A DNA stretch of 64,000 nt from Alkalihalobacillus sp. LMS39 (GTDB lineage: Bacteria; Bacillota; Bacilli; Bacillales; Bacillaceae_F): positions 1,984,001 through 2,048,000 of the forward strand of contig NZ_CP093300.1 of NCBI RefSeq assembly GCF_022812285.1, given 5' to 3'. The position numbers were made by a program, and so were the translations under genes. The stretch's first letter is position 1. The number at the start of each line of letters is the position of its first letter. This document shows positions 1 through 64,000 of this stretch, one piece after another. The notes under the pieces were generated by a model. It worked only from the letters and a program-made list of their open reading frames with translations, did no database searches and was not told where the DNA came from.

Positions 1-851
1 AATAGACCGAGAGTGAACATCGGATATCGGAATACGCGAATGTCTAGTAACGGTATTTCAATTTTTAATTGTCGCCAGCTAAATAAGGCAAGAGATAGGA
101 ACCCAACGAGCAAAAAGGAGAACACCATCGGATCGGCAAAGCTTGCATCCCCTTTTCCAGCTGCGCTAAATCCATAAACAATACCACCAAAGCCAAGCAT
201 GGACAATAAGAATGAGAGAACATCAAGCTTTGGTTTTGATGTTTCTGAAATATTAATAAGTACTTTCATTCCGAATAAAAGCGATGCTATTGAGATTGGT
301 AAAATAAAGAAAAATAACCAACGCCATGTTAAACTTTCGACAATTAATCCGGAAACAGTTGGTCCAATCGCTGGTGCGAACATAATGACAAGACCGACCA
401 TCCCCATCGCTGCCCCGCGTCGTTCAATCGGGATTACAGTTAAAATAATGTTAATTAAAAGCGGGATCATAAGAGCCGTTCCGACCGCCTGTGTTAAACG
501 GCCAACTAATAAAACCGAAAATACGGGACTAACTCCACAAATGATTGTTCCGATTGTAAACAAGGACATCGCCGTAATAAATAATTGTCGAGTCGTAAAG
601 CGTTGCATAAAATAAGCGGATATTGGGATTAGTGTACCAATCACGAGCATATATCCAGTCACAAGCCATTGTACGGTGCTATGAGCAACACCGAAATCAG
701 CTGTAATAACATTTAAGGCCACATTCAAAATCGTTTCACTTAAAATCGCAACGAATGCACCTGATAATAGCACTGCAAGAATAGGAATCGGGTTCACCTC
801 TGGTTTACTCGTTTCCGAAGTTGCAGCATTTTCTTGAGCGATAACTGCCAT
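1..851 (-). CDS. MFS multidrug exporter, DHA2 (EmrB/QacA-like) family, 3' part missing
   Basis: The reverse strand reads from an ATG at 851 and stays open to the window edge, about 283 codons, so the C-terminal half is missing. Hydrophobic helices alternate with short loops. The segment APAIGPTVSGL matches motif C of proton-driven drug antiporters, and GRLTQAVGTALMIPL fits the helix 4 region of 14-helix DHA2 exporters. It should export hydrophobic compounds across the cytoplasmic membrane. It is divergent from a TetR gene across a dyad-rich spacer, the usual repressor-exporter pairing (compare LmrB/LmrA in B. subtilis). The substrate cannot be told from sequence. Confidence 0.88.
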   Translation of the reverse strand, partial: MAVIAQENAATSETSKPEVNPIPILAVLLSGAFVAILSETILNVALNVITADFGVAHSTVQWLVTGYMLVIGTLIPISAYFMQRFTTRQLFITAMSLFTIGTIICGVSPVFSVLLVGRLTQAVGTALMIPLLINIILTVIPIERRGAAMGMVGLVIMFAPAIGPTVSGLIVESLTWRWLFFFILPISIASLLFGMKVLINISETSKPKLDVLSFLLSMLGFGGIVYGFSAAGKGDASFADPMVFSFLLVGFLSLALFSWRQLKIEIPLLDIRVFRYPMFTLGL

Positions 852-880
852 CGTCTCTCCCTCCAATGTTCTCTATATAT

Positions 881-942
881 GAAACGGAATCGTTTCGCTA
901 AATAATAGTACCACCATTAAATACGAAACGCAATAGTTCCGT
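881..942. promoter_or_regulatory. candidate TetR operators between exporter and regulator
   Basis: Two inverted repeats lie in the divergent spacer. One at 881-896 is GAAACG-GAAT-CGTTTC, a perfect 6-bp dyad. The other at 923-942 is ACGAAAC-N6-GTTCCGT, with one mismatch. Both share the GAAACG/GGAAC theme. Their position between a TetR gene and an exporter suggests that the regulator binds both and represses both genes. This assignment is inferred from layout. Confidence 0.5.
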
Positions 943-1015
943 AATTGTAAAAGTTTTATTAAGATGTTAAACTGAAGGAAGAAAAGCGAGACTCGAGAAA
1001 GAGGGAGGACTTTCG

Positions 1016-1642
1016 ATGTCAAAGCAACTTGAACAACAAGAAAGCAAAAGAGGGAGACCTCTTGATATGTCCCGTAACGAAGTGATTTTGACAACGACAT
1101 TACAGTTGTTAGCAGAAAACGGGTTCGATGCTTTAACGATTGATGCGGTTGCAGCAAAAGCAAAAGTCGGAAAAGCAACGATATATAGACGTTGGTCTTC
1201 TAAAGCTGATCTTGTTATCGATGCCGCCTCCATGATAAGTCCTTTTCAAAAACTAGAGGAGAGTTTAAATCGTGAACAAGACGTGCGAGAACAATTAGTT
1301 GATATGTTGTCTTTTCTTTTTCAATGTGACGATGACAAAGCACAAACGATGCTGACGGCGATTTATAATGCAGCTTCGTCAAATGAAAAAGTAGAAAAAG
1401 CACTTAGAAACGAATTTTACTGGCGTCATAGAGAAGCAATTAAATCGATTGTTTGTCCTTTTTTAAAGAAGGGGCATTCACTCACTGAAGAGGAGTTCGA
1501 CTTGCTAGCAGATATTGGGCCAGCGCTAATTACGTATCGTGGTGTATTTATCGGGAAACCTTTTGACCGAGGGTATGTTGAAAGAATGGTTGATACGTTA
1601 ATGATGCCGATGATTGAAGCTGTCTTGTCTGAGTGTGAGTAG
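1016..1642 (+). CDS. TetR/AcrR family transcriptional regulator
   Basis: A 208-residue protein with a short basic N-terminus and a TetR helix-turn-helix at about residues 20-65 ([20 protein letters not shown]), followed by a helical ligand-binding region. The strong site GAGGGAGG lies 8 nt before the ATG. It is divergent from the DHA2 exporter and probably represses it and itself, released when a substrate drug binds. The C-terminal domain resembles the TetR_C_11-like group, but no ligand can be predicted. An intergenic repeat element begins 23 nt after its stop. Confidence 0.9.
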
Positions 1643-1664
1643 TGTCGGAGGGTCGAGGAGAGGC

Positions 1665-1850
1665 TAACGGACATGTATTCCGCTATTGTATAGAAAAATG
1701 GCTAATTTGAAATCTTATCGGACATCTGTTCCGTTATTAACCGAAATTCATAATTGAGTTTGCTTGTTTTCGCCAAATAGCGGAACGTATGTCCGTTAAG
1801 AAGGTGAAACGAGGCAAAATCATTGAAATAACGGAACATATGTCCGAACG
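1665..1850. repeat. four-site intergenic repeat, copy 1
   Basis: Four 15-bp sites at 1668, 1719, 1781 and 1832 (first base of each). The first two read CGGACAT..TTCCG and the last two are their reverse complements. Spacings are 51, 62 and 51 bp. The copy lies between the convergent ends of the tetR gene and the ABC permease. Short reading frames inside it are not credible genes. Confidence 0.9.
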
Positions 1851-1864
1851 ATGCTCAAAACCTG

Positions 1865-2473
1865 TCATTCTCCTTTTTTACTATAAATATAGATGGATAG
1901 CAGCCAAGAACAAACATAAAGGAAAGATGCGCTACCTATTATTAATAAAAATACTTGGGCGTCTTCTAACATGAGTAATGTATGCATGAAGTCTCTAACT
2001 CTATCATGTAAGTTAGGAATAAACAGAGTGACAGTGATTAAATACAAAGCCAACAATCCAATTCCAGCAAAGGTTAGATACTGTGTTTTAAAACGGTAAG
2101 AAAAAGGAAAGTAAAATGAAGTAAATACCATCACTAGAGATAAAATGAGTAACGGTTCTTTCCATGGCAATATTTCTTGATGGAAAATGAGATGGCCGAT
2201 AAATATGATAAAAATAAAAATCGCTGTAAAAATGAATGTGCCGGCATATTTTGAACTTACAATTTCTTTTCGTGTATAGGGAAGGGAATTTAATAGAACA
2301 TGTATCGTTGGTTTCTCATCCATGACAAAAACATTCATAATCGTGGCGATACTAAATACGACTCCAAACCAGATGCTTGCTGGTTCAAGAAATAATATCA
2401 TGAGCAAAATAGGAATCAAGATTAGTAGGGTATATTTTTGTAAAAGTAAATCTTTACGAATGAGCGTGTACAT
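1865..2473 (-). CDS. ABC-2 type transporter permease
   Basis: A 202-residue integral membrane protein with about six hydrophobic segments and a short cytoplasmic N-terminus (MYTLIRKDLLLQKY), typical of ABC-2 permeases encoded with YtrA-type regulators. Its start overlaps the end of the upstream ATPase gene by 20 nt, so the two are translationally coupled. With that ATPase it should form an exporter or bacitracin/lantibiotic-type resistance transporter; the substrate is unknown. It is the last gene of a gntR-ATPase-permease operon and ends 15 nt from repeat copy 1. Confidence 0.8.
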   Translation of the reverse strand: MYTLIRKDLLLQKYTLLILIPILLMILFLEPASIWFGVVFSIATIMNVFVMDEKPTIHVLLNSLPYTRKEIVSSKYAGTFIFTAIFIFIIFIGHLIFHQEILPWKEPLLILSLVMVFTSFYFPFSYRFKTQYLTFAGIGLLALYLITVTLFIPNLHDRVRDFMHTLLMLEDAQVFLLIIGSASFLYVCSWLLSIYIYSKKGE

Positions 2474-3335
2474 TTAGATTTTCCCCTTTCTTCGTATAAT
2501 ACATAATATCTTCAAGGCTTGGTTTCTCGATTAACGCCATTTCTCCAAACATTAACTGAACCCGTGTTTTGTTTGCAGTTAAGCCCTCAAAACCATGATT
2601 TGATTTGCGGACAGCGATAAATTCCTGTTCTGTATCGCGATCTAATAAGTCCATACTACCTTTAACAATCGCGTATTCTTCTTCGATTTGATAGAATTCC
2701 TTCGTGAAAATATGCTCACCATTATGGATAAACGTAATATAATCAGCAATTCGATCTAAATCAGTTGTAATATGAGTCGAGAAAAAAATCGTTTTCTCTC
2801 CGTCTTGCATGAGTGAATGGAGGATGTCTAACAGTTCTCGTCGGAAAATAGGGTCTAAACCAGAAGTTGGTTCATCCATAATAATTAATTCGGCATGATG
2901 CGATAGCGCAATCGTCAAGGAAGCTTTCATCATCATCCCTTTTGAGAACGTTTTTAACCTTTTATTAAGTGGCAATTCAAATGTTTTCACGTATTCATAA
3001 AACACATCGTCATCCCAATTTGTATAAGCGGGTTTAATGATTTTTTTCAATTCTGCAAGAGTGATTTGTTCATAAAAAATGTTTTCATCAAAAACAAAGC
3101 CTATCCGTTGCTTGATTGCTTTTTCATGCTCTTTATACTTCAAGCCGAAGACAGAAACCGACCCCGAATCTGGTTGCAATAAATTCATAATGAGCTTAAT
3201 TGTCGTTGATTTTCCAACCCCATTTCCACCGATAAACCCTGTTACAAATCCTTTTTTCACATTAAGGGAAAAATCCTTTAATTGAAATCCAGCAAATGAT
3301 TTTTGAATATTATTTAATTCAATAATATTTTCCAT
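2454..3335 (-). CDS. ABC transporter ATP-binding protein
   Basis: A 293-residue ATPase with Walker A GGNGVGKST near residue 36, a signature-like FSKGMMMK near residue 130, Walker B LIIMDEPTSGLDP and H-loop STHIT. The C-terminal 80 residues form an accessory region outside the nucleotide-binding domain. Its start codon overlaps the stop of the GntR gene (TAATG), and its 3' end overlaps the permease start. It energises the ABC-2 permease. The gene set resembles ytrA-ytrB type cassettes of B. subtilis, but orthology is not claimed. Confidence 0.9.
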   Translation of the reverse strand: MENIIELNNIQKSFAGFQLKDFSLNVKKGFVTGFIGGNGVGKSTTIKLIMNLLQPDSGSVSVFGLKYKEHEKAIKQRIGFVFDENIFYEQITLAELKKIIKPAYTNWDDDVFYEYVKTFELPLNKRLKTFSKGMMMKASLTIALSHHAELIIMDEPTSGLDPIFRRELLDILHSLMQDGEKTIFFSTHITTDLDRIADYITFIHNGEHIFTKEFYQIEEEYAIVKGSMDLLDRDTEQEFIAVRKSNHGFEGLTANKTRVQLMFGEMALIEKPSLEDIMYYTKKGENLNVHAHS

Positions 3336-3712
3336 TAGTCTTCCTCCTTATATAACATCGTAAGTAATTCCTGTAATTCTGTAAGCGAGACGTCAATTTC
3401 TTTACTGTTTTGAATGACAGTTAATAATTGTTCTTCAATGACTTGCATCTTTCGTTCTTTCATCATTTCTTTGTTTTGTTCGGCGACAAAAGATCCTTTC
3501 CCGACAACCGAATATATGAAGCCGTGTTTTTCGAGTTCTTCATAAGCCCGTTTTGTCGTAATGACACTGATGGCCAACTCCTTAGCGAGTTGACGCATAG
3601 AAGGAAGAGGTTCTCCGGCCTTTAACTTGTTTGATAAAATTTGCTTCTTAATTTGTGTAAAAATTTGCTCGTAAATCGGTTCTTTCGAATGATTTGAAAT
3701 GATGATTTCCAT
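3335..3712 (-). CDS. GntR family regulator, YtrA subfamily
   Basis: Starting at the ATG at 3712 gives 125 residues, the normal size of YtrA-type regulators: an N-terminal winged helix (SMRQLAKELAISVITTKRAY, about residues 35-65) and a short helical tail. An in-frame extension to 3817 runs through the operator-like dyad and adds a sequence foreign to the family, so it was rejected. First gene of the operon with the ABC ATPase and permease. Such proteins repress their own operon, and the dyad just upstream supports this. Confidence 0.87.
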   Translation of the reverse strand: MEIIISNHSKEPIYEQIFTQIKKQILSNKLKAGEPLPSMRQLAKELAISVITTKRAYEELEKHGFIYSVVGKGSFVAEQNKEMMKERKMQVIEEQLLTVIQNSKEIDVSLTELQELLTMLYKEED

Positions 3713-3739
3713 AGGAAAACCTCGCTCGTTGGATTGATA

Positions 3740-3762
3740 TTGTATATGTACAATATATACAA
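3740..3762 (-). promoter_or_regulatory. candidate GntR operator
   Basis: A 23-bp near-palindrome TTGTATAT-N7-ATATACAA lies about 28 bp upstream of the GntR start. The position and AT-rich dyad suit a YtrA-type autoregulatory operator overlapping the promoter. Confidence 0.55.
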
Positions 3763-3790
3763 TATACTCATTGATTGCAACTTTTTTTAT

Positions 3791-3833
3791 GAAAAAAAGC
3801 TGTAAGGAAGAAATCAAATCTTCCTTACAGCTT
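3791..3833 (-). terminator. rho-independent terminator of the serine hydrolase gene
   Basis: A 15-bp perfect stem (3797-3811 with 3819-3833) has a 7-nt loop and, read on the reverse strand, is followed by seven T. It lies about 40 nt beyond the stop of the hydrolase gene. Confidence 0.88.
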
Positions 3834-3873
3834 ATTCTTTAGGGTTTTTTGCACATTATTTATTTTTGTGAAA

Positions 3874-5172
3874 CTAGCTTTCTTTCCAGATGATATAACG
3901 ATTGTTGTTATAGTCCTTATACTCAACCTGTTCAATTTTATTTGATGAAGAATAGTAAAAGGTGAGCTGCTCGTGAATCATTTCGGTTACAAACGTTGTC
4001 TTTGTTGACTGGTGTTCAATAGGAATTAGCTTAAATTTATTGCGAACTCCATATCGTTTTGGAACAATGAAGTAAAGTTCATTACGTTCAATGGTAATAT
4101 GTAATGTTGTTTCTTGATTTTCAAAACGATACGTTCCATTAAACGATGACAGGTTTGTATTAGGAATCGCTTTTGCTAGAGGAGGTACGGCAATTTTATT
4201 TTCGAATAATAGATTTGCGATTTCACGAGTGATTTGTGTGACAGGGGTTACATCGATATTACTAAGGAAAATAATCGTTACATTGTCTTCAGGAAAGCGA
4301 AGGAAATCATTTGAAAATCCACTTATATCACCGAAGTGGTGCAAACATCTCCGGTTTGAAATGTCAGAAACCACCCAACCACAAGCATAAGAACTTAAAT
4401 GTGGCGTAAACATCAAATCAGTGAGCTCTTTAGGAAGAAGTTGAGATGATGAGAGTGCCTTATCCCAAAGGTGTAAGTCCTCTGTTGTCGAATAAAGTCC
4501 ATAAGCCCCTAATGGAAAAGAAAGGTCCGCATAAGCAGAATGGATTGGTGTTTCCCAATAAGAATAACCAGAAGCTAATTGCGGAACGACCTGAATCCCG
4601 TCATCACAACCAGTATTAACCATCCCTAATGGTCGACAGATATTTTCTAGAATGTAATCAGAATAAGACATATTGGAGACGTGCTCAATAATGGCAGTCA
4701 GGATAGCATAGCCAGAATTTGAGTATTCAAATCGACTTCCAGGATTAAAGTGGAGTTCAAGGTCTTTAAAAGAATCAATCAATTGCGGTAATGTGGAAGG
4801 AAGTCTCATTGTTGTCGACCAAAAGTCAGGAAAGCTTGTGTAATTAGGAATACCTGATGTATGGGTTAAACAGTTGTATATCGAGATACGATCGCCATTT
4901 GGATAGGCAGGAATATACCTAGTAATATTGTCGTTAACATTTAGCTTTCCTTTTTCGTGCAATTGAAAAATAGCAAGGGCGGTAAATGCCTTTGTTAGGG
5001 AACCAATTCGATATTTTGTCGTTGCAGTATTTGAAACATGGTGTTCCCAATTTGCAAAACCAAAGCCTTGATTTAACAATATTTTGTCATGATAACGAAT
5101 GAAAAGTGAACCATTCAAATACTTATTTTCTTCGAATCTTTCAACCCAATTCTCTAGTTTTTCCTCTAACAA
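3874..5172 (-). CDS. serine hydrolase of the beta-lactamase / class C PBP family
   Basis: The core motifs are all present: SLTK (catalytic Ser and Lys of SxxK), YSN (YxN box) and a HFGDISG segment in the KTG/HxG place. A C-terminal beta-rich domain of about 110 residues follows. Members hydrolyse amide or ester bonds, often as D-amino-acid peptidases or esterases. No signal peptide is visible. The TTG at 5172, 7 nt after GAGGGG, is preferred; an ATG at 5244 would add 24 residues but has no ribosome-binding site. The true substrate is unknown. A strong terminator follows. Confidence 0.82.
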   Translation of the reverse strand: MLEEKLENWVERFEENKYLNGSLFIRYHDKILLNQGFGFANWEHHVSNTATTKYRIGSLTKAFTALAIFQLHEKGKLNVNDNITRYIPAYPNGDRISIYNCLTHTSGIPNYTSFPDFWSTTMRLPSTLPQLIDSFKDLELHFNPGSRFEYSNSGYAILTAIIEHVSNMSYSDYILENICRPLGMVNTGCDDGIQVVPQLASGYSYWETPIHSAYADLSFPLGAYGLYSTTEDLHLWDKALSSSQLLPKELTDLMFTPHLSSYACGWVVSDISNRRCLHHFGDISGFSNDFLRFPEDNVTIIFLSNIDVTPVTQITREIANLLFENKIAVPPLAKAIPNTNLSSFNGTYRFENQETTLHITIERNELYFIVPKRYGVRNKFKLIPIEHQSTKTTFVTEMIHEQLTFYYSSSNKIEQVEYKDYNNNRYIIWKES

Positions 5173-5289
5173 CGATAATCCCCTCGATTCTCTTAAAAAA
5201 AAGACATGACTTTTTGGAAAAATTTGATATGCTAAGTGTATCATAAGCTAACAAAATAAATAATAGAATTTGAAAGGGGCATGGTTCAA

Positions 5290-5643
5290 ATGAAGAAAAT
5301 GGGGTTTTCTCTTTTTATTTTGATGTTGCTTTTTATAACAGGATGCAATGAACAACAAGAAACAAAAGCCGGAGCAGACTATAAACCGATGATATCAACC
5401 GAAAGTGAGATTTTCGGCGATACTGGAAATGTAGAGAATGAATTGTCAAAGGAGTGGAAGGAACTAGGGGAAGTGAAACAACAGGTTTCCCAAACTGAAC
5501 CAATGATACTAGGAGCTGCGTATATATCGAACACACTCCCCGTTGGTACTAAAATCTTTGCTGATGAGCAACAAAAAGATTTCATTTATGCGGAATACAA
5601 TAACAAGTATATAGAATATGAAGCACTAGAGAGTAACAGGTAG
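5290..5643 (+). CDS. small lipoprotein, paralogue of the one at 33861
   Basis: From the ATG at 5290 (GAAAGGGG 10 nt upstream) the product has 117 residues, with an N-terminal hydrophobic signal and lipobox LFITGC, so it should be lipid-anchored outside the membrane. The C-terminal segment (TLPVGTKIF ... YAEYNNKYIEYEALE) aligns with the lipoprotein at 33861 and with a fragment near 36280. The ATG at 5281 lies too close to the ribosome-binding site. Function unknown. Confidence 0.72.
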   Translation: MKKMGFSLFILMLLFITGCNEQQETKAGADYKPMISTESEIFGDTGNVENELSKEWKELGEVKQQVSQTEPMILGAAYISNTLPVGTKIFADEQQKDFIYAEYNNKYIEYEALESNR

Positions 5644-5659
5644 ATACTCTCTAGTTTTT
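5626..5659 (+). terminator. terminator of the lipoprotein gene
   Basis: A 10-bp perfect stem (5626-5635 with 5645-5654) followed by TTTTT. It overlaps the end of the lipoprotein gene and the stop of the convergent lysR gene. Confidence 0.8.
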
Positions 5660-6493
5660 CCTTGTCAAGATATCCAAGAAAGCTTTTACTTGTGGAAGGT
5701 CTGTTGCGTTTTCGGAATAACTAATCCAAGTCGGTCGTGAGATGTGTGTCTCTTGTGAAATTAACGGATGGATATTATAAAGACTAGTGTCTAAATCGGT
5801 GATGGCCGACTCAGGTAAGATGGCCATTCCGATTCCATGTAACATTAGTTGTTTACATGTTTCGATTTGATCGACGGTTATTTTTTTAGTTGGCCGCCAA
5901 TTAGGGTGGTCGGTGAGCCATTCATCGACAACAGAGTGAAAACTAGGATCACTTTTAAATTCAATTAATAGTTTTTCTTTTTTAACATCTTTTCTTTCAA
6001 TGATATAAAGTTTATCGGAAAAAAGGTGATGGCTTTGCCTATCTTGTATTTTTTCTCCTCGAATAATGGCGATATGATACTGGTTGATGGAATGACGGAT
6101 ATCTTGGCTTAAACCGGTAAACAGTTCAATGTTAACTTGAGGGTACTGTTCGATATAAGATTCAAGAATTTCTGGAAGCAGGTATTGACCGACAACGGAA
6201 GAAACACCTAACGATAATCTTCCCATCACTTCGTTTGTTGATTTTGAAATCTCATCTAGTAGTTTTGTTTCGCGCTCAATTAGTTCTTCTCCAAATTCAA
6301 TAATTTTTTCACCCGCGGGTGTGATGAGAAGTTTTTTTTTTGTTCTTATAAAAAGTTTCTCACCCCAGTGTTCCTCGATTTGTTTCACCCTTTGACTAAT
6401 CGCAGGTTGCGATAGATGTAATGCTTTAGCAGCGCCTCTAATTGTCCCTACATTTTTAATTGCGATCAACAATCGGTATTCATCTATTTTCAT
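5651..6493 (-). CDS. LysR family transcriptional regulator
   Basis: A 280-residue protein with the LysR helix-turn-helix at residues 15-45 (GAAKALHLSQPAISQRVKQIE), a linker helix, and a periplasmic-binding-like effector domain (about 90-280). The domain order and length are normal. Divergent from the methyltransferase gene with two dyads between them, so it may control that gene as well as itself. The effector cannot be inferred; the cysL/ccpC branch is a guess only. Confidence 0.88.
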   Translation of the reverse strand: MKIDEYRLLIAIKNVGTIRGAAKALHLSQPAISQRVKQIEEHWGEKLFIRTKKKLLITPAGEKIIEFGEELIERETKLLDEISKSTNEVMGRLSLGVSSVVGQYLLPEILESYIEQYPQVNIELFTGLSQDIRHSINQYHIAIIRGEKIQDRQSHHLFSDKLYIIERKDVKKEKLLIEFKSDPSFHSVVDEWLTDHPNWRPTKKITVDQIETCKQLMLHGIGMAILPESAITDLDTSLYNIHPLISQETHISRPTWISYSENATDLPQVKAFLDILTRKN

Positions 6494-6509
6494 TTTTGTC
6501 TCCTTATGT

Positions 6510-6536
6510 ATAAGTTTCTCTTATCAGTTTTGATAA
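6510..6536. promoter_or_regulatory. candidate LysR binding sites
   Basis: Two overlapping dyads fill the spacer: ATAAG-N5-CTTAT (6510-6524), which fits the T-N11-A LysR rule, and TTATCA-GTTT-TGATAA (6521-6536). They sit about 20-40 bp before the lysR start and on the approach to the methyltransferase gene. Confidence 0.45.
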
Positions 6537-6609
6537 AAAACGAGTATTATTCTTATCGGTTTATTTTTATTATACTTAAAAAGAAGCGATATGGAAGGGG
6601 AGAAAAGAG

Positions 6610-7401
6610 ATGACGATTAATTTTCATAGTCATGAACATCAGAAAACGTATACGACACGAAATGCAGATCGATCGTGGATAGAAGCGATACGTAAGCTAG
6701 TTGAGATGGAAACTGTAGATCATGCATTAGATATTGGGTGTGGCGGAGGAATTTATGCAAAAGCACTATCTGATACAGGCGTAAGCAAAGTGACAGGTGT
6801 AGATTTTTCAGAGAGTATGCTTGAAGGAGCAAAGGAAAATTGTCAAAGCTACGAAAATATATCCTTGAAGTATGGCACTGCATATGAAACAGGCTTGGAA
6901 AATACACAATACGATCTCATAATACAAAGAGCGTTGATTCACCATTTAGATGACTTACAACGTTGTTTTCAAGAAGCGTACAGGGTGTTAAAACGTGGTG
7001 GTACGTTTATTATTCAAGATCGTACTCCTGAAGACTGTTTCCTAAAAGGAGACAGAAACCATATTAGAGGTTATTTTTTCGAGAGATTTCCGCAATTGAT
7101 GAATAGCGAGAGAGCACGCAGATATAAAAGTAAAACGGTTGTTACTGCATTACGAAATCAAGGGTTTACAAATATCGAAGAAATGAAATTGTGGGAAACG
7201 AGAAAAGTGTATGAGCAAAAAGACGAATTGCTTCAAGATATTAAAAACAGAACAGGTCGAAGTTTATTACATGCACTTGATGACAACGAAGTTAGCGAGC
7301 TTACTGATTTTATTCGTCGGTCATTACCACAGGATGGGCCGATTGTTGAAAAAGATCGCTGGACGATATGGAAAGCGATGAAAAACGCGAAGGAGGAATG
7401 A
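6610..7401 (+). CDS. class I SAM-dependent methyltransferase
   Basis: A 263-residue protein with motif I ALDIGCGGG near residue 39 and acidic VTGVDFSES near residue 60, then QRALIHHL and a post-motif loop, as in UbiE/Methyltransf_11 small-molecule methyltransferases. Substrate unknown. It precedes trmO by 4 nt and the trmO ribosome-binding site lies inside its last codons, so the two form an operon. Expression may be under the divergent LysR protein. Confidence 0.85.
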   Translation: MTINFHSHEHQKTYTTRNADRSWIEAIRKLVEMETVDHALDIGCGGGIYAKALSDTGVSKVTGVDFSESMLEGAKENCQSYENISLKYGTAYETGLENTQYDLIIQRALIHHLDDLQRCFQEAYRVLKRGGTFIIQDRTPEDCFLKGDRNHIRGYFFERFPQLMNSERARRYKSKTVVTALRNQGFTNIEEMKLWETRKVYEQKDELLQDIKNRTGRSLLHALDDNEVSELTDFIRRSLPQDGPIVEKDRWTIWKAMKNAKEE

Positions 7402-7405
7402 AATT

Positions 7406-7864
7406 ATGATAACTTTACAACCAGTTGGAATAGCTTACAATGAGCGAGTTAACATCCAAGACGATAATTGGGGAATAGTGGATTCTAAAATTGTAATCGA
7501 TAGAACCATTCCAGAAGAAGCGTTAGCTGGGATTGAACACTTTTCCCATCTTGAAATTATTTATTATTTTCACAAAGTTAAAGAAGAAAAAATTGAACTA
7601 GGAGCGAGACATCCAAGAAACAATCTTGAATTACCGAAAGTCGGGATTTTTGCTCAACGAGGGAAAAATCGACCGAATCGTTTAGGATTAACGACAGTGC
7701 GATTATTAAAAAGAGAAGGAAGAGAATTGTATGTTCAACGATTGGATTGTTTGAACGAAACGCCTATTCTTGATATAAAGCCGGTAATGGAGGAGTTTCT
7801 GCCAACAGAATCGATTAAGCAGCCTGCATGGACGCGGGATATTATGGAAAGGTATTGGGAGTGA
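7406..7864 (+). CDS. trmO: TrmO/TsaA-like tRNA methyltransferase
   Basis: A 152-residue protein of the UPF0066 beta-barrel family. The signature blocks are GARHPRNN and PKVGIFAQRGKNRPNRLG, followed by VRLLKREG. TrmO uses SAM to methylate N6-threonylcarbamoyl adenosine at position 37 of tRNA(Thr), although many single-domain members are not tested. The family usually has RSPNRPN in the second block; here it is RGKNRPN. AGGAGG lies 9 nt before the ATG. Second gene of the methyltransferase operon, closed by a terminator. Confidence 0.85.
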   Translation: MITLQPVGIAYNERVNIQDDNWGIVDSKIVIDRTIPEEALAGIEHFSHLEIIYYFHKVKEEKIELGARHPRNNLELPKVGIFAQRGKNRPNRLGLTTVRLLKREGRELYVQRLDCLNETPILDIKPVMEEFLPTESIKQPAWTRDIMERYWE

Positions 7865-7883
7865 AGAAGAAAGTTTGAAAAAG

Positions 7884-7912
7884 AGTACTCTCCGATAAAG
7901 AGAGTGCTTTTT
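7884..7912 (+). terminator. terminator after trmO
   Basis: A 9-bp stem (7884-7892 with 7900-7908, one G-T pair), a 7-nt loop and a TTTTT tail, 20 nt after the trmO stop. Confidence 0.82.
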
Positions 7913-7929
7913 GGGATTAGCTCAAACGG

Positions 7930-8112
7930 TATGGACATCTATTCCTCTATTTCGTGAAATCACGTACCTTTTTCATTTCTTACGGACATACGTTCCGTTA
8001 ATTAACGAAAAGAGTGATGAAAACAGGCTGATTCTTTAAAATAGCGGAACGTATGTCCGTAAGCTTTTGAAAAATGTTACTTTTTCTGAAAATAGCGGAA
8101 CAAATGTCCGAT
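7930..8112. repeat. four-site intergenic repeat, copy 2
   Basis: Sites start at 7932, 7983, 8045 and 8096, giving spacings of 51, 62 and 51 bp, the same as copy 1. The first site is degenerate (TGGACATCTATTCCT). Between the convergent trmO and FtsW-like genes, after the trmO terminator. Confidence 0.9.
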
Positions 8113-8144
8113 AGAGACTATGATGGAACAGGGCGTCAGTTTTT

Positions 8145-9473
8145 TCAGTTAGCCCCATCTGACCGATATTTTATATCTGCGATTGTTGGCTTTACAATAT
8201 CTTTGCGTCGATACACACTTAAAATAAGGCCTAATACAACAGAGTTAAAGAGTAGTGCACTTCCTCCATAACTAATAAATGGAAATGATACTCCAATGAT
8301 TGGGACAATACCAAAAGCCATTAAAATACTCCAACAAGCTGGCACCGCAAATATAGAAGCACCACCGATAACTAATAACTTACCGAATGAATCTTTAGTT
8401 TTAAAGGTGTTTTTAATAATTCTCGCAATGAAAGCAAAGAGTAGAAGACAAATGGTTATCCCAAATGCCCAACCAAATGTGTAAACGAGGTAAACAAAGG
8501 CAAAATCAGTATGTGTACCAGGCAGTAGCTGTATGAACTCATCATGAAAACCATTTCCAAACCAACCCGATCGAGAAAGTGCTTCTTTAGCTAAAATATA
8601 TATATATCCGAACGCATCTTCGTACGATTTGGGATTAAAGAAAGCAACTAATTTATGATAAAAGTAGACTCCGCGAGAGGAAGAAAACATACTCATTATG
8701 ACAACCAAACCTGCTATGATATTAGTTAGAATTAAACTAGTCGCTAGTTTTTTATGGACTCTCGAGAAAGCAAACATTGTCAGAATACAGACAAAATAAA
8801 TAATAATATATATAAATTGGGGTAGAACCATATAGAAAAGAATAGGTACCCAAAATAAGGAGAATAATAAAGCTTGCTTTAACCAGCTGTTAAACTCATT
8901 AATTTTACTTATAATGCCGACCCATGCAATGAAGAATAATAGTAAGCTTAATGTTGTTGAGTTGACTTCAATTCCACCTACAGATATCCACCTCTTTACG
9001 CCATTCAGTGTATACCCGAAAATATAAGTGTAAATAAGAAGTGTTAAGCCACCCCCATAAAATATCATCCACATATGTTGTAATTTTCGATAATCAAAAA
9101 AAGTAAGACAAACGACAACAATAGCTGCAAGAGTAAGCCAGAGTGCTTGATAACCTAAATAATTGATAGCGAAATCGCTGTGAATTAATGGAAGAAAACC
9201 AATCCCCGCAATGATGAAAAACAACACGATAAGTAACCAATCAATTTTTGGCCGATAAAGGCGATTTAAATGTTCTCCGATTGTATAGGGATTTCCCATT
9301 TCTTGAACTGCTTTTTCTTCGGCTTCGTCTTTTGAAGTTTCTGTTTTTTGAAATGTTTGACTTAACTGTTGAAGATGATTGGACAGTTCCTTTTTGATTA
9401 GTGTGTGAGTCTCTTTTGCTTTCACTTTTGAAGTGACTTTATTTACAAAATCATCAAACTTTTGTGACGTCAT
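8145..9473 (-). CDS. FtsW/RodA/SpoVE family protein with N-terminal soluble domain
   Basis: Residues 1-75 are a charged helical domain resembling the HAAS/permease-prefix domain. About ten transmembrane segments follow. The family-typical GVSFPFISYGGSALL loop near residue 400 and GVKRWISVGG near residue 160 identify a SEDS protein, the class of peptidoglycan glycosyltransferases. The soluble prefix is unlike canonical FtsW or RodA and suggests an accessory SEDS paralogue. No partner penicillin-binding protein is adjacent. RBS GAGGAGG lies just before the ATG. Confidence 0.83.
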   Translation of the reverse strand: MTSQKFDDFVNKVTSKVKAKETHTLIKKELSNHLQQLSQTFQKTETSKDEAEEKAVQEMGNPYTIGEHLNRLYRPKIDWLLIVLFFIIAGIGFLPLIHSDFAINYLGYQALWLTLAAIVVVCLTFFDYRKLQHMWMIFYGGGLTLLIYTYIFGYTLNGVKRWISVGGIEVNSTTLSLLLFFIAWVGIISKINEFNSWLKQALLFSLFWVPILFYMVLPQFIYIIIYFVCILTMFAFSRVHKKLATSLILTNIIAGLVVIMSMFSSSRGVYFYHKLVAFFNPKSYEDAFGYIYILAKEALSRSGWFGNGFHDEFIQLLPGTHTDFAFVYLVYTFGWAFGITICLLLFAFIARIIKNTFKTKDSFGKLLVIGGASIFAVPACWSILMAFGIVPIIGVSFPFISYGGSALLFNSVVLGLILSVYRRKDIVKPTIADIKYRSDGAN

Positions 9474-9784
9474 ATTTAGCCCTCCTCTTTGAAGTGTTTT
9501 AAAGAAATGTATTGGTCGCTAGTTTTTTTTGGAGCAAGCATATCTTTGTCGCTCTCGTTCATTTTTTAGTGATACTCTCTTCGTTTATTTTAGACGAAGC
9601 AACAGCTCTTTTGGTTTTAATAAATGAAAAAAATATAATTTATGCGTAAAAAAGGAAATGATAAGTTTAAAACTAGGAGAGGAAGTTGATCCTAGTACAA
9701 GAACTTGTCTCATAATGTTTGAATACAAAAAGTTACGGTTATTGGACAAGAAAGAAGTATTAGTTAAGGCGGGAGGAATAAAAG
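9474..9784. other. divergent spacer between SEDS gene and ilvD
   Basis: AT-rich, 311 bp, no gene. A possible sigma-A promoter for ilvD lies at 9611-9639 (TTGGTT, 17-bp spacer, TATAAT). I looked for a T-box leader, common before branched-chain amino acid genes, and found neither the conserved T-box sequence nor an attenuator hairpin. Confidence 0.4.
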
Positions 9785-11476
9785 ATGACGAATAAAAAAG
9801 ACTTACGTATCCGAAGTGCGGACATTAGTGAAGGGGTCAATCGGTCGCCAAACCGTGCGATGTTGCGGGCGGTAGGATTTACCGATGAAGATTTTAAAAA
9901 GCCAATGATTGGAATTGCAAGCACTTGGAGTGAAATCACACCTTGTAATATGCATATTGATGAGTTGGCGATAAGCGCGAAAAAGGGGGCAAAACAACAC
10001 GGCGGTGCTCCGTTAATTTTTAACACGATTACGGTATCTGATGGAATTTCAATGGGGCACGAAGGAATGAGATATTCTTTACCGAGTCGTGAAGCGATTG
10101 CAGATTCAATTGAAATCGTCACAAATGCAGAACGATTTGATGCAATCGTTGCAATTGGAGGTTGTGATAAAAACACCCCTGCCTGTTTAATGTCGATTGG
10201 GAGGATGAATATCCCTGCTGTTTACGTATACGGTGGAACGATTCAACCTGGTTTTTTAAACGGAGAAAAAGTCGACATCGTCAGTGCATTTGAAGCTGTT
10301 GGACAATATCATGAAGGACAAATTTCAGAAGAAGAATTACATAAAGTAGAATGTACCGCTTGCCCAGGAGCTGGGGCTTGTGGCGGAATGTACACCGCGA
10401 ATACGATGGCTTCAGCAGCTGAAGCGATGGGGATGAGCCTTCCAGGTTCTTCGTCAACCCCTGCTATTTCACCAAATAAGGCGATTGAATGTGAGGAAGC
10501 CGGAAAGAAAGCGATTGGACTGCTTGAAAAAGGTATTTACCCAAGAGACATCATGACAAAAAAAGCATTTGAAAATGCAATTACAGTTGTAATGGCCCTT
10601 GGAGGTTCGACAAATGCATTCCTTCACCTTTTAGCGATAGCGCAATCCGTGGAAGTTGAGTTAACTTATGATGATTTTGAACGGATTAGAAAACAAGTAC
10701 CACATATTGCTGATTTAAAACCAAGTGGAAAATATGCGATGCAAGACTTAAACGACATTGGTGGAGTGCCTGGGGTCATGAAGCTCTTATTAGAAAAAGG
10801 CTTACTTCATGGAGACTGTTTGACGGTCACTGGCAAGACGATAGCAGAAAACTTAGCAGAAGTAGATGGTTTGCAAAAAGACCAAGATATTATCCGTCCG
10901 TTTGATAACCCGTTAAAGCCGAATGGTCCTTTAGTTGTGTTAAAAGGAAATTTAGCGCCTGAGGGAGCCATTGCGAAAATGTCCGGGATGAAAAAATCTC
11001 GTTTTGTCGGAACGGCAAAAGTGTTTGATAGTGAAGAAGAAGCAACTGATGCAATCATGAAAAATGAAATAAAAGCGGGAGATGTTCTCGTCGTCAGATA
11101 CACTGGTCCAAAAGGAGGACCAGGAATGCCGGAAATGTTATCAGTGACCGCCTTGATTGTTGGAAAAGGCTTAGGTGGAGAAGTCGCACTCCTTACTGAT
11201 GGGAGATTTTCAGGCGGATCACACGGGTTTGTCATTGGTCATATCGCACCAGAAGCCCAAGTTGGTGGCCCGATCGCGTTATTACAAAATGGGGATACCG
11301 TTACAATTGATAGCGAAACCCAGGAAATTATGTTCGATGTTTCAGAAGAAGAGTTACAACGCCGACAAAAAGAGTGGAAACAGCCACCACTAAAAGTTTC
11401 AAAAGGTGCATTAGGAAAGTATGCAAGACTCGTTTCTTCAGCGGCAAAAGGGGCTGTAACGGATTTGTTTGAGTAA
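9785..11476 (+). CDS. ilvD: dihydroxy-acid dehydratase
   Basis: A 563-residue enzyme of the IlvD/Edd family that dehydrates 2,3-dihydroxy-isovalerate and 2,3-dihydroxy-3-methylvalerate, the penultimate step of valine and isoleucine synthesis. The iron-sulfur cysteines are visible in [12 protein letters not shown] and [16 protein letters not shown], as is C-terminal DGRFSGG. Full length and intact. It stands alone here, without other ilv-leu genes, with AGGAGG-like GGGAGG before the ATG and its own terminator. Confidence 0.97.
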
Positions 11477-11484
11477 AGGATTAA

Positions 11485-11513
11485 AAGGTTATCCAAAACG
11501 GATAGCCTTTTTT
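11485..11513 (+). terminator. terminator after ilvD
   Basis: A 10-bp stem (11485-11494 with 11500-11509), a 5-nt loop and a T-rich tail, 9 nt after the ilvD stop. Confidence 0.87.
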
Positions 11514-11637
11514 GAGCTTTCGATGCTCCATTTAGGTCGTTGTTTTTATTCTAATTGAGTAGAATAAGAGTTTCGTTAGACGTAGTATGTTTACAATCTA
11601 TTTTTTGGTAATATTAGGAGAAAGGATAAAAAAGGGT

Positions 11638-12900
11638 GTGTTTTACATTAAAGCGTATATTTTTGACTTCGACGGAACTTTGGCTAACACGTTACCGATT
11701 TGTTTTGAAGCGTTTCAAGCAGTATTTCACAAATTTGATGGTAAATATGTTACTCCAGATGAAATAAAAGCAATGTTTGGCCCTTCAGAAACAGGAATTA
11801 TAAAACAGAATCTTCGAAGTATCAAACAAAAAGAGGCGATTGAGTTTTATTATAAAATATACGAGGAAAAGCATGCACAATTCGTACAATCGAATGAAGA
11901 AATAATGAACGTACTCCATCGTCTGAAAAAGAAGGGGATGAAACTTGGGATTGTGACTGGAAAAGGAAAGAGAAGTTTGAATCTTTCTTTAGACGCTCTT
12001 CAGATGACAACTCTTTTTGATGTCATCATCACTGGGGATGATGTCCTACATCCGAAACCGCATCCAGAAGGTGTAATAAAGGCTTTAACTTTGTTAGGTG
12101 TACAAGAGTCCGATGCGGTGTTTATTGGCGATAGTGATGCAGATATTGAAGCGGGGAATCGTGCGAATGTTCATACAGTCGGTGTACACTGGTTACCTGA
12201 ATATCATTCGGAAAAATTTACCTGTAAGCCAAACTCTTATTTTGCAAATGTGAGTGATTTCATAACGAGTTTAGAAGAAAAGACAAGTTATAAATGGTTG
12301 GAGTGGGCGAAAAGGATCCAAGCTTTGTCCCAATCGGGTTTAGCATTTTCGAAAGATGCGTTTGATATTGAACGATATGAAGAATTGCGAAACATAAGTG
12401 CGGAGATAATGGCTGAACATACAGGAATAAAAATGGAAAAAATTAAGACCTTGTTTGCAAAAGAACAGGGATATCACACACCAAAAGTTGATGTGCGTGG
12501 TGTAGTATGGATGGAAGATAAAATATTAATGGTGAAAGAAAAAATTGATAATAAATGGGCATTGCCAGGAGGATTTTGTGACATCGAGCATTCTCCCTCT
12601 GAAAATATTGTAAAGGAAATAAAAGAAGAGTCTGGGTTTGATGTTGTTCCAACAAAACTACTTGCCATCCTAGATATGAATAAGCATCCCCACCCACCGC
12701 AACCATACCACTACTATAAAATTTTTATCGAATGTGAAATCATCGGAGGGTTTGCGGAAATCGGAATAGAAACAAACGATATTCGTTTTTTTAGTGAAGA
12801 ACAACTGCCAGAATTATCTACAGGAAGAAATACAGCATCACAAATCAAAATGGCGTTTCAATTTTTAAAAGACCGAAAAAAAGAAGCAATTTTTGATTAG
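11638..12900 (+). CDS. HAD phosphatase - Nudix hydrolase fusion protein
   Basis: Two enzymes in one 420-residue chain. Residues 1-210 are a HAD phosphatase of the phosphoglycolate phosphatase type: FDFDGTLANT (nucleophile Asp), VTGKGKRS (motif II), HPKPHPEG and FIGDSDAD. Residues about 230-420 are a Nudix hydrolase with an N-terminal helical segment like B. subtilis YjhB. Its box is GGFCDIEHSPSENIVKEIKEESGF, split by me as G-x5-E-x7-KE-IKEESG, so the usual Arg of RE is Lys. GTG at 11638 is chosen because AGGAGAAAGG lies 13 nt before it; the ATG at 11587 has no ribosome-binding site. Substrates unknown. Confidence 0.82.
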   Translation: MFYIKAYIFDFDGTLANTLPICFEAFQAVFHKFDGKYVTPDEIKAMFGPSETGIIKQNLRSIKQKEAIEFYYKIYEEKHAQFVQSNEEIMNVLHRLKKKGMKLGIVTGKGKRSLNLSLDALQMTTLFDVIITGDDVLHPKPHPEGVIKALTLLGVQESDAVFIGDSDADIEAGNRANVHTVGVHWLPEYHSEKFTCKPNSYFANVSDFITSLEEKTSYKWLEWAKRIQALSQSGLAFSKDAFDIERYEELRNISAEIMAEHTGIKMEKIKTLFAKEQGYHTPKVDVRGVVWMEDKILMVKEKIDNKWALPGGFCDIEHSPSENIVKEIKEESGFDVVPTKLLAILDMNKHPHPPQPYHYYKIFIECEIIGGFAEIGIETNDIRFFSEEQLPELSTGRNTASQIKMAFQFLKDRKKEAIFD

Positions 12901-13079
12901 TGTATGAATGAGCATTATCCATTTGAGTCAATCAAATGTGAGTCTGGGACAATTTTTATTATGAAATGGAATGCAGTGAAGAACAGTTTTAAAATATTCA
13001 TTTTAATAAAAGGAATATAATGGTAAACTTGAAGAGGTTAGCCCCAGACATTATGGCGACTGTTAGAAGGAGGACTCAA

Positions 13080-13670
13080 ATGTTAGAAATAAGACCATAT
13101 AAGCCAGAGGATGAAACCGGTTGGGTTCGCTGTCGGGTTCTTTCGTTTTTGGATACGGCTTATTATGATAATGTTTTACCGAAAAAAGAAATCTATCAAA
13201 ATCCAGCGATTGAATTAGTAGCTGTTTTAAACAATGAAATAGTTGGACTGATAGATATTGAATATGAAACAGAACCGAATACGGTTTGTACAAAGGGCTC
13301 TAATATAGGTGGAATGATATGGCATATCGCCGTTCATCCAGATTATCGTCGCAAACGTATTGCAAGTCATCTGTTACACGAAGCTGAAAAGTTGGCAAAA
13401 GATATCGGGATTACTTATTTTGAAGCGTGGACAAGAGATGATAAGTGGGTGCACCATTGGTATGAATCTAGGCAGTTTGTGCAAGTAGATTCATATCTTC
13501 ACGTTTTTTTAGAAGAGCCAAAGGAGCTAAAGGTTTGTAACTGTGATATTCCCCAATTTACTCCAATTTTAGCTTTTGCTCATTATACAGGTGAAGATAA
13601 AGCAACGATTAGAGGTCAATTTAAACGTGTCCATGATTGTTTTTGTTTTATCAAACAGTTAGGTCGTTAA
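13080..13670 (+). CDS. GNAT family N-acetyltransferase
   Basis: A 196-residue protein with the acetyl-CoA binding motif A (IAVHPDYRRKRIASHLL) near residue 82, preceded by the beta-strand core and followed by HWYESRQFVQVD, motif B. GGAGGA lies 5 nt before the ATG at 13080; an in-frame ATG at 13020 has none. The family acetylates amines of small molecules or proteins; the target is unknown. First of a run of small accessory genes on one strand. Confidence 0.85.
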   Translation: MLEIRPYKPEDETGWVRCRVLSFLDTAYYDNVLPKKEIYQNPAIELVAVLNNEIVGLIDIEYETEPNTVCTKGSNIGGMIWHIAVHPDYRRKRIASHLLHEAEKLAKDIGITYFEAWTRDDKWVHHWYESRQFVQVDSYLHVFLEEPKELKVCNCDIPQFTPILAFAHYTGEDKATIRGQFKRVHDCFCFIKQLGR

Positions 13671-13701
13671 GTGGAGATTATAAACGTGGAGGAGAGCTTT
13701 T

Positions 13702-13944
13702 ATGTTATGGGTTATGACGCAAAATAAGAAAAATATTATAAATGTTAAGGAAATCAGAGTGAGAGATTATTCAACAAATACCAGAATTGAAGGGATTGTA
13801 AATAAAGGATTTTTGTGTACTTGGAGTAGAGTGCTTGGAACGTATCCATCCAAAGAAAGAGCGTTTGAAGTATTGACGGACATGTATAACACGATAGAGG
13901 ACAATACGAAACATACAGTGACATACTCGATGCCGGATAACTGA
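13702..13944 (+). CDS. small hypothetical protein
   Basis: An 80-residue protein with RBS GGAGGAG 8 nt before the ATG. It has a mixed alpha/beta pattern ending in a helix (SKERAFEVLTDMYNTIED) and no signal or membrane segment. I recognise its style from small Bacillus and phage hypothetical proteins but cannot name a function. It lies 31 nt after the GNAT gene and 23 nt before the next. Confidence 0.7.
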   Translation: MLWVMTQNKKNIINVKEIRVRDYSTNTRIEGIVNKGFLCTWSRVLGTYPSKERAFEVLTDMYNTIEDNTKHTVTYSMPDN

Positions 13945-13967
13945 GATTAGTAACAGAAAGGAATCAT

Positions 13968-14429
13968 ATGATTAAAAGAATCGATATTACGAAGAAAGAA
14001 CAGGCAGAGAGGGTTTTGCAAGTGCAACTTCCTTCTTATAAAATAGAGTCTAGTCTTATAGGGTCCTCTGATATTCCCCCTTTGCATGATACGGCTTATT
14101 CATTACAATATTGCGGTGAAACATTTTACGGATATTGGGAAGCTGAAAAGTTATGTGGTGTGATTTCACTGAAAATAGAGAGTGATGAATTAGATATTCA
14201 TCGGCTCGTCGTCCATCCCGACCACTTTAAAAAAGGAATTGCGCAAAAGCTGCTATCTTTTATTGAACGGCAATATCCTGTTCCGCTCATAAAAGTAGCA
14301 ACAGCTTCATTGAATCTTCCGGCTATTCGATTGTATCAGAAAAATGGATTTGAAAAGGTAAGGGAAGAAAAGGTTTTGACAGGCCTTTCTTTAAGTTTTT
14401 TTGAAAAACAGCATCAATGCTTTTTTTAG
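13968..14429 (+). CDS. GNAT family N-acetyltransferase
   Basis: A 153-residue protein. The acetyl-CoA loop is LVVHPDHFKKGIAQKLL near residue 80, with a following beta-strand and the C-terminal NLPAIRLYQKNGF motif typical of GNATs. GAAAGGA lies 7 nt before the ATG. The target is unknown. Same-strand neighbours with short gaps suggest an accessory operon. Confidence 0.85.
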   Translation: MIKRIDITKKEQAERVLQVQLPSYKIESSLIGSSDIPPLHDTAYSLQYCGETFYGYWEAEKLCGVISLKIESDELDIHRLVVHPDHFKKGIAQKLLSFIERQYPVPLIKVATASLNLPAIRLYQKNGFEKVREEKVLTGLSLSFFEKQHQCFF

Positions 14430-14492
14430 AGGGACGTTTTAAAATATGGAAATAAATAGGTTTGTGAAACTCATCAAGGGAGTGTGTGATAC

Positions 14493-14945
14493 ATGAATAA
14501 AACGTTACAGCAATTTCAAGTAACAATCGAGGAAGTCATTCAGTTTCAGGATATGAATGAGGAACTATTATGCGAGCCTTTAAGTGTGGGGAAATGGTCG
14601 ATTAGAGAAATCATTGGTCATTTATATTATTGGGATAAATTTAACCTTGAACTAATGGTTCCTTACATGCAGGATGGAAATGATTTACCTCCTTTTCCAA
14701 ACCATGATGAATTGAATCATGAAGGAATTAGAATGTTAAAAGATCATTCTGTTAAAGACATCATCACTTTGTTTATATCGACACGGAAAGAATTGATAAC
14801 ACAAATCTCCACTATTGATGAAAATGTTCGATTTACAATTGGTGGAGGAAAACGAAAGCTATCAACAGAGAGCTTTGTGAAAATTTTTTTAAAACATGAT
14901 AGCCATCACCTGAAACAAATGCGAGAAAAAGTAAAGAGTGGATGA
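14493..14945 (+). CDS. DinB superfamily protein
   Basis: A 150-residue four-helix protein. The metal-binding histidines of the DinB/YfiT fold are placed as expected: one in EIIGHLYYWDKF near residue 50 and a pair in HDSHHLKQM near the C-terminus. Members include thiol transferases (bacillithiol-dependent) and many uncharacterised proteins; the exact role is open. Its stop overlaps the next ATG by 4 nt (ATGA), so the two are co-translated. Confidence 0.8.
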   Translation: MNKTLQQFQVTIEEVIQFQDMNEELLCEPLSVGKWSIREIIGHLYYWDKFNLELMVPYMQDGNDLPPFPNHDELNHEGIRMLKDHSVKDIITLFISTRKELITQISTIDENVRFTIGGGKRKLSTESFVKIFLKHDSHHLKQMREKVKSG

Positions 14946-15397
14946 TGGAATATAACGTAAAAAAGATACATAATCTCTTACACTATGACTTGACGGAATT
15001 AAAAGAGCAGAGTAAGGCTGAAGGTTTTCGTTTTGTTGAAAGAGTAGAAGAAGAGTATAAAACGGGGGAAAATCAATTTAGTAACCGTGGCGAAGCATTA
15101 TTTGGTGTGTTTAGCGAAGAAGAAGAACTTGTTGCTCTTGCTGGATTGAATAAAGACCCGTATTCAAACGATTCTACTATTGGGAGAGTGAGACGGTTTT
15201 ATGTGAATCAAGAATTGAGACGTACTGGAATTGGACGGTTGTTAATCAATCGACTTATCATGGAAGCGAAATTATATTTTCATACGTTAATTTTGTACAC
15301 AGATACTCGAAAAGCAGACTCATTTTATCAATCTGTTGGGTTTAAAAAAGGGTTTGAATATGCCAAGTCCACACATTATATGAATTTAGATAAATAG
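14942..15397 (+). CDS. GNAT family N-acetyltransferase
   Basis: A 151-residue protein with GNAT motif A (RRFYVNQELRRTGIGRLL) near residue 82 and the C-terminal DSFYQSVGFKKGF. It overlaps the DinB gene by 4 nt. It is the third acetyltransferase within 2.4 kb; the three are not close copies of each other. Target unknown. Confidence 0.85.
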   Translation: MMEYNVKKIHNLLHYDLTELKEQSKAEGFRFVERVEEEYKTGENQFSNRGEALFGVFSEEEELVALAGLNKDPYSNDSTIGRVRRFYVNQELRRTGIGRLLINRLIMEAKLYFHTLILYTDTRKADSFYQSVGFKKGFEYAKSTHYMNLDK

Positions 15398-15411
15398 GGT
15401 GGTGGTTAGCA

Positions 15412-15642
15412 TTGAAGAGAATAAAGATTTCTCTAGTGTCACTTGGCTTTCTTATCTTCATCTTCATCAGCATCGTATATGTGTGGAATAATGGGACGCC
15501 TTTTGGAAAGGATCTAGCGATTGAGTATGCGCTAGACTTGATTTCAGAAGAGCATGAGATGGAAGAACAAGAGCTCGTTTTGTTTGGGACGAAGTACTTC
15601 CGAGGCAAGGGACATTATACGATACTTGATATTCTAGATTAG
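15412..15642 (+). CDS. small membrane-anchored protein, DUF3139-like
   Basis: A 76-residue protein starting at TTG 15412 with AGGGTGGTGG upstream. Residues 1-25 form one transmembrane helix, followed by NNGTPFGKDLAIEYA and an acidic tail. The membrane helix followed by N-G-x-P-x-G-K recalls DUF3139 proteins, but this is from memory and unproved. Function unknown. Confidence 0.6.
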   Translation: MKRIKISLVSLGFLIFIFISIVYVWNNGTPFGKDLAIEYALDLISEEHEMEEQELVLFGTKYFRGKGHYTILDILD

Positions 15643-15654
15643 AGGAGTTTTGTT

Positions 15655-16038
15655 ATGATTCAAGACAAACAATGTAATATGTTTAAAGTAATGAAACAGC
15701 ATAAAAGCAGTTATCCGAATCCTATTCAACTTTCGAAGAATCAAGCTGTTATAGCTGGAGAAAAGTATTCAGGAAATGAAAGTTGGGAGCGCTGGGTATA
15801 TTGTTTTACATTAGATAAAAAATTAGAAGGTTGGGTTCCTGAACAAATCATTAAAAAAGTTGGGAAAGAAGCATTAATTATAGAGGATTACATTGCGAAG
15901 GAGTTAAATGTCGAAGTCGGTGAACGAATCATAAAAAGGAAAGAGTTAAACGGATGGCTTTGGGTTAAGAATGTGGAAACGGAAGAAGAGGGTTGGGTGC
16001 CACAAGAAAATGTGAAGCCAATAGCGGTTGAAGAATAA
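15655..16038 (+). CDS. protein with two SH3-like domains
   Basis: A 127-residue protein with two repeats, each ending in a tryptophan-rich GWVPEQII / GWVPQENV strand (about residues 58-66 and 113-121). This is the variant SH3 pattern. There is no signal peptide, so it is probably cytosolic. GAGGAG lies before the ATG. Last gene of the accessory run, followed by repeat copy 3. Confidence 0.75.
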   Translation: MIQDKQCNMFKVMKQHKSSYPNPIQLSKNQAVIAGEKYSGNESWERWVYCFTLDKKLEGWVPEQIIKKVGKEALIIEDYIAKELNVEVGERIIKRKELNGWLWVKNVETEEEGWVPQENVKPIAVEE

Positions 16039-16071
16039 GGTGGATGAGGCAAGGCTTCTCTAGCTTTGACG

Positions 16072-16256
16072 TTTCGGACATCTATTCCGCTATTCCATTA
16101 AAAATATGCCCTGTTGAATTCTTTACGGACATCTGTTCCGTTATATCGCCAAAACAGGGATGGAAACAAGCTAAATTGGCCAGATAACGGAACCTATGTC
16201 CGATAACTTTTGAAAAATGCCCTTTTTTTATAAAATAGCGGAACAGATGTCCGAAA
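16072..16256. repeat. four-site intergenic repeat, copy 3
   Basis: Sites begin at 16075, 16126, 16188 and 16239: spacings 51, 62 and 51 bp. Site 1 ends CCGCTAT and pairs exactly with ATAGCGG before site 4, while site 2 (CCGTTAT) pairs with ATAACGG before site 3. This gives a nested dyad. It starts 34 nt after the SH3 gene stop. Confidence 0.92.
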
Positions 16257-16271
16257 GCATGTTTTCCCCGT

Positions 16272-16322
16272 ACAAAAAAGAAGGCAAGGAAACCTAATGG
16301 GTTCCTTTGCCTTCTTTTTTGT
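16272..16322 (+). terminator. strong hairpin terminator before the oxidase operon
   Basis: A long stem of about 20 bp (16272-16294 with 16299-16322) with A-tract and T-tract ends, so it can act on both strands. It separates repeat copy 3 from the oxidase promoter region. Confidence 0.85.
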
Positions 16323-16406
16323 GTTGATAAATTCCTAGATTGTGATATCAATCACGTATTTGAGAATGAATTTCAATTAAAATGAAGGAAAAGGAGGGTG
16401 AATCAC

Positions 16407-16532
16407 ATGTCTATGCCTAAAAAAAATGAAAAAGGCTCCTTACGAGGTACGGCAATCGGCTTAGGGTTTGTTGGTGCAGTCATTTTAGTTACTTATTTTA
16501 TTTTATACGGTATTTATTTAGCTAGAGTTTGA
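16407..16532 (+). CDS. cytochrome c oxidase subunit IIa (ba3-type)
   Basis: A 41-residue protein: short charged head (MSMPKKNEKG) and one transmembrane helix (about residues 14-38). AAGGAGGG lies 8 nt before the ATG. It is directly before the genes of ba3-oxidase subunits II and I, as for the one-helix subunit IIa of ba3 oxidases (COX2A), which supplies the helix missing from their short subunit II. Too short for routine gene calling, but size, topology and place agree. Confidence 0.8.
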   Translation: MSMPKKNEKGSLRGTAIGLGFVGAVILVTYFILYGIYLARV

Positions 16533-16549
16533 AAAGGGGGAGTGTAAAC

Positions 16550-17011
16550 ATGCATAAATCAGAAAAAATTTGGCTTTCATTAAGTTTTGGTATGATTTTA
16601 CTTTTTATGATTGCAACGGGGTATCAAGCTTTTGCATTAGGGATGGCACCGCCAGGAGGGATGGAAACAATTGATCCGCAAAAAGTCGATGAAACCGCAC
16701 CTTTTGATAATCCAGGAATCACGCAAATTGGTGAAAATGAATTTGAAGTCGTCATGGTGTTAGAACTGTATCGCTTTACGCCTGCTGACCTTGAAATTCC
16801 GGCTGGCGCTACGGTTCATTTCAAATTAACGTCAAAAGATGTGATTCATGGTTTTCAAATTGTAGGTACAAACGCGAATGGAATGGTTATGCCAGGTTAT
16901 GTATTAACTATGACACAAACCTTTACTGAGCCAGGAGAATATTTGGTGCTGTGCAATGAATTTTGTGGTGCGGGTCATCAGTTTATGGCAACGACAATTA
17001 TCGTGAAATAA
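16550..17011 (+). CDS. cytochrome c oxidase subunit II, ba3-type (CuA)
   Basis: A 153-residue protein with a single N-terminal membrane anchor and an extracellular cupredoxin domain. The CuA ligands are present: His in DVIHGFQI and CNEFCGAGHQFM (two Cys, His, Met). Having one helix rather than two is the ba3 form. It accepts electrons from cytochrome c outside the membrane. The ATG at 16550 follows AGGGGGAG; an upstream extension was rejected. Subunit I follows after an array of eight hairpin repeats instead of the usual short gap. Confidence 0.92.
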   Translation: MHKSEKIWLSLSFGMILLFMIATGYQAFALGMAPPGGMETIDPQKVDETAPFDNPGITQIGENEFEVVMVLELYRFTPADLEIPAGATVHFKLTSKDVIHGFQIVGTNANGMVMPGYVLTMTQTFTEPGEYLVLCNEFCGAGHQFMATTIIVK

Positions 17012-17427
17012 AGTGTCCTTCATAAGAGTGATGAAGGACAAAACAGCGTGAAAAAGCAAGAGAAGTGTTCTTCATAAGGGTAATGAAGGACAAAACAGCG
17101 TGAAAAAGCGAGAGAAGTGTCCTTCATAAGGATAATGAAGGACAAAACAGCGTGAAAAAGCAAGAGAAGTGTCCTTCATAAGGGTAATGAAGAACAAAAC
17201 AGCGTGAAAAAGCAAGAGAAGTGTCCTTCATAAGGGTAATGAAGGACAAAATAGCGTGAAAAAGCAAGAGAAGTGTCCTTCATAAGGGTAATGAAGGACA
17301 AAACAGCGTGAAAAAGCAAGAGAAGTGTCCTTCATAAGAGTAATGAAGGACTAAACAGAGTGAAAAAGCAAGAGAAGTGTCCTTTATAAGAGTAATGAAG
17401 GACACAATAGCGTGAAAAAGCAGGGGG
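17012..17427 (+). repeat. eight tandem 52-bp hairpin repeats inside the oxidase operon
   Basis: Eight consecutive units of exactly 52 bp, beginning right after the subunit II stop and ending at the ribosome-binding site of subunit I. Each carries a hairpin GTCCTTCAT-N7-ATGAAGGAC followed by the linker AAACAGCGTGAAAAAGCAAG. Units differ by only a few bases and some changes weaken the stem. No T-tract follows a stem, so these are not simple terminators. The last unit changes to CAGGGGGGAGTC, which makes the subunit I Shine-Dalgarno. Confidence 0.95.
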
Positions 17428-17434
17428 GAGTCTT

Positions 17435-19111
17435 GTGGAAGCAGTTCATACAGAAAGTAGACATAAAATCAATGAAGTGTTAGGTGTCAATGTGGAAGAT
17501 GCGAAGTTAGCGAAATCCTATTTATTTGTAGCTTTTATTGCGTTGCTTTTGGGTGGTTTTTTTGGCTTGCTTCAAGGATTAAATCGTGCGGGTTTGCTTG
17601 ATTTGCCACTATGGTTTACTTATTATCAAGCATTAACGGCACATGGCATCTTATTAGTCGTTATCTTTTCGGGATTTTTTATGATTGGTTATTTTTATTC
17701 GTGTCTTTCTCACACCCTCGGAGGACTTCTTCCTAAAGTAAGGAAGATGGGGTGGGTCGGTTTTGGCTTAAGTATGTTTGGTACGGTATTAGTCGTAATT
17801 ATGGTGCTCATGAACGAAGCGTCTGTATTGTACACATTTTATCCACCGATGAGGGCGAATCCGATTTTTTATATAGGATTAGTTTTTGTCGTATTAGGAA
17901 TATGGATGTGTTGTTTTGGCGCATTTATTCAAGTTGCGAATTGGAGAAAACGCCATAAAGGTCAGCACCTTCCCATCTTAGCTTTCTTTAGTACTGGCGC
18001 TTTCGTATTGCTATTAGGGGCAACGGTGTTTGTTGCAGTTGAAGTTCTGTTTCTTATTCTTCCGTGGTCCCTTGGTTGGGTGGATACTATTAATGTGATG
18101 CTCGCACGGACATTGTTTTGGGCATTTGGGCATACTGCGGTCAATATTTGGTATTTAACAGCTGTTTCTGCCTGGTATGTCGTTGTTCCGAAAGTGATTG
18201 GTGGGACGCTTTGGAATGACACGTTAACCCGTGTCGTCGTGATCGCTTTAGTCATTATGAACATTACAGGTGGATTCCATCATCAAATTGTTGACCCTGG
18301 TATTTCAGATTCTATTAAATATATGCATGTATTTATGAGTTTAGCGATCGGTTTTCCTTCGTTAATGACGGCTTATGCTTTATTTGTTGTAATGGAGCGA
18401 ACGGGTAGAAGAAAAGGAGGAAAAGGGGTATTTGGTTGGCTTAAAAAATTGCCATGGGGTGACGTTCGCTTCTTAGCGCCATTCATTGCCATGCTTGCCT
18501 TTATTGCAGGAGGAGCGGGTGGCATCGCTCAAACTACATTTCAATTAAATTCGGTTGTTCACAATACAATGTGGGTAGTCGGGCATTTTCACCTTACTCT
18601 TGGTATGTCAGTAGCGATGACATTCTTTGGCATTAGCTATTGGTTAATCCCTTATTTATCAGGTAGAGTCTTAACCCCTACGATGAATAAAGTTGGGATA
18701 TGGCAAACGATTGTCTGGTCAGTTGCTATGATAATAATGTCATTTGCGATGCATGCAGCAGGATTATTCGGCTCTCCGCGAAGAACATCATTTACAACAT
18801 ATGGCGATCATGCCGCAGCACTTGGCTGGGATCCTTATATGATGGCGATTGGAATTGGTGCCGTGCTGCTATTAATTAGTGTTGTTATCCAAGTGTATGC
18901 GGTCATCCATTTGATGTTTTTTGCGCCGATTGGAAAAACAGAATTTCCGATTGCAGAAAAAGAGCCTGGTGACAAATCAGGATATTGGACAGAACGATGG
19001 GGTGTTTGGGTTGTCCTTATGATGATTGTTGTTGCGATGGCGTACGTTGTCCCGATCGTGGATATGATCGTGAATGCACCACCTGGATCGCCACCATTTA
19101 GAACATGGTAA
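17435..19111 (+). CDS. cytochrome c oxidase subunit I, ba3-type
   Basis: A 558-residue protein with about 13 transmembrane helices. Haem and CuB ligands can be seen: TAHG (low-spin haem His), FGHTAVNIWY (CuB His), the HH pair in GGFHHQIVD and VGHFHLTLG (haem ligands). The lack of the usual D-channel pattern and the companion small subunits indicate the B-family. It reduces oxygen to water and pumps protons. GTG start with AGGGGGGAG 4-9 nt upstream. High-affinity B-type oxidases serve at low oxygen or high pH. Confidence 0.95.
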   Translation: MEAVHTESRHKINEVLGVNVEDAKLAKSYLFVAFIALLLGGFFGLLQGLNRAGLLDLPLWFTYYQALTAHGILLVVIFSGFFMIGYFYSCLSHTLGGLLPKVRKMGWVGFGLSMFGTVLVVIMVLMNEASVLYTFYPPMRANPIFYIGLVFVVLGIWMCCFGAFIQVANWRKRHKGQHLPILAFFSTGAFVLLLGATVFVAVEVLFLILPWSLGWVDTINVMLARTLFWAFGHTAVNIWYLTAVSAWYVVVPKVIGGTLWNDTLTRVVVIALVIMNITGGFHHQIVDPGISDSIKYMHVFMSLAIGFPSLMTAYALFVVMERTGRRKGGKGVFGWLKKLPWGDVRFLAPFIAMLAFIAGGAGGIAQTTFQLNSVVHNTMWVVGHFHLTLGMSVAMTFFGISYWLIPYLSGRVLTPTMNKVGIWQTIVWSVAMIIMSFAMHAAGLFGSPRRTSFTTYGDHAAALGWDPYMMAIGIGAVLLLISVVIQVYAVIHLMFFAPIGKTEFPIAEKEPGDKSGYWTERWGVWVVLMMIVVAMAYVVPIVDMIVNAPPGSPPFRTW

Positions 19112-19200
19112 CTGCTAAAAGCAGGGGGCGCTTGTCATCACTAATGTCTTCCCTTGTGGTAGTAGCAACCCTTCAGCTTTAATGATAGGAAGTGACTTAC

Positions 19201-19833
19201 ATGAATAACAGTCGGCGTCACATCATTTCAGTTCTCATTGTTTGCTTCTTTGGAAGTTTGTTGTTTTATGTAGGAACAGACGGGTTTACTGCCTTTACAG
19301 CAGAAACGGCGAGAGTCAATCAATTAATGAAACAACAACCACAATTTCCGGAAGTGACATTTGAAGATAATTCAGGGCGAATGTATCCTTTTTCCGAGTT
19401 TGAAACCAAATATGTATTTATTACATTTATGTATACAACGTGTACGAGTGTATGCTGGCAATTAGAAATGAATATGGCGGAAGTGTACGCTCGAATCCCT
19501 AAACAGTTTATTGGCAATGACATTGTGTTTCTCAGTATTAGTTTCGACCCAGAGACAGATGATCCGGCTACATTAAATCAATACAAAAATTATTTTAAGA
19601 GCGATGGAGAAACGTGGAGAATGGCGAGAATACCAAATCAAGAGGAGTTAGATCGGTTGTTACAAGCGTTTGGGGTTATTGTAATCCCAGATGAATATGG
19701 GAATTTCGCTCATAATTCAGCGTTTTATTTTGTTGATAGAAAAGGTACATTACAACATGTTATGGATTTTACGAAGCCAAAAGAAGCCGCAGCAACCGTT
19801 CGGACAATTCTAGAAAATGAAAAGGGGGGATAG
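19201..19833 (+). CDS. SCO1/SenC-type copper chaperone
   Basis: A 210-residue membrane-anchored thioredoxin-fold protein. The copper-binding CTSVC (CxxxC) lies near residue 82 and the partner His in FAHNSAFYF near 168. It would deliver copper to the CuA site of subunit II. It is downstream of subunit I by 89 nt and overlaps nothing. The ATG at 19201 has GATAGGAAG about 10 nt upstream; a GTG at 19192 is less likely. Confidence 0.9.
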   Translation: MNNSRRHIISVLIVCFFGSLLFYVGTDGFTAFTAETARVNQLMKQQPQFPEVTFEDNSGRMYPFSEFETKYVFITFMYTTCTSVCWQLEMNMAEVYARIPKQFIGNDIVFLSISFDPETDDPATLNQYKNYFKSDGETWRMARIPNQEELDRLLQAFGVIVIPDEYGNFAHNSAFYFVDRKGTLQHVMDFTKPKEAAATVRTILENEKGG

Positions 19834-19837
19834 TGTG

Positions 19838-20395
19838 ATGGACCAATGTAAACTAGGGTTAGCCCTTTTTCTTTTCTTAGCGCTTCCTCCAGTTGCTCGG
19901 TTTATGGAGTCGATAATGGTCATTCATATGCATATGCAAATGCCAATGCTTGTCATCGCGGGTTTGTTAATGGCTCCATTTTTCCAGCGGCAATTCCCTC
20001 ACTTTTTTGAAAAGTGGAACTACAATGGTGTCCCGGGAATTCTTTTGTTTATCTTCATTATTAGCTATTGGTTGTTGCCGCGAACGATGGACGAGGCATT
20101 AATGATACTAAGTGTAGAAGTGTTTAAGTTTATTAGTCTCCCTTTTCTTGCGGGGATCCCATTACGTGATAGTTGGACGAAACTAACGGAATTTGCTAAA
20201 AATACAGTCATCCTGCTTTTTACCGTCCTTTTTATCGGTGTCGGGTTTTTATATGTTTTCGCTCCGTTCCAATTGTGCAATAATTATTTAATGATCGAAC
20301 AATTAACGCTCGGCTGGGGCTTTTTATTAACAGCCTTGGCAATGATGATTTACCTTTGTTACAAAGCGTTCGTTGATCCAACGGAATATGAGTGA
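19838..20395 (+). CDS. membrane protein of the ba3 oxidase operon
   Basis: A 185-residue protein with about five transmembrane helices. The first loop carries HMHMQMPM, a His/Met run suited to copper binding. It starts 4 nt after the SCO gene with AAAGGGGGG before the ATG. Its place after SCO and the His/Met run suggest a role in copper supply or assembly of the oxidase. I do not recognise a named family. A terminator follows. Confidence 0.72.
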   Translation: MDQCKLGLALFLFLALPPVARFMESIMVIHMHMQMPMLVIAGLLMAPFFQRQFPHFFEKWNYNGVPGILLFIFIISYWLLPRTMDEALMILSVEVFKFISLPFLAGIPLRDSWTKLTEFAKNTVILLFTVLFIGVGFLYVFAPFQLCNNYLMIEQLTLGWGFLLTALAMMIYLCYKAFVDPTEYE

Positions 20396-20426
20396 CTGTA
20401 TGAAAAGGTAGGAGGCACAAAGTGAA

Positions 20427-20467
20427 AGCTCGAAAAGATAAATCCAAATCTTTTCGGGCTTTTTTTG
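20427..20467 (+). terminator. terminator of the oxidase operon
   Basis: A 13-bp stem (20427-20439 with 20448-20460, one G-T pair) and a run of seven T, 31 nt after the last oxidase gene. Confidence 0.87.
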
Positions 20468-20490
20468 CATTGACGCCAATAGAAGGACGG

Positions 20491-21687
20491 TCATTCATTG
20501 TTAAAATGATTAATGACTTGTTCGAGATTCATGACCCCTATGTTTCCTTTTTTCCTTTTCCGTAACGCGACAGTTTGTTCGTTCATCTCATGATCACCAA
20601 TAACAAGTGTATAAGGGATCTTCTGCTTTTCTGCTTCTCGAATTTTTAATCCAAGTTTCTCTGCTCTATCGTCAACTTCTACACGATACCCGGCCAATTC
20701 TAATTGTGATTTCACTTCATTTGCGTAATGAATGTGGGCATCAGAAATTGTAATTATACTCGCTTGAACTGGGGCTAACCATAGCGGGAAATCGCCAGCG
20801 AAGTGTTCAATTAATATTGCCATAAACCGCTCGACAGAACCATAAATTGCACGATGAATCATAACGGGACGTTGACGTTCATTTTCTTTGTCGACATAAT
20901 AGCAATCAAATTGTTGTGGCATTTGAAAATCAAGCTGAATTGTACCACATTGCCAGCTTCTTCCGAGAGAATCCAATATGTGAAAGTCGATTTTCGGACC
21001 ATAAAAGGCTCCGTCTCCAGCATTGATTTGAAAAGGAATGCCTTTGTTTTTTAAAACAGATTCCAAAGCAAGTTCTGAAAGATCCCAAATGGCTTTATCG
21101 CCCATATAGGCTTCAGGTCTTGTTGATAGTTCGACTTTATATTCAAAGCCAAAATGAGAGTAGATTTCATCAATCAATTCAAGCACGTTCCCGATTTCTG
21201 ATTCGATTTGGTCCATTGTTACAAATAAATGAGCATCATCTTGAGTGAATGAACGAACTCGAAGTAAGCCATTTAAAGACCCTGAAAGCTCGTGCCTATG
21301 GACTAATCCTAGTTCAGCAAATCGAATTGGAAGCTCACGATAGCTTCTTCGTTTACTGTTAAAAATTAAAATAGCGCCAGGACAGCTCATTGGTTTTATC
21401 GCGTAGTTTTGTTGGTCAACAGTTGAAAAATACATATTGTCTTTGTAATGGTCCCAATGTCCAGACTGCTCCCACAATTGTTGTTTCATCATAATTGGTG
21501 TTTTGATTTCTTTGTACCCGGCTTTTTGATGTTTACTCCTCCAAAAGTTTTCTAATTCATTTCGAATAATCATGCCTTTTGGTAAGAAAAAAGGCATCCC
21601 TGGTGCTTCTTCCATTGAAGTAAATAGTTCTAACTCTTGCCCTAGTTTACGATGATTGATTTTGTCTGCTTCTTCTTGTTTACACAT
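20491..21687 (-). CDS. thrS: threonyl-tRNA synthetase lacking TGS and editing domains
   Basis: A 398-residue protein that starts where the class II catalytic core of ThrRS begins (INHRKLGQELELF). Motif 1 is near PIMMKQQLW, motif 2 includes RSFTQDDAHLF and motif 3 is YGSVERFMAIL. The zinc ligands of ThrRS are kept: Cys in MSCPGA, His in DDAHLF and His in MIHRAIYG. The anticodon-binding domain (about 295-398) is complete. Normal bacterial ThrRS has about 640 residues with TGS and editing domains first; both are absent. GGAGG lies before the ATG. Two T-boxes precede it. Confidence 0.92.
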   Translation of the reverse strand: MCKQEEADKINHRKLGQELELFTSMEEAPGMPFFLPKGMIIRNELENFWRSKHQKAGYKEIKTPIMMKQQLWEQSGHWDHYKDNMYFSTVDQQNYAIKPMSCPGAILIFNSKRRSYRELPIRFAELGLVHRHELSGSLNGLLRVRSFTQDDAHLFVTMDQIESEIGNVLELIDEIYSHFGFEYKVELSTRPEAYMGDKAIWDLSELALESVLKNKGIPFQINAGDGAFYGPKIDFHILDSLGRSWQCGTIQLDFQMPQQFDCYYVDKENERQRPVMIHRAIYGSVERFMAILIEHFAGDFPLWLAPVQASIITISDAHIHYANEVKSQLELAGYRVEVDDRAEKLGLKIREAEKQKIPYTLVIGDHEMNEQTVALRKRKKGNIGVMNLEQVINHFNNE

Positions 21688-21714
21688 GTAAATTCCTCCT
21701 ATTTTTTAATATAA

Positions 21715-21950
21715 AAAAGACCACACTCATCCCAACTAAAGGGACGAATGTGGTCGTGGTTCCACCCTAATTCCATAAAACAAATTCTAGTTTTATGCTC
21801 AAGTAAGATAACGGTTTTCCCGGTTATAGATACTCTATACAAGTATATTTCCCTATAACAGCTCCGAGGTGGTAAATCATTTGCTTTTCTTCAGGGCTCT
21901 CAGCCAATGACCCTGTTCTCTGGAAAGAAAACAACAATTGTTTCATGTCC
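21715..21950 (-). promoter_or_regulatory. T-box leader (threonine), proximal
   Basis: Read on the reverse strand it has the T-box motif GGGTGGAACCACG (near 21755-21770), a terminator hairpin ending in T6 (to about 21715), and an upstream stem I with the AGAGAACAGGGTC start. A codon-like ACC in TTTACCACC sits in the specifier position (about 21875). An uncharged tRNA(Thr) would stop termination and allow thrS expression. Confidence 0.88.
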
Positions 21951-21967
21951 TCATCTACGCCAATCTA

Positions 21968-22215
21968 TTTTTTTGTATAAAAAAACGCACTTATCCCAAC
22001 TAAAAGGGACGAGTGCGGTCGTGGTTCCACCCTGATTCCATAAAAAGACGAACTTTTTATGCTCAAGAAAAGATAACGGATTACCCGATTATAGATACTC
22101 TAAAAAGATATTTCCCTATAATAGCTCAAAGGTGGTAAACCATCCTGTTTTCTTCGGGGCTTGCAGCCAGTGACCCCGTTCTCTGGAAAGAAAAATTGAA
22201 ATGATTCATGTCCTT
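21968..22215 (-). promoter_or_regulatory. T-box leader (threonine), distal
   Basis: A second full T-box upstream of the first: T-box motif GGGTGGAACCACG (about 22019-22033), terminator ending in T7 at about 21975, stem I beginning AGAGAACGGGGTC and specifier ACC in TTTACCACC (about 22135). It is closely similar to the proximal one, which suggests a tandem duplication. Confidence 0.88.
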
Positions 22216-22220
22216 ATCAC

Positions 22221-22685
22221 AGCTTCGTTTGATGTGTGATTAAATATTGTTTTTTATTGTAATCTATAGAAATGTGAAAAGCAAGTAGTTATTTTTGAAA
22301 AATACGAATTGTGGATGTGATTTTATAAAGAGAGTGAAGAATGACGAAGTGTTAATTTATTATATTATTTTAAAGTTATATTAGATAATCGATAACTTAT
22401 TTTATTGAGGCTATTATAAGATGATATATTCAGTTTAATACCACATATTTTCAATGCATATGTCAAAAAGAACGTGAGGAAAATACTATTTTTTCAAGTG
22501 TTATGATTATTATTAATTTGTCATTGAAAGTAATTGAATATTCTGTTATTTTATTAATATCAAAGTTAAGTAAACGATTGCTTTGATTTTGGTGACTTCG
22601 TGGACATTAATTTTTTAAAAAGGGGGGAAGACTCTTATTTTTATGTTCATGAATCAAACTATTAAAAAAATGAGGAGTGATTTAT
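22221..22685. other. AT-rich divergent spacer between thrS leader and mannanase
   Basis: No gene and no long open frame. It should hold the thrS promoter (reverse) and the mannanase promoter (forward). Candidate forward promoter 22524-22552 (TTGAAA, 17 bp, TATTTT). See the cre-like site. Confidence 0.4.
22569..22582 (+). promoter_or_regulatory. cre-like site upstream of mannanase
   Basis: AGTAAACGATTGCT reads on the reverse strand as AGCAATCGTTTACT, keeping the G-N-A-A-N-C-G core of the CcpA catabolite site with both end bases changed. It lies 17 bp after the candidate promoter, where CcpA would block transcription when glucose is present. Weak match. Confidence 0.35.
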
Positions 22686-24158
22686 TTGAATAATGGTTTT
22701 AAAAAGATATTGGCCATAACATTATCATTACTATTCGTTAGCTCTATTTTGTTCGTTTCAGGAACTTCTACAGCTAATGCAAATTCGGGTTTTTATGTAA
22801 GCGGTACCAAACTTTACGATGCTAACGGGAACCCATTTGTAATGAGAGGGATTAACCATGGGCACGCATGGTATAAAGACCAGGCAACTACTGCAATTGA
22901 AGGGATTGCAAATACTGGTGCTAATACGGTTCGGATTGTGTTATCTGATGGTGGACAATGGACAAAAGATGATATCCACACAGTAAGAAACCTTATCTCT
23001 TTAGCGGAAGATAATAATTTGGTTGCTGTTCTTGAAGTTCATGATGCTACCGGTTATGACTCCATTGCTTCACTCAATCGTGCTGTTGATTATTGGATTG
23101 AAATGAGAAGTGCTTTAATAGGGAAGGAAGATACTGTCATAATTAATATTGCGAATGAATGGTTTGGTTCGTGGGAAGGGGCTGCTTGGGCTGACGGATA
23201 TAAACAAGCAATCCCACGATTGCGCAATGCCGGTCTAAACCATACTTTGATGATAGATGCTGCGGGGTGGGGACAATTTCCACAATCGATTCATGATTAT
23301 GGAAGAGAAGTTTTTAATGCTGACCCTGAACGAAATACAATGTTTTCGATTCATATGTATGAATATGCAGGGGGAAATGCATCGCAAGTTCGTACTAATA
23401 TTGACCGAGTTCTTAATCAGGACCTTGCATTAGTCATTGGAGAATTTGGGCACCGTCATACAAATGGTGACGTAGATGAATCAACGATTATGAGCTATTC
23501 TGAACAAAGAGGAGTTGGGTGGTTGGCGTGGTCATGGAAAGGGAATGGACCAGAATGGGAATATTTAGACCTTTCGAACGATTGGGCGGGTAATAACCTT
23601 ACAGCTTGGGGAAATACAATAGTAAATGGTCCATATGGTTTAAGAGAAACTTCGAAATTAAGCACCGTTTTTACAGGTGGAGGATCTGATGGACGAACTT
23701 CTCCGACAACCCTTTTTGATTTTGAAGGTAGTACTCAAGGATGGACAGGAAGTAGCTTGAGCGGAGGTCCTTGGACTGTGACAGAGTGGTCTTCTAAAGG
23801 AAATCATTCTTTAAAAGCAGATATACAAATGTCGTCAAATTCACAACATTACTTACATGTTATTCAAAATACGTCTTTACAGCAGAATAGTAGGATACAA
23901 GCTACTGTTAAACACGCAAATTGGGGAAATGTTGGTAATGGAATGACTGCGCGTCTTTATGTGAAAACAGGTCATGGTTTTACTTGGTACTCTGGAAGCT
24001 TTGTGCCGATTAACAGTTCATCTGGGACAACATTATCTTTAGATTTATCAAATGTCCAAAATCTTTCCCAAGTGAGGGAAATGGGTGTTCAGTTTCAATC
24101 GGCAAGTAATAGCAGTGGACAAACATCGATTTATATTGATAATGTGATAGTGGAATAG
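22686..24158 (+). CDS. secreted beta-1,4-mannanase, GH5 with C-terminal mannan-binding module
   Basis: The TTG at 22686 follows GAGGAGTG by 7 nt. Signal peptide residues 1-32, probably cut after TANA. The GH5 domain (about 33-330) shows INHGHAWY, acid/base Glu in NIANEWFG and nucleophile Glu in VIGEFGH. A linker GGGSDGRTSP leads to a 140-residue beta-sandwich module (DFEGSTQGW) that resembles the mannan-binding CBM59 type. The sequence strongly recalls alkaline mannanases of alkaliphilic Bacillus (strains N16-5 and JAMB-602) from memory. It degrades mannans outside the cell. No sugar transporter is adjacent. Confidence 0.93.
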   Translation: MNNGFKKILAITLSLLFVSSILFVSGTSTANANSGFYVSGTKLYDANGNPFVMRGINHGHAWYKDQATTAIEGIANTGANTVRIVLSDGGQWTKDDIHTVRNLISLAEDNNLVAVLEVHDATGYDSIASLNRAVDYWIEMRSALIGKEDTVIINIANEWFGSWEGAAWADGYKQAIPRLRNAGLNHTLMIDAAGWGQFPQSIHDYGREVFNADPERNTMFSIHMYEYAGGNASQVRTNIDRVLNQDLALVIGEFGHRHTNGDVDESTIMSYSEQRGVGWLAWSWKGNGPEWEYLDLSNDWAGNNLTAWGNTIVNGPYGLRETSKLSTVFTGGGSDGRTSPTTLFDFEGSTQGWTGSSLSGGPWTVTEWSSKGNHSLKADIQMSSNSQHYLHVIQNTSLQQNSRIQATVKHANWGNVGNGMTARLYVKTGHGFTWYSGSFVPINSSSGTTLSLDLSNVQNLSQVREMGVQFQSASNSSGQTSIYIDNVIVE

Positions 24159-24166
24159 GAAGAAAG

Positions 24167-24211
24167 AGCTGTTCCAAAAGGGGAAATCACCCTTTTGGAA
24201 CAGCTTTTTTT
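24167..24211 (+). terminator. terminator after mannanase
   Basis: A 16-bp perfect stem (24167-24182 with 24190-24205), a 7-nt loop and TTTTTT. It overlaps the region just after the convergent Cys-rich gene and may serve both. Confidence 0.9.
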
Positions 24212-24213
24212 AT

Positions 24214-24453
24214 CTACTGTTCTTCAGTCCCTAAGTTTGCAATTGCACCTAGAATTCCTTGCAGAACACCTACTAATTGTTGCACTTGGTCTTCTGTTAA
24301 TTCTTCAGGAGAACTAATTCTTACACATGGTAACTCGACTTGAAGTTCAATCCCTAACAGAACAATATCAATCGGACATGGAATTCCAACACATAAAATT
24401 TCATCACCTGTACAACAGCTGTCAGGACAAGTATTCGTATTGTTATTTCCCAT
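24214..24453 (-). CDS. Cys-rich small protein
   Basis: A 79-residue protein with AAGGAGGG before the ATG. Six cysteines lie in the first half (CPDSCC, LCVGIPC, LPC), then a helical tail (EELTEDQVQQLVGVLQGIL). Such Cys-rich short proteins occur in Bacillus spore coats, and the next genes encode spore-coat-associated YheC/YheD proteins, so a coat role is possible. This rests on neighbourhood only. Confidence 0.68.
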   Translation of the reverse strand: MGNNNTNTCPDSCCTGDEILCVGIPCPIDIVLLGIELQVELPCVRISSPEELTEDQVQQLVGVLQGILGAIANLGTEEQ

Positions 24454-24640
24454 CTGAATCCCTCCTTTCTATCAATCTAATTCTATCCGTATGGCAAGAG
24501 AGATTTATTGCTTGTATGAAAACCTATTAATCCTTTGGTTTTGAAAAAAGAGGCAAATTGATAGGGTGTCTTGTCCATACTTCTTTTCTTTTTTTAACAT
24601 AGAATACAACATGAATAACTAGAGAAGGATTGGTGAGGTA

Positions 24641-25735
24641 GTGGGTGAAGGAATTAGAAGCGATGAAATGCGAGTAACGATAGGCTTACTTGTTTCACGT
24701 TCAAATAAGAAACTGAGGCAGCGAATTCCCGACCTTACTGATTTAGCTGAGTGTAGTAAAGGTGGAGAAGTCGTTGCTTTTTCTTTAAAAGGGATAAGAA
24801 AAACGACGAATGTCATTAACGGATATATGTATTGCTCAAAAGAGAAGAACTGGAACCGATCTACATTTCCAATGCCTGATGTTATCATAAACCAAATTTC
24901 TTTATCTCATAAATGGGAACGATATTTTACAAAAGTAGTCGGTGAGAAGATGATAAATAATTTTACATTTAGTAAATGGGAGCTGTATGAATGGTTTTCT
25001 CAACATAATCGCTATCACAATTACCTACCGTACACCGAACGACTTGATGAACCGAATAAAGTTCTTACATTTTTGCAAGAAAAACAAGAAGCATACTTGA
25101 AGCCGATTTTCGGAAGCTATGGAAAAGGGATTATGAAAATAACAAAACGAGAAGATGTTTATCAAGTGAAGGTTCGCTCGAAAAAGAAAATAACAACATT
25201 TTATTGGAATCAACAAGAGCTTCTCCTCTATATTCAAAAAACATGCAAACCGAAGACGTATATTATTCAACAGGTGATTGATTTATATATTAGAAATCGT
25301 CCAATTGATTTTCGATTGATTACTGTAAAAAAACGAATAGGAGAATGGGAAAATATCGGCTTGCTTGCTAGAAAAGGAAGTGAAGGGGAGGTTGTGAGCA
25401 ATACAGGGTTGGTGAAAGCGGGTAATTCTGGACTTCAAAACCTATTGTCTTTACCGAAATGGAAATCAATTGAACTAAGGAACAAAATGAGTCAACTTGC
25501 AATAGGGATGGCTCAGCACATGGAAAAATATAAAAGTGAAGGTGGGAATCTAGGAAACTTAGGTTTTGATTTTGCTGTCGACAAAAATCAAAACCTATGG
25601 CTGCTTGAAATGAATCATCGCAACCCTCGTCATCAAATGGCTGTTGATGCAGGAATGCATGCAATGTATGTTCAAGCGAATCAATTGGTGATGGATTACG
25701 CGACTTCCCTAGCACAACAATCTAGTTTTGAGTAG
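24641..25735 (+). CDS. YheC/YheD family ATP-grasp protein
   Basis: A 364-residue protein with a C-terminal ATP-grasp fold: YLKPIFGSYGKGIMKI near residue 150, DFRLITVKK near 225 and the metal-binding LWLLEMNHRNPRH near 325. YheC and YheD are endospore coat-associated proteins of Bacillus. The reaction is unknown; ATP-grasp enzymes join carboxylates to amines. GTG start after GGTGAGG. Its paralogue follows 111 nt later. Confidence 0.85.
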   Translation: MGEGIRSDEMRVTIGLLVSRSNKKLRQRIPDLTDLAECSKGGEVVAFSLKGIRKTTNVINGYMYCSKEKNWNRSTFPMPDVIINQISLSHKWERYFTKVVGEKMINNFTFSKWELYEWFSQHNRYHNYLPYTERLDEPNKVLTFLQEKQEAYLKPIFGSYGKGIMKITKREDVYQVKVRSKKKITTFYWNQQELLLYIQKTCKPKTYIIQQVIDLYIRNRPIDFRLITVKKRIGEWENIGLLARKGSEGEVVSNTGLVKAGNSGLQNLLSLPKWKSIELRNKMSQLAIGMAQHMEKYKSEGGNLGNLGFDFAVDKNQNLWLLEMNHRNPRHQMAVDAGMHAMYVQANQLVMDYATSLAQQSSFE

Positions 25736-25846
25736 TTTGTCTACTCTTGCAAAGAAAAAGACGAAACCCCTACTCTTTCAGTCTATTCAGGCTCAGCCAG
25801 TTTTTCATATGGTATTAAGAGGCTGAAAGAAAGAGGAGGGTGAATT

Positions 25847-27235
25847 TTGAAAGTTAAATGGATTAAAGATAACGAAGAAGATAACATTTATTTTCCGAGG
25901 AGCTTCTTGCAAACGATCCAGTCACAAGGAAAAAGAATGTTTTATTTTGGTTTATGGAAAAAAGAACTTACCGTCAATATTCTAACAGATTTATCAGAAG
26001 GGATGATCGGGCTTTCTCGTAATTTAAAAGAGGAAGTATTTATCCCAGATCTTGATTACGAGATATCGGTAGATGAAAAACAGGTAAATGTTGGACCGGT
26101 CATAGCTTATTTAGTCTCAAATCGGTTTATTCAAAAACTTGATGTCATTAAAGAACGAATCGAAAATGCGGTACCGGTGAAAGGGTTACTCATTTTAAGC
26201 ACAGTGTCTAGAATCAATGTTGAAGATGAAACGATGGAAGGTTATTATTTTCAACCTGGTTCAAAAAAGGAAGAATCACAATGGAAGGAAGGAAACTTTA
26301 AATACCCAGCCTCGATTTTTAAAAGAGTTCCTGTACCTTCTAACATCGATGAACATTTATATGAAAAGACAAATGGTCGTATTTTTAACTCAAACTTCTT
26401 TAATAAGTGGGAAATGTGGGAATGGTTACACCCTGACCCAGTAATCAGGAAGCATCTACCTACGACAAAAGAGGTAAATCGTATCGATGATCTGTATAAT
26501 ATGCTCGATATTTACCCAGCCATTTATTTAAAACCGAAAGAGGGATCAGGTGGAAAAGGGATTATTCAAGTAAAATATGATGGTCAGTTCTACCAAATTT
26601 CTTCAAAACAAGAGAAGCATGAGAAAGTCGAAAATTTAGAAGGACATCGCAAAATCAAAAAAATAATGAAAAAGAAAAGTAAATATATGATTCAGCAAGG
26701 TGTCCCTTTAACACATGATTCAAGAAATGTTGATTTTCGTCTTTACATGCAAAAAGATGAAACCCAACAATGGAAATGTTCCGGCTTCATTGCTAGGTTT
26801 GCTGTCCCAGGTAGCGTAACAACAAATATGAGATATCTTGACTATTTAATGGAAGGAAGCGAAGCCCTTCGCAAGCTTTTTCGACTAGACGAAAAGGAAA
26901 TTACCGAGTTAGAACAAAAAATAGAAACAATTTGTTTGCGAGCATGTCAGCTTCTTGATAAACAAGGCTGCTTTGGTGATATTGCTATTGACTTTATACT
27001 CGACCAAAATCAACATTTGTGGATTTTAGAAATGAACAAACGATATGGATACAAAAGCTTATCTTTAATTGGAAATAGCGAATTTCATAATAAAATCATT
27101 AGTAACCCATTTCTTTTCGCATATTCATTAGCGGGATTTAAAGCGGAAAATAAGGAAGCTAGTCATTCCGAGAAGGAAAAGGGTAAACGAGACAATATCG
27201 GGCTTAAAGAAAAAGTGTTGAAGTCAAATAAGTAG
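25847..27235 (+). CDS. YheC/YheD family ATP-grasp protein
   Basis: A 462-residue protein, longer than its neighbour because of an N-terminal beta-rich domain of about 120 residues. ATP-grasp segments: YLKPKEGSGGKGIIQV near residue 225, VDFRLYMQKD near 300 and LWILEMNKRYG near 390. A charged tail ends it. TTG start with GAGGAGGG 7 nt before. Probably spore-coat associated like YheD, although expression cannot be seen here. A terminator follows at 27252. Confidence 0.85.
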   Translation: MKVKWIKDNEEDNIYFPRSFLQTIQSQGKRMFYFGLWKKELTVNILTDLSEGMIGLSRNLKEEVFIPDLDYEISVDEKQVNVGPVIAYLVSNRFIQKLDVIKERIENAVPVKGLLILSTVSRINVEDETMEGYYFQPGSKKEESQWKEGNFKYPASIFKRVPVPSNIDEHLYEKTNGRIFNSNFFNKWEMWEWLHPDPVIRKHLPTTKEVNRIDDLYNMLDIYPAIYLKPKEGSGGKGIIQVKYDGQFYQISSKQEKHEKVENLEGHRKIKKIMKKKSKYMIQQGVPLTHDSRNVDFRLYMQKDETQQWKCSGFIARFAVPGSVTTNMRYLDYLMEGSEALRKLFRLDEKEITELEQKIETICLRACQLLDKQGCFGDIAIDFILDQNQHLWILEMNKRYGYKSLSLIGNSEFHNKIISNPFLFAYSLAGFKAENKEASHSEKEKGKRDNIGLKEKVLKSNK

Positions 27236-27251
27236 TTTTCGTGTTATATGT

Positions 27252-27291
27252 GGCTGGGGGTAAACGTTTAGTTGCGAACCCAGCCTTTTTT
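27252..27291 (+). terminator. terminator after the second YheD-like gene
   Basis: Stem GGCTGGG (27252-27258) with CCCAGCC (27279-27285), an inner TAAACGTTTA dyad and TTTTTT. It precedes repeat copy 4. Confidence 0.75.
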
Positions 27292-27301
27292 GGTACAACT
27301 C

Positions 27302-27486
27302 TAAAGGACATCTATTCCGCTATATTAAAGAAAATGCCTTTTTTCACATGCTATCGGACATCTGTTCCGTTAAACTAGAAAAAAGAGTGGCTCTTAAAGA
27401 TAGTTTACATGAAATAACGGAACGAATGTCCGTATGAAATCAAAAAAGGCATGATTTTCACGAAATAGCGGAATAGATGTCCGTAA
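27302..27486. repeat. four-site intergenic repeat, copy 4
   Basis: Sites begin at 27305, 27355, 27418 and 27469: spacings 50, 63 and 51 bp, so the first pair is one base closer and the middle one base wider. The first site has A for the initial C and the last has GAATAG for GAACAG. It lies after the yheD-like terminator. Confidence 0.88.
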
Positions 27487-27567
27487 CTTGAAGACGAAGG
27501 AGGATACGGTCTACTTACTGGATATTTATGTTAATATAAAGGGAGTAACAAGTCTTGGAGGGTGGTT

Positions 27568-28125
27568 ATGGAAAAATGGAGAACGATCACATCTGACTAT
27601 CTACATAAAAGTCCATTTGGGAATATTCGACGGGATTGCTGTGAGCTTCCGAACGGAATTGTCATTGAGGAATACTATGTAAATGAATATTCAGATTGGG
27701 TAAATGCGGTTGTCGTTACAAAGGAAAACGAATTGCTATTGGTCGAACAATATCGTCATGCTGGAGAAGATTTCTTCCTGGAAGTCCCAGCTGGAAAAAA
27801 GGAACAAGGTGAATCATTTGAAGAAGCGGTCGTTAGAGAAGTAAAGGAAGAAACAGGGTATATCTCTTTAGAAAAACCGATATTCCTTGGTGAATTTATG
27901 GTGAATCCAGCGACGCAAACGAACAAAATTAGAACGTACTTAATTGTCGATGCGTTCAAATCCTTTGAACAAGACTTAGATGACACAGAGGAGATAAAGA
28001 TATCATTGTATGATTTTCATCACTTTGGCAAGCAAATAACAACGGGGGAAATCAAGACACAGCTTTTTACTGTCAGTGCTTATTATTTGGCGAAAAATTA
28101 CATAGCAGAAAATAAAGATAGATAA
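27568..28125 (+). CDS. Nudix hydrolase, ADP-ribose pyrophosphatase type
   Basis: A 185-residue protein with a full Nudix box at about residues 85-107 (G in GKKEQG, then E, then REVKEETGY). The region before it (VEQYRHAGEDFFLEVPAG) is typical of the ADP-ribose pyrophosphatase branch. It would split ADP-ribose-like nucleoside diphosphate sugars. GGAGGGTGG lies 4-8 nt before the ATG. Close to the next gene (26 nt). Confidence 0.85.
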   Translation: MEKWRTITSDYLHKSPFGNIRRDCCELPNGIVIEEYYVNEYSDWVNAVVVTKENELLLVEQYRHAGEDFFLEVPAGKKEQGESFEEAVVREVKEETGYISLEKPIFLGEFMVNPATQTNKIRTYLIVDAFKSFEQDLDDTEEIKISLYDFHHFGKQITTGEIKTQLFTVSAYYLAKNYIAENKDR

Positions 28126-28151
28126 TTTCCAAAATAGAGAGGTGGGAAAGT

Positions 28152-28436
28152 ATGAATGTAACAATTGGATTAATCTCAATAGGATTGGGTTTAGCTCTTA
28201 TGGGTTATTTTATCGGGAAAGGCTTGCAGCATTTTAGCCGACCAGAAACGGCGAGCAAATACAATCTTTTAATTAAAGAAAGTGATGTACCGTATTACTT
28301 AAACTTATCAAAAGGCGAAGTGGAAGACTTACTACATAAATATCCGAATGTACCGAGAATCGAATTAAAAGGGACAACTTATTATCCGTACAACCAATTA
28401 ATGGAATGGTTGTCATCTAACGAGTTTGCCGATTAA
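28152..28436 (+). CDS. small membrane-anchored protein with helix-turn-helix-like tail
   Basis: A 94-residue protein. Residues 3-23 are a transmembrane helix; the rest is a soluble tail with a possible DNA-binding-like pattern (LSKGEVEDLLHKYPNVPRIE ... YPYNQLMEWL). GAGGTGGG lies before the ATG. Function unknown. It is probably co-transcribed with the Nudix gene 26 nt upstream. Confidence 0.7.
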   Translation: MNVTIGLISIGLGLALMGYFIGKGLQHFSRPETASKYNLLIKESDVPYYLNLSKGEVEDLLHKYPNVPRIELKGTTYYPYNQLMEWLSSNEFAD

Positions 28437-28500
28437 TAACAGGAGAGAAAATATATTCTTGCTTTTATACAATAAAAATTGTTTGTTGGAGGGATGATGG

Positions 28501-29382
28501 TTGAGAAATGAGCAAGACATGATGGACGTAATCTTATCGACCGCTAAAGAGGACGAACGTATTCGAGCTGTATATATGAATGGTTCGAGAACAAATCCGA
28601 ACGTAAAAAAAGATATATTTCAAGATTATGATATTGTTTTTGTCGTAACGGAAACGATGTCGTTTATAAAAGATAAAACGTGGATCGACCGTTTTGGTGA
28701 ATTGATTATGATGCAGGAACCTGACAAAAATGATTTCGGGGTTGTACAAGACATCGATTTTCATAAATCATACGGATTTTTAATGCTTTTTACAGATGGG
28801 AATCGGATTGACCTTCGCCTCGAAACAATAGAAGTGATGGCAGAAAAGTACAAGAAAGAAAAATTGACTTTGCCGCTATTGGATAAAGATCATCTATTAC
28901 CGGCGATTAGTCCGCCTACCGATATCGACTATTATGTGAAGCCACCTACAAAAGAGGAGTTTGATAGTTACACGAATAATTTCTGGTGGTGCTTACAAAA
29001 TGTTGCAAAAGGAATGTGGCGTGATGAACTCCCGTATGCCAAACTCATGTTTGAATATACGACAAGAGATGCGTTAGATAAAATAATCGCTTGGTGGATT
29101 GGGATACAATATGAGTTTCAAGTTTCAATAGGAAGTCTAGGAAAGTATGTGAAAAACTATCTTCCAAAGGAATATTGGAACATGTATAAAGGCACGTATT
29201 CGAATGCAGAATATGATAATATGTGGGAATCTATTTTTGTTACGTGTGGGTTATTTAGAACATTGGCTCAAGATGTCGCAGCACATTTTAATTTCACGTA
29301 CCCTATTGAAGATGACAATAATATGATGAGGTATGTTAAACATGTGAGAGATTTGCCTTCTGATGAAAAAGAAATATACTAA
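28501..29382 (+). CDS. aminoglycoside 6-adenylyltransferase-like protein, ANT(6)/AadK family
   Basis: A 293-residue nucleotidyltransferase. The catalytic pattern NGSRTNPN near residue 27 with acidic DIFQDYDIVFVV (DxD) and NRIDLRLE are those of ANT(6)/AadK, which adenylates streptomycin at the 6 position. Many chromosomal Bacillus homologues exist and activity cannot be assumed. TTG start with GGAGGGATG upstream. No mobile element flanks it, so it looks like a resident gene. Confidence 0.85.
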   Translation: MRNEQDMMDVILSTAKEDERIRAVYMNGSRTNPNVKKDIFQDYDIVFVVTETMSFIKDKTWIDRFGELIMMQEPDKNDFGVVQDIDFHKSYGFLMLFTDGNRIDLRLETIEVMAEKYKKEKLTLPLLDKDHLLPAISPPTDIDYYVKPPTKEEFDSYTNNFWWCLQNVAKGMWRDELPYAKLMFEYTTRDALDKIIAWWIGIQYEFQVSIGSLGKYVKNYLPKEYWNMYKGTYSNAEYDNMWESIFVTCGLFRTLAQDVAAHFNFTYPIEDDNNMMRYVKHVRDLPSDEKEIY

Positions 29383-29418
29383 CTAGAGTGATTTTCAAAA
29401 AGAATGGAGGGAAAAAGG

Positions 29419-29790
29419 ATGGAAGTGTTTGCAGAATTTCTAGCGGGGATTCAAAACGAAGAACATCGAAAACGAACGGATGAAGTGTTGACGTGGGTGT
29501 CTACGAAATTCCCGCAGTTAAAACCAAAAATAGCGTGGAACCAGCCGATGTTTACCGACCACGACACGTTTATAATCGGTTTTAGTGTAGCGAAACAACA
29601 TATGGCTGTTGCTCCAGAAAGGGTGGCGATTGAACGCTTTACCGAAAAAATTAAGGAAGCCGGATATGACCACACGAAAGAGATCATTCGAATCAAATGG
29701 AAGGATAAGGTTGATTACTCTTTGCTTGAGGAAATCATTGAATTTAATATTTTCGATAAGGCTGATTGTACGACTTTTTGGCGGAAATAA
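29419..29790 (+). CDS. fra: Fra (YdhG) iron chaperone, DUF1801 family
   Basis: A 123-residue protein closely resembling B. subtilis Fra/YdhG throughout, including [18 protein letters not shown] and the C-terminal [10 protein letters not shown]. Fra is a frataxin-like iron donor for iron-sulfur and haem assembly. GGAGGGAAAAAGG lies before the ATG at 29419; the ATG at 29404 was rejected. A terminator follows at 29816. Confidence 0.85.
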
Positions 29791-29815
29791 ATCATCTAAA
29801 ATTGCTTTTTTATCT

Positions 29816-29853
29816 CGTGTTAAACTTGGAATGGAGTTTAGCACGTTTTTTTT
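29816..29853 (+). terminator. terminator after fra
   Basis: An 11-bp stem (29816-29826 with 29835-29845, one G-T pair), an 8-nt loop and eight T. The remaining 170 bp to the next gene is an AT-rich promoter region. Confidence 0.87.
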
Positions 29854-30025
29854 GTCATATTAACAGGGGGATGCAGGTATACAATTCAATTCTGTCTACC
29901 ATGTTAAAATAGGCACTTGAACTTCTATTTCTAATATACTAAAATTACTAGATTATAACATTTTTTTACAACTTTATAAATTCTCCTATTTCCGTAATAT
30001 TTGAAATTGAAAGAAGGGATAAAGC

Positions 30026-30988
30026 TTGAACAAAGTGATAGAGGTTCATGAACTGACACGTGATTATATCGTTAAAAAGAAAGGGAAGAAAGAAGTTAAG
30101 CAAGCGTTAAAAGGTGTTTCTTTCCATGTTAATGAAGGTGAAATCTTTGGGCTGTTAGGTCCAAACGGTGCTGGGAAAACAACAACGATTAAAGTCCTTA
30201 CCTCGTTATTAACCCCAACATCTGGGACAGTCACGATTTTAGACCATGATGTAAGGAAGGACGGGGATGAAATTCGAAAACATATTAATTTTATGTTTGG
30301 AGGAGATAAAGGGATCTATGGCCGTCTAACAGCGTGGGAGTATTTAAAATACTTTGCATGTTTATATAAAGTGTCTAGAAAAGAACAAAATGAACGAATT
30401 GCAAATTTATTGGAGCTTGTGGAGTTAACGCATAAAAAGGATGATAAATTATATACCTTTTCTAAAGGGATGACACAACGGATACATATTGCCCGCTCTC
30501 TTATTAATAATCCTAAACTACTATTTTTAGATGAACCAACGATTGGATTGGACCCAGTTGTTGCTGAAAGTATGAGAGAATTAATATTAGGCTTATCCAA
30601 AAAGCAGATTTCGATTATTTTAACAACGCATTATATGAAAGAAGCTGATGAGCTTTGCGATCGAATTGGGATTATTAATGAAGGAGAAATCAAAAAGATA
30701 GGTAGTCCAAAACAATTGAAAGAATGCTTTTCACACTTGCGCATTTTTGAGACATCTTTGAAGCTCTCCGATAAAAACTCCCTAAATGACCATTCTGTTT
30801 TTACTAATATCAAACAAAAACATATTCAAGACAATGTGTATATTCTTCGGTTTGAAGTGCACTCACTTGTTTCATTTGAGCAAGTGCAACAACTGCTATC
30901 AGATATAGGTGAGGTTCTCACATTAGATCAAAAGGAAATCACTCTCGAAGATGCGTATATTCATATTATAAAAGGTGAGGAATCATGA
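30026..30988 (+). CDS. ABC transporter ATP-binding protein
   Basis: A 320-residue ATPase: Walker A GPNGAGKTTT near residue 47, signature FSKGMTQRI near 150, Walker B LLFLDEPTIGLDP near 170 and H-loop LTTHYM. The last 80 residues form an extra C-terminal domain as in exporter ATPases such as DrrA. TTG start after AGAAGGGA. It overlaps the first permease by 4 nt (ATGA). With two permeases it forms an ABC-2 exporter; the substrate is unknown. Confidence 0.92.
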   Translation: MNKVIEVHELTRDYIVKKKGKKEVKQALKGVSFHVNEGEIFGLLGPNGAGKTTTIKVLTSLLTPTSGTVTILDHDVRKDGDEIRKHINFMFGGDKGIYGRLTAWEYLKYFACLYKVSRKEQNERIANLLELVELTHKKDDKLYTFSKGMTQRIHIARSLINNPKLLFLDEPTIGLDPVVAESMRELILGLSKKQISIILTTHYMKEADELCDRIGIINEGEIKKIGSPKQLKECFSHLRIFETSLKLSDKNSLNDHSVFTNIKQKHIQDNVYILRFEVHSLVSFEQVQQLLSDIGEVLTLDQKEITLEDAYIHIIKGEES

Positions 30989-31749
30989 ATTTTCTTCGTT
31001 TAGTATTGGCTGAATGTTTGTATTTTACAAACTTAAAAAACCGGATGTATCAATTTCTATTATTCTTTCAACCTCTTATTTATTTGTTCATTGTCAACTA
31101 TATGCTTCTTATGCGTGGTGGAGGAAATGAGGAACGATTTGTCTTTGCTGTTGCGATTATGAGTATGTGGGGGTATGTCCTTTATTCATCTGGTTCCGCT
31201 CTTGTTAGTTTAAAATGGTCCGGAACATTGGAGATGGTGTTGAATACGAGTTCTTCCATTTTTTCAATTATCTTAAGTAAGGCGATTAACAATGCAATTA
31301 TTGGTGCAATTTCTTTAGTCATCACATTTATCTATGCCAAATTTATCTTTGGTTTCACCCTTTCACTCTCGAATATATATGGCTTAGTTCTTACACTCTT
31401 TCTCTTACTCGTGTCATTAATGAGTATGGGGATGGTGTTGGCCATTATATATAGCCTTGTTGACAATGTGTATGCTTATCAAAATATCATCGTATATCCG
31501 ATTATGATTGTTAGTGGGATTTTTTATCCTGTTGAGTTGTTACCGTTGCTTGTTCAGTGGATTTCTTATATGATACCGATGAGCTGGGCTATTCAGGCGT
31601 TGTATTATTCAATTGACTATCATCAAATTCACTGGCTATATAGTAGTCTTTGTTTATTCGTTTCCCTATTGTACCTGTTTGTTTCATATCGATTATTAGT
31701 AAGAATGACGAACAAAATTAAAGAAACAAGTACATTGGGGGTATTTTAA
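30985..31749 (+). CDS. ABC-2 type permease, first of a pair
   Basis: A 254-residue protein with six predicted transmembrane helices and the ABC-2 C-terminal pattern (SGIFYPVELLPLLVQWISYMIP-like segment at about 176-198, cited by position). Start overlaps the ATPase stop by 4 nt and the next permease begins 3 nt after its stop. It probably dimerises with the next permease in the export channel. Confidence 0.85.
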   Translation: MNFLRLVLAECLYFTNLKNRMYQFLLFFQPLIYLFIVNYMLLMRGGGNEERFVFAVAIMSMWGYVLYSSGSALVSLKWSGTLEMVLNTSSSIFSIILSKAINNAIIGAISLVITFIYAKFIFGFTLSLSNIYGLVLTLFLLLVSLMSMGMVLAIIYSLVDNVYAYQNIIVYPIMIVSGIFYPVELLPLLVQWISYMIPMSWAIQALYYSIDYHQIHWLYSSLCLFVSLLYLFVSYRLLVRMTNKIKETSTLGVF

Positions 31750-31752
31750 ACG

Positions 31753-32526
31753 ATGAAAAATAGTTTTACTTTTATAACGTATAGGGCTGTGTATTCATTG
31801 CAAGATATGAAAACGTATTTATTGTTTCGAGCGATTGATCCGCTAATGCTTTATTTGTTTTTTGCTTTATTTGGAGCAGCGATTCTCGGAAGTGATTATA
31901 TTGAGTTTATTATTATTGGTAATATTGTGTTCATTAGCTCACGTACATTTCTCCTTAATTTAATTGCAATGTTTAAATATGAACGCCAAACGGGGACGCT
32001 TGGGCTAAACATAGCTTCGCCAACTTCTACGTTACAGCTTTTATGCCGCAGATTAATGATTCCCTTTATTGATTCGCTTTTTGTTATTGCTGTAAGTTGT
32101 GTATATGCTTATTTTCTATTTGGTATTCGAATGGAGCTTTCACTAATTCCTTATCTTTGTATCGTATTACTTGTCCTCTTGTTTTCATCAGGGTCACTCG
32201 CATTATTAGTTGCAAGCATTAGTTTGGCTTTCAAAGATGTAAATTTATTATTGAATTCAATAATTGGTGCTATGCAAATCTTTTGTGGTGTGTATTTTTC
32301 GATTACATTATTTCCGCATTATGTCGAGGTTGTATGCTCTTGGTTGCCGATGACAAATTCAATTATCGCGATACGAGACATGGTTAATGGTGAAGTGGTA
32401 TTTCCTTATCCTTTAGTATTGAAAGAATTCTTAATAGGAGTCGTGATACTTGTTATGGCTAGTGTTAGTATTAAAATAATGGAAACGATCGCGAAGAAAA
32501 CGGGAGCTTTACTTGAGATAGAATAA
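31753..32526 (+). CDS. ABC-2 type permease, second of a pair
   Basis: A 257-residue protein with six membrane helices, distinct from its neighbour. A conserved ABC-2 region FCGVYFSITLFPHYVEVV lies near residue 180. Third gene of the ATPase-permease-permease exporter. The following MFS gene starts 31 nt later and may be in the same transcript. Confidence 0.85.
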   Translation: MKNSFTFITYRAVYSLQDMKTYLLFRAIDPLMLYLFFALFGAAILGSDYIEFIIIGNIVFISSRTFLLNLIAMFKYERQTGTLGLNIASPTSTLQLLCRRLMIPFIDSLFVIAVSCVYAYFLFGIRMELSLIPYLCIVLLVLLFSSGSLALLVASISLAFKDVNLLLNSIIGAMQIFCGVYFSITLFPHYVEVVCSWLPMTNSIIAIRDMVNGEVVFPYPLVLKEFLIGVVILVMASVSIKIMETIAKKTGALLEIE

Positions 32527-32557
32527 TGATTGAATGGAAGGGAAGGGAGATAAACGA

Positions 32558-33868
32558 GTGGATGATGGAGCTGAAAGCATAAGCGTAGAGAAGGAAAATC
32601 CGGTCTGGGTACAAAAGTATATTGATTCGCCCGAACAACAAAAGAAATTATACAAACGGACATTATTCATTGTTGTTCTTTCACAAATTTTTGGTGGAGC
32701 AGGTCTTGCTGCGGGTATTACTGTTGGTGCTCTTCTTGCCCAAGATATGTTAGGGACCGATAGTGTGGCTGGTCTTCCGATGGCTTTGTTTACTTTAGGA
32801 TCAGCAGGGGCTGCGTTTTTAGTCGGACGACTTTCACAATCGTATGGGAGACGGCCGGGGCTTGCAACTGGGTTTTTAGCTGGTGGAATCGGGGCACTTG
32901 GCGTTATTATAGCCGCAGTAACAAGCAATATCTTTCTTCTGTTTGCGTGCTTATTCATTTATGGAGCGGGAACGGCCACGAATTTGCAAGCTCGCTATGC
33001 AGGGACTGATTTAGCAACGTCTACACAACGAGCAACTGCTGTTAGTATTGCCTTAGTATCAACAACGTTTGGGGCTGTAGCAGGGCCTAATCTAGTTAGG
33101 GTTATGGGCAATGTCGCTGATTCTATCGGTGTTCCGACATTGGCTGGACCATTTATATTAGCAGCGGCAGCATATATACTAGCCGGGTTAGTCATTTTAT
33201 TTTTTCTCCGTCCAGACCCTTTTCTTGTCGCTAAAGCGATAGCTGCTGCTGAGAAGACGAAAGCTACGATAAGCGCAGAACCGAATTCTCGGGAAGAGAT
33301 AGAGAAAAAGCGGAAGGTTAAAGCTGGCATAACAATTATGGTCGTTGCCCAGTTCGTGATGATTGCCATTATGACGATGACACCTGTTCATATGGGGCAT
33401 TATGGACATGGATTACAAGATGTTGGACTTGTAATTGGTTTTCATATTGGTGCGATGTTTTTACCTTCATTAGTTACTGGTGTTCTCGTAGATAAAGTCG
33501 GAAGAACGGTTATGGCCATAGCTTCAGCCGTGACATTATGTCTAGCCGGAATGTTAACGGCTTTTGGTCCAGCTGAGTCAATGTTTATGCTTCATACAGC
33601 TCTTATTTTGTTAGGGATTGGTTGGAACTTTGGACTGATTAGTGGAACGGCACTTATTGTAGATGCAACAAGCACGGAAACACGTGCGAAAACACAAGGA
33701 ACATCAGATGTGTTAGTTGCGTTATCAGGAGCAGCCGGTGGAGCGATTTCTGGAATTGTTGTCTCGTATACTAGTTTTTCAACATTATCGATATGGGGAG
33801 CTGTTTTCTCGTTGATTATCATTCCGGTTGTGTTTTGGAGTAAACGCGGAAGGGAGAAAAATGAATAG
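32558..33868 (+). CDS. MFS transporter (12-helix)
   Basis: From GTG 32558 (RBS GGGAGA 7 nt before) the product has 436 residues with 12 predicted helices in two halves and a charged central loop (about 225-260). The first-half loop has the MFS motif-A pattern GRLSQSYGRRPG near residue 92. The second half repeats it as DKVGRT. It resembles B. subtilis YfkF-like exporters in style. Substrate unknown. Overlaps the next gene by 8 nt. Confidence 0.85.
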   Translation: MDDGAESISVEKENPVWVQKYIDSPEQQKKLYKRTLFIVVLSQIFGGAGLAAGITVGALLAQDMLGTDSVAGLPMALFTLGSAGAAFLVGRLSQSYGRRPGLATGFLAGGIGALGVIIAAVTSNIFLLFACLFIYGAGTATNLQARYAGTDLATSTQRATAVSIALVSTTFGAVAGPNLVRVMGNVADSIGVPTLAGPFILAAAAYILAGLVILFFLRPDPFLVAKAIAAAEKTKATISAEPNSREEIEKKRKVKAGITIMVVAQFVMIAIMTMTPVHMGHYGHGLQDVGLVIGFHIGAMFLPSLVTGVLVDKVGRTVMAIASAVTLCLAGMLTAFGPAESMFMLHTALILLGIGWNFGLISGTALIVDATSTETRAKTQGTSDVLVALSGAAGGAISGIVVSYTSFSTLSIWGAVFSLIIIPVVFWSKRGREKNE

Positions 33869-34322
33869 ATTACTTGGCTTGCTCATTTATTTTCTTTTTA
33901 GCTTGTTGATGTTAGCTAGTTGTGGTGTTGCTGACGGTGGAAAAGTAATGGCAAAAGATGTCCTTCAACAACATGGTGAGGCAGATATTTTTCAATATAA
34001 TGGCTTTATCTACAGCAATATGACCGAAGTCGATTGGTTTCAAGAGGAAAAAGAAAACTATTTAAAACAGGAGGAAATTGGAGCGATACAAAGTCAATCA
34101 ACAGATGCTAAGGCTATTCATGACTTTACAGCTACAAAATTGCCTGTTGGAACAACAATATATAGAGCAAGTAAAAATGAGAAGGATACAGGGATTTTGA
34201 TTGTGGAATATGAAGGGGAACTTTGTTTTATATGGAGTTATTTGAAGGGTAGAGTCTACATTTTAGCAGGAGCAGAAGGGCGTTTCTATTTGGAAATAGA
34301 ACGCTCTTTTTTGAGTCACTAG
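33861..34322 (+). pseudogene. lipoprotein paralogue with probable frameshift
   Basis: Starts at ATG 33861 inside the MFS end. A 153-residue frame with signal and lipobox LMLASC. It aligns with the lipoprotein at 5290 (KLPVGTTIY, VEYEGE). After EGEL the frame departs from its relatives. Adding one base near 34221 would give EGETLFYMELFEG and a stop at 34252, matching the fragment near 36326. The present frame instead runs through the terminator hairpin at 34267-34314. This looks like a 1-nt deletion. Whether it abolishes function is unknown. Confidence 0.62.
34267..34316 (+). terminator. terminator within the frameshifted lipoprotein tail
   Basis: A stem of about 12 bp around GGGCGTTTCTATTT and AAATAGAACGCTC with a TTTTTT tail. 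Sensible only if the gene originally ended at 34252, before the hairpin. Confidence 0.75.
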
Positions 34323-34506
34323 CAAAATTCAAAATAAAGAAGAAAAAATTTCGTATTTTGCGACTTTTCATAATAAATTACGTCTTAAGGGAACTGAATT
34401 TTTTTGGGGGGATGAAGTTGCACGATTGTCTCATTTAATAGAAAGCTATCGGAAAGGAACAGTTGATGAGTTGTACCAAAAATCGGAAATATATAATGGA
34501 AATTAA
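34321..34506 (+). pseudogene. coding remnant of about 60 codons
   Basis: An open frame without a start codon reads protein-like residues (for example HNKLRLKGTEFFWGDE and RLSHLIESYRKGT) up to a stop at 34506. Upstream it hits a stop inside the terminator. It appears to be the 3' end of a lost gene, perhaps DUF4275-like, but I cannot name it with confidence. Confidence 0.4.
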
Positions 34507-34529
34507 ATTCCATATAGAGGTGGAATGAT

Positions 34530-35492
34530 ATGCCTAAAATTGACAATATGTTAGCAATTCTATGGACGCTTCGTTCAGGTGAAAAAATTACTGCAAAACA
34601 AATTTCAGAAAAGTTAGAGATGAATATTAGGACTGTGTATCGTTATATTGATACACTTTCAACAAGTGGCGTACCTATAGTTTCAGAACCAGGACATAAC
34701 GGCGGATACACTTTATTGAACAATTTTATTGAAGCCCCTCTATTTTTTGATATTGAAGAGCAAACTTCACTATATCATGCTGCTGTTTTTGCAGAAGAAG
34801 CCGGATATTATGGAGGTGAAGCATTAAATAGGGCCATTTCAAAACTAAGTAAATACTCAAATCATGAGCAGGAAACAAAGGTAAACCAACATGTAACTAG
34901 TCTTGAAGTAATAAGTCGAGTAAGTTCACTCTCTATCGAACCTTTTTTGAAGGAGTTGGAGCAGGCTGTAGCTGACGGGTACTCAGTAAAAATTCTTTAC
35001 CATAAAAGTGGGGAAAAGCAAGTAAATTATAGATTGGTCGATCCGTACAGAATTATCTATTGGAATAATAAGTGGTATGTGATTGGATTTTGTCATCTTA
35101 GGAATGATATCCGTAGTTTTAGAGTAGAGCGAATTGAAAGTCTTATGCTAACCGAAAATAAGTTTAACCTGCCAGAAAATTTTTCAGCACGTGACTTTTT
35201 TATGAAAAGCCTCCTTCCAACTATAGAAAATAAGGATGGGATTATTTCTTTAGTTATTAAAGGAAATACAAGCGCGTTAGATGATATTTGCCAACATTGG
35301 TTTTTAGGACAATATTTACAAGAACGAACTTTAAATCAAGCAGTTTTTCTTCTTGAAGAAGATATGATACATACATATGTACCTTATTTACTTTTACCGT
35401 ACAATAAATCTATTAAAGTTATTGAGCCAATAAGTCTTAAGAAAAGACTTGTTGAAGTTCTGTCGGAACTAATAAAATTTCATCAAGTATGA
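34530..35492 (+). CDS. YafY-type regulator (HTH and WYL domain)
   Basis: A 320-residue protein: winged helix at about residues 10-65 (KQISEKLEMNIRTVYRYIDTL), linker, then a WYL domain (about 140-215; FRVERIESL) thought to sense small ligands or nucleic acids. GAGGTGG lies before the ATG. A DJ-1/PfpI gene follows 74 nt later and may be its target; regulator and target are often adjacent in this family. Confidence 0.85.
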   Translation: MPKIDNMLAILWTLRSGEKITAKQISEKLEMNIRTVYRYIDTLSTSGVPIVSEPGHNGGYTLLNNFIEAPLFFDIEEQTSLYHAAVFAEEAGYYGGEALNRAISKLSKYSNHEQETKVNQHVTSLEVISRVSSLSIEPFLKELEQAVADGYSVKILYHKSGEKQVNYRLVDPYRIIYWNNKWYVIGFCHLRNDIRSFRVERIESLMLTENKFNLPENFSARDFFMKSLLPTIENKDGIISLVIKGNTSALDDICQHWFLGQYLQERTLNQAVFLLEEDMIHTYVPYLLLPYNKSIKVIEPISLKKRLVEVLSELIKFHQV

Positions 35493-35493
35493 T

Positions 35494-35532
35494 AACTTCC
35501 CTGACGCTAGCTGTCAGGGAAGTTATTTTATA
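35494..35532 (+). terminator. terminator after the YafY-type gene
   Basis: A 12-bp perfect stem AACTTCCCTGAC (35494-35505) with GTCAGGGAAGTT (35513-35524), a 7-nt loop and a weak T-rich tail. It separates the regulator from the DJ-1 gene. Confidence 0.75.
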
Positions 35533-35566
35533 ATAGCTATATCAATTGTGATTGGGGTGTTATAGA

Positions 35567-36199
35567 ATGAAAACAAAAAAAGTTTTTCTTTATGTATTTA
35601 ATACAATGTCAGACTGGGAATATGGATATTTAATTGCTGAACTACACTCAGGAAGGTATTTCAAAAAAGATTTAGCACCTTTAAAAGTAACTACTGTAGG
35701 TGCTAATAAAGAAATGATTACTACCATGGGAGGACTTAGCATTAAACCAGATATTTCCCTTGATGAATGTGTTTTTGAGAGTAAAGATCTTTTAATATTA
35801 CCAGGAGGGACTACTTGGAATGAAGAAATTCATCAACTTATCTTGGAAAGGATTGGCCAAGCTTTAAAGCTTGGCACCATTGTTGCTGCAATTTGTGGTG
35901 CAACTGTGGCCCTCGCGAATATGGGATACCTAGATTCTAGAAAGCACACAAGTAATAGCTTAGAGTATATTAAAATGGTATGTCCTAATTATAAAGGAGA
36001 AAAGTTTTATGAGTTAGGACCAGTTGTATCTGATGCGAATTTAGTTACGGCATCAGGAGTAGCTCCTCTGGAATTTGCTATGGAAGTACTGAAAAAAATA
36101 GATGCATTTACACCAGATACATTACATTCATGGTATAACCTAAATAAGACTCATCAACCTGAATACTTCTTCGAGTTAATGAATTCAATAAATAAATGA
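35567..36199 (+). CDS. DJ-1/PfpI family protein
   Basis: A 210-residue protein of the class I glutamine amidotransferase-like superfamily. The nucleophile elbow is AAICGATVAL near residue 110 (Cys) and the glycine-rich LLILPGGT near 80. Members act as glyoxalases, chaperones or deglycases and the activity here is unproved. Start at ATG 35567 (GGGGTG upstream). Likely regulated by the YafY-type protein in front. Confidence 0.83.
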   Translation: MKTKKVFLYVFNTMSDWEYGYLIAELHSGRYFKKDLAPLKVTTVGANKEMITTMGGLSIKPDISLDECVFESKDLLILPGGTTWNEEIHQLILERIGQALKLGTIVAAICGATVALANMGYLDSRKHTSNSLEYIKMVCPNYKGEKFYELGPVVSDANLVTASGVAPLEFAMEVLKKIDAFTPDTLHSWYNLNKTHQPEYFFELMNSINK

Positions 36200-36215
36200 A
36201 ATAACTGAAAAGCTC

Positions 36216-36326
36216 AATTTCAAACTCAATAGATTTATCCATGAAGATGATAGGAACGATACAGGGATTTTAATTGTTGAAGATGAAGGGGAAACTTTGT
36301 ATGATATGGAATTGTTAGAGGGATAG
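36216..36326 (+). pseudogene. fragment of the lipoprotein family
   Basis: The frame ending at 36326 reads DTGILIVEDEGETLYDMELLEG in its last part, which matches the C-terminal region of the lipoprotein at 33861 (DTGILIVEYEGE). The signal peptide and the rest are missing. It is followed by a terminator, so it is the 3' remnant of a third paralogue. Confidence 0.6.
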
Positions 36327-36327
36327 A

Positions 36328-36360
36328 AAAGAGCGGATTTTCAGTACGCTCTTTTTCCTT
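36328..36360 (+). terminator. terminator after the lipoprotein fragment
   Basis: An 8-bp stem AAAGAGCG (36328-36335) with CGCTCTTT (36347-36354) and T-rich tail, right after the remnant's stop at 36326. Confidence 0.7.
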
Positions 36361-36383
36361 TTTAAAGAAATCAAATAGATGTC

Positions 36384-36740
36384 CTACTCACTAGGCATAT
36401 ACCCAATCACATGATTTGTATCACTGTCAATTAAGATGGAAGGTGTACTAACCACACTGTCCTTATCATCTTCAAAAGAGACGGCTAAAACTTCTTTTCC
36501 TTCAAAGGTAGGATCGAATAATTCGTAATTATCATCAACAACAACTTTTGAAACTTCGGCGGTCTGCCAATTTTTCTTTGCTGTTTCATTCCACCCTTGC
36601 TCGTTAATAAAATTCCAAGCCGTTTCTTTCACCTCATAATAGCTATCTGAATTACTTTCCATTGTTTCATTATTGAAACAGCCTCCTAGCAAAAGTACGG
36701 TGAAGACGGTTATTGTTATAGTTATCATGTTTATTTTCAC
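36384..36740 (-). CDS. small lipoprotein
   Basis: A 118-residue protein beginning at GTG 36740 with GGGGG 8 nt upstream. A hydrophobic signal ends in lipobox LLLGGC near residue 21. The mature part is acidic and polar (NFINEQGWNETAKKNW). No recognised domain and no similarity to the lipoproteins at 5290 and 33861. It is a lone gene on this strand between two forward genes. Confidence 0.72.
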   Translation of the reverse strand: MKINMITITITVFTVLLLGGCFNNETMESNSDSYYEVKETAWNFINEQGWNETAKKNWQTAEVSKVVVDDNYELFDPTFEGKEVLAVSFEDDKDSVVSTPSILIDSDTNHVIGYMPSE

Positions 36741-36875
36741 AATATTTCCCCCTTATCTTATAAAACGTTTAAAATTGTATTTCGTTACAAGTTTATCCTA
36801 ATTTTATTGGAGAGGGCTTCTAGGTATAATGAAAACTATAAAAATAGTAAGCTAATAAATAAAGGAGGATCGACG

Positions 36876-37436
36876 ATTAAGTTTGACGCTACATGTAATA
36901 CAATTACGTCTGAAAGATTGTTGTTAAGATTGTTCCAGCCTTCAGATTCATCAGAGGTAACTCGCCTATGTAATAATTATAATATTTTTAAAAATACTTT
37001 GTATCTACCATTTCCTTATTCCGAGGAAGATGCTTTAGCTTGGATTGCAAATCACTTCGAGAATTTTAATACAGACAAATCTTACGAGTTTGCGATTACA
37101 GACCGTAGAACAGGGAAATTAATGGGTGCCATCGCTTTAACGAATAACCAAAGCTTTAATCATGGTGAAATGGCATTTTGGATTGGGGAACAGTATTGGG
37201 GAAATGGGTATGCAACAGAAGCAAGTAAAGCAATGCTTACTTTCGCATTCAACGTTAAGCAGTTTCATAAAGTATTTGCTCGTCACTTTCATACAAATCA
37301 AGCTTCAGGTAAAGTGATTCAAAACATGGGGATGAAAAAAGAAGGGGTATTACGAGAGCATGTAAAGAAGGAAAATCAATATATGGACCTCGTATACTAT
37401 GGCATGCTCCAACACGAATTCGCCAGGAAATTGTAA
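36876..37436 (+). CDS. GNAT acetyltransferase, RimJ/RimL type
   Basis: A protein of about 186 residues with RimJ/RimL features: TSERLLLRLF near the start, then GEMAFWIGEQYWGNGYATEA and NQASGKVIQNMGM. A strong site AAAGGAGG (36861-36868) sits 7 nt before ATT (36876) and no ATG or GTG is at the right place, so I choose ATT. A TTG at 36807 would add 23 residues but lacks an upstream ribosome-binding site. The target may be a ribosomal protein or a small amine. Confidence 0.78.
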   Translation: MKFDATCNTITSERLLLRLFQPSDSSEVTRLCNNYNIFKNTLYLPFPYSEEDALAWIANHFENFNTDKSYEFAITDRRTGKLMGAIALTNNQSFNHGEMAFWIGEQYWGNGYATEASKAMLTFAFNVKQFHKVFARHFHTNQASGKVIQNMGMKKEGVLREHVKKENQYMDLVYYGMLQHEFARKL

Positions 37437-37451
37437 TGGAGGGAGCAATCT

Positions 37452-38942
37452 ATGATTAAAGCAGTCATTTTTGATTTGGACGGGACATTATTGAACCGAG
37501 ACGCGTCAGTTAAACTGTTTATCGAGAAGCAGTATGAACGACTTTTTCCGTTTGTTGGGCATATCCCAAAAGAACGATATACATCCAGGTTTATTGAGTT
37601 AGATAACGGTGGGTATGTATGGAAAGACAAAGTGTATCAGCAACTAGTTTCTGAATTTGACATTACGGGTGTAACATGGGAAGCGTTACTACAAGATTAT
37701 GAAAATGAGTTTAAATATAGTTGTGTGCCTTTCACAAATCTCAAACCAATGCTAGAAACGTTAAATAAGAGAAACGTGTTGCTTGGGATGATAACAAACG
37801 GGTATGGTCAGTTTCAACTAGATAATATCAAAGCACTAGGGATTGAAGAATATTTTGATGTTATCTTAATTTCGGAATGGGAAAAAGTAAAGAAGCCGGA
37901 CCGAGAAATATTTCAAAGAGCGGTTGAACGACTTCAAGTGTTAGCCCATGAATGTGTATTTGTCGGAGACCATCCTGAAAATGATGTCTTCGCCGCTCAA
38001 AAAGTTGGGATGACAGCAATCTGGAAAAAGGACGAACGATGGGATGGTGTAGAAGCAGACTTTAAGGTTGACGATATAGGAGATATTCCTAGTATTGTTG
38101 AAGAAATAAATAAAATGGTAGGTAAGGAAGAAAAAATAGTAGAGGAGAATGTTATGAAAAAGATTATTGACTCTTGGTTTACTGTTACCCCAATCGATGA
38201 GAAAACATTTGCGATAAGTGAGTTTGGGCACTGGGAAAAAGTTCATTCCTTTTTGTTAATAGGGGAAGAGGAAGCGGCATTAATTGATACAGGTCTTGGA
38301 ATCGATAATATCAAAAGGATTACCGATCAAGTAACGAAATTGCCGATACGAGTCGTAACAACACATGTCCATTGGGACCATATTGGCAGTCATGGGGAGT
38401 TTGATTCCGTTTACGTACATAAAGAGGAAGAGGATTGGTTAGTGAATGGAATAAAAAAACTACCGATTGAGCAAATCAGACATGATGTAAGTCGAGATAT
38501 TACGAAACCAACACCAGCATCATTTCAACCTGAAACTTATACCCCTTTTCAAGGACAGCCAACAGGATTACTAGAAGACGGTGATGTGATTGAGCTTGGG
38601 TCCCGCAAGTTAGTCATCTGTCATACACCTGGACATTCGCCAGGTCATATCTCGATTTTAGATACAAGCAGGGGTTATTTATTTACAGGAGATTTGTTAT
38701 ATGATGAAACACCTGTGTATGCTTTTTTTCCGACAACCGACCCTGTCCAGCTTGTTCTATCATTAGAAAAAATAGCAAACTTAAAAAATGTAACAAAAAT
38801 TTTTGGGTCCCATAATACAATTGGACTTGAACCAAGTCTTTTAGATGAAGTGAAAAAGGCAGTTCAAGAGCTGAAACGACAAGACGTCATTAAATTTGGA
38901 ACTGGTATCCATACGTTTAATGGCTTTAGTGTGCAGTTTTAA
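37452..38942 (+). CDS. HAD hydrolase - metallo-beta-lactamase fusion protein
   Basis: A 496-residue chain. Residues 1-215 are a HAD phosphatase (FDLDGTLLNR, MITNGYGQF, VKKPDREIF, VGDHPENDV). Residues about 235-496 are a metallo-beta-lactamase hydrolase with HVHWDH near 300, HTPGHSPGH near 393 and TGDLLYDE. At 38137-38156 the join contains AGAGGAG followed by ATG (38154), so the second domain could also be translated alone. It looks like two neighbouring genes fused by loss of a stop codon. Substrates unknown. Confidence 0.82.
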   Translation: MIKAVIFDLDGTLLNRDASVKLFIEKQYERLFPFVGHIPKERYTSRFIELDNGGYVWKDKVYQQLVSEFDITGVTWEALLQDYENEFKYSCVPFTNLKPMLETLNKRNVLLGMITNGYGQFQLDNIKALGIEEYFDVILISEWEKVKKPDREIFQRAVERLQVLAHECVFVGDHPENDVFAAQKVGMTAIWKKDERWDGVEADFKVDDIGDIPSIVEEINKMVGKEEKIVEENVMKKIIDSWFTVTPIDEKTFAISEFGHWEKVHSFLLIGEEEAALIDTGLGIDNIKRITDQVTKLPIRVVTTHVHWDHIGSHGEFDSVYVHKEEEDWLVNGIKKLPIEQIRHDVSRDITKPTPASFQPETYTPFQGQPTGLLEDGDVIELGSRKLVICHTPGHSPGHISILDTSRGYLFTGDLLYDETPVYAFFPTTDPVQLVLSLEKIANLKNVTKIFGSHNTIGLEPSLLDEVKKAVQELKRQDVIKFGTGIHTFNGFSVQF

Positions 38943-38987
38943 AATAAAACTTCTTTTTAGAGTGGGTTTATATAAGGAGATACAAAG

Positions 38988-39158
38988 ATGAGCATTGGTT
39001 TGATTGTATTTTTAGTGTTTTTGCAATTTTTGAGTATTGGCGTGGGGATTTACGCTTCGAATCAAGGGAAGAAAGGCTGGCAGATGATTCGAATTTGGTC
39101 TGTTGTTGCTTTCTTTATTCTGCTAGTTTTTATTGTTTGGCATTTTGCTAGAGCTTGA
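38988..39158 (+). CDS. 56-residue membrane protein
   Basis: AAGGAG lies 7 nt before the ATG. Two hydrophobic helices (about residues 3-20 and 35-52) flank a short basic loop (SNQGKKGWQMIR). It is probably a small integral membrane protein of unknown role. It lies 45 nt after the HAD-MBL gene and just before repeat copy 5. Confidence 0.68.
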   Translation: MSIGLIVFLVFLQFLSIGVGIYASNQGKKGWQMIRIWSVVAFFILLVFIVWHFARA

Positions 39159-39171
39159 TGACTCTCTTCTG

Positions 39172-39358
39172 TAACGGACATTTATTCCGCTATATTGTGA
39201 AAAAGAGGCGTTTTTCATTTTTTATTGGACACCTGTTCCGTTAATTCCTCAAAATCGTGGTCAAAACCAATAGGTTTCTATGATTTAGCGGAACTGATGT
39301 CCGTTAGCATTCTCAAAACGTTACTTTTTCTTGAAATAGCGGAAAATATGTCCGAACG
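39172..39358. repeat. four-site intergenic repeat, copy 5
   Basis: Sites begin at 39175, 39226, 39289 and 39340: spacings 51, 63 and 51 bp. Site 2 is degenerate (TGGACACCTGTTCCG) and site 4 reads CGGAAAATATGTCCG. It starts 14 nt after the small membrane protein stop and about 100 nt before comGA. Confidence 0.9.
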
Positions 39359-39456
39359 CGTAAAGGATGATACATGATTTTCTCAAGGCGTTGATTTTAA
39401 AGGAGGAGAAATCATACTTTTCACGAATTAAGCTTTATCATAAAGGAGGTGATGGG

Positions 39457-40500
39457 GTGGAGGACATTGAAAAAAAGTCCGCCAATCTGATTATGAAAGC
39501 GAGTGAAAGGCATGCGAGCGATATTCATTTTGTTCCGAGACGGAATGATGCTCTAATTCAATATCGCATTAATCAATCACTTGTCGACGGAGAAACGATT
39601 AGTCTTAGGGTGTTAGAGCGATTAATTAGTCATTTTAAATTTGTGGCTGGGATGGATATTGGCGAACGACGAAAGCCGCAAAATGGTGCAATGGAATTTC
39701 AGCATAACGGGATGACTATCAGTTTACGCTTGTCGACCGTTCCAACCATTTTTCATGAAAGTTTAGTTATTCGGCTTCATCCGCAAACCTCTTTTCTTAC
39801 CCTCGAACAACTCTCATTATTTGCTTCACCTGTTCAAAAACTTCACAAACTTATTTCAAAAAAATCTGGTTTGCTTTTAGTGACTGGTCCAACTGGTTCA
39901 GGGAAAACGACGACATTATATACGATTCTTCAAACGTTAAAACTGAGTAGTGGTCGACAAGTCATAACGTTGGAAGATCCAGTAGAAAAGAAAAATGATT
40001 TGTTTTTGCAAATTGAAATGAATGAAAAAGCGGGGATTACATTTGCAGAAGGGCTTCGTGCGATTTTGCGTCATGACCCGGATATTATTATGGTCGGGGA
40101 AATTAGGGATGAAGAAACAGCAAGATTGGCCGTTCGGGCGGCGCTTACAGGACATCTTGTTATTTCAACATTACATACACGTAACGCAGCAGGAGCTGTT
40201 ATTCGGCTGCTTGAGTTTGGGATTCCGTTATTAGATTTAAAAGAAACATTGGAAGGTGTCATTGCACAACGTCTCGTTGTTCGATATTGTCCGTTATGTC
40301 ATGGGAGATGTCATCGCTTTTGTACCAACTTGGGCAAAAGAAAACAAGTCGCGATTTTTGAAATTTTAATGGGACAACCGTTGGATTATTATTTGCATTA
40401 TCAAAAACAAGATGAAAAACAAACCTACTCAACACTACATTCAGAATTAAGAAAAGCAATTGCTTTAGGATTGATTTGTGAAACGGAGTGGAAAATATGA
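39457..40500 (+). CDS. comGA: ComGA, competence pilus assembly ATPase
   Basis: A 347-residue GspE/PulE-type ATPase. Walker A GPTGSGKTTT near residue 150, Walker B DIIMVGEIRD near 213 and a Cys-rich CPLCHGRCHRFC near 280, a likely zinc site. It powers assembly of the DNA-uptake pseudopilus. The GTG at 39457 with AAAGGAGG 8 nt before is the start; an ATG at 39367 lies in an unlikely upstream stretch beside the repeat. It overlaps comGB by 4 nt (ATGA). Confidence 0.93.
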   Translation: MEDIEKKSANLIMKASERHASDIHFVPRRNDALIQYRINQSLVDGETISLRVLERLISHFKFVAGMDIGERRKPQNGAMEFQHNGMTISLRLSTVPTIFHESLVIRLHPQTSFLTLEQLSLFASPVQKLHKLISKKSGLLLVTGPTGSGKTTTLYTILQTLKLSSGRQVITLEDPVEKKNDLFLQIEMNEKAGITFAEGLRAILRHDPDIIMVGEIRDEETARLAVRAALTGHLVISTLHTRNAAGAVIRLLEFGIPLLDLKETLEGVIAQRLVVRYCPLCHGRCHRFCTNLGKRKQVAIFEILMGQPLDYYLHYQKQDEKQTYSTLHSELRKAIALGLICETEWKI

Positions 40501-41531
40501 GAAAAAAGAAGTGGAAGGATAAGGATAAAGCAGAGTTTTTAAAACGGCTTGGTACTTTACTTGCCCAAGGCTATCCACTAGCAGAAGGTATCGAGCTTTT
40601 GACCGTATACAAACCTCAACATGTAAAAGATGCATTGCGTTCGATTGTTTTAAAATTACGGTCGGGAACAACGCTGCACCAAGCATTAGAAGCCGAGAAA
40701 TTTCCACAAGATGTGCTGCTATATTTATATTTTGCCGAACAAAATGGTGACACGAGTACAGGGTTAATTGAATCAGGTGAGCTATTTTCAAAACGTGTCG
40801 ATATGATAAAAAAAATAACAGGGTTGCTAAGGTATCCAGTCATTTTATTATGGGTCGTTTCGATGCTTACATTAGTCATGGTTAATTATTTGTTTCCACA
40901 TTTTCAAAATATATTTTCAGTGATGGCAATGGAACCTCCTCTTATTACAAAGTTGTTTCTTTCCTTTATTGATTTTGTCCCTTTTATTTTTTGGGGCGGG
41001 AGTGCTTTCGTTACCCTTTTCCTCTGTTATTACTTCTTCATTTTCAGAAAATATTCCCCTCACGAAAAAGTACGCATACTGCAAAAAATACCTGGTGTGT
41101 CGACATTTACCGAATCCTTGATTACCTATTATTTTTCTTCCCAACTAAGCAGTTTGTTAAAAGGTGGTATTTCCATATTACATGCATTATCGATTTTCGA
41201 AGGTCAAAATTATATACGTTTTTTTAAAGATGAAGCGAAAAGTGTGAAAGAACAATTGCAAGAAGGATATAGTCTTGATGGTGTCATTGCCCAACGCTCG
41301 TATTATCAAGCGGACATGTCGCTAATTATAAAGCAAGGCCAAAGCCGAGGCAGGCTTGCATCCGAATTAAGACATTACAGTGACATGTTGTTTAGCTCAA
41401 TTGAAGAAAATGTAAAAAAAACAGTGATGACGATTCAGCCGATTTGTTTTCTTCTTATTGGATCCGTCGTTTTGCTTATGTTTTTATCAATCTTACTTCC
41501 TATCTTTGGATTGATTAATTCAATGGGGTAG
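40497..41531 (+). CDS. comGB: ComGB, competence pilus inner membrane protein
   Basis: A 344-residue GspF/PilC-type protein with paired GspF domains: a soluble N-terminal part and three transmembrane helices (about 120-140, 165-185 and 310-335). It anchors the pseudopilus assembly platform. ATG at 40497 overlaps the comGA stop. Unusually, 290 bp separate it from comGC. Confidence 0.92.
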   Translation: MRKKKWKDKDKAEFLKRLGTLLAQGYPLAEGIELLTVYKPQHVKDALRSIVLKLRSGTTLHQALEAEKFPQDVLLYLYFAEQNGDTSTGLIESGELFSKRVDMIKKITGLLRYPVILLWVVSMLTLVMVNYLFPHFQNIFSVMAMEPPLITKLFLSFIDFVPFIFWGGSAFVTLFLCYYFFIFRKYSPHEKVRILQKIPGVSTFTESLITYYFSSQLSSLLKGGISILHALSIFEGQNYIRFFKDEAKSVKEQLQEGYSLDGVIAQRSYYQADMSLIIKQGQSRGRLASELRHYSDMLFSSIEENVKKTVMTIQPICFLLIGSVVLLMFLSILLPIFGLINSMG

Positions 41532-41821
41532 TTCTTAAGGTGAGGGGAGAAATGAATTTACAAGAAAATCCATCTAGTGCTTTGTTCTTTGTAAAGAGAA
41601 AGTAAACATAAATGTGTATTATGAATCATTTTGTAGAAGGAAGGAGGGAATTGAAAGATAATGTCAAAATCAGTACATGCGTTTTTAAAAACACACACTG
41701 GTGGTGATGTTCCTTTCTGAACAGTCCTCTTCCATTCTTAGTTCCTCAGTTGCTGACCTCTTGTTCCCTTACATTTAGTTCCTCGGCTTACATTCTTCAT
41801 TTATGAAAAAGGAGTGGAATT
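41532..41821 (+). other. insert between comGB and comGC with two mini reading frames
   Basis: In B. subtilis these genes are nearly contiguous. Here 290 bp intervene with no terminator seen. Two tiny frames with upstream purine-rich sites are present: 41552-41605 (17 codons, MNLQENPSSALFFVKRK) and 41661-41720 (19 codons, MSKSVHAFLKTHTGGDVPF). Whether they are made is unknown. A TTG frame at 41651 overlaps the second. Confidence 0.6.
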
Positions 41822-42139
41822 ATGAAAAAACTGTTGAAAAAGCAAGCTGGGTTTACGCTGATTGAAATGATGATTGTGTTGCTGATTATTTCGATTTTAT
41901 TATTAATTGCTGTGCCAAACATGACGAAAAACACGGCAGTCGCGGGTGATAAAAGCTGCGATGCTACGATTAAGTTGCTTCAAACCCAAGTAGGTGCGTA
42001 TGAAGTGGAAAAAGGAAGCTTGCCGGCAAGTTTACAAGCGCTGCTAGACGAAGGGTACGTGGACAATATTACTTGCCCGAATAATGAAACTCTATCATTA
42101 AATACTAATGGTGTAGTGGTGAAATCACCATCTAACTAA
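41822..42139 (+). CDS. comGC: ComGC, major pseudopilin
   Basis: A 105-residue pseudopilin. The prepilin peptidase site is GFTLIEMM, cut after Gly at residue 11. A long hydrophobic N-helix and a short globular tail with two Cys (DKSCDAT, ITCPNN), a likely disulfide, follow. GGAG-type RBS. Its stop overlaps comGD (TAATG). Confidence 0.94.
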   Translation: MKKLLKKQAGFTLIEMMIVLLIISILLLIAVPNMTKNTAVAGDKSCDATIKLLQTQVGAYEVEKGSLPASLQALLDEGYVDNITCPNNETLSLNTNGVVVKSPSN

Positions 42140-42582
42140 TGGACATGAACAAACATGAAAAAGGCTACACGATGACAGAATTGATTGTAACTTTAAGTAT
42201 TATCATGATGATGAGCTCACTAGTCACATTAACATTTAGTCCTCTTCAAAAGGCACAGCAAAAAGAGCATTTTCTCCATGAATTCAAAAATGACCTCTAT
42301 TTAACCCAACAGCTTGCGATCTCAACTGGGAACCCCACGACATTATATATTCGTACAACGAACCACACATATTCCATTAACCAACAAACAAAACCTCTTT
42401 ATACTCGAACATTTGATTCTACGATTTCTTTTGAAAAAGGGACATTGTCATTTACAGATGTCATGTACCATTATAACGGCAATATTAGCAAATCTGGTAC
42501 ATTGTTAATGACGATTGACGGTACTCGTTATCGAGTCGTGTTTCTCCTTGGGAAAGGGAGGTTTTACATTGAAAAAATGTAG
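42139..42582 (+). CDS. comGD: ComGD, minor pseudopilin
   Basis: A 147-residue pseudopilin with site KGYTMTELIV at residues 8-17 and an N-terminal hydrophobic helix. Start overlaps the comGC stop by 1 nt. Part of the competence pseudopilus tip. Confidence 0.88.
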   Translation: MDMNKHEKGYTMTELIVTLSIIMMMSSLVTLTFSPLQKAQQKEHFLHEFKNDLYLTQQLAISTGNPTTLYIRTTNHTYSINQQTKPLYTRTFDSTISFEKGTLSFTDVMYHYNGNISKSGTLLMTIDGTRYRVVFLLGKGRFYIEKM

Positions 42583-42904
42583 TGGATTTACGTTAATGGA
42601 AGTTGTGATGGCATTAAGTGTTGTCATGATGATGACAAGCTTTTTATTACCGGTATTACTGAAAGTGTATCAAGAAAACAGGACGATTCAAGAGCAGACA
42701 TGGGCAAATGTATATGTTCATAAAACACTACAAGAATGGTTATATGATGAAAAGACACTCCTCGCTTCATTTACCATCCATCAAAAAGGAACAACGTATG
42801 AGGCAACTTCCAAAATAGAAGCCAATCATGTTGAATTTTGTTTAGCATGGATAGGAAGCAATAGTCGAAGGTATGTGACGTGCCAATATGCGAAAAAAAC
42901 ATGA
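42569..42904 (+). CDS. comGE: ComGE, minor pseudopilin
   Basis: A 111-residue protein from TTG 42569 (GGGAGG 7 nt before), with prepilin site SGFTLMEVVM at residues 5-14 and a hydrophobic helix. It overlaps comGD by 14 nt. Size and position fit ComGE. Confidence 0.85.
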   Translation: MKKCSGFTLMEVVMALSVVMMMTSFLLPVLLKVYQENRTIQEQTWANVYVHKTLQEWLYDEKTLLASFTIHQKGTTYEATSKIEANHVEFCLAWIGSNSRRYVTCQYAKKT

Positions 42905-43316
42905 ATCAGGAATGACGCTACTGGAAGTGTTGATCGCGTTGTTTATTTTCCTTTTAGTTCTCCCCTTATTTCCTCTTGTCATTCATGTAGTCGCCACATC
43001 TCTATCCTCGGACCAATTACATGAATATGAAGTCGAGTTGTTCTACACACAACTTGCAATGGAAGTGCGTGAAGCAAAGCAAGTTAATGTCCAAAACAAC
43101 ATGATTCAGTTACGCAAATGGGATGACTCGCTAGTGACGATTGAACCGTATGGGACAAGAATCCGACGGCGTGTTAATCAAACAGGGCATGATGTTTTAT
43201 TACAAAATGTTGAAATGCTTTCGTTTGAAAAGACAAACAATGGTGTCATCGTGTCTGTTGGATCATCGAAAAAAAGCTATGAAAGAAGGCTGTCGCAAGC
43301 AGATGTGCTCGAGTAA
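42888..43316 (+). CDS. comGF: ComGF, minor pseudopilin
   Basis: A 142-residue protein with prepilin site SGMTLLEVLI at residues 7-16 and a hydrophobic helix, then a beta-rich domain. It overlaps comGE by 17 nt and comGG begins inside its 3' end. Confidence 0.86.
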   Translation: MRKKHESGMTLLEVLIALFIFLLVLPLFPLVIHVVATSLSSDQLHEYEVELFYTQLAMEVREAKQVNVQNNMIQLRKWDDSLVTIEPYGTRIRRRVNQTGHDVLLQNVEMLSFEKTNNGVIVSVGSSKKSYERRLSQADVLE

Positions 43317-43695
43317 CAAAGAGGCAGGTTTTATCCTGCCTCTCACTTTAATTATCATGTTCCTCTTGTCCGCTGTTGTGTTATTTGAAGTTCGCGATTA
43401 TATGCATAAAAGGGCATTTTATGAAAAGCAACAGGAGTTATATACGATCGAATCCTTATTGCAAATGGCAGCAGTTGACCTTGTTGATAGGATGAACGAA
43501 GCTGTGGTGGAAACGACAGGAACACTTTCTTATGAACATGGCTCAGCTCACTACTGGATGGAACCAGTAACTCATGATACAGTATATATACAAATGACAA
43601 TGGAGACGAATGCGAAAAGTAAACGGCTCGTTCGAATCACATATGATGTAGAAAAAAAGAAAATCACTCATTGGTGGGAGGTAACAAAAGGATGA
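43303..43695 (+). CDS. comGG: ComGG, minor pseudopilin-like protein
   Basis: A 130-residue protein from ATG 43303 (MCSSNKEAGFILPLTL); a longer ATG frame from 43279 is possible. One N-terminal hydrophobic helix follows a short Gly-containing segment that lacks the normal Glu at +5 of pseudopilins, as in ComGG. Its stop overlaps the shikimate kinase start (ATGATGG). Confidence 0.82.
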   Translation: MCSSNKEAGFILPLTLIIMFLLSAVVLFEVRDYMHKRAFYEKQQELYTIESLLQMAAVDLVDRMNEAVVETTGTLSYEHGSAHYWMEPVTHDTVYIQMTMETNAKSKRLVRITYDVEKKKITHWWEVTKG

Positions 43696-44210
43696 TGGTA
43701 TATTTCACAGGCTTTATGGGGTCTGGCAAAAGTACGATTGGCAGTATTATTGGGAAATGCTTGGATTATCAAGTCATTGATACAGATGACTATTTGCAAA
43801 AGAAATATGGAAAATCAATTTCTGACCTTTTTGCAAAATATGGGGAAGAGAAATTTCGAGAACTAGAAACGCTGGCATTAAAAGAAATTCAAGGTGATTT
43901 TCTCATTGTTACAACAGGCGGCGGAATGGTGATGAGAAAAGAAAATCGTGATTTTATGAAGGAAAACGGATACGTTATTTTCTTAGATTTAAGTTTGGAT
44001 CAAATTTTATACAGACTAGAAGGAGATACAACTCGACCATTAATGCAAAAACCGCTTCATGAAATTGAAGCGTTGTACTTGGAACGACAACCACTGTATC
44101 GTGAAGCGGATTTAATTGTAGATATCGACTCGTTAAATATACCGCAAATTGTCCAACTGATTACTGATGAAGTGTATAAAGTAAGTGAAGCTAGGGGATA
44201 CTGTTCGTAA
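43692..44210 (+). CDS. aroK: shikimate kinase
   Basis: A 172-residue P-loop kinase. Walker A GSGKST near residue 12, DTDDYL near 34 for shikimate and metal binding, and TTGGG near 79. It phosphorylates shikimate for aromatic amino acid synthesis. GGAGGT lies 9 nt before the ATG at 43692. Overlaps comGG, so it is expressed with the competence operon or from an internal promoter. Confidence 0.93.
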   Translation: MMVYFTGFMGSGKSTIGSIIGKCLDYQVIDTDDYLQKKYGKSISDLFAKYGEEKFRELETLALKEIQGDFLIVTTGGGMVMRKENRDFMKENGYVIFLDLSLDQILYRLEGDTTRPLMQKPLHEIEALYLERQPLYREADLIVDIDSLNIPQIVQLITDEVYKVSEARGYCS

Positions 44211-44241
44211 AACGAGTGTGTTCGAATAGGAGTGTTTTGCG

Positions 44242-44436
44242 ATGTCGTTTAACGATATTGTCAAATATATAACCCAGCAGTTTGTCACGTACGTTGATCA
44301 GCCAAGTGAGAAAAGAAAAGAAATTCGCCAAGAACGAAAAAGTTCAAAATCTCCGATGCATTATCAAATGTTTGGTATGATCCCTTTGGCGTTATCGATT
44401 TTCTTTAAAAATTCACGTTCAAAACGAAACAAATAA
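44242..44436 (+). CDS. yqzE: YqzE family protein
   Basis: A 64-residue basic protein (DIVKYITQQFVTYVDQPSEK near the start) with a short hydrophobic stretch (FGMIPLALSIFF) before a basic tail. It matches YqzE, found after comGG in B. subtilis. Function unknown. GAGT-type RBS; a terminator follows at once. Confidence 0.86.
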   Translation: MSFNDIVKYITQQFVTYVDQPSEKRKEIRQERKSSKSPMHYQMFGMIPLALSIFFKNSRSKRNK

Positions 44437-44466
44437 AAAAAGGTGGCATCTTGATGCTGCCTTTTT
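44436..44466 (+). terminator. terminator after yqzE
   Basis: A stem of about 14 bp (44437-44450 with 44453-44466) with short loop. It closes the comG-aroK-yqzE unit and precedes repeat copy 6. Confidence 0.82.
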
Positions 44467-44480
44467 CATTTTCTAAAATG

Positions 44481-44620
44481 GTAACGGACATCTGTTCCGC
44501 TATTGATGGGAATAGGCAAGAATTCATTCGAAAATGTCACCATTAGCGGAACAGGTGTCCCTTAGCTTTTGGAAATCGTGTGTTTTTACTAAAATAACGT
44601 ACTGTATGTCCGAACGCTTG
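44481..44620. repeat. intergenic repeat, copy 6 (three sites)
   Basis: Only three sites, beginning at 44485, 44547 and 44598, with spacings of 62 and 51 bp. This equals the last three positions of the four-site copies, so the first site is missing. The final site is eroded (CGTACTGTATGTCCG). Confidence 0.85.
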
Positions 44621-44751
44621 TTCATCAACGGGAAAAATGGCAAATTACCGAACTTCTTCAAGATAACGGGTAAATTAAAAGAAATCAGGAAAAAAACCAT
44701 TATTCTTTTTTCCTATTTATATTATAATGATGGTGTAATAGAGGAAAAGGG

Positions 44752-45468
44752 GTGAGCCTTCCAATGGATCAAACATTAAAAATAACAAATGTATTATCAG
44801 ACCCTACTCGGTTTTCCATTTATCAGTATGTGTCAAGGATACATCGCGAAGTAACGGTGCAAGAAATTGCGGAGTATTTTAAAATTCACGCAAATGTTGC
44901 TCGGCTTCATCTTTCGAAATTAGAAGACGTGAAAATGCTTGTTTCACATACTCAAAAAACAGGGAAAGGTGGCCGACCAAGTCGGACATACCAATTATCC
45001 CAAGAAGTTGTAAGTTTGCAATTTCCATACCGTGATTATCAACGTCTTGCTGAAATGTGTTTAGAAACATTAGTTGAATTTGGGGAACAAGGGCAAGTCG
45101 TTTTAAATAAAATCGGTTTAAAATATGGGAGAGAGTTGGCTGGAAATTATATGGTTCAGCTTGGAAAAAAAGTTGATGAGCTATCGACAAAGCAAAAACT
45201 AAGCTGTGTTGAAACGATTGCTCAAAACCAAGGCTTAAGTCCTGAACTTGCGTTTAATGAAGAAGAGCGAAAAGCCACCTTCTCTATTTACAATTGCACG
45301 TTTAAAGAATTAATTCAAGATTATTCAGATGCCCTATGTCCGCTTCATCATGCATTAATTCAAGGAATATTTCAATATTTCTTTGGGGATATTACAATAC
45401 AGGAAGAGCATTTAATGACAAAACCAGAGTGTGACACTTGTCAATATAAAACGGTATTAACGTATTAA
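44752..45468 (+). CDS. HTH regulator with C-terminal cysteine cluster
   Basis: A 238-residue protein with an ArsR-like winged helix at about residues 10-75 (VQEIAEYFKIHANVARLHLSK), then a helical middle and a C-terminal domain with four Cys (NCTF, ALCPLHH, ECDTC). The spacing is not that of SufR but the cluster could hold an iron-sulfur centre or zinc. GTG start at 44752 with GAGG 7 nt before; the ATG at 44764 is possible. I do not recognise a target; a repeat lies upstream. Confidence 0.78.
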   Translation: MSLPMDQTLKITNVLSDPTRFSIYQYVSRIHREVTVQEIAEYFKIHANVARLHLSKLEDVKMLVSHTQKTGKGGRPSRTYQLSQEVVSLQFPYRDYQRLAEMCLETLVEFGEQGQVVLNKIGLKYGRELAGNYMVQLGKKVDELSTKQKLSCVETIAQNQGLSPELAFNEEERKATFSIYNCTFKELIQDYSDALCPLHHALIQGIFQYFFGDITIQEEHLMTKPECDTCQYKTVLTY

Positions 45469-45504
45469 AAAAGAGGATACCAAATTATTGTCATACATTA
45501 AATA

Positions 45505-45534
45505 TTTACAAGTGCTTTCATTCTCATATATAAT
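45505..45534 (+). promoter_or_regulatory. candidate sigma-A promoter for yqgY-like gene
   Basis: TTTACA, 18-bp spacer, TATAAT. The gene start at 45619 is 85 bp after the -10. A small dyad AACACAAA-A-TTTGTGTT (45564-45580) lies in the leader. Confidence 0.6.
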
Positions 45535-45618
45535 ATAACATGTACTATGCTAAAAATGATGCCAACACAAAATTTGTGTTAGTTTTATTGAATTGATAGA
45601 GAGAAGGAGGGGACAGTT

Positions 45619-45864
45619 ATGGATCGCATGTTTCGTGTCTTGAGCTTCTGGACGGGTATCTTCGCAGTATTATTCTTTGTTGGAGATATGTACAACATGG
45701 CTCTCTTATTCTTCGCGCAAACGGGTGGATTGTTAGCGCTAAGCTATTTAAACCTTTCTGAGCGTGTGTATATTTATATTTTCGGTGCTTATTTAACAGT
45801 ATTCTTTGTAGGATTTACATATTATTCTACATTCCTGTTACAACCAGGCGTCGGAGGTCACTAA
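45619..45864 (+). CDS. yqgY: DUF2626 membrane protein (YqgY-like)
   Basis: An 81-residue protein with about three transmembrane helices, strongly matching DUF2626 (LSERVYIYIFGAYLTVFFVGF). It resembles B. subtilis YqgY in length and pattern. GAAGGAGGGG lies before the ATG. Function unknown. Confidence 0.85.
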   Translation: MDRMFRVLSFWTGIFAVLFFVGDMYNMALLFFAQTGGLLALSYLNLSERVYIYIFGAYLTVFFVGFTYYSTFLLQPGVGGH

Positions 45865-45885
45865 AAACGTGTGTTTACATACAAA

Positions 45886-45921
45886 AAGCTGAGTTCTCTT
45901 TTTGAGAAGCTCAGCTTTTTT
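45886..45921 (+). terminator. terminator after yqgY-like gene
   Basis: A 12-bp stem (AGCTGAGTTCTC with GAGAAGCTCAGCT, one bulge) and a T6 tail. Confidence 0.83.
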
Positions 45922-45941
45922 GTTTTTGGATATGCGTGTCT

Positions 45942-46062
45942 AAAGGACAGGCTTGCTTTTTATAAGGGTTCTATTAGATATTTCAGTGAAAAAGAATTAA
46001 AGTGTCTAATAGGAGGATTCTAATGGACACTTCACAATAATCTAATAAGAGTTTTGTCCTTT
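45942..46062. repeat. nested dyads between yqgY and the MidA gene
   Basis: Three levels of pairing can be drawn: AAAGGAC (45942-45948) with GTCCTTT (46056-46062), TATTAGA (45972-45978) with TCTAATA (46041-46047), and AAGTGTC (46000-46006) with GACACTT (46026-46032). No gene. Function unknown; not a simple terminator because no T-run follows. Confidence 0.5.
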
Positions 46063-46101
46063 ATCAATTGGAAAAAAGAATTTCCACCTTCATCAACGTC
46101 A

Positions 46102-47175
46102 CTACATCCCTTTGGTTTGTTTAATGACATAAAAATACGTGCTCATTGTTAAAAGCGACCGGATCGCACGGTTCCTTTTGCTTTCTGCAGAAAAAGGGTC
46201 TGGGTTATGGTGGTCTTGCAAATAAGAAAGGATATCTGCATCTATTAGAAATTTATCCTGGGTGTTCGCAAATTGTAGCTGAAAGCCCAGCTCTGTCCCC
46301 ATTTCAATTAGAGCGTCTAGATGTATATGAGTTGTTAAATCCATCTCACCAGGGTGTAAAAGTGGATTTGTTATCATCTGATGCTCATAATAGCCACGTA
46401 AACTGCCATCTTTTCGCTCTGGTTGTTCCCAGTCTTTCTTTGTATAACCATAATCTAAGGTGAAAATAACGGCCTGGTCGACCCACTCAGCTAGTTGTTG
46501 AACCCATTTTTTCATGGCGAGTGGGATTTCAATGCGTTGTCCTTCTTGCAGTGGGGGGCCGTATTGGTGTAGCCACTCATGTAGCTCTGCGCGGTCACAT
46601 TTTGTTTTCACTTCTTGTAATAAACTGTTTTCATCCATTGTGATTTTTATTTCATATAATTGACCATGATCCCACGAAACGACATCAACAGGGAATGCAT
46701 CAAGCAATTCATTGGAAAACACAATTCCTGAAAACGGCTTTGTTTGAAGCTCATCAATAGAACGATAATAATGAACATTACGATGTTCTTTTAGCCGTTG
46801 TTTTTGTTCGTGTAAGTGATATGGACTAGTTTCTACAATACTGTATGTAAGTTCGTTATAAGTTTTAGTGGAAAGCTCTTTTATTTTTGTTAAAACATCA
46901 AAGGCAAACCGACCAGTTCCTGCACCAAATTCACATATGTGAAATGGAAGAGGAGTGGATTGCCATATATCAATAAATTGCTGGGCAAACACTTCAGCAA
47001 ATACGGTACTGACATTACTGCTCGTATAAAAATCACCGGTCTTTCCGACTTTTTGTTTTTCTTTCATGTAATAGCCGAATTGTGGATGGTAAAGGGCTAA
47101 GCTCATAAATTCGGAGTACGATATTTGTTTTTGTTCATTTGCCTCGATAGAAGCAATAATGTAGTCCAACAACAT
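46102..47175 (-). CDS. SAM-dependent methyltransferase, MidA/NDUFAF7 family
   Basis: A 357-residue DUF185 protein. SAM motif I is ICEFGAGTGRFA near residue 82 and the family's GDFYTSSNVSTVFAE is near 47. VFSNELLDAFPVDVV and later blocks agree. Family members methylate arginine in a respiratory complex I subunit in mitochondria; the bacterial role is unclear. Its promoter is not obvious, and a forward-strand small RNA starts in the spacer before its start. Confidence 0.87.
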   Translation of the reverse strand: MLLDYIIASIEANEQKQISYSEFMSLALYHPQFGYYMKEKQKVGKTGDFYTSSNVSTVFAEVFAQQFIDIWQSTPLPFHICEFGAGTGRFAFDVLTKIKELSTKTYNELTYSIVETSPYHLHEQKQRLKEHRNVHYYRSIDELQTKPFSGIVFSNELLDAFPVDVVSWDHGQLYEIKITMDENSLLQEVKTKCDRAELHEWLHQYGPPLQEGQRIEIPLAMKKWVQQLAEWVDQAVIFTLDYGYTKKDWEQPERKDGSLRGYYEHQMITNPLLHPGEMDLTTHIHLDALIEMGTELGFQLQFANTQDKFLIDADILSYLQDHHNPDPFSAESKRNRAIRSLLTMSTYFYVIKQTKGM

Positions 47176-47207
47176 AGTTAAATCCCTTTCATCTTTAGCG
47201 TCAAATA

Positions 47208-47248
47208 GGTTAACATCATTGACATAGTGTTAACCAATATTTTATAAT
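47208..47248 (+). promoter_or_regulatory. strong sigma-A promoter with dyad, for a small RNA
   Basis: TTGACA (47219-47224), 18-bp spacer, TATAAT (47243-47248): both hexamers match consensus exactly. A perfect 8-bp dyad GGTTAACA (47208-47215) with TGTTAACC (47228-47235) overlaps the -35 and looks like an operator. No protein gene follows on this strand. Confidence 0.75.
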
Positions 47249-47254
47249 TTTGTA

Positions 47255-47351
47255 TGTGGATGCTAAGGAAAAGGGAGTCCCCCTCCCCCTATACATTCAT
47301 ACTTGTTTTACAATTTACTCCCCATTGACCTCCGTTTGAGGTCCTTTTTTT
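47255..47351 (+). ncRNA. candidate C-rich small RNA of about 95 nt
   Basis: Transcription from the consensus promoter at 47219-47248 would begin near 47255 and stop at a hairpin GACCTC-CGTTT-GAGGTC (47327-47343) plus seven T (47345-47351). The transcript has CCCCCTCCCCCT (47279-47290) and CTCCCC (47318-47323), unpaired pyrimidine tracts able to bind Shine-Dalgarno sequences, as seen in RsaE/RoxS-type RNAs. There is no open frame with a ribosome-binding site. It sits between two reverse-strand genes. Confidence 0.62.
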
Positions 47352-47358
47352 ATGCGGT

Positions 47359-47994
47359 TTAAAATCCAGATAAAAAGGGATTTGAGTCCATTTCATTTCC
47401 AATCGTTGTTGTTGGGCCATGACCAGATGCGACAACAGTTTCTTCTGGTAATTCTAATAATTTCGAGTGGATACTTTGTAAAAGTTGTTCATGATTTCCG
47501 CCTGGTAAATCGGTACGACCGATGCTTCCTGAAAACAAAGCATCACCTGAGAAAACTATGTTTTCTTTTTCGAAGTAATAAGATATACTTCCAGGCGAGT
47601 GCCCCGGTGTGAAGAAGACGGTAAATGTAAATGGTCCGACAGTAATGGGTTCCTCTTTTGCAACTAAATGGGAAGCTTCTTTCATTTTTATTTCCTCATC
47701 ACCCATAAAGTACATCGAACCATTTTGGGCGGGGTCGCTTAACCAGCCTTTTTCATTTTCGTGAAGATAGACAGGGATGTCCCATTTCTCACGGATGAAA
47801 TCAACAGCGCCAATATGGTCAAAATGAGCGTGCGTTAATAAAATAGCGACAGGAGTATATTGTTGCTCGGTTAAAAAATTTTGCAATTGCTCTGCGTTGC
47901 CACCCGGATCAAAGATGACCGCTTCTCCTTTGTCATTAGATAGGACATAACAGTTCGTTTGTAATGGTCCTAGTGGAATTTGGTGTATATTCAT
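47359..47994 (-). CDS. yqgX: MBL-fold hydrolase (YqgX-like, glyoxalase II family)
   Basis: A 211-residue protein of the metallo-beta-lactamase fold: HAHFDHIG near residue 55, FFTPGHSPGSISYY near 128, SGDALFSGSIGRTDLPGG near 148 and GHGPTTTIG near 193. It resembles B. subtilis YqgX, a small glyoxalase II-type thioesterase. It probably hydrolyses thiol esters such as bacillithiol adducts (inference). RBS GGAGGAACTC precedes the ATG. Confidence 0.87.
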   Translation of the reverse strand: MNIHQIPLGPLQTNCYVLSNDKGEAVIFDPGGNAEQLQNFLTEQQYTPVAILLTHAHFDHIGAVDFIREKWDIPVYLHENEKGWLSDPAQNGSMYFMGDEEIKMKEASHLVAKEEPITVGPFTFTVFFTPGHSPGSISYYFEKENIVFSGDALFSGSIGRTDLPGGNHEQLLQSIHSKLLELPEETVVASGHGPTTTIGNEMDSNPFLSGF

Positions 47995-48068
47995 ATGAGT
48001 TCCTCCATTGCAATCATTTGGTTCTTATTTTACACTTTACGAAAAGGATGTTCAAAGGAAGTGTGACA

Positions 48069-48575
48069 ATGACCGTATTTTATGCGATTGAATGGAAGCA
48101 AAGTGGGGAAGATATAGAATGGGAATCCTTTTACGAAGCGTTCTTTCTTGTTGCAGTTCCACTTGATGAAGCAGACGATATGCTTATTTATCAATATAAC
48201 CAAGAAGCAGATGAAGCCGCTTTGTTTTTAGAAGACTTTGGTTTGCTTGAGGCAAGTCACGCTGTATATCAGCTGCACAATCCACTAGTTGAAGAGCGCT
48301 TTTCTGATTATGGGTTTACTTCAAATTTGAATCGTTGTTATTTATATGAAGAATTAGTGCTACCGTTTATCATTACAAGCGGCGAGAAACAACAGATAGA
48401 TATGGCGTTATTGCAAATTAAAGAAGACTTAATTGCCCTTGACCAAGCAGAGTCGCCTGTTCTTTTTATTGATAAACAAATGAAGGAATTAGTGCAAGGA
48501 TATGCGGATGCTTATAAGATTACGATTTCATTTTTACTCTCGACAAATAGGATAAATACGAGTAAAATGGAATAG
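48069..48575 (+). CDS. hypothetical protein
   Basis: A 168-residue acidic protein from ATG 48069 (AAAGGAAG upstream). No domain is recognised; alternating helical segments, no signal peptide or membrane helix. In a syntenic position (between yqgX and yqgW) B. subtilis has small genes such as yqgV, but this one is larger and not clearly homologous. It is divergent from yqgX. Confidence 0.72.
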   Translation: MTVFYAIEWKQSGEDIEWESFYEAFFLVAVPLDEADDMLIYQYNQEADEAALFLEDFGLLEASHAVYQLHNPLVEERFSDYGFTSNLNRCYLYEELVLPFIITSGEKQQIDMALLQIKEDLIALDQAESPVLFIDKQMKELVQGYADAYKITISFLLSTNRINTSKME

Positions 48576-48690
48576 ATTCGTCCATTCTATAAACAAATGG
48601 TAAGAATGTTCATAAAAAATTCATAGTATCATTTCAAAAGAACGCTTATACTAATGATAGATAGGTGTGTACATAAGGGGGGAACAATCA

Positions 48691-48879
48691 ATGTTTTTAG
48701 CCATTAATTTTCTACTTGTCGCTATCCTCTGTGCGATCGGATTAATTCGTGAATTCCGTAAAAAGAATTTCTTTGCGGTAGGATTTGCAGGACTTTCTGT
48801 AGCTGTATTCGGATGGTTCGCAGTGATGACGATTTATTCAATCCTTACAACAGGAACAGGTGCACCAGTTGCCCACTAA
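48691..48879 (+). CDS. yqgW: DUF2759 membrane protein (YqgW-like)
   Basis: A 62-residue protein with two transmembrane helices separated by a basic loop (REFRKKNFF). Matches DUF2759, represented by B. subtilis YqgW. GGGGGG lies before the ATG at 48691; an upstream ATG at 48667 lacks a site. Function unknown. Confidence 0.82.
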   Translation: MFLAINFLLVAILCAIGLIREFRKKNFFAVGFAGLSVAVFGWFAVMTIYSILTTGTGAPVAH

Positions 48880-48922
48880 AAAAAGAAGCTCAATTCAGTT
48901 GATGAATTGAGCTTCTTTTTTT
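48878..48922 (+). terminator. terminator after yqgW-like gene
   Basis: An 18-bp near-perfect stem (48878-48896 with 48904-48922) ending in T7; overlaps the gene's stop codon. Confidence 0.88.
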
Positions 48923-48933
48923 GAACATATAAG

Positions 48934-48991
48934 ATATAGCAGTGAAGCTTTGATAGTTTATTCGAAAAGAAGCTCCCGTGTTTTTCTTTAT
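48934..48991 (+). repeat. family-2 intergenic repeat, copy a
   Basis: Matches the core ATATAGCARTGAAGCTTTGA-AGNTTATTC and CTCCCGTGTTTTTCTTTATT, given here in pieces. Short form of the family, directly after the yqgW terminator. Confidence 0.75.
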
Positions 48992-49055
48992 TGACTCTCA
49001 CGTTGCGTTATCCTTTATTGTCAGTAGTAATGACAGATAGAAAGGTGTGTGTTGC

Positions 49056-49949
49056 ATGAAGATTATCGTGGAAAATACGATGGAACAATATGAAACGATG
49101 TTTGCGATGACTGAAGGCAGAGAGGATTATTTCCGGTATACGATGATGAAGCCGTTTGAACCGATGTGGAAGACGATACAAGTCCCACTACAAGCGAAAC
49201 AACATGGGGGTTATGATGTATTAATGGCCGTTGATATGCTTGGCTATATGCCAGTATTTGAAGAGGAAAAAGGGTGGGAAGCGATAGCAAAGTTAAAAGA
49301 AATAAACGCACTTCAAACGGCTGAAGCTACGTTGCGATTATGTGTTGAACGGATGAAGAAAAAAGACATAGAGGTAAAGACAAATGAATTGAGGTTTGGA
49401 TTATATATTGCTAATCCAGAAAAGCTCAAATTGCAAAAAGGCTATTGTGGGTTTGGGGGGATTCCTGGTTTTATTCACGTGTCTATTTTTCCGAATTCTT
49501 ATAATATCCCTAGGCTACCTGCAGTGATTGCCCATGAATTTCACCATAATATTCGCTTTTCCTATTTTGATTGGGACCATGGCAATGTTACAGTTGGTGA
49601 TTATTTAGTGATTGAAGGACTGGCCGAATCGTTTGCAAAAGAATTGTACGGAGAACACTTATTAGGGCCTTGGGTCACATCTATCGATAAAGATGATTTG
49701 CTGTATTCGCTTGACGTTATTAAAGAAAATCTCGATGTGAAAGGTTTTGCGGAAGTGAGCAGTTATATGTTCGGTGATGTGTTTGCTAAAGAGCAAGGCT
49801 ATTCACCAGTAGGTTTGTCACCGTTTGCTGGATATGCGGTGGGCTATGAAGTGGTTCAATCATTTATGAGAGAAAATAGCATTGGTATAGCGGAAGCGAC
49901 ATTATTATCGACAAAGGACATTATTGGGAATTGTAGGTTGTTTGAGTAA
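49056..49949 (+). CDS. DUF2268 family putative zinc metalloprotease
   Basis: A 297-residue protein with HEFHH near residue 165 and a downstream Glu in VIEGLAESFA (about 190), the pattern of a zincin metalloprotease, as in DUF2268. GAAAGGTG lies before the ATG at 49056; the ATG at 49047 is less likely. No signal peptide. Substrate unknown. It precedes repeat copy 7. Confidence 0.83.
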   Translation: MKIIVENTMEQYETMFAMTEGREDYFRYTMMKPFEPMWKTIQVPLQAKQHGGYDVLMAVDMLGYMPVFEEEKGWEAIAKLKEINALQTAEATLRLCVERMKKKDIEVKTNELRFGLYIANPEKLKLQKGYCGFGGIPGFIHVSIFPNSYNIPRLPAVIAHEFHHNIRFSYFDWDHGNVTVGDYLVIEGLAESFAKELYGEHLLGPWVTSIDKDDLLYSLDVIKENLDVKGFAEVSSYMFGDVFAKEQGYSPVGLSPFAGYAVGYEVVQSFMRENSIGIAEATLLSTKDIIGNCRLFE

Positions 49950-49970
49950 GAAAAACAGCGATGTTACATG

Positions 49971-50156
49971 CTAACGGACACCTGTTCCGCTAAATCAACG
50001 AAAATACCCAATTATTCAATGCTATCGGACATACGTTCCGCTAAATGAGTAAAATGAGCGACTTTGCCTCTCTTTTTGGCCTGTTAACGGAACGTATGTC
50101 CGTAAGACTTTCAACAAGACTCATTTTACATGAAATAGCGGAATGTATGTCCGTTA
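49971..50156. repeat. four-site intergenic repeat, copy 7
   Basis: Sites begin at 49975, 50026, 50088 and 50139: spacings 51, 62 and 51 bp. It starts 22 nt after the DUF2268 gene's stop and is followed by the HIT gene promoter region. Confidence 0.92.
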
Positions 50157-50239
50157 CGGTTAAGCGTGAAATATCTCAAGAAAAATCTACCAATTTATTC
50201 CTCCATATATTATACTTTTAAAAACAAAAGGGGGTAGCA

Positions 50240-50689
50240 ATGGTGGAAGATTGTTTTATCTGTCAAAAACATAGCGGTACGATTCAAACAGCGGGAAACG
50301 CGATTTATGAAAATGAGTTTGTTCAAGTTGGTCACATCGATAACGGAGAAAATCCTCATTATTTAGGACATGTCATGATTGATTTAAAAAGACATGCCCC
50401 GACGTTAGCGGATATGACAGAAGTGGAATCGGCTGCCTTTGGGAAGATGATGTCTGCGGTTAGTAAAGCGTTAATGGAAACGGAAAAAGCAGAGCATGTT
50501 TACTGCTATGTTTTAGGTGATGCTGTACCTCATCTTCATATGCATGTTGTGCCCCGATATCCGAATACGCCAAAACAATATTGGGGGCCTAATGCGGTTT
50601 ATGACTGGGAAGAAGCTCCAATGGGGAACGAAGAAGATGTACGAGCACTTTGTGAACGATTAGCAGCGTACTTCAAAAACATAACATGA
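50240..50689 (+). CDS. HIT family hydrolase
   Basis: A 149-residue protein with the histidine triad HLHMHVV near residue 98 and CFICQKH near the start. Family members split nucleoside phosphoramidates or dinucleotides. GGGGGTA lies before the ATG. It overlaps the next gene by 4 nt (ATGA), implying coupled translation. Confidence 0.88.
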   Translation: MVEDCFICQKHSGTIQTAGNAIYENEFVQVGHIDNGENPHYLGHVMIDLKRHAPTLADMTEVESAAFGKMMSAVSKALMETEKAEHVYCYVLGDAVPHLHMHVVPRYPNTPKQYWGPNAVYDWEEAPMGNEEDVRALCERLAAYFKNIT

Positions 50690-51492
50690 GGAAAGTTGAA
50701 CAATGGAGTTGGGTAGGAGATCAACGAGATTTTATTGATGCCCCACATGTTTTCAGTCAACAACATATAAGTATCGGACGGTATGGTGGAAATTCAGCAG
50801 CAGGACAAATGAAAAATGAAGATGGATGTTTAGTTTGGTCTCATTTGATACAAGGCTGGGAGTTTAGTATTGTAGTAGATGCTCATCATACATCAGAAAG
50901 TGCAAATTTGATTATTCAATATATAAAAGAAAACGAAGAGGTTCTTCTACAAATCTTTTCGTACAACAATGTAGAAAAGATGTTTACACAACTAGATGCT
51001 AAAATTATCTCATTATTTCAATCTGAATTATTCTTACGTCGTTGTGAAAGGGTAAGAGGAGAAGCGTCATGTTTACTCGTTGCTAGAAAAGAAAACTATG
51101 TGTGGTGGTTTTCTGTTGGAGATTGTGTCCTTTTTGTTTTTCATAATGATTTCGCAGCATTACAACAATTTCAAGTGAATCAACGCCAATTTTTTGAATG
51201 GATTGGGAAAGAAAATACGTTTGCACAGACGGTTCCTAGTTATAGTCATGGCATTCGTCAGCTTAGAAAAGGGTGGAACACTCTTTTTTTAACGACAGAT
51301 GGAATCATCGAATGTCCTACTGAACCGTACAACAACCCAGTATTAATTCAAAAGGAGTTGGAGCAGGATTCTCTTGAAGAAGGGGTGCAAACATTGTTTG
51401 AAACGATAAGAAAAAACAATGTAAGAGATAATACAACACTAATCACGTGGAAAGTTTATGTGGAAGAAGAAGGCATGAAACCTTCACAATAA
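50686..51492 (+). CDS. PP2C-like protein phosphatase
   Basis: A 268-residue protein with the PP2C outline: GQMKNEDG (the first metal Asp area), VVDAHH in place of the usual DGHG, WFSVGDCVLF, LTTDGIIE and RDNTTLI. The DGHG to DAHH change may lower or alter metal binding. Member of the HIT gene's operon; a substrate cannot be named. Terminator at 51524. Confidence 0.78.
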   Translation: MRKVEQWSWVGDQRDFIDAPHVFSQQHISIGRYGGNSAAGQMKNEDGCLVWSHLIQGWEFSIVVDAHHTSESANLIIQYIKENEEVLLQIFSYNNVEKMFTQLDAKIISLFQSELFLRRCERVRGEASCLLVARKENYVWWFSVGDCVLFVFHNDFAALQQFQVNQRQFFEWIGKENTFAQTVPSYSHGIRQLRKGWNTLFLTTDGIIECPTEPYNNPVLIQKELEQDSLEEGVQTLFETIRKNNVRDNTTLITWKVYVEEEGMKPSQ

Positions 51493-51523
51493 AACAGCGT
51501 CCATTTGCTTTCAAAAAATACAA

Positions 51524-51560
51524 AAGAAGCCGTGAGTCCAATCTATCACGGCTTCTTTCT
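51524..51560 (+). terminator. terminator after the PP2C-like gene
   Basis: A 12-bp perfect stem AAGAAGCCGTGA (51524-51535) with TCACGGCTTCTT (51546-51557), then TTC. Confidence 0.82.
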
Positions 51561-51562
51561 TA

Positions 51563-51649
51563 GTGAGGGAGTATAAAAAATTGGGTCTAGCAATGAAGCA
51601 TTGAAAGCTTATTCTGAAACGAAAGTACGCTCCCGTGTTTTTCTTATTG
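51563..51649 (+). repeat. family-2 intergenic repeat, copy b
   Basis: Begins GTGAGGGAGTATAAAAAATT, then the core TAGCAATGAAG and CTCCCGTGTTTTTCTTATT. Its right end overlaps the last codons of the convergent yqhG gene. Confidence 0.75.
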
Positions 51650-52441
51650 TTGTAAATAAAACATCCCACCATTGATGACTTTTACTTTTACAACCGGTTC
51701 ATATTGACTTCGTAAAGCTTCTTTTTCAATGTCATAGCTTTCTGGTATTTCTTCTGTATCCTCATAAAATTGGTTTAATAAATGTAAGTCTGCATCCCAC
51801 CGTTTTTTTGCTTCTTCTGCCCATGTTTTATCTTGCTCGTCAATAAAGGTTCGAATGACTTTTTCTAAGCGTAACATCCCGCTTTTTGGCGTGATAAGCG
51901 GTGACAGCTTAAAACAAAAATCAGGTATATTCGGAGTAAGCTCGCGTTTTATCATGTTCTCATAAAAATTCGGTATCATAGCCCCGTTAATTAAATTTAA
52001 CCCGAGCGACAACAACACATCTTTCTTTCGGTCGCATTGGAAGGAAATCTTCGTATTCATGCAAATCCATGGTTGCAATGGTGTCATTTGCCTTTCTTGT
52101 GTTTGCACCTGGACTTGTTCATATAACCGAATAAAGCCACCAAGCTCTTGTGTTGATTGAAAGATTTGATGGAGACGAGGAGAGCCGAAATGAATAAGTT
52201 CGCCTTTTATATCGTCTGGTGCTTTTTCTTGATTTGTAATTAACGTCATTTTCATCGGGTTTGGTTCGCCACCGGTTTTTTCTAAGTAATGCCAATAAAA
52301 TGGCCGGTTCATTAATGCTTTATCTAATTCTATCGATAACTGGACTTGCATATACCCCTCTTGTTTTTCAATAACAGGACTGTGATTAGCAGTGAAATAA
52401 CGTTCAAGAAAATGATTAATTTGATGCTGTTGCACGTTCAT
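51644..52441 (-). CDS. yqhG: YqhG family protein
   Basis: A 265-residue protein matching the B. subtilis YqhG type in length and order. No catalytic motif is visible; it has a beta-rich middle and helical C-terminal part. It is translated after yqhH, whose end it overlaps by 26 nt. Start is uncertain: ATG 52441 has AGGAGG only 3 nt away, GTG 52435 has better spacing, and a TTG at 52453 is also possible. Confidence 0.82.
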   Translation of the reverse strand: MNVQQHQINHFLERYFTANHSPVIEKQEGYMQVQLSIELDKALMNRPFYWHYLEKTGGEPNPMKMTLITNQEKAPDDIKGELIHFGSPRLHQIFQSTQELGGFIRLYEQVQVQTQERQMTPLQPWICMNTKISFQCDRKKDVLLSLGLNLINGAMIPNFYENMIKRELTPNIPDFCFKLSPLITPKSGMLRLEKVIRTFIDEQDKTWAEEAKKRWDADLHLLNQFYEDTEEIPESYDIEKEALRSQYEPVVKVKVINGGMFYLQQ

Positions 52442-54101
52442 CTCCCTCCTCAAGCTCTTCTTTTGCTACTTCATTGATAATGGCTGTTAAATGGTCCATT
52501 TTTACTTTGATCTCACCATCTGAATCAGAGTGATACAGAATTTCTTGAATATGGTCTTCGAGTGAAGGAAGCTCTAGCTTTGATAAAATATCATCTAATT
52601 CACCGATCACACTTTCAAACAAATTAATTTTTTCATAGAGAAGAGAAAGGATGTGCTGCTCAATTGTATCTTCCACGGCAAAATTATAAATGCGAACATC
52701 TTCTTTTTGACCGAGACGATGAATTCGGCCAATCCGTTGTTCAATCCGCATTGGGTTCCATGGAAGGTCATAATTAATAATGTGACTACAAAATTGTAGA
52801 TTAATCCCTTCACCACCCGCTTCTGTTGCAATTAATACTTGGGCATGGTTTTGGAACAGCTGCCGCATCCAGTCTTTTTTACCGCGTTTAAAGCCACCTC
52901 GGAATGGGACAGAGGAAATGCCGTTTTGTTTTAAATACCATTGTAAATATAATTGAGTTGCTCGATATTCGGTGAAGATAATAACTTTCCCATTAATTTG
53001 TTTTATAATCTCTAACGCTTTTTCCGCTTTTGAATTTACGGAAATATTGCCAATCATCTCCATAAAGCTTTCCGCTTGTGGAATCGTTTTATTTTCCTCT
53101 TGCGCCTTTTCAATCATATTTTTCAAGGTCATAAAGGCGGCTTCACGACTAGAACATATTTCACGCTGCAATGTTAAGAGTGCAAAATGATTTGTAAGAA
53201 TGTCTTTATTTTCTTTTAAAGCGGAAATCGCATCATAAAGCTCACGTTCTTCTTTGCTAAATGTAATAGGAACAGTCTCTACAATCCGTTTTGTCCAAGT
53301 GATTCCCGTTTCTTCACGGCGATTGCGGACCATTACTTTATTAACCAATTCTCGCAATTGTTCTTCGTTTTTCGGTGAGCGCTTTCCTGAGCGGTATGAT
53401 TTTTCAAACGAAGATAAATCACCAAGATGACCTGGTTTTAATAAAGATACGAGATTAAAGATTTCTTCGAGTTTGTTTTGCACTGGTGTTGCCGTTAATA
53501 GCAAACAAAACTTTTTCTTTAGCTTTTTCACAAATTCATAATTTTTAGTTTTCGGATTTTTTAATTTGTGAGCCTCGTCAATAATGATGAGATCATAGTC
53601 TTGTTCCATGACAATGTCATAGTGAGGCTGTCGTTTCGCTGTATCCATCGACGCGACAACAACATCAAACTGTTCCCACACATACGCTTTCTTTTGCGCG
53701 ACTGCCGGAATATGAAACTTTTGATTTAATTCATAAGCCCATTGTGAAACAAGAGAAGCGGGAACGAGAATGAGTGCTTTCTTTACAAGTCCTCGAATCA
53801 TATATTCTTTTAAAATAAGGCCAGCTTCGATTGTTTTTCCTAGCCCTACTTCATCCGCTAAAATCGCTTTTCCATTCATTTTTTCAATAACCGTATTGGC
53901 AACTTCGATTTGATGTGGGTACGGTTCAAGCTGTGGTAGATGCTTTGGTGCTTGTAAGCCTTGAAACTCTGGAACAGCTAAATGTTGTACTGCTTCATAG
54001 GCAAGTTGAAACAACTCCCAATTAGACCATGGCCCGTCCTCATCTAATCTTTTTATAAATTCATCTTGCCACGATTGAGAAAATTCAATTTCTATGTTCA
54101 T
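52416..54101 (-). CDS. yqhH: SNF2-family DEAD-like helicase/ATPase (YqhH)
   Basis: A 561-residue SF2 ATPase: motif I DEVGLGKTIEAG near residue 80, motif II IIDEAHKL near 175, motif III LTATPVQN near 205, motif V ATEAGGEGINLQF near 415 and VI QRIGRIHRLGQ near 450. ATP-driven remodelling of a nucleoprotein is expected; the target is unknown. The ATG at 54101 has AGAAAGGATG upstream; a further in-frame extension was rejected as non-coding. Order yqhH-yqhG beside gcvT is as in B. subtilis. Confidence 0.92.
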   Translation of the reverse strand: MNIEIEFSQSWQDEFIKRLDEDGPWSNWELFQLAYEAVQHLAVPEFQGLQAPKHLPQLEPYPHQIEVANTVIEKMNGKAILADEVGLGKTIEAGLILKEYMIRGLVKKALILVPASLVSQWAYELNQKFHIPAVAQKKAYVWEQFDVVVASMDTAKRQPHYDIVMEQDYDLIIIDEAHKLKNPKTKNYEFVKKLKKKFCLLLTATPVQNKLEEIFNLVSLLKPGHLGDLSSFEKSYRSGKRSPKNEEQLRELVNKVMVRNRREETGITWTKRIVETVPITFSKEERELYDAISALKENKDILTNHFALLTLQREICSSREAAFMTLKNMIEKAQEENKTIPQAESFMEMIGNISVNSKAEKALEIIKQINGKVIIFTEYRATQLYLQWYLKQNGISSVPFRGGFKRGKKDWMRQLFQNHAQVLIATEAGGEGINLQFCSHIINYDLPWNPMRIEQRIGRIHRLGQKEDVRIYNFAVEDTIEQHILSLLYEKINLFESVIGELDDILSKLELPSLEDHIQEILYHSDSDGEIKVKMDHLTAIINEVAKEELEEGDERATASN

Positions 54102-54225
54102 GGCGATCATCCTTTCTAAAAAAAATAGTATTGCCTTCTTAGTCAGCAATTGGTAGGATATTATTATATTTAGTATGGTCAAAATAATAAATTTTATAAA
54201 AAAATCGTATATAGGCGAATGAAAG

Positions 54226-54402
54226 TAAGGGGAGAGACTGCAAAATGTTCGTAAAATGCAGCGCCGAAGGAGCAAGCGAAAGCGAATCTCTCAGGCAAAA
54301 GAACTCTTACTCGACGCAACTCTGGAGAGCGTTCAAAATGAACCACCCACGAAGACATTTCTTACGAAAGTAAGAAAGAAACTTTCTGGTAACAGGACAG
54401 AG
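54226..54402 (+). promoter_or_regulatory. tandem glycine riboswitch
   Basis: The leader of gcvT holds two glycine aptamer-like parts. The first runs through GGGGAGAGAC, GCCGAAGGAGCAA and AATCTCTCAGGCAAAAGAAC (about 54230-54305); the second starts near CGCAACTCTGGAGAGCG and ends TTTCTGGTAACAGGACAG (about 54312-54400). Glycine binding should favour expression of the glycine cleavage operon. The hairpin just after it would be the expression platform. Confidence 0.9.
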
Positions 54403-54439
54403 GAATACAAAGAATATTTGTATTTCTCTGTCTTTTTTT
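54396..54439 (+). terminator. attenuator of the gcv riboswitch
   Basis: A 15-bp stem starting GACAGAG (54396) and ending CTCTGTC (54426-54432), followed by seven T. It overlaps the last aptamer bases, so ligand binding can prevent its folding. Confidence 0.85.
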
Positions 54440-54516
54440 CGTTTTTTGAGTGGGATCTAGAGAATTAAGCCGTTTGTTTTCGCTGACAATACATAAAAAC
54501 GAAGGAGGACAAATGT

Positions 54517-55611
54517 ATGGCAAATGGAAACCAAACTCCGTTGTATCCGTTGTATGAACAATATGGTGGAAAGACGATTGATTTCGGTGGCTGGGATTTA
54601 CCTGTTCAATTTTCAAGTATAAAAGAAGAACATGAAGCTGTTCGTACCAAAGCGGGACTCTTTGATGTATCTCATATGGGGGAAGTGGAAGTAAAAGGAG
54701 AAAAAGCCCTTGAGTTCCTTCAATATGTGATGACAAATGATATTTCTAAACTTCAAGACAATCAAGCTCTTTATACGGTGATGTGTTATGAAAACGGAGG
54801 AACCGTTGATGACCTTCTTGTGTACAAAAAGAAAGACAATGAGTATTTACTTGTTGTGAATGCAGCCAATATTGAGAAAGACGTTGCTTGGTTGCTAGAA
54901 CATAAAGTTGAAGGAGTATCTGTTACGAATAAGTCAGATGAGTTGGCTTTACTTGCTTTGCAAGGACCGGTAGCAGAACAAGTTCTTCAACGGCTAACAG
55001 ATGTTGATTTATCAGCGATTCGCTTTTTCTGGTTTGCCGATAATGTGACCATCGCAGGAAAACAAGTTCTAGTTTCAAGAACAGGATATACAGGTGAAGA
55101 TGGATTTGAGCTTTACTGTAAGGCAGAAGACGCAACGAGCTTGTGGAAAGCCATTTTAGAAGAAGGGAAACAAGAAGGTGTTCTCCCATGTGGCTTAGGC
55201 GCACGTGATACCCTTCGTTTTGAAGCGAAACTACCTCTTTATGGTCAAGAACTATCAAAAGAGATTTCACCGCTTGAAGCTGGGATTGGCTTTGCCGTGA
55301 AGCTGAACAAAGAAGCTAATTTTATCGGGAAAGACGCATTGAAAAAACAAAAAGAAGATGGCTTGACTCGTAAATTAGTAGGAATTGAAATGATGGATAA
55401 GGGCATCCCAAGAACAGGTTATGAAGTGTTTGTCCAAGATAACAACATTGGGACGGTGACAACAGGAACACAATCACCAACATTAAAACGCAATGTTGGA
55501 TTAGCGCTATTACAAAAAGAATTTACAGAACTTGACCAAGAAATCGAAGTCCAAGTAAGAAAAAAACGGTTAAAAGCCAAAGTCGTAAAAACACCATTTT
55601 ATAAACGATAA
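54517..55611 (+). CDS. gcvT: aminomethyltransferase (glycine cleavage T protein)
   Basis: A 364-residue tetrahydrofolate-dependent T protein. [11 protein letters not shown] near residue 47, [11 protein letters not shown] near 95, [14 protein letters not shown] near 190 and [11 protein letters not shown] near 228 are diagnostic. It takes the aminomethyl group from lipoylated H protein and gives methylene-THF plus ammonia. AAGGAGG lies before the ATG; gcvPA follows 18 nt later. H protein gcvH is not in this window. Confidence 0.96.
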
Positions 55612-55629
55612 GGATGAGGGGGAAAACCA

Positions 55630-56979
55630 ATGTCATTTCGATATTTACCAATGACAGAACAAGATAAAAAAGACATGCTCGACTCAATCGGTGTCCAATC
55701 AATTGAGGAGCTATTTTCAGATATACCAGAAGATATTCGATTTAAAGGACAGTTAAACATTAAAGAAGCATTAACAGAGCCAGAGCTTGTTCGATATTTA
55801 CAAGGATTAGCGAATAAAAATACAAATGTAAAACAAAAGCCGTCTTTTTTAGGGGCAGGTGTGTATGAGCATTATATCCCTTCTGTAGTAGACCATGTCA
55901 TTTCTCGTTCTGAATTTTATACGGCGTATACACCGTATCAACCAGAAATTTCTCAAGGCGAATTGCAAGCGATTTTTGAATTTCAATCGATGGTTTGTGA
56001 ATTAACGGGGATGGATCTTGCCAATTCTTCTATGTATGATGGTCCAACAGCATTAGCAGAAGCCGCTATGATGTGTGCAGGTCAAACGCGTAAGAAAAAA
56101 GTCCTTGTGTCCAAAGCTGTTCATCCTGAAGCAAGAGATGTATTAAAAACAAATGCAAAGGGTCAAAACGTAACCGTTATTGAAGTGGATATTGCCGATG
56201 GGATAACGGATATTGAAGATTTAAAACAAAAATATGATGGAGAAACAGCATGTGTCATTGTTCAATACCCAAACTTCTTTGGTGCCATTGAAAATTTAGC
56301 GGAGATTGAAGAAATTACCCATGCCCAAAAAGGAATGTTTGTCGTTTCTAGTAACCCAGTTGCGCTAGGAGCGTTAAAATCACCAGGTGAGTACGGTGCA
56401 GATGTTGTTGTTGGAGATGCGCAACCTTTTGGGATTCCAACTCAATTTGGCGGACCGCATTGTGGTTATTTTGCCGTTACAACAAAGCTTATGAGAAAAG
56501 TACCTGGTCGTTTAGTTGGTCAAACTGTTGATGATGAAGGTCAACGAGGATTTGTATTAACACTGCAAGCACGTGAACAACATATTCGTCGTGAGAAAGC
56601 AACATCAAATATTTGTTCAAACCAAGCATTAAATGCTTTAGCCGCTTCTGTGGCCATGAGCGCAATTGGCAAACAAGGAGTTCGTGATATGGCCGTACAA
56701 AATATTCAAAAAGCGGCCTACATGAAAAAGCAATTACAACAACAAGGAGTATCGATTGCCTTTTCCACACCGACTTTTAATGAGTTTGTCGTAAAACTAA
56801 ATCAAAGTGTGGCTGATGTAAATGCTTCGTTGTTTGCAGAAGGATTTATCGGTGGATATGACTTAGGTCGTGATTATCCTGAATTAGCTGGACATGTGTT
56901 ATTATGTGTAACGGAAATTCGTACAAAAGAAGAGATTGACCAATTTGTGAATGTACTTGGGAAGGTGAATAACAAATGA
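55630..56979 (+). CDS. gcvPA: glycine dehydrogenase (decarboxylating) subunit 1
   Basis: A 449-residue subunit, the N-terminal half of P protein in organisms that split it. [20 protein letters not shown] and [11 protein letters not shown] segments are typical. It forms a heterotetramer with gcvPB to decarboxylate glycine. Overlaps gcvPB by 4 nt (ATGA). Confidence 0.96.
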
Positions 56980-58433
56980 AGGATCAGCCGTTAATTTTTG
57001 AACTTAGCAAAGAAGGAAGAATTGGACATAGTTTACCCCCTTGTGATGTAGAAGAAATAGCGTTAGAGGATGTAATTCCTGCTGAATATATACGAACTTC
57101 TGAACCAGAATTACCGGAGGTTTCTGAGCTTCAATTAATGCGTCACTATACGGCTTTATCAAAGAGAAACCATGGTGTAGACTCTGGGTTTTATCCGCTT
57201 GGGTCGTGTACGATGAAATATAATCCGAAAATTAATGAAGATGTTGCTCGTTATGACGGGTTTGCGCATATTCACCCTCATCAAGAGGAGTCTCAAGTCC
57301 AAGGAGCATTGGAATTATTATATGAATTACAAACATCTTTAGCTGAAATTACTGGAATGGATGAAGTCACGTTACAACCAGCAGCTGGCGCACATGGGGA
57401 ATGGACGGGATTAATGTTAATTCGGGCTTTCCACGAAAAAAATGGTGATACGAACCGAACAAAAGTTATCGTACCTGATTCAGCCCATGGTACAAACCCA
57501 GCTTCTGCAACAGTGGCAGGCTTTGATTCCATTACCGTTCGTACAAATGAGCATGGATTAGTTGACCTTGACCATTTACGTGAAGTAGCTGGCCCTGATA
57601 CAGCTGCACTTATGTTAACAAACCCAAATACGCTTGGTTTATTTGAAGAGTATATTGTGGAAATGGCCAAAATCATTCATGATGCAGGTGGAAAACTGTA
57701 TTATGATGGAGCAAACTCTAACGCAATCTTAGGAATTGCTCGCCCGGGTGACATGGGATTTGATGTTGTTCACTTAAACTTGCATAAAACATTTACTGGC
57801 CCACATGGTGGAGGCGGACCTGGTTCAGGCCCTGTCGGAGTGAAAAAAGATTTGATTCCGTTTTTACCAAAGCCAGTTATCGTGAAAAAAGGAGACCACT
57901 ATGGATTTGATTATGATCGTCCAGAGTCGATTGGTCGAGTGAAACCGTATTACGGAAACTTCGGCATTAACGTTCGTGCATACACATACATCCGCACGAT
58001 GGGACCTGAAGGATTACGTCTTGTATCTGAATATGCGGTTTTAAATGCGAACTATATGATGAGACGCTTAGAGCCATATTTTGATTTGCCTTATGGTCAG
58101 CATTGCAAACATGAATTTGTCTTATCTGGTCGTCGCCAAAAGAAACTAGGTGTTCGTACACTTGATATCGCAAAACGCTTATTAGATTTCGGCTATCATC
58201 CACCAACGATTTACTTCCCGCTTAACGTAGAAGAGTGTATGATGATTGAACCAACAGAAACAGAAGCAAAAGAAACATTAGATGAATTTATTGAGGCGAT
58301 GATTCAAATCGCAAAAGAAACAGAAGAAAATCCTGAAATCGTTCAAGAAGCACCACACCATACTGTAATTGGTCGCCTTGATGAAACGTTAGCCGCGAGA
58401 AAACCGGTGTTACGATATCAGAAAGCAGAATAG
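56976..58433 (+). CDS. gcvPB: glycine dehydrogenase (decarboxylating) subunit 2
   Basis: A 485-residue PLP-binding subunit. The cofactor Lys lies in LNLHKTF near residue 270, followed by [14 protein letters not shown]. Start overlaps gcvPA by 4 nt. Last gene of the riboswitch-regulated operon; a terminator follows. Confidence 0.96.
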
Positions 58434-58438
58434 GGTGA

Positions 58439-58475
58439 GAAGGTGAGCTCTGATTGTGGCTCGCCTTCTTTTTTT
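58439..58475 (+). terminator. terminator of the gcv operon
   Basis: A 10-bp stem GAAGGTGAGC (58439-58448) with GCTCGCCTTC (58459-58468), with one G-T pair, and nine T in the tail region. Confidence 0.87.
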
Positions 58476-58490
58476 AGAGGAGGGGTGTCG

Positions 58491-58676
58491 TAACGGACAT
58501 ATGATCCGCTATTTTAGCGAAAATAGAGGTTTTCGATTCGCTATCGGACATGTGTTCCGTTACTTGTTGTTTTGTTGGCTTGAGAAGCTTGATTTTGCTG
58601 AAATAGCGGAACAGATGTCCGTAACTTGTTTGAAAAACTCGTATTTGGCAAATATAACGGAACACATGTCCGGTAG
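58491..58676. repeat. four-site intergenic repeat, copy 8
   Basis: Sites begin at 58494, 58545, 58607 and 58658: spacings 51, 62 and 51 bp. It starts right after the gcv terminator. Here site 1 (CCGCTAT) pairs best with site 3 (ATAGCGG) and site 2 (CCGTTA) with site 4 (ATAACGG), unlike copy 3. Confidence 0.92.
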
Positions 58677-58682
58677 CATTTA

Positions 58683-59112
58683 CTAGTCACGCACTTTATA
58701 AGTTTTTGTTACCGGGAAACCGAAATATGTGTATTGTATCGTTAATGCCTCAATGAGATGCTCAGGTTGTTCTACTTTTATCCCGTAATGGATTGGTGTC
58801 ATTTCGTTTTTTTCAATGATTGCTTTAACATCTTCTTCTGGTGATATTTTTGGAAGAATCGGTTCTTGGTCGAATTCCATAAACTTAATATTCGGGTTAT
58901 CTGTTCCGTATTGTACAAATTGTGCGGTATCGTAGCTAACGCCCAATTGGACAATATTTGAATCGTTCCGCTCGTTAACTTTAACGTTAGTTACTTGCAC
59001 TTTTGTAAGTCCCTCATTGCGCAAATCGTAAACAACAAGCTGAGTTTGACCATCATCAAAAATTGAATGTCCTTCAATTTTTAGTGGAAGAGTCGTATAA
59101 ATAAATAAAATA
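58683..59112 (-). pseudogene. 5'-truncated hypothetical gene
   Basis: A protein-like frame of about 140 codons (TTLPLKIEGHSIFDDGQTQL... NEGLTKVQVTNVKV) ends at 58683. No ATG or ribosome-binding site occurs at a sensible place. Going upstream the frame passes into the family-2 repeat at about 59113 and meets TGA there. A TTG at 59024 is a poor start. The N-terminal part, perhaps a signal peptide, seems lost where the repeat lies. Family not recognised. Confidence 0.55.
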
Positions 59113-59195
59113 CAAGTGCTTTTCTTGGGGTGAAACGCGCAGGTGCGCAGCCTTCGCCCTTCTAGAATAAGCTTTCAAAGTTTCATTGCTATACC
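59113..59195 (-). repeat. family-2 intergenic repeat, copy c (reverse)
   Basis: On the reverse strand it reads TATAGCAATGAAACTTTGAA, then GGCGAAGGCTGCGCACCTGC and TTTCACCCCAAGAAAAGCAC. This matches copy d over about 85 bp. It overlaps the beginning of the truncated gene. Confidence 0.82.
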
Positions 59196-59205
59196 AATAT
59201 CTGTT

Positions 59206-59234
59206 AAAAAAAAGAATGAACATATCGTTCATCC
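59206..59234 (-). terminator. terminator after yqhL
   Basis: On the reverse strand GGATGAAC (59227-59234) pairs with GTTCATTC (59214-59221) and is followed by eight T. It lies just beyond the yqhL stop. Confidence 0.78.
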
Positions 59235-59242
59235 TCAGCTTG

Positions 59243-59623
59243 TTATTTCTTTTTGTTAATTCGTCCTGACCATTTTTTAAATCCACCTTTAAGATGGTAT
59301 ATCTCTTCACAACCACGTTTTTTCTTTAGTACAGTTGCAGCTTGTTTACTTCTTGCGCCTGATTGGCAATACAAGTATACAGGTTGGTCGGTACGAATTT
59401 CTTTCATTCGTTGTCGTAATTGGGTAAGGGGGATGTTTCTTGCTCCTAAAATATGCCCGCCTTCATATTCTCTTTGTTCTCTTACATCTATTAATTGAGC
59501 TTTTCGATACCCTTTAATAAAATCTTCTTGAGAAAGTGGTGTTAAAAACTTTGGTGTTATAAACCGTTTTGTAATAAAAAATACGAGTACTGCTGCTAGA
59601 ATTGCGGGTAAAATCCATTCCAT
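59243..59623 (-). CDS. yqhL: membrane-anchored rhodanese-like protein (YqhL)
   Basis: A 126-residue protein: N-terminal transmembrane helix (residues 3-18) and one rhodanese domain with DVREQREYEGGHI near 45 and the active-site loop YCQSGARSKQA near 84 (catalytic Cys). It carries sulfur from thiosulfate or persulfide carriers; the acceptor is unknown. It sits between the truncated gene and lipM, as yqhL does in B. subtilis. Confidence 0.88.
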   Translation of the reverse strand: MEWILPAILAAVLVFFITKRFITPKFLTPLSQEDFIKGYRKAQLIDVREQREYEGGHILGARNIPLTQLRQRMKEIRTDQPVYLYCQSGARSKQAATVLKKKRGCEEIYHLKGGFKKWSGRINKKK

Positions 59624-59789
59624 TGACTCACTAACACTCCTTTGTTTTCATGCTCTCTTTAAATTATATACATGTCTTTGTGTTAAGGCAAAGAAAAAAT
59701 GAGTGGGAATGAAAGTCAAATTGCTATGAACTTAATTTCTCATTTGGTACACTATTGTGTGCAAGTATATTGAAATGAGGGACAGGCTT

Positions 59790-60623
59790 ATGAAGGAAAC
59801 ATGGCGTTTTATTGATTCAGGGCATTGCTCACCGTCATATAATATGGCGTTAGATGAAATGTTATTGCAATGGCATAGCGAAGGGAAAATCCCCCCAACG
59901 ATTCGCTTTTATGGATGGAATCCAGCGACATTATCAATAGGGTACTTTCAAAAGGTTGAAAAAGAAATCAATATGGATGCGGTAAATAAATATGATGTGG
60001 GATTTGTGCGTAGACCGACAGGCGGAAGAGGGGTTCTTCATGACGAAGAACTTACGTATAGTGTCATCGTGACCGAGGAACACCCTGATATGCCCCAAAC
60101 GGTCACAGAGGCTTATCGCGTGATCTCTCAAGGTTTATTAGAAGGCTTTCGTGAAGTTGGCCTAGATGCTTATTTTGCGATTCCAAAAACAAAGGAAGAG
60201 CAAGAAGCATTAAAAAATCCCCGATCAGCCGTTTGCTTTGATGCCCCTTCTTGGTATGAACTTGTTGTAGAAGGACGTAAGGTTGCTGGAAGTGCACAAA
60301 CGAGACAAAAAGGCGTGATACTCCAACATGGTTCCATTATTTTAGATTTAGATGAAGACAAATTATTCGATATGTTTTTATATCCTAGCGATCGCGTCCG
60401 CGAACGAATGCAACGGAATTTTAAAAACAAAGCGGTGGCGATTAATGAACTCGTCGACCATCCAATCACGTATGATGAGGCGAAAGTCGCATTTAAAAAC
60501 GGGTTTGAGAAAGGCTTAAATATTAAGCTTGAATTGTATGAGTTAACAAAAGAAGAAGAGGAACAAGTGTTAAAGGTCGCCAAAGAAAGATACGAGCAAG
60601 ATGATTGGAATTTCAAAAGATAA
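59790..60623 (+). CDS. lipM: octanoyltransferase LipM
   Basis: A 277-residue protein of the biotin/lipoate protein ligase fold. [19 protein letters not shown] near residue 73 and [11 protein letters not shown] near 165 are lipoate ligase-like, and the catalytic Cys is in [10 protein letters not shown] near 147. LipM transfers octanoyl from ACP to GcvH, the first step of lipoate synthesis for the glycine cleavage and dehydrogenase complexes. GAGGGA lies 8 nt before the ATG at 59790; upstream ATGs were rejected. A terminator at 60633 follows. Confidence 0.92.
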
Positions 60624-60632
60624 AAAATGAAG

Positions 60633-60664
60633 GTCAGCCACTATATATAGAGGCTGACTTTTTT
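60633..60664 (+). terminator. terminator after lipM
   Basis: Stem GTCAGCC (60633-60639) with GGCTGAC (60652-60658) and TTTTTT. Confidence 0.8.
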
Positions 60665-60666
60665 AT

Positions 60667-60838
60667 GAGGGAGTATAAAAAATTTCGTATAGCAATGAAG
60701 CTTTGAAAGTTGTATCCAAGAAGGCGAAGGCTCCGCACCTGTGCGTTTCACCCCAAGAAGAGCACTTAGTGTTCACTGTCAAAAGCGGGTAGGGCTACGC
60801 ACTTCGCTTGAAAAGAGGCTCCCGTGTTTTTCTTTTTG
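60667..60838 (+). repeat. family-2 intergenic repeat, copy d (long form)
   Basis: Its left end matches copies a and b (GAGGGAGTATAAAAAATTTC, TAGCAATGAAGCTTTGAAAG), the middle matches copy c (GAAGGCGAAGGCTCCGCACC, TTTCACCCCAAG), and the right end CTCCCGTGTTTTTCTTTTTG matches a and b. The most complete member. Confidence 0.82.
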
Positions 60839-61226
60839 TGTAGGAAACTTTAAAATAGTCGACTTGTGTATAACATTGCTCTAATAAATTCTTAGAATGA
60901 ATTAGGGATTTGGAGTACTGTGAGACAACAAGAAAAGACCCAAGTGAATCCTTCAACACTTGGGCGGTTTTATCGCGTTAGCAATTTTGTTGTTTCTATG
61001 GTACATAAGCGGCCATGAAAACCGTTATCTGTGAACATGGCTAGCGTTTTGGAACGTTGGAGGACACAGGAGCAGTTAATCATAAGATATCGCTAGGAAT
61101 AGAGTGGCTTTTGTGTGAATAAGCGCTCCTGTGGCCGCTAAAAACGGAAACCCGTATCATGTTCACAAATAACGGCTGCTCTGACCGCAAAAATGAGACA
61201 TGGGATGTGTTGTTTGTTTCATCATA
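60839..61226. other. gene-free stretch with nested inverted repeats
   Basis: No open frame is convincing. A hairpin CCCAAGTG (60939-60946) with CACTTGGG (60957-60964) lies in it. The main feature is the nested dyad at 61022-61175, listed separately. The rest shows nothing recognisable. Confidence 0.6.
61022..61175. repeat. nested inverted repeat, 154 bp
   Basis: Outer arms CCGTTATCTGTGAACATG (61022-61039) and CATGTTCACAAATAACGG (61158-61175) pair with one mismatch. Inner arms CACAGGAGC (61065-61073) and GCTCCTGTG (61125-61133) are perfect. No transposase is present. It could be a non-autonomous element or a structured RNA; neither is shown. Confidence 0.6.
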
Positions 61227-61268
61227 CACTTCGCTTGAAAGAAAAGACGCTCCGCGTTTTTCTTTTTG
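61227..61268 (+). repeat. family-2 intergenic repeat, copy e (partial)
   Basis: Only the right end is kept: CACTTCGCTTGAAA and CTCCGCGTTTTTCTTTTTGA, matching positions 60800-60838 of copy d. Confidence 0.65.
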
Positions 61269-61510
61269 ATTCTTGTTTTCCTTACATTTACATTACAAAT
61301 GACCTAAGTCTAAAAAAATAGTAATTTCTATTTACTGGTAAAAAACGCGAAATCCTTATACGAAAAGGGGTTGCATTTTCCTATAAAAATGCAATGTAGA
61401 AATTTGTCCAAATATCAGGTTTTCTATGATATTTTAGCGCATTTTCTCATTGATTCTCTAGTATTTGACTAGTTTTATAGTTGACAAAAAAATTTTTCTT
61501 CTGCAAGATT
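61269..61510. other. upstream region of nrdJ, AT-rich
   Basis: Holds a hairpin TTGCATTTT (61371-61379) with AAAATGCAA (61386-61394) and the likely -35 TTGACA at 61481. I looked for a cobalamin riboswitch and saw no B12 box. Confidence 0.4.
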
Positions 61511-61557
61511 CACAATATATAGTGTATGTGTGAGAATATTGGACACAATATATTGAT
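61511..61557 (+). promoter_or_regulatory. two NrdR boxes
   Basis: CACAATATATAGTGT (61511-61525) and ACACAATATATTGAT (61543-61557), centres 32 bp apart, match the NrdR repressor box acaCwAtATaTwGtgt in the usual tandem arrangement. They lie just after the likely promoter and about 170 bp before the RNR start. Confidence 0.85.
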
Positions 61558-61726
61558 TTGTCATTTCGTTTATGGTACGATTAGCCAAGTTAAAAAAACA
61601 TAGTATTCTATTAGCAAATTCACATCAAGATCGTACGATATGCTAGGTTATGACTTAGTCTTACATACATCACGATGAAAACTGTGTTACTGATTAATTT
61701 TGTTTCTGGAGAAGGAGGAAATCTCA

Positions 61727-64000
61727 ATGACGATGATGATGTCAAAAGTAATGAACATTAACATTGAGCGCTTAAACCAAGATATTCAACAATTCCCACA
61801 AGTACATGAAATTACAGCAGATATGGGGATTACAAAAAAAGGTGTATCTCGTCTCGTAATGTTAGACAGATATACATTTAAGGATACAGAAAAGAAAACG
61901 TTAAAAGAAGGCGACTTCGTTGTTCTAACGGTAAAAGATGACCCGAAATTCCCTGCAAGAGGTTACGGCTATGTTTTAGAAATGTTAAAAGAAGAAAACA
62001 AAGCGAAAATCTTAGTGGATGAGGAATTCCAAGGTGTGTTAGATGACCCTGAGGAAATGAAAACAGGTGTAGTCCTTCGTTCTCTAGATTCAATCGAAAA
62101 GCCACTTGAAATTTATTATGAGCAAATTGCAAAACGTGTTGCAACAGGATTGGCTTCAGTTGAAGTTGATGAAGCAAAACGAACAGAATCATTTGAAAAG
62201 TTTTATCATGAGTTAATGAACATGAATTTTATCCCGGCAGGTCGTGTGTTATACGGAGCGGGTGCAGGTACGGACGTTACGTATTTTAACTGTTATGTTA
62301 TGCCATATGTTAAAGATTCAAGAAATGGGATTTCAGAACACCGTACACAAGTAATGGAAATTATGAGCCGTGGTGGTGGAGTTGGAACGAATGGTTCGAC
62401 TCTTCGTCCAAGAAATACATTAGCACGTGGTGTTAACGGGAAATCATCTGGGTCAGTATCATGGTTAGATGATATTGCCAAATTAACACATCTAGTGGAA
62501 CAAGGCGGAAGTCGTCGTGGAGCACAGATGATTATGCTTATCGATTCACATCCTGATATTTTAGAATTTATTATTTCAAAAATGCAAAATCCTCGTATTT
62601 TACGATTTTTGCTTGAAAATACAAAAGATGCGCAAATTAAACAGCTTGTAAAAGAAAAACTAAAATTCACTCCATTATCTGAAGTGGAAACAGCGATGTA
62701 TCAAGGAATTGTAAACTTCAAAAAAGTGGTCGGCCAAGGTGGATTTGACCAAAAAGTGATTAAAGAAGCAGAAGAAAAATTAGCATTAGGTGGCACATAT
62801 AGTGTCAATAATCCAGAATTTTTAACAGGGGCTAATATTTCGGTTTGTTTAACAAAAGAGTTCATGGCAGCTGTGGAAGCTGACGAAGAATACGCTCTTC
62901 GTTTCCCAGATGTTGAAAATTACAGTCCAGAAGAAATGGAAATTTACAATAACGAGTGGCACGAATGTGGGGATGTGCGCGAGTGGGAACAACGTGGTTT
63001 TAAAGTTCGCACATACCGAAAAATTAAAGCAAAAGAGCTTTGGAATTTAATTAATATTTGTGCAACATATAGTGCTGAGCCAGGAATCTTCTTTATTGAT
63101 AATGCGAATGATATGACAAATGCAAAAGCATACGGTCAAAAAGTTGTGGCGACAAATCCATGTGGAGAACAACCATTAGCCCCATATTCAGTTTGTAATT
63201 TAGCTGCGATTAATTTGGCAGAAATGGCGGACCGCACGAATAAAGTGGTGAACTTTGAAAAGCTAAAACAAACCGTGGAAACAGGCGTGCGTATGCAAGA
63301 CAATGTTATTGATGCCACACCATATTTCTTAGAAGATAATACAAAACAAGCTAAAGGCGAGCGTCGTGTTGGCTTAGGGGTTATGGGATTACACGATTTG
63401 CTTATTTATTGTGAAACTGTGTATGGCTCTGAAGAAGGAAATCAAATGGTTGATGAGGTGTTTGAAACGATTGCAACAACTGCATATCGAACAAGCATTG
63501 AGCTAGCTAAAGAAAAAGGTAGCTTCCCGTTTTTAGTAGGGGACACATATGAGGAAACATTAGCGTTACGTGAAGCTTTCATTAATACAGGTTATATGAA
63601 AAAGATGCCAGAAGATATTCGTGAAGGCGTGATGGCTCACGGTATTCGTAACTCTCATTTATTAACGGTTGCTCCAACTGGAAGTACAGGAACAATGGTT
63701 GGTGTTTCAACAGGACTAGAGCCGTACTTCTCGTTCTCTTATTACCGTAGTGGTCGATTAGGGAAATTTATTGAAGTAAAAGCTGAGATTGTACAACATT
63801 ACTTGAATGAAAATCCGGATGCTGACCCGAATCAACTTCCAGAATGGTTTATTTCTACAATGGAATTAGCACCAGAAGCACATGCTGATGTGCAGTGTAT
63901 TATCCAACGTTGGGTAGATAGCTCATTATCAAAAACAGTTAATGCACCTAGAGGATATACAGTTGAGCAAGTTCAACAAGTGTATGAGCGTTTATACCGT
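61727..64000 (+). CDS. nrdJ: class II (B12-dependent) ribonucleotide reductase, 3' end missing
   Basis: The frame stays open from ATG 61727 (AAGGAGG 9 nt before) to the window end, 758 codons. Radical-site region NPCGEQPLAPYSVCNL, the substrate loop SGSVSWLDD and VAPTGSTGTMVG mark a class II enzyme, which reduces ribonucleotides with adenosylcobalamin and needs no oxygen. The N-terminal 160 residues are an extra region seen in NrdJ-type proteins. Regulated by NrdR boxes upstream. The C-terminus with the reductant Cys is off the edge. Confidence 0.93.
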   Translation, partial: MTMMMSKVMNINIERLNQDIQQFPQVHEITADMGITKKGVSRLVMLDRYTFKDTEKKTLKEGDFVVLTVKDDPKFPARGYGYVLEMLKEENKAKILVDEEFQGVLDDPEEMKTGVVLRSLDSIEKPLEIYYEQIAKRVATGLASVEVDEAKRTESFEKFYHELMNMNFIPAGRVLYGAGAGTDVTYFNCYVMPYVKDSRNGISEHRTQVMEIMSRGGGVGTNGSTLRPRNTLARGVNGKSSGSVSWLDDIAKLTHLVEQGGSRRGAQMIMLIDSHPDILEFIISKMQNPRILRFLLENTKDAQIKQLVKEKLKFTPLSEVETAMYQGIVNFKKVVGQGGFDQKVIKEAEEKLALGGTYSVNNPEFLTGANISVCLTKEFMAAVEADEEYALRFPDVENYSPEEMEIYNNEWHECGDVREWEQRGFKVRTYRKIKAKELWNLINICATYSAEPGIFFIDNANDMTNAKAYGQKVVATNPCGEQPLAPYSVCNLAAINLAEMADRTNKVVNFEKLKQTVETGVRMQDNVIDATPYFLEDNTKQAKGERRVGLGVMGLHDLLIYCETVYGSEEGNQMVDEVFETIATTAYRTSIELAKEKGSFPFLVGDTYEETLALREAFINTGYMKKMPEDIREGVMAHGIRNSHLLTVAPTGSTGTMVGVSTGLEPYFSFSYYRSGRLGKFIEVKAEIVQHYLNENPDADPNQLPEWFISTMELAPEAHADVQCIIQRWVDSSLSKTVNAPRGYTVEQVQQVYERLYR

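What the first reader, a model, noticed from the sequence alone, without database searches (positions are those of the whole stretch)
1665..58676. Eight copies of a four-site element with nearly fixed 51-62-51 bp geometry, always after a gene's 3' end
Copies at 1665, 7930, 16072, 27302, 39172, 44481, 49971 and 58491. Each carries 15-bp sites near CGGACATNTGTTCCG (two direct, two inverted). Site-to-site distances are 51, 62 and 51 bp in five copies and differ by one base in two others, although the spacer bases vary. All lie within about 70 nt of a stop codon, after any terminator, and every copy is absent from genes. The site is a quasi-palindrome (CGGA-CA...TG-TTCCG). The fixed spacing suggests a structured RNA, a binding array for a DNA-binding protein, or a mobile element that depends on it. 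I know no named family with this layout.
Basis: seen in the sequence. Interest (0 to 1): 0.85.

Follow-up and report, generated by a model that had tools for sequence, protein, structure and literature searches.

The report
Curved four-site DNA wrapping repeat
Hundreds of gene ends in this bacterium carry a 180-letter DNA repeat whose four binding sites and bend-prone tracts all sit on one face of the helix, a layout shared by distant relatives, which suggests that an unknown protein wraps the DNA there.

Summary
Seven full copies and one truncated copy lie in the window; the 4.85-Mb host genome has an estimated 280-300. The 51-62-51 spacing recurs in nine further genomes of other genera, whose spacers are otherwise mostly unrelated. 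Of 88 copies examined, 39 lie between convergent genes, 46 between tandem and 3 between divergent genes.

Structured RNA is not supported: spacers show no covariation, and only 10 of 108 flanking 3' ends have an intrinsic terminator inside the element. Instead, AAA/TTT tracts recur about every 10.2 bp. At 10.25 bp per turn the four site centres and the tracts fall on one helical face (66 of 69 own copies and 43 of 43 from other genomes exceed shuffled spacers). In 16 orthologous pairs from a sister species, site cores changed at 3.0% of positions and spacers at 10.2%.

Best reading: a sequence-encoded, nucleosome-like wrapping site for an unidentified protein, spread as an intergenic repeat. 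A transposon-ends (MITE) reading stays open: copies multiplied within lineages, but I found no target duplication, no clean empty site in ten pairs inspected and no autonomous partner. The binding protein and the function are unknown. My searches found no named family with this layout.

The parts
1668..1846 (.). Full four-site element, 51-62-51 (sites at 1668+, 1719+, 1781-, 1832-)
7932..8110 (.). Full four-site element, 51-62-51 (7932+, 7983+, 8045-, 8096-)
16075..16253 (.). Full four-site element, 51-62-51 (16075+, 16126+, 16188-, 16239-)
27305..27483 (.). Full four-site element, 50-63-51 (27305+, 27355+, 27418-, 27469-)
39175..39354 (.). Full four-site element, 51-63-51 (39175+, 39226+, 39289-, 39340-)
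44485..44612 (.). Truncated element: B (44485+), C (44547-) and a degenerate D (44598-44612); A missing
49975..50153 (.). Full four-site element, 51-62-51 (49975+, 50026+, 50088-, 50139-)
58494..58672 (.). Full four-site element, 51-62-51 (58494+, 58545+, 58607-, 58658-)

Best explanation
The element is a DNA-level nucleoprotein site. Four near-identical dyadic sites (about TAWCGGACAYNNRTTCCGYTA) are arranged with two-fold symmetry (A, B direct; C, D inverted), 5, 6 and 5 helical turns apart, and the DNA between them carries A/T tracts in phase with the sites about every 10.2 bp. Shown here: geometry shared across genera, phasing, selection on site cores, gene-end location, no covariation. Inferred: a dimeric protein binds all four sites on one face and wraps the ~180 bp, probably as a left-handed coil that stores negative supercoils, as a nucleosome does. 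Also inferred: by sitting between transcription units, often convergent ones, the complex constrains supercoils or acts as a local boundary. Copies were dispersed in the past by an unidentified route and are now kept by selection on the sites.
For: Geometry: 36 of 43 full elements from nine further genomes are exactly 51-62-51 although gaps were searched over 47-55, 55-70 and 47-55; the other 7 are off by at most 2 in one gap (the loci had been fetched with a pattern fixing one 51). Phasing: at 10.25 bp per turn site centres have phases 0.68, 0.66, 0.71, 0.68 and tracts 0.66-0.85; the phased AAA/TTT vector sum exceeds the run-shuffled mean in 66 of 69 own elements (p 1e-12) and 43 of 43 others (p 2e-13); fitted period 10.20 bp (bootstrap 10.16-10.24) and 10.14 bp (10.12-10.16). 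Selection in place: in 16 orthologous pairs changes are 21/704 in site cores, 124/1213 in other spacer, 26/398 in tract windows, 197/2933 in flanks; core vs spacer p 1e-9, core vs flank p 9e-5, tract vs spacer p 0.03. Not RNA. Place: Fisher tests.
Against: No binding protein was identified and no experiment shows binding or wrapping. The family is patchy: 24 of 397 genomes of the order, 0 pattern matches in one same-genus genome, so it is dispensable. Neutral survival in harmless gaps would give a similar gene-end bias. Genes before elements are not in longer operons (p 0.997), which gives no support to supercoil relief. Outer sites A and D of one element are slightly more alike than expected (z 2.2). 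The bootstrap treats related copies as independent.
Confidence: 0.52

Rival explanations
1. A non-autonomous mobile element (MITE) made only of transposon ends: each end has two direct transposase sites, the two ends are inverted, and the fixed spacing and bending serve synapsis, as in IS21, Mu or Tn7 ends.
For: Layout matches the principle of IS21 ends: two direct repeats per end, each with two GC-rich parts around ~10 AT-rich bp, ends bent and wrapped as in negatively supercoiled DNA (PMC10122671 section 10). Each genome has its own spacer lineage, so copies multiplied within lineages. Copy number ranges from 0 to hundreds. Element-bearing repeats interrupt two tnpA copies in Rossellomorea.
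Against: No target duplication at any offset tested in 88 own and 43 other elements. No clean empty site in ten G000/G002 pairs inspected: 7 have the element in both species, 3 are partial deletions. No half-element pair framing a gene in the complete listing for Salibacterium and Gracilibacillus, read by eye (114 half-elements); the long inserts found in G000 are ISs inside elements. IS21 genes examined do not have the sites at their ends (10 loci). Site cores are under purifying selection in place. IS21 repeats are 23 bp apart, here 36.
Confidence: 0.28
2. A gyrase-attracting site like the BIME-2 elements of E. coli, placed after genes to remove positive supercoils.
For: Gene-end and convergent location. 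Five of ten 5S genes in the own genome have an element 47 nt after their end. The E. coli gyrase motif is symmetric with phased GC content, and gyrase sites are enriched downstream of rRNA operons (PMC6379681 passages).
Against: Period here is about 10.2 bp against 10.75 bp in the gyrase motif; the amplitude at 10.75 is 1.3 against 7.5-9.2 at 10.25. Sites here are strict 15-mers in a ~180-bp layout; the gyrase motif is 130 bp and degenerate. No link with operon length.
Confidence: 0.08
3. Neutral, REP-like palindromic relics without present function, left in places where they do no harm.
For: Patchy distribution; location where promoters are absent; four own copies split by ISs.
Against: Site cores change less than spacers and flanks in orthologues; geometry and phasing are held across genera.
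Confidence: 0.08
4. It works as RNA: a long 3'-end hairpin (A with D, B with C) that stabilises or processes transcripts.
For: The layout can fold as one long imperfect hairpin (inverted repeats). 70 of 108 flanking 3' ends had no detected terminator before the element, so some copies may be transcribed.
Against: No covariation between halves in spacers (0.491 against 0.491 shuffled) and no convincing pair in a half: of 3916 column pairs the top z (11.3) comes from an expected value near zero and the next is 3.6. Rfam has no match there at gathering level.
Confidence: 0.04

Closest known systems
BIME / BIME-2 (REP-based extragenic elements of enterobacteria)
   Same: Multi-site, partly palindromic intergenic repeats at gene 3' ends in hundreds of copies; BIME-2 binds gyrase (PMC6379681 passages; general features recalled).
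   Different: Four 15-bp sites at fixed 51-62-51 spacing with ~10.2-bp phased tracts; site lacks a GTAG tag; no Y1/RAYT gene flanked by sites in 7 loci examined, and none at all in Gracilibacillus.
E. coli gyrase binding motif
   Same: Symmetric, long, phased AT/GC content, gyrase found downstream of transcription units (passages).
   Different: 130 bp, period 10.75 bp and degenerate, against ~180 bp, ~10.2 bp and strict sites here.
IS21-family transposon ends (IstA sites)
   Same: Two direct repeats per end, two ends inverted, GC-rich contacts one turn apart with AT between, bent and wrapped DNA (PMC10122671 section 10).
   Different: Repeats 23 bp apart there, 36 here; element has no gene; IS21 copies examined lack the site.
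Nucleosome-positioning DNA
   Same: A/T tracts every ~10.2 bp over 150-180 bp with two-fold symmetry (nucleosome figures recalled).
   Different: Bacterial; specific 15-bp sites; no histone-fold gene (PF00808) in 8 genomes searched, 7 of them clear carriers.
bcr1 of the Bacillus cereus group; Bhal-1 of B. halodurans
   Same: Intergenic repeats of bacilli able to fold (PMC2267715 passages).
   Different: Listed sizes 167 (bcr1) and 74 (Bhal-1) with 31 and 36 copies; their sequences were not compared here.

Membership tests
REP / BIME mobilised by RAYT | Y1 transposase gene (PF01797) in carriers | tested here: not met
   Present in 5 of 6 genomes searched, absent from Gracilibacillus G270, which has 40 half-elements
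REP / BIME mobilised by RAYT | Transposase gene flanked by the repeats | tested here: not met
   0 of 7 loci scanned carry a site; two broken tnpA copies in Rossellomorea are interrupted by an element-bearing repeat, which is not flanking
MITE (DDE transposon derivative) | Terminal inverted repeats | tested here: met
   A/B and C/D are inverted repeats
MITE (DDE transposon derivative) | Target-site duplication | tested here: not met
   88 own and 43 other elements, repeats of 3-10 bp at offsets 0-17; no consistent signal
MITE (DDE transposon derivative) | Autonomous element with the same ends | tested here: inconclusive
   None in 1.256 Mb of G000, 0.79 Mb of G002, or the half-element listings of G278 and G270; other genomes not covered
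BIME-2-like gyrase site | Phased motif with the gyrase period (10.75 bp) | tested here: not met
   Period 10.20 and 10.14 bp against 10.75
BIME-2-like gyrase site | Gyrase cleavage in vivo | not testable with these tools
   needs Topo-seq
Structured RNA family | Covariation of paired positions | tested here: not met
Structured RNA family | Match to an Rfam family | tested here: not met
   Only two T-boxes and a glycine riboswitch in the window
Intrinsic terminator | Hairpin followed by T-run inside the element | tested here: not met
   10 of 108 flanking 3' ends (own detector)
Histone-wrapped DNA | Histone-fold protein in carriers | tested here: not met
   PF00808 in 0 of 8 genomes; controls ring in three archaea only; other histone-like families not searched
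Protein-wrapping DNA element (no named family) | Binding and wrapping by a protein | not testable with these tools
   needs footprinting

The most novel reading that the evidence does not exclude
A bacterial counterpart of a nucleosome-positioning sequence: a 180-bp DNA code with specific anchor sites every 5-6 turns and about one A/T tract per turn, wrapped by an unknown protein at hundreds of gene ends to store negative supercoils or to mark boundaries between transcription units, and spread between genomes as a repeat.
Probability: 0.35. Interest if true: 0.88.

Novelty: new variant of a known kind. Interest (0 to 1): 0.7.

Why it matters
Bacterial interspersed repeats are usually described as hairpins or transposon leftovers. 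This one carries a strict DNA-geometry code (site spacing plus one-face phasing) shared across genera, with site cores that change slowly in place. It gives a defined ligand with which to fish for an unknown DNA-wrapping protein, and a clean test of whether bacteria use sequence-encoded wrapping sites at the ends of transcription units.

Tried and rejected
RNA hairpin: each half was compared with its own and with other elements' partner halves, and all column pairs in a half were tested; no support. Intrinsic terminator: 10 of 108 3' ends have one inside the element. A terminator between gene and element is rarer (38/108) than after control 3' ends (255/481), though the windows differ in length.

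rRNA link as a general rule: 5 of 10 true 5S genes of the own genome have an element 47 nt after their end. An eleventh, weak 5S-like match (2268477-2268590, 40.5 bits) has one starting 49 nt after its end. None was detected at 26 5S loci from seven other genomes or in six further stretches beside 5S genes (G257, G270), with a 3-of-4-site detector. In G278 contig C36 two half-elements lie about 375 nt after a 5S gene and were missed by that detector, so worn copies can escape it. Contig-start copies of G278 that I first took for rRNA-adjacent are next to IS ends.

Empty sites: ten pairs inspected, none clean. Not every one of the 39 own and 36 sister copies with both flanks found was inspected. 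Target duplications: none. RAYT. Histone fold. IS21. Operon length: no link; the codon-usage test failed because no reference genes were in the sample, so its CAI line is meaningless. Viral contigs: 0 exact matches. Similarity of the site to the Bacillus LexA box is recalled and was not tested.

Paper searches. Site strings brought only papers that look unrelated in the rows listed (20 of 116, 15 of 310). Seen of papers: passages of PMC2267715, PMC3733652 and PMC6379681; passages and section 10 of PMC10122671; all others by listing only.
Full report
What is there. Each complete copy has two direct sites A, B and two inverted sites C, D near CGGACATNTGTTCCG. The whole genome (one contig, 4.85 Mb; the window is 1,984,001-2,048,000) has 1256 site matches against 155 for the reversed pattern, and 429 A-36N-B half-elements against 0 in the control. 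I read 1.256 Mb of it (and the window). Adjacent-site distances in the first 864 kb are 51 (65 direct, 62 inverted-direct), 62 (52) and 63 (18), the rest rare. In 1.256 Mb there are 88 full elements and none in the reversed control. Stretches not chosen for sites give about 283-305 per genome.

Relatives. The half-element pattern was found exactly in six named genera (Alkalihalobacillus bogoriensis, Rossellomorea marisflavi, Texcoconibacillus, Gracilibacillus lacisalsi, Bacillus suaedae, Salibacterium aidingense). With up to 2 mismatches it was found in 21 of 397 genomes of the order. With a looser pattern it was found in 24 of 397, 16 of 135 genera, with all control columns 0; a few of the weakest, such as G082, may be unrelated repeats. 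One same-genus genome (G001) has no pattern match and two degenerate copies in 400 kb, both in stretches chosen because they were known. In 43 distinct full elements from nine further genomes, with the gaps searched freely, 36 are exactly 51-62-51 and 7 are off by at most 2 in one gap. The loci had been fetched with a pattern that fixed one gap at 51. G278 and G270 each have their own spacer lineage, so copies multiplied within lineages, while sites and geometry are shared.

DNA rather than RNA. If the two halves paired as RNA or cruciform, spacer 1 should resemble the reverse complement of spacer 3 of the same element more than that of other elements. It does not: 0.491 against 0.491 in 65 elements. 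The outer sites are slightly more alike within an element (z 2.2); inner sites are not (z 0.7).

Helical phasing. AAA/TTT tracts recur at fixed places. At 10.25 bp per turn the site centres (7, 58, 120, 171) have phases 0.68, 0.66, 0.71, 0.68 and the tracts 0.66-0.85. The phased vector sum exceeds the run-shuffled mean in 66 of 69 own elements (p 1e-12) and in 43 of 43 others (p 2e-13). The fitted periods are 10.20 and 10.14 bp. 51, 62 and 51 bp are then 5, 6 and 5 turns. The statistics treat copies as independent, which related copies are not.

Selection in place. 48 elements were found in 0.79 Mb of G002. 39 of 88 own copies had both flanks in the stretches held of G002. In 16 clean pairs site cores changed at 21/704, the four inner site positions at 27/256, other spacer positions at 124/1213, tract windows at 26/398 and flanks at 197/2933. 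Of ten further pairs inspected, seven have the element in both species and three are partial deletions.

Place. Of 88 elements 39 lie between convergent, 46 between tandem and 3 between divergent genes; gaps of 60-800 bp without element are 80, 320 and 141 (Fisher p 2e-9 and 2e-7). 28% of convergent and 10% of tandem 3' ends with a gap of at least 60 bp carry one. 5 of 10 true 5S genes are followed by a terminator and, 47 nt after the 5S end, an element. A weak 5S-like match has one too. Of the other five, four run on into tRNA genes and one ends in a terminator without an element near. The five rRNA copies resemble each other and are not independent. Neutral survival in harmless places would give a similar bias, so location alone does not prove function.

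Mechanism. The best fit is a protein-DNA complex that holds four dyadic sites on one face and wraps pre-bent DNA. A 10.2-bp period is shorter than that of free DNA (about 10.5, recalled) and suits a left-handed coil; the E. coli gyrase motif has 10.75 (PMC6379681 passages). What the complex does is inferred: supercoil storage or a boundary between transcription units. Operon length gives no support for a role in relief of transcriptional supercoils. The main rival is a transposon made of ends only, with the IS21 synaptic complex as a model (PMC10122671). It lacks target duplications, clean empty sites and an autonomous partner in what was searched. The two are not exclusive: an old mobile repeat may have been kept as a wrapping site.

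Insertion targets. In the own sample four elements are split by ISs whose transposases look like IS110, IS256 (twice) and IS3 (family names recalled from the translations), each inside a half-element spacer. In Salibacterium five of seven contig starts read begin in IS-like sequence that abuts the inside of an element (by eye).

Limits. Genes and terminators were called with simple scripts; the protein is unknown; about three quarters of the own genome were searched by pattern only.

Noticed in passing
window 16959-17474; L125-L146 (G002); L124, L132 (G001): A second dispersed repeat: tandem units of 52 bp, each with a 25-bp palindrome (GTCCTTCAT-N7-ATGAAGGAC) and A-rich spacer. In 16 loci with matches 62 of 68 site distances are exactly 52; G001 has a variant.
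   Followed up: partly
G000 C1:1025023-1026941, 1790391-1791959, 1958201-1959768, 4126028-4127617: Four-site elements split by insertion sequences of three apparent families, each inside a half-element spacer: the element is a landing site.
   Followed up: partly
L052 near 237-686, L095 near 3590-4044 (Rossellomorea, G232): Two tnpA (Y1 transposase) gene copies are interrupted by a repeat unit that holds a four-site element, so copies inside genes do occur.
   Followed up: partly
L136, L138 (G001): Degenerate elements with the same layout but site variants such as CGGACACAGGATCCC, in a genome where the pattern finds none.
   Followed up: partly
G000 C1:2268477-2268590: A weak 5S-like match (40.5 bits), perhaps an rRNA operon remnant, is followed 49 nt later by an element.
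   Followed up: no
window 51541-51615, 60643-60767, 59114-59197: Another short dispersed repeat (TATAAAAAATT...AATGAAGC..TGAAAGC); similar inserts stand beside two own elements and are absent at the matching place in G002.
   Followed up: no
window 21737-21966 and 22002-22229 (-): Two T-box leaders in tandem, about 80% alike over a 121-nt stretch.
   Followed up: no
window 54219-54316 (+): Glycine riboswitch aptamer upstream of the open frame at 54517.
   Followed up: no
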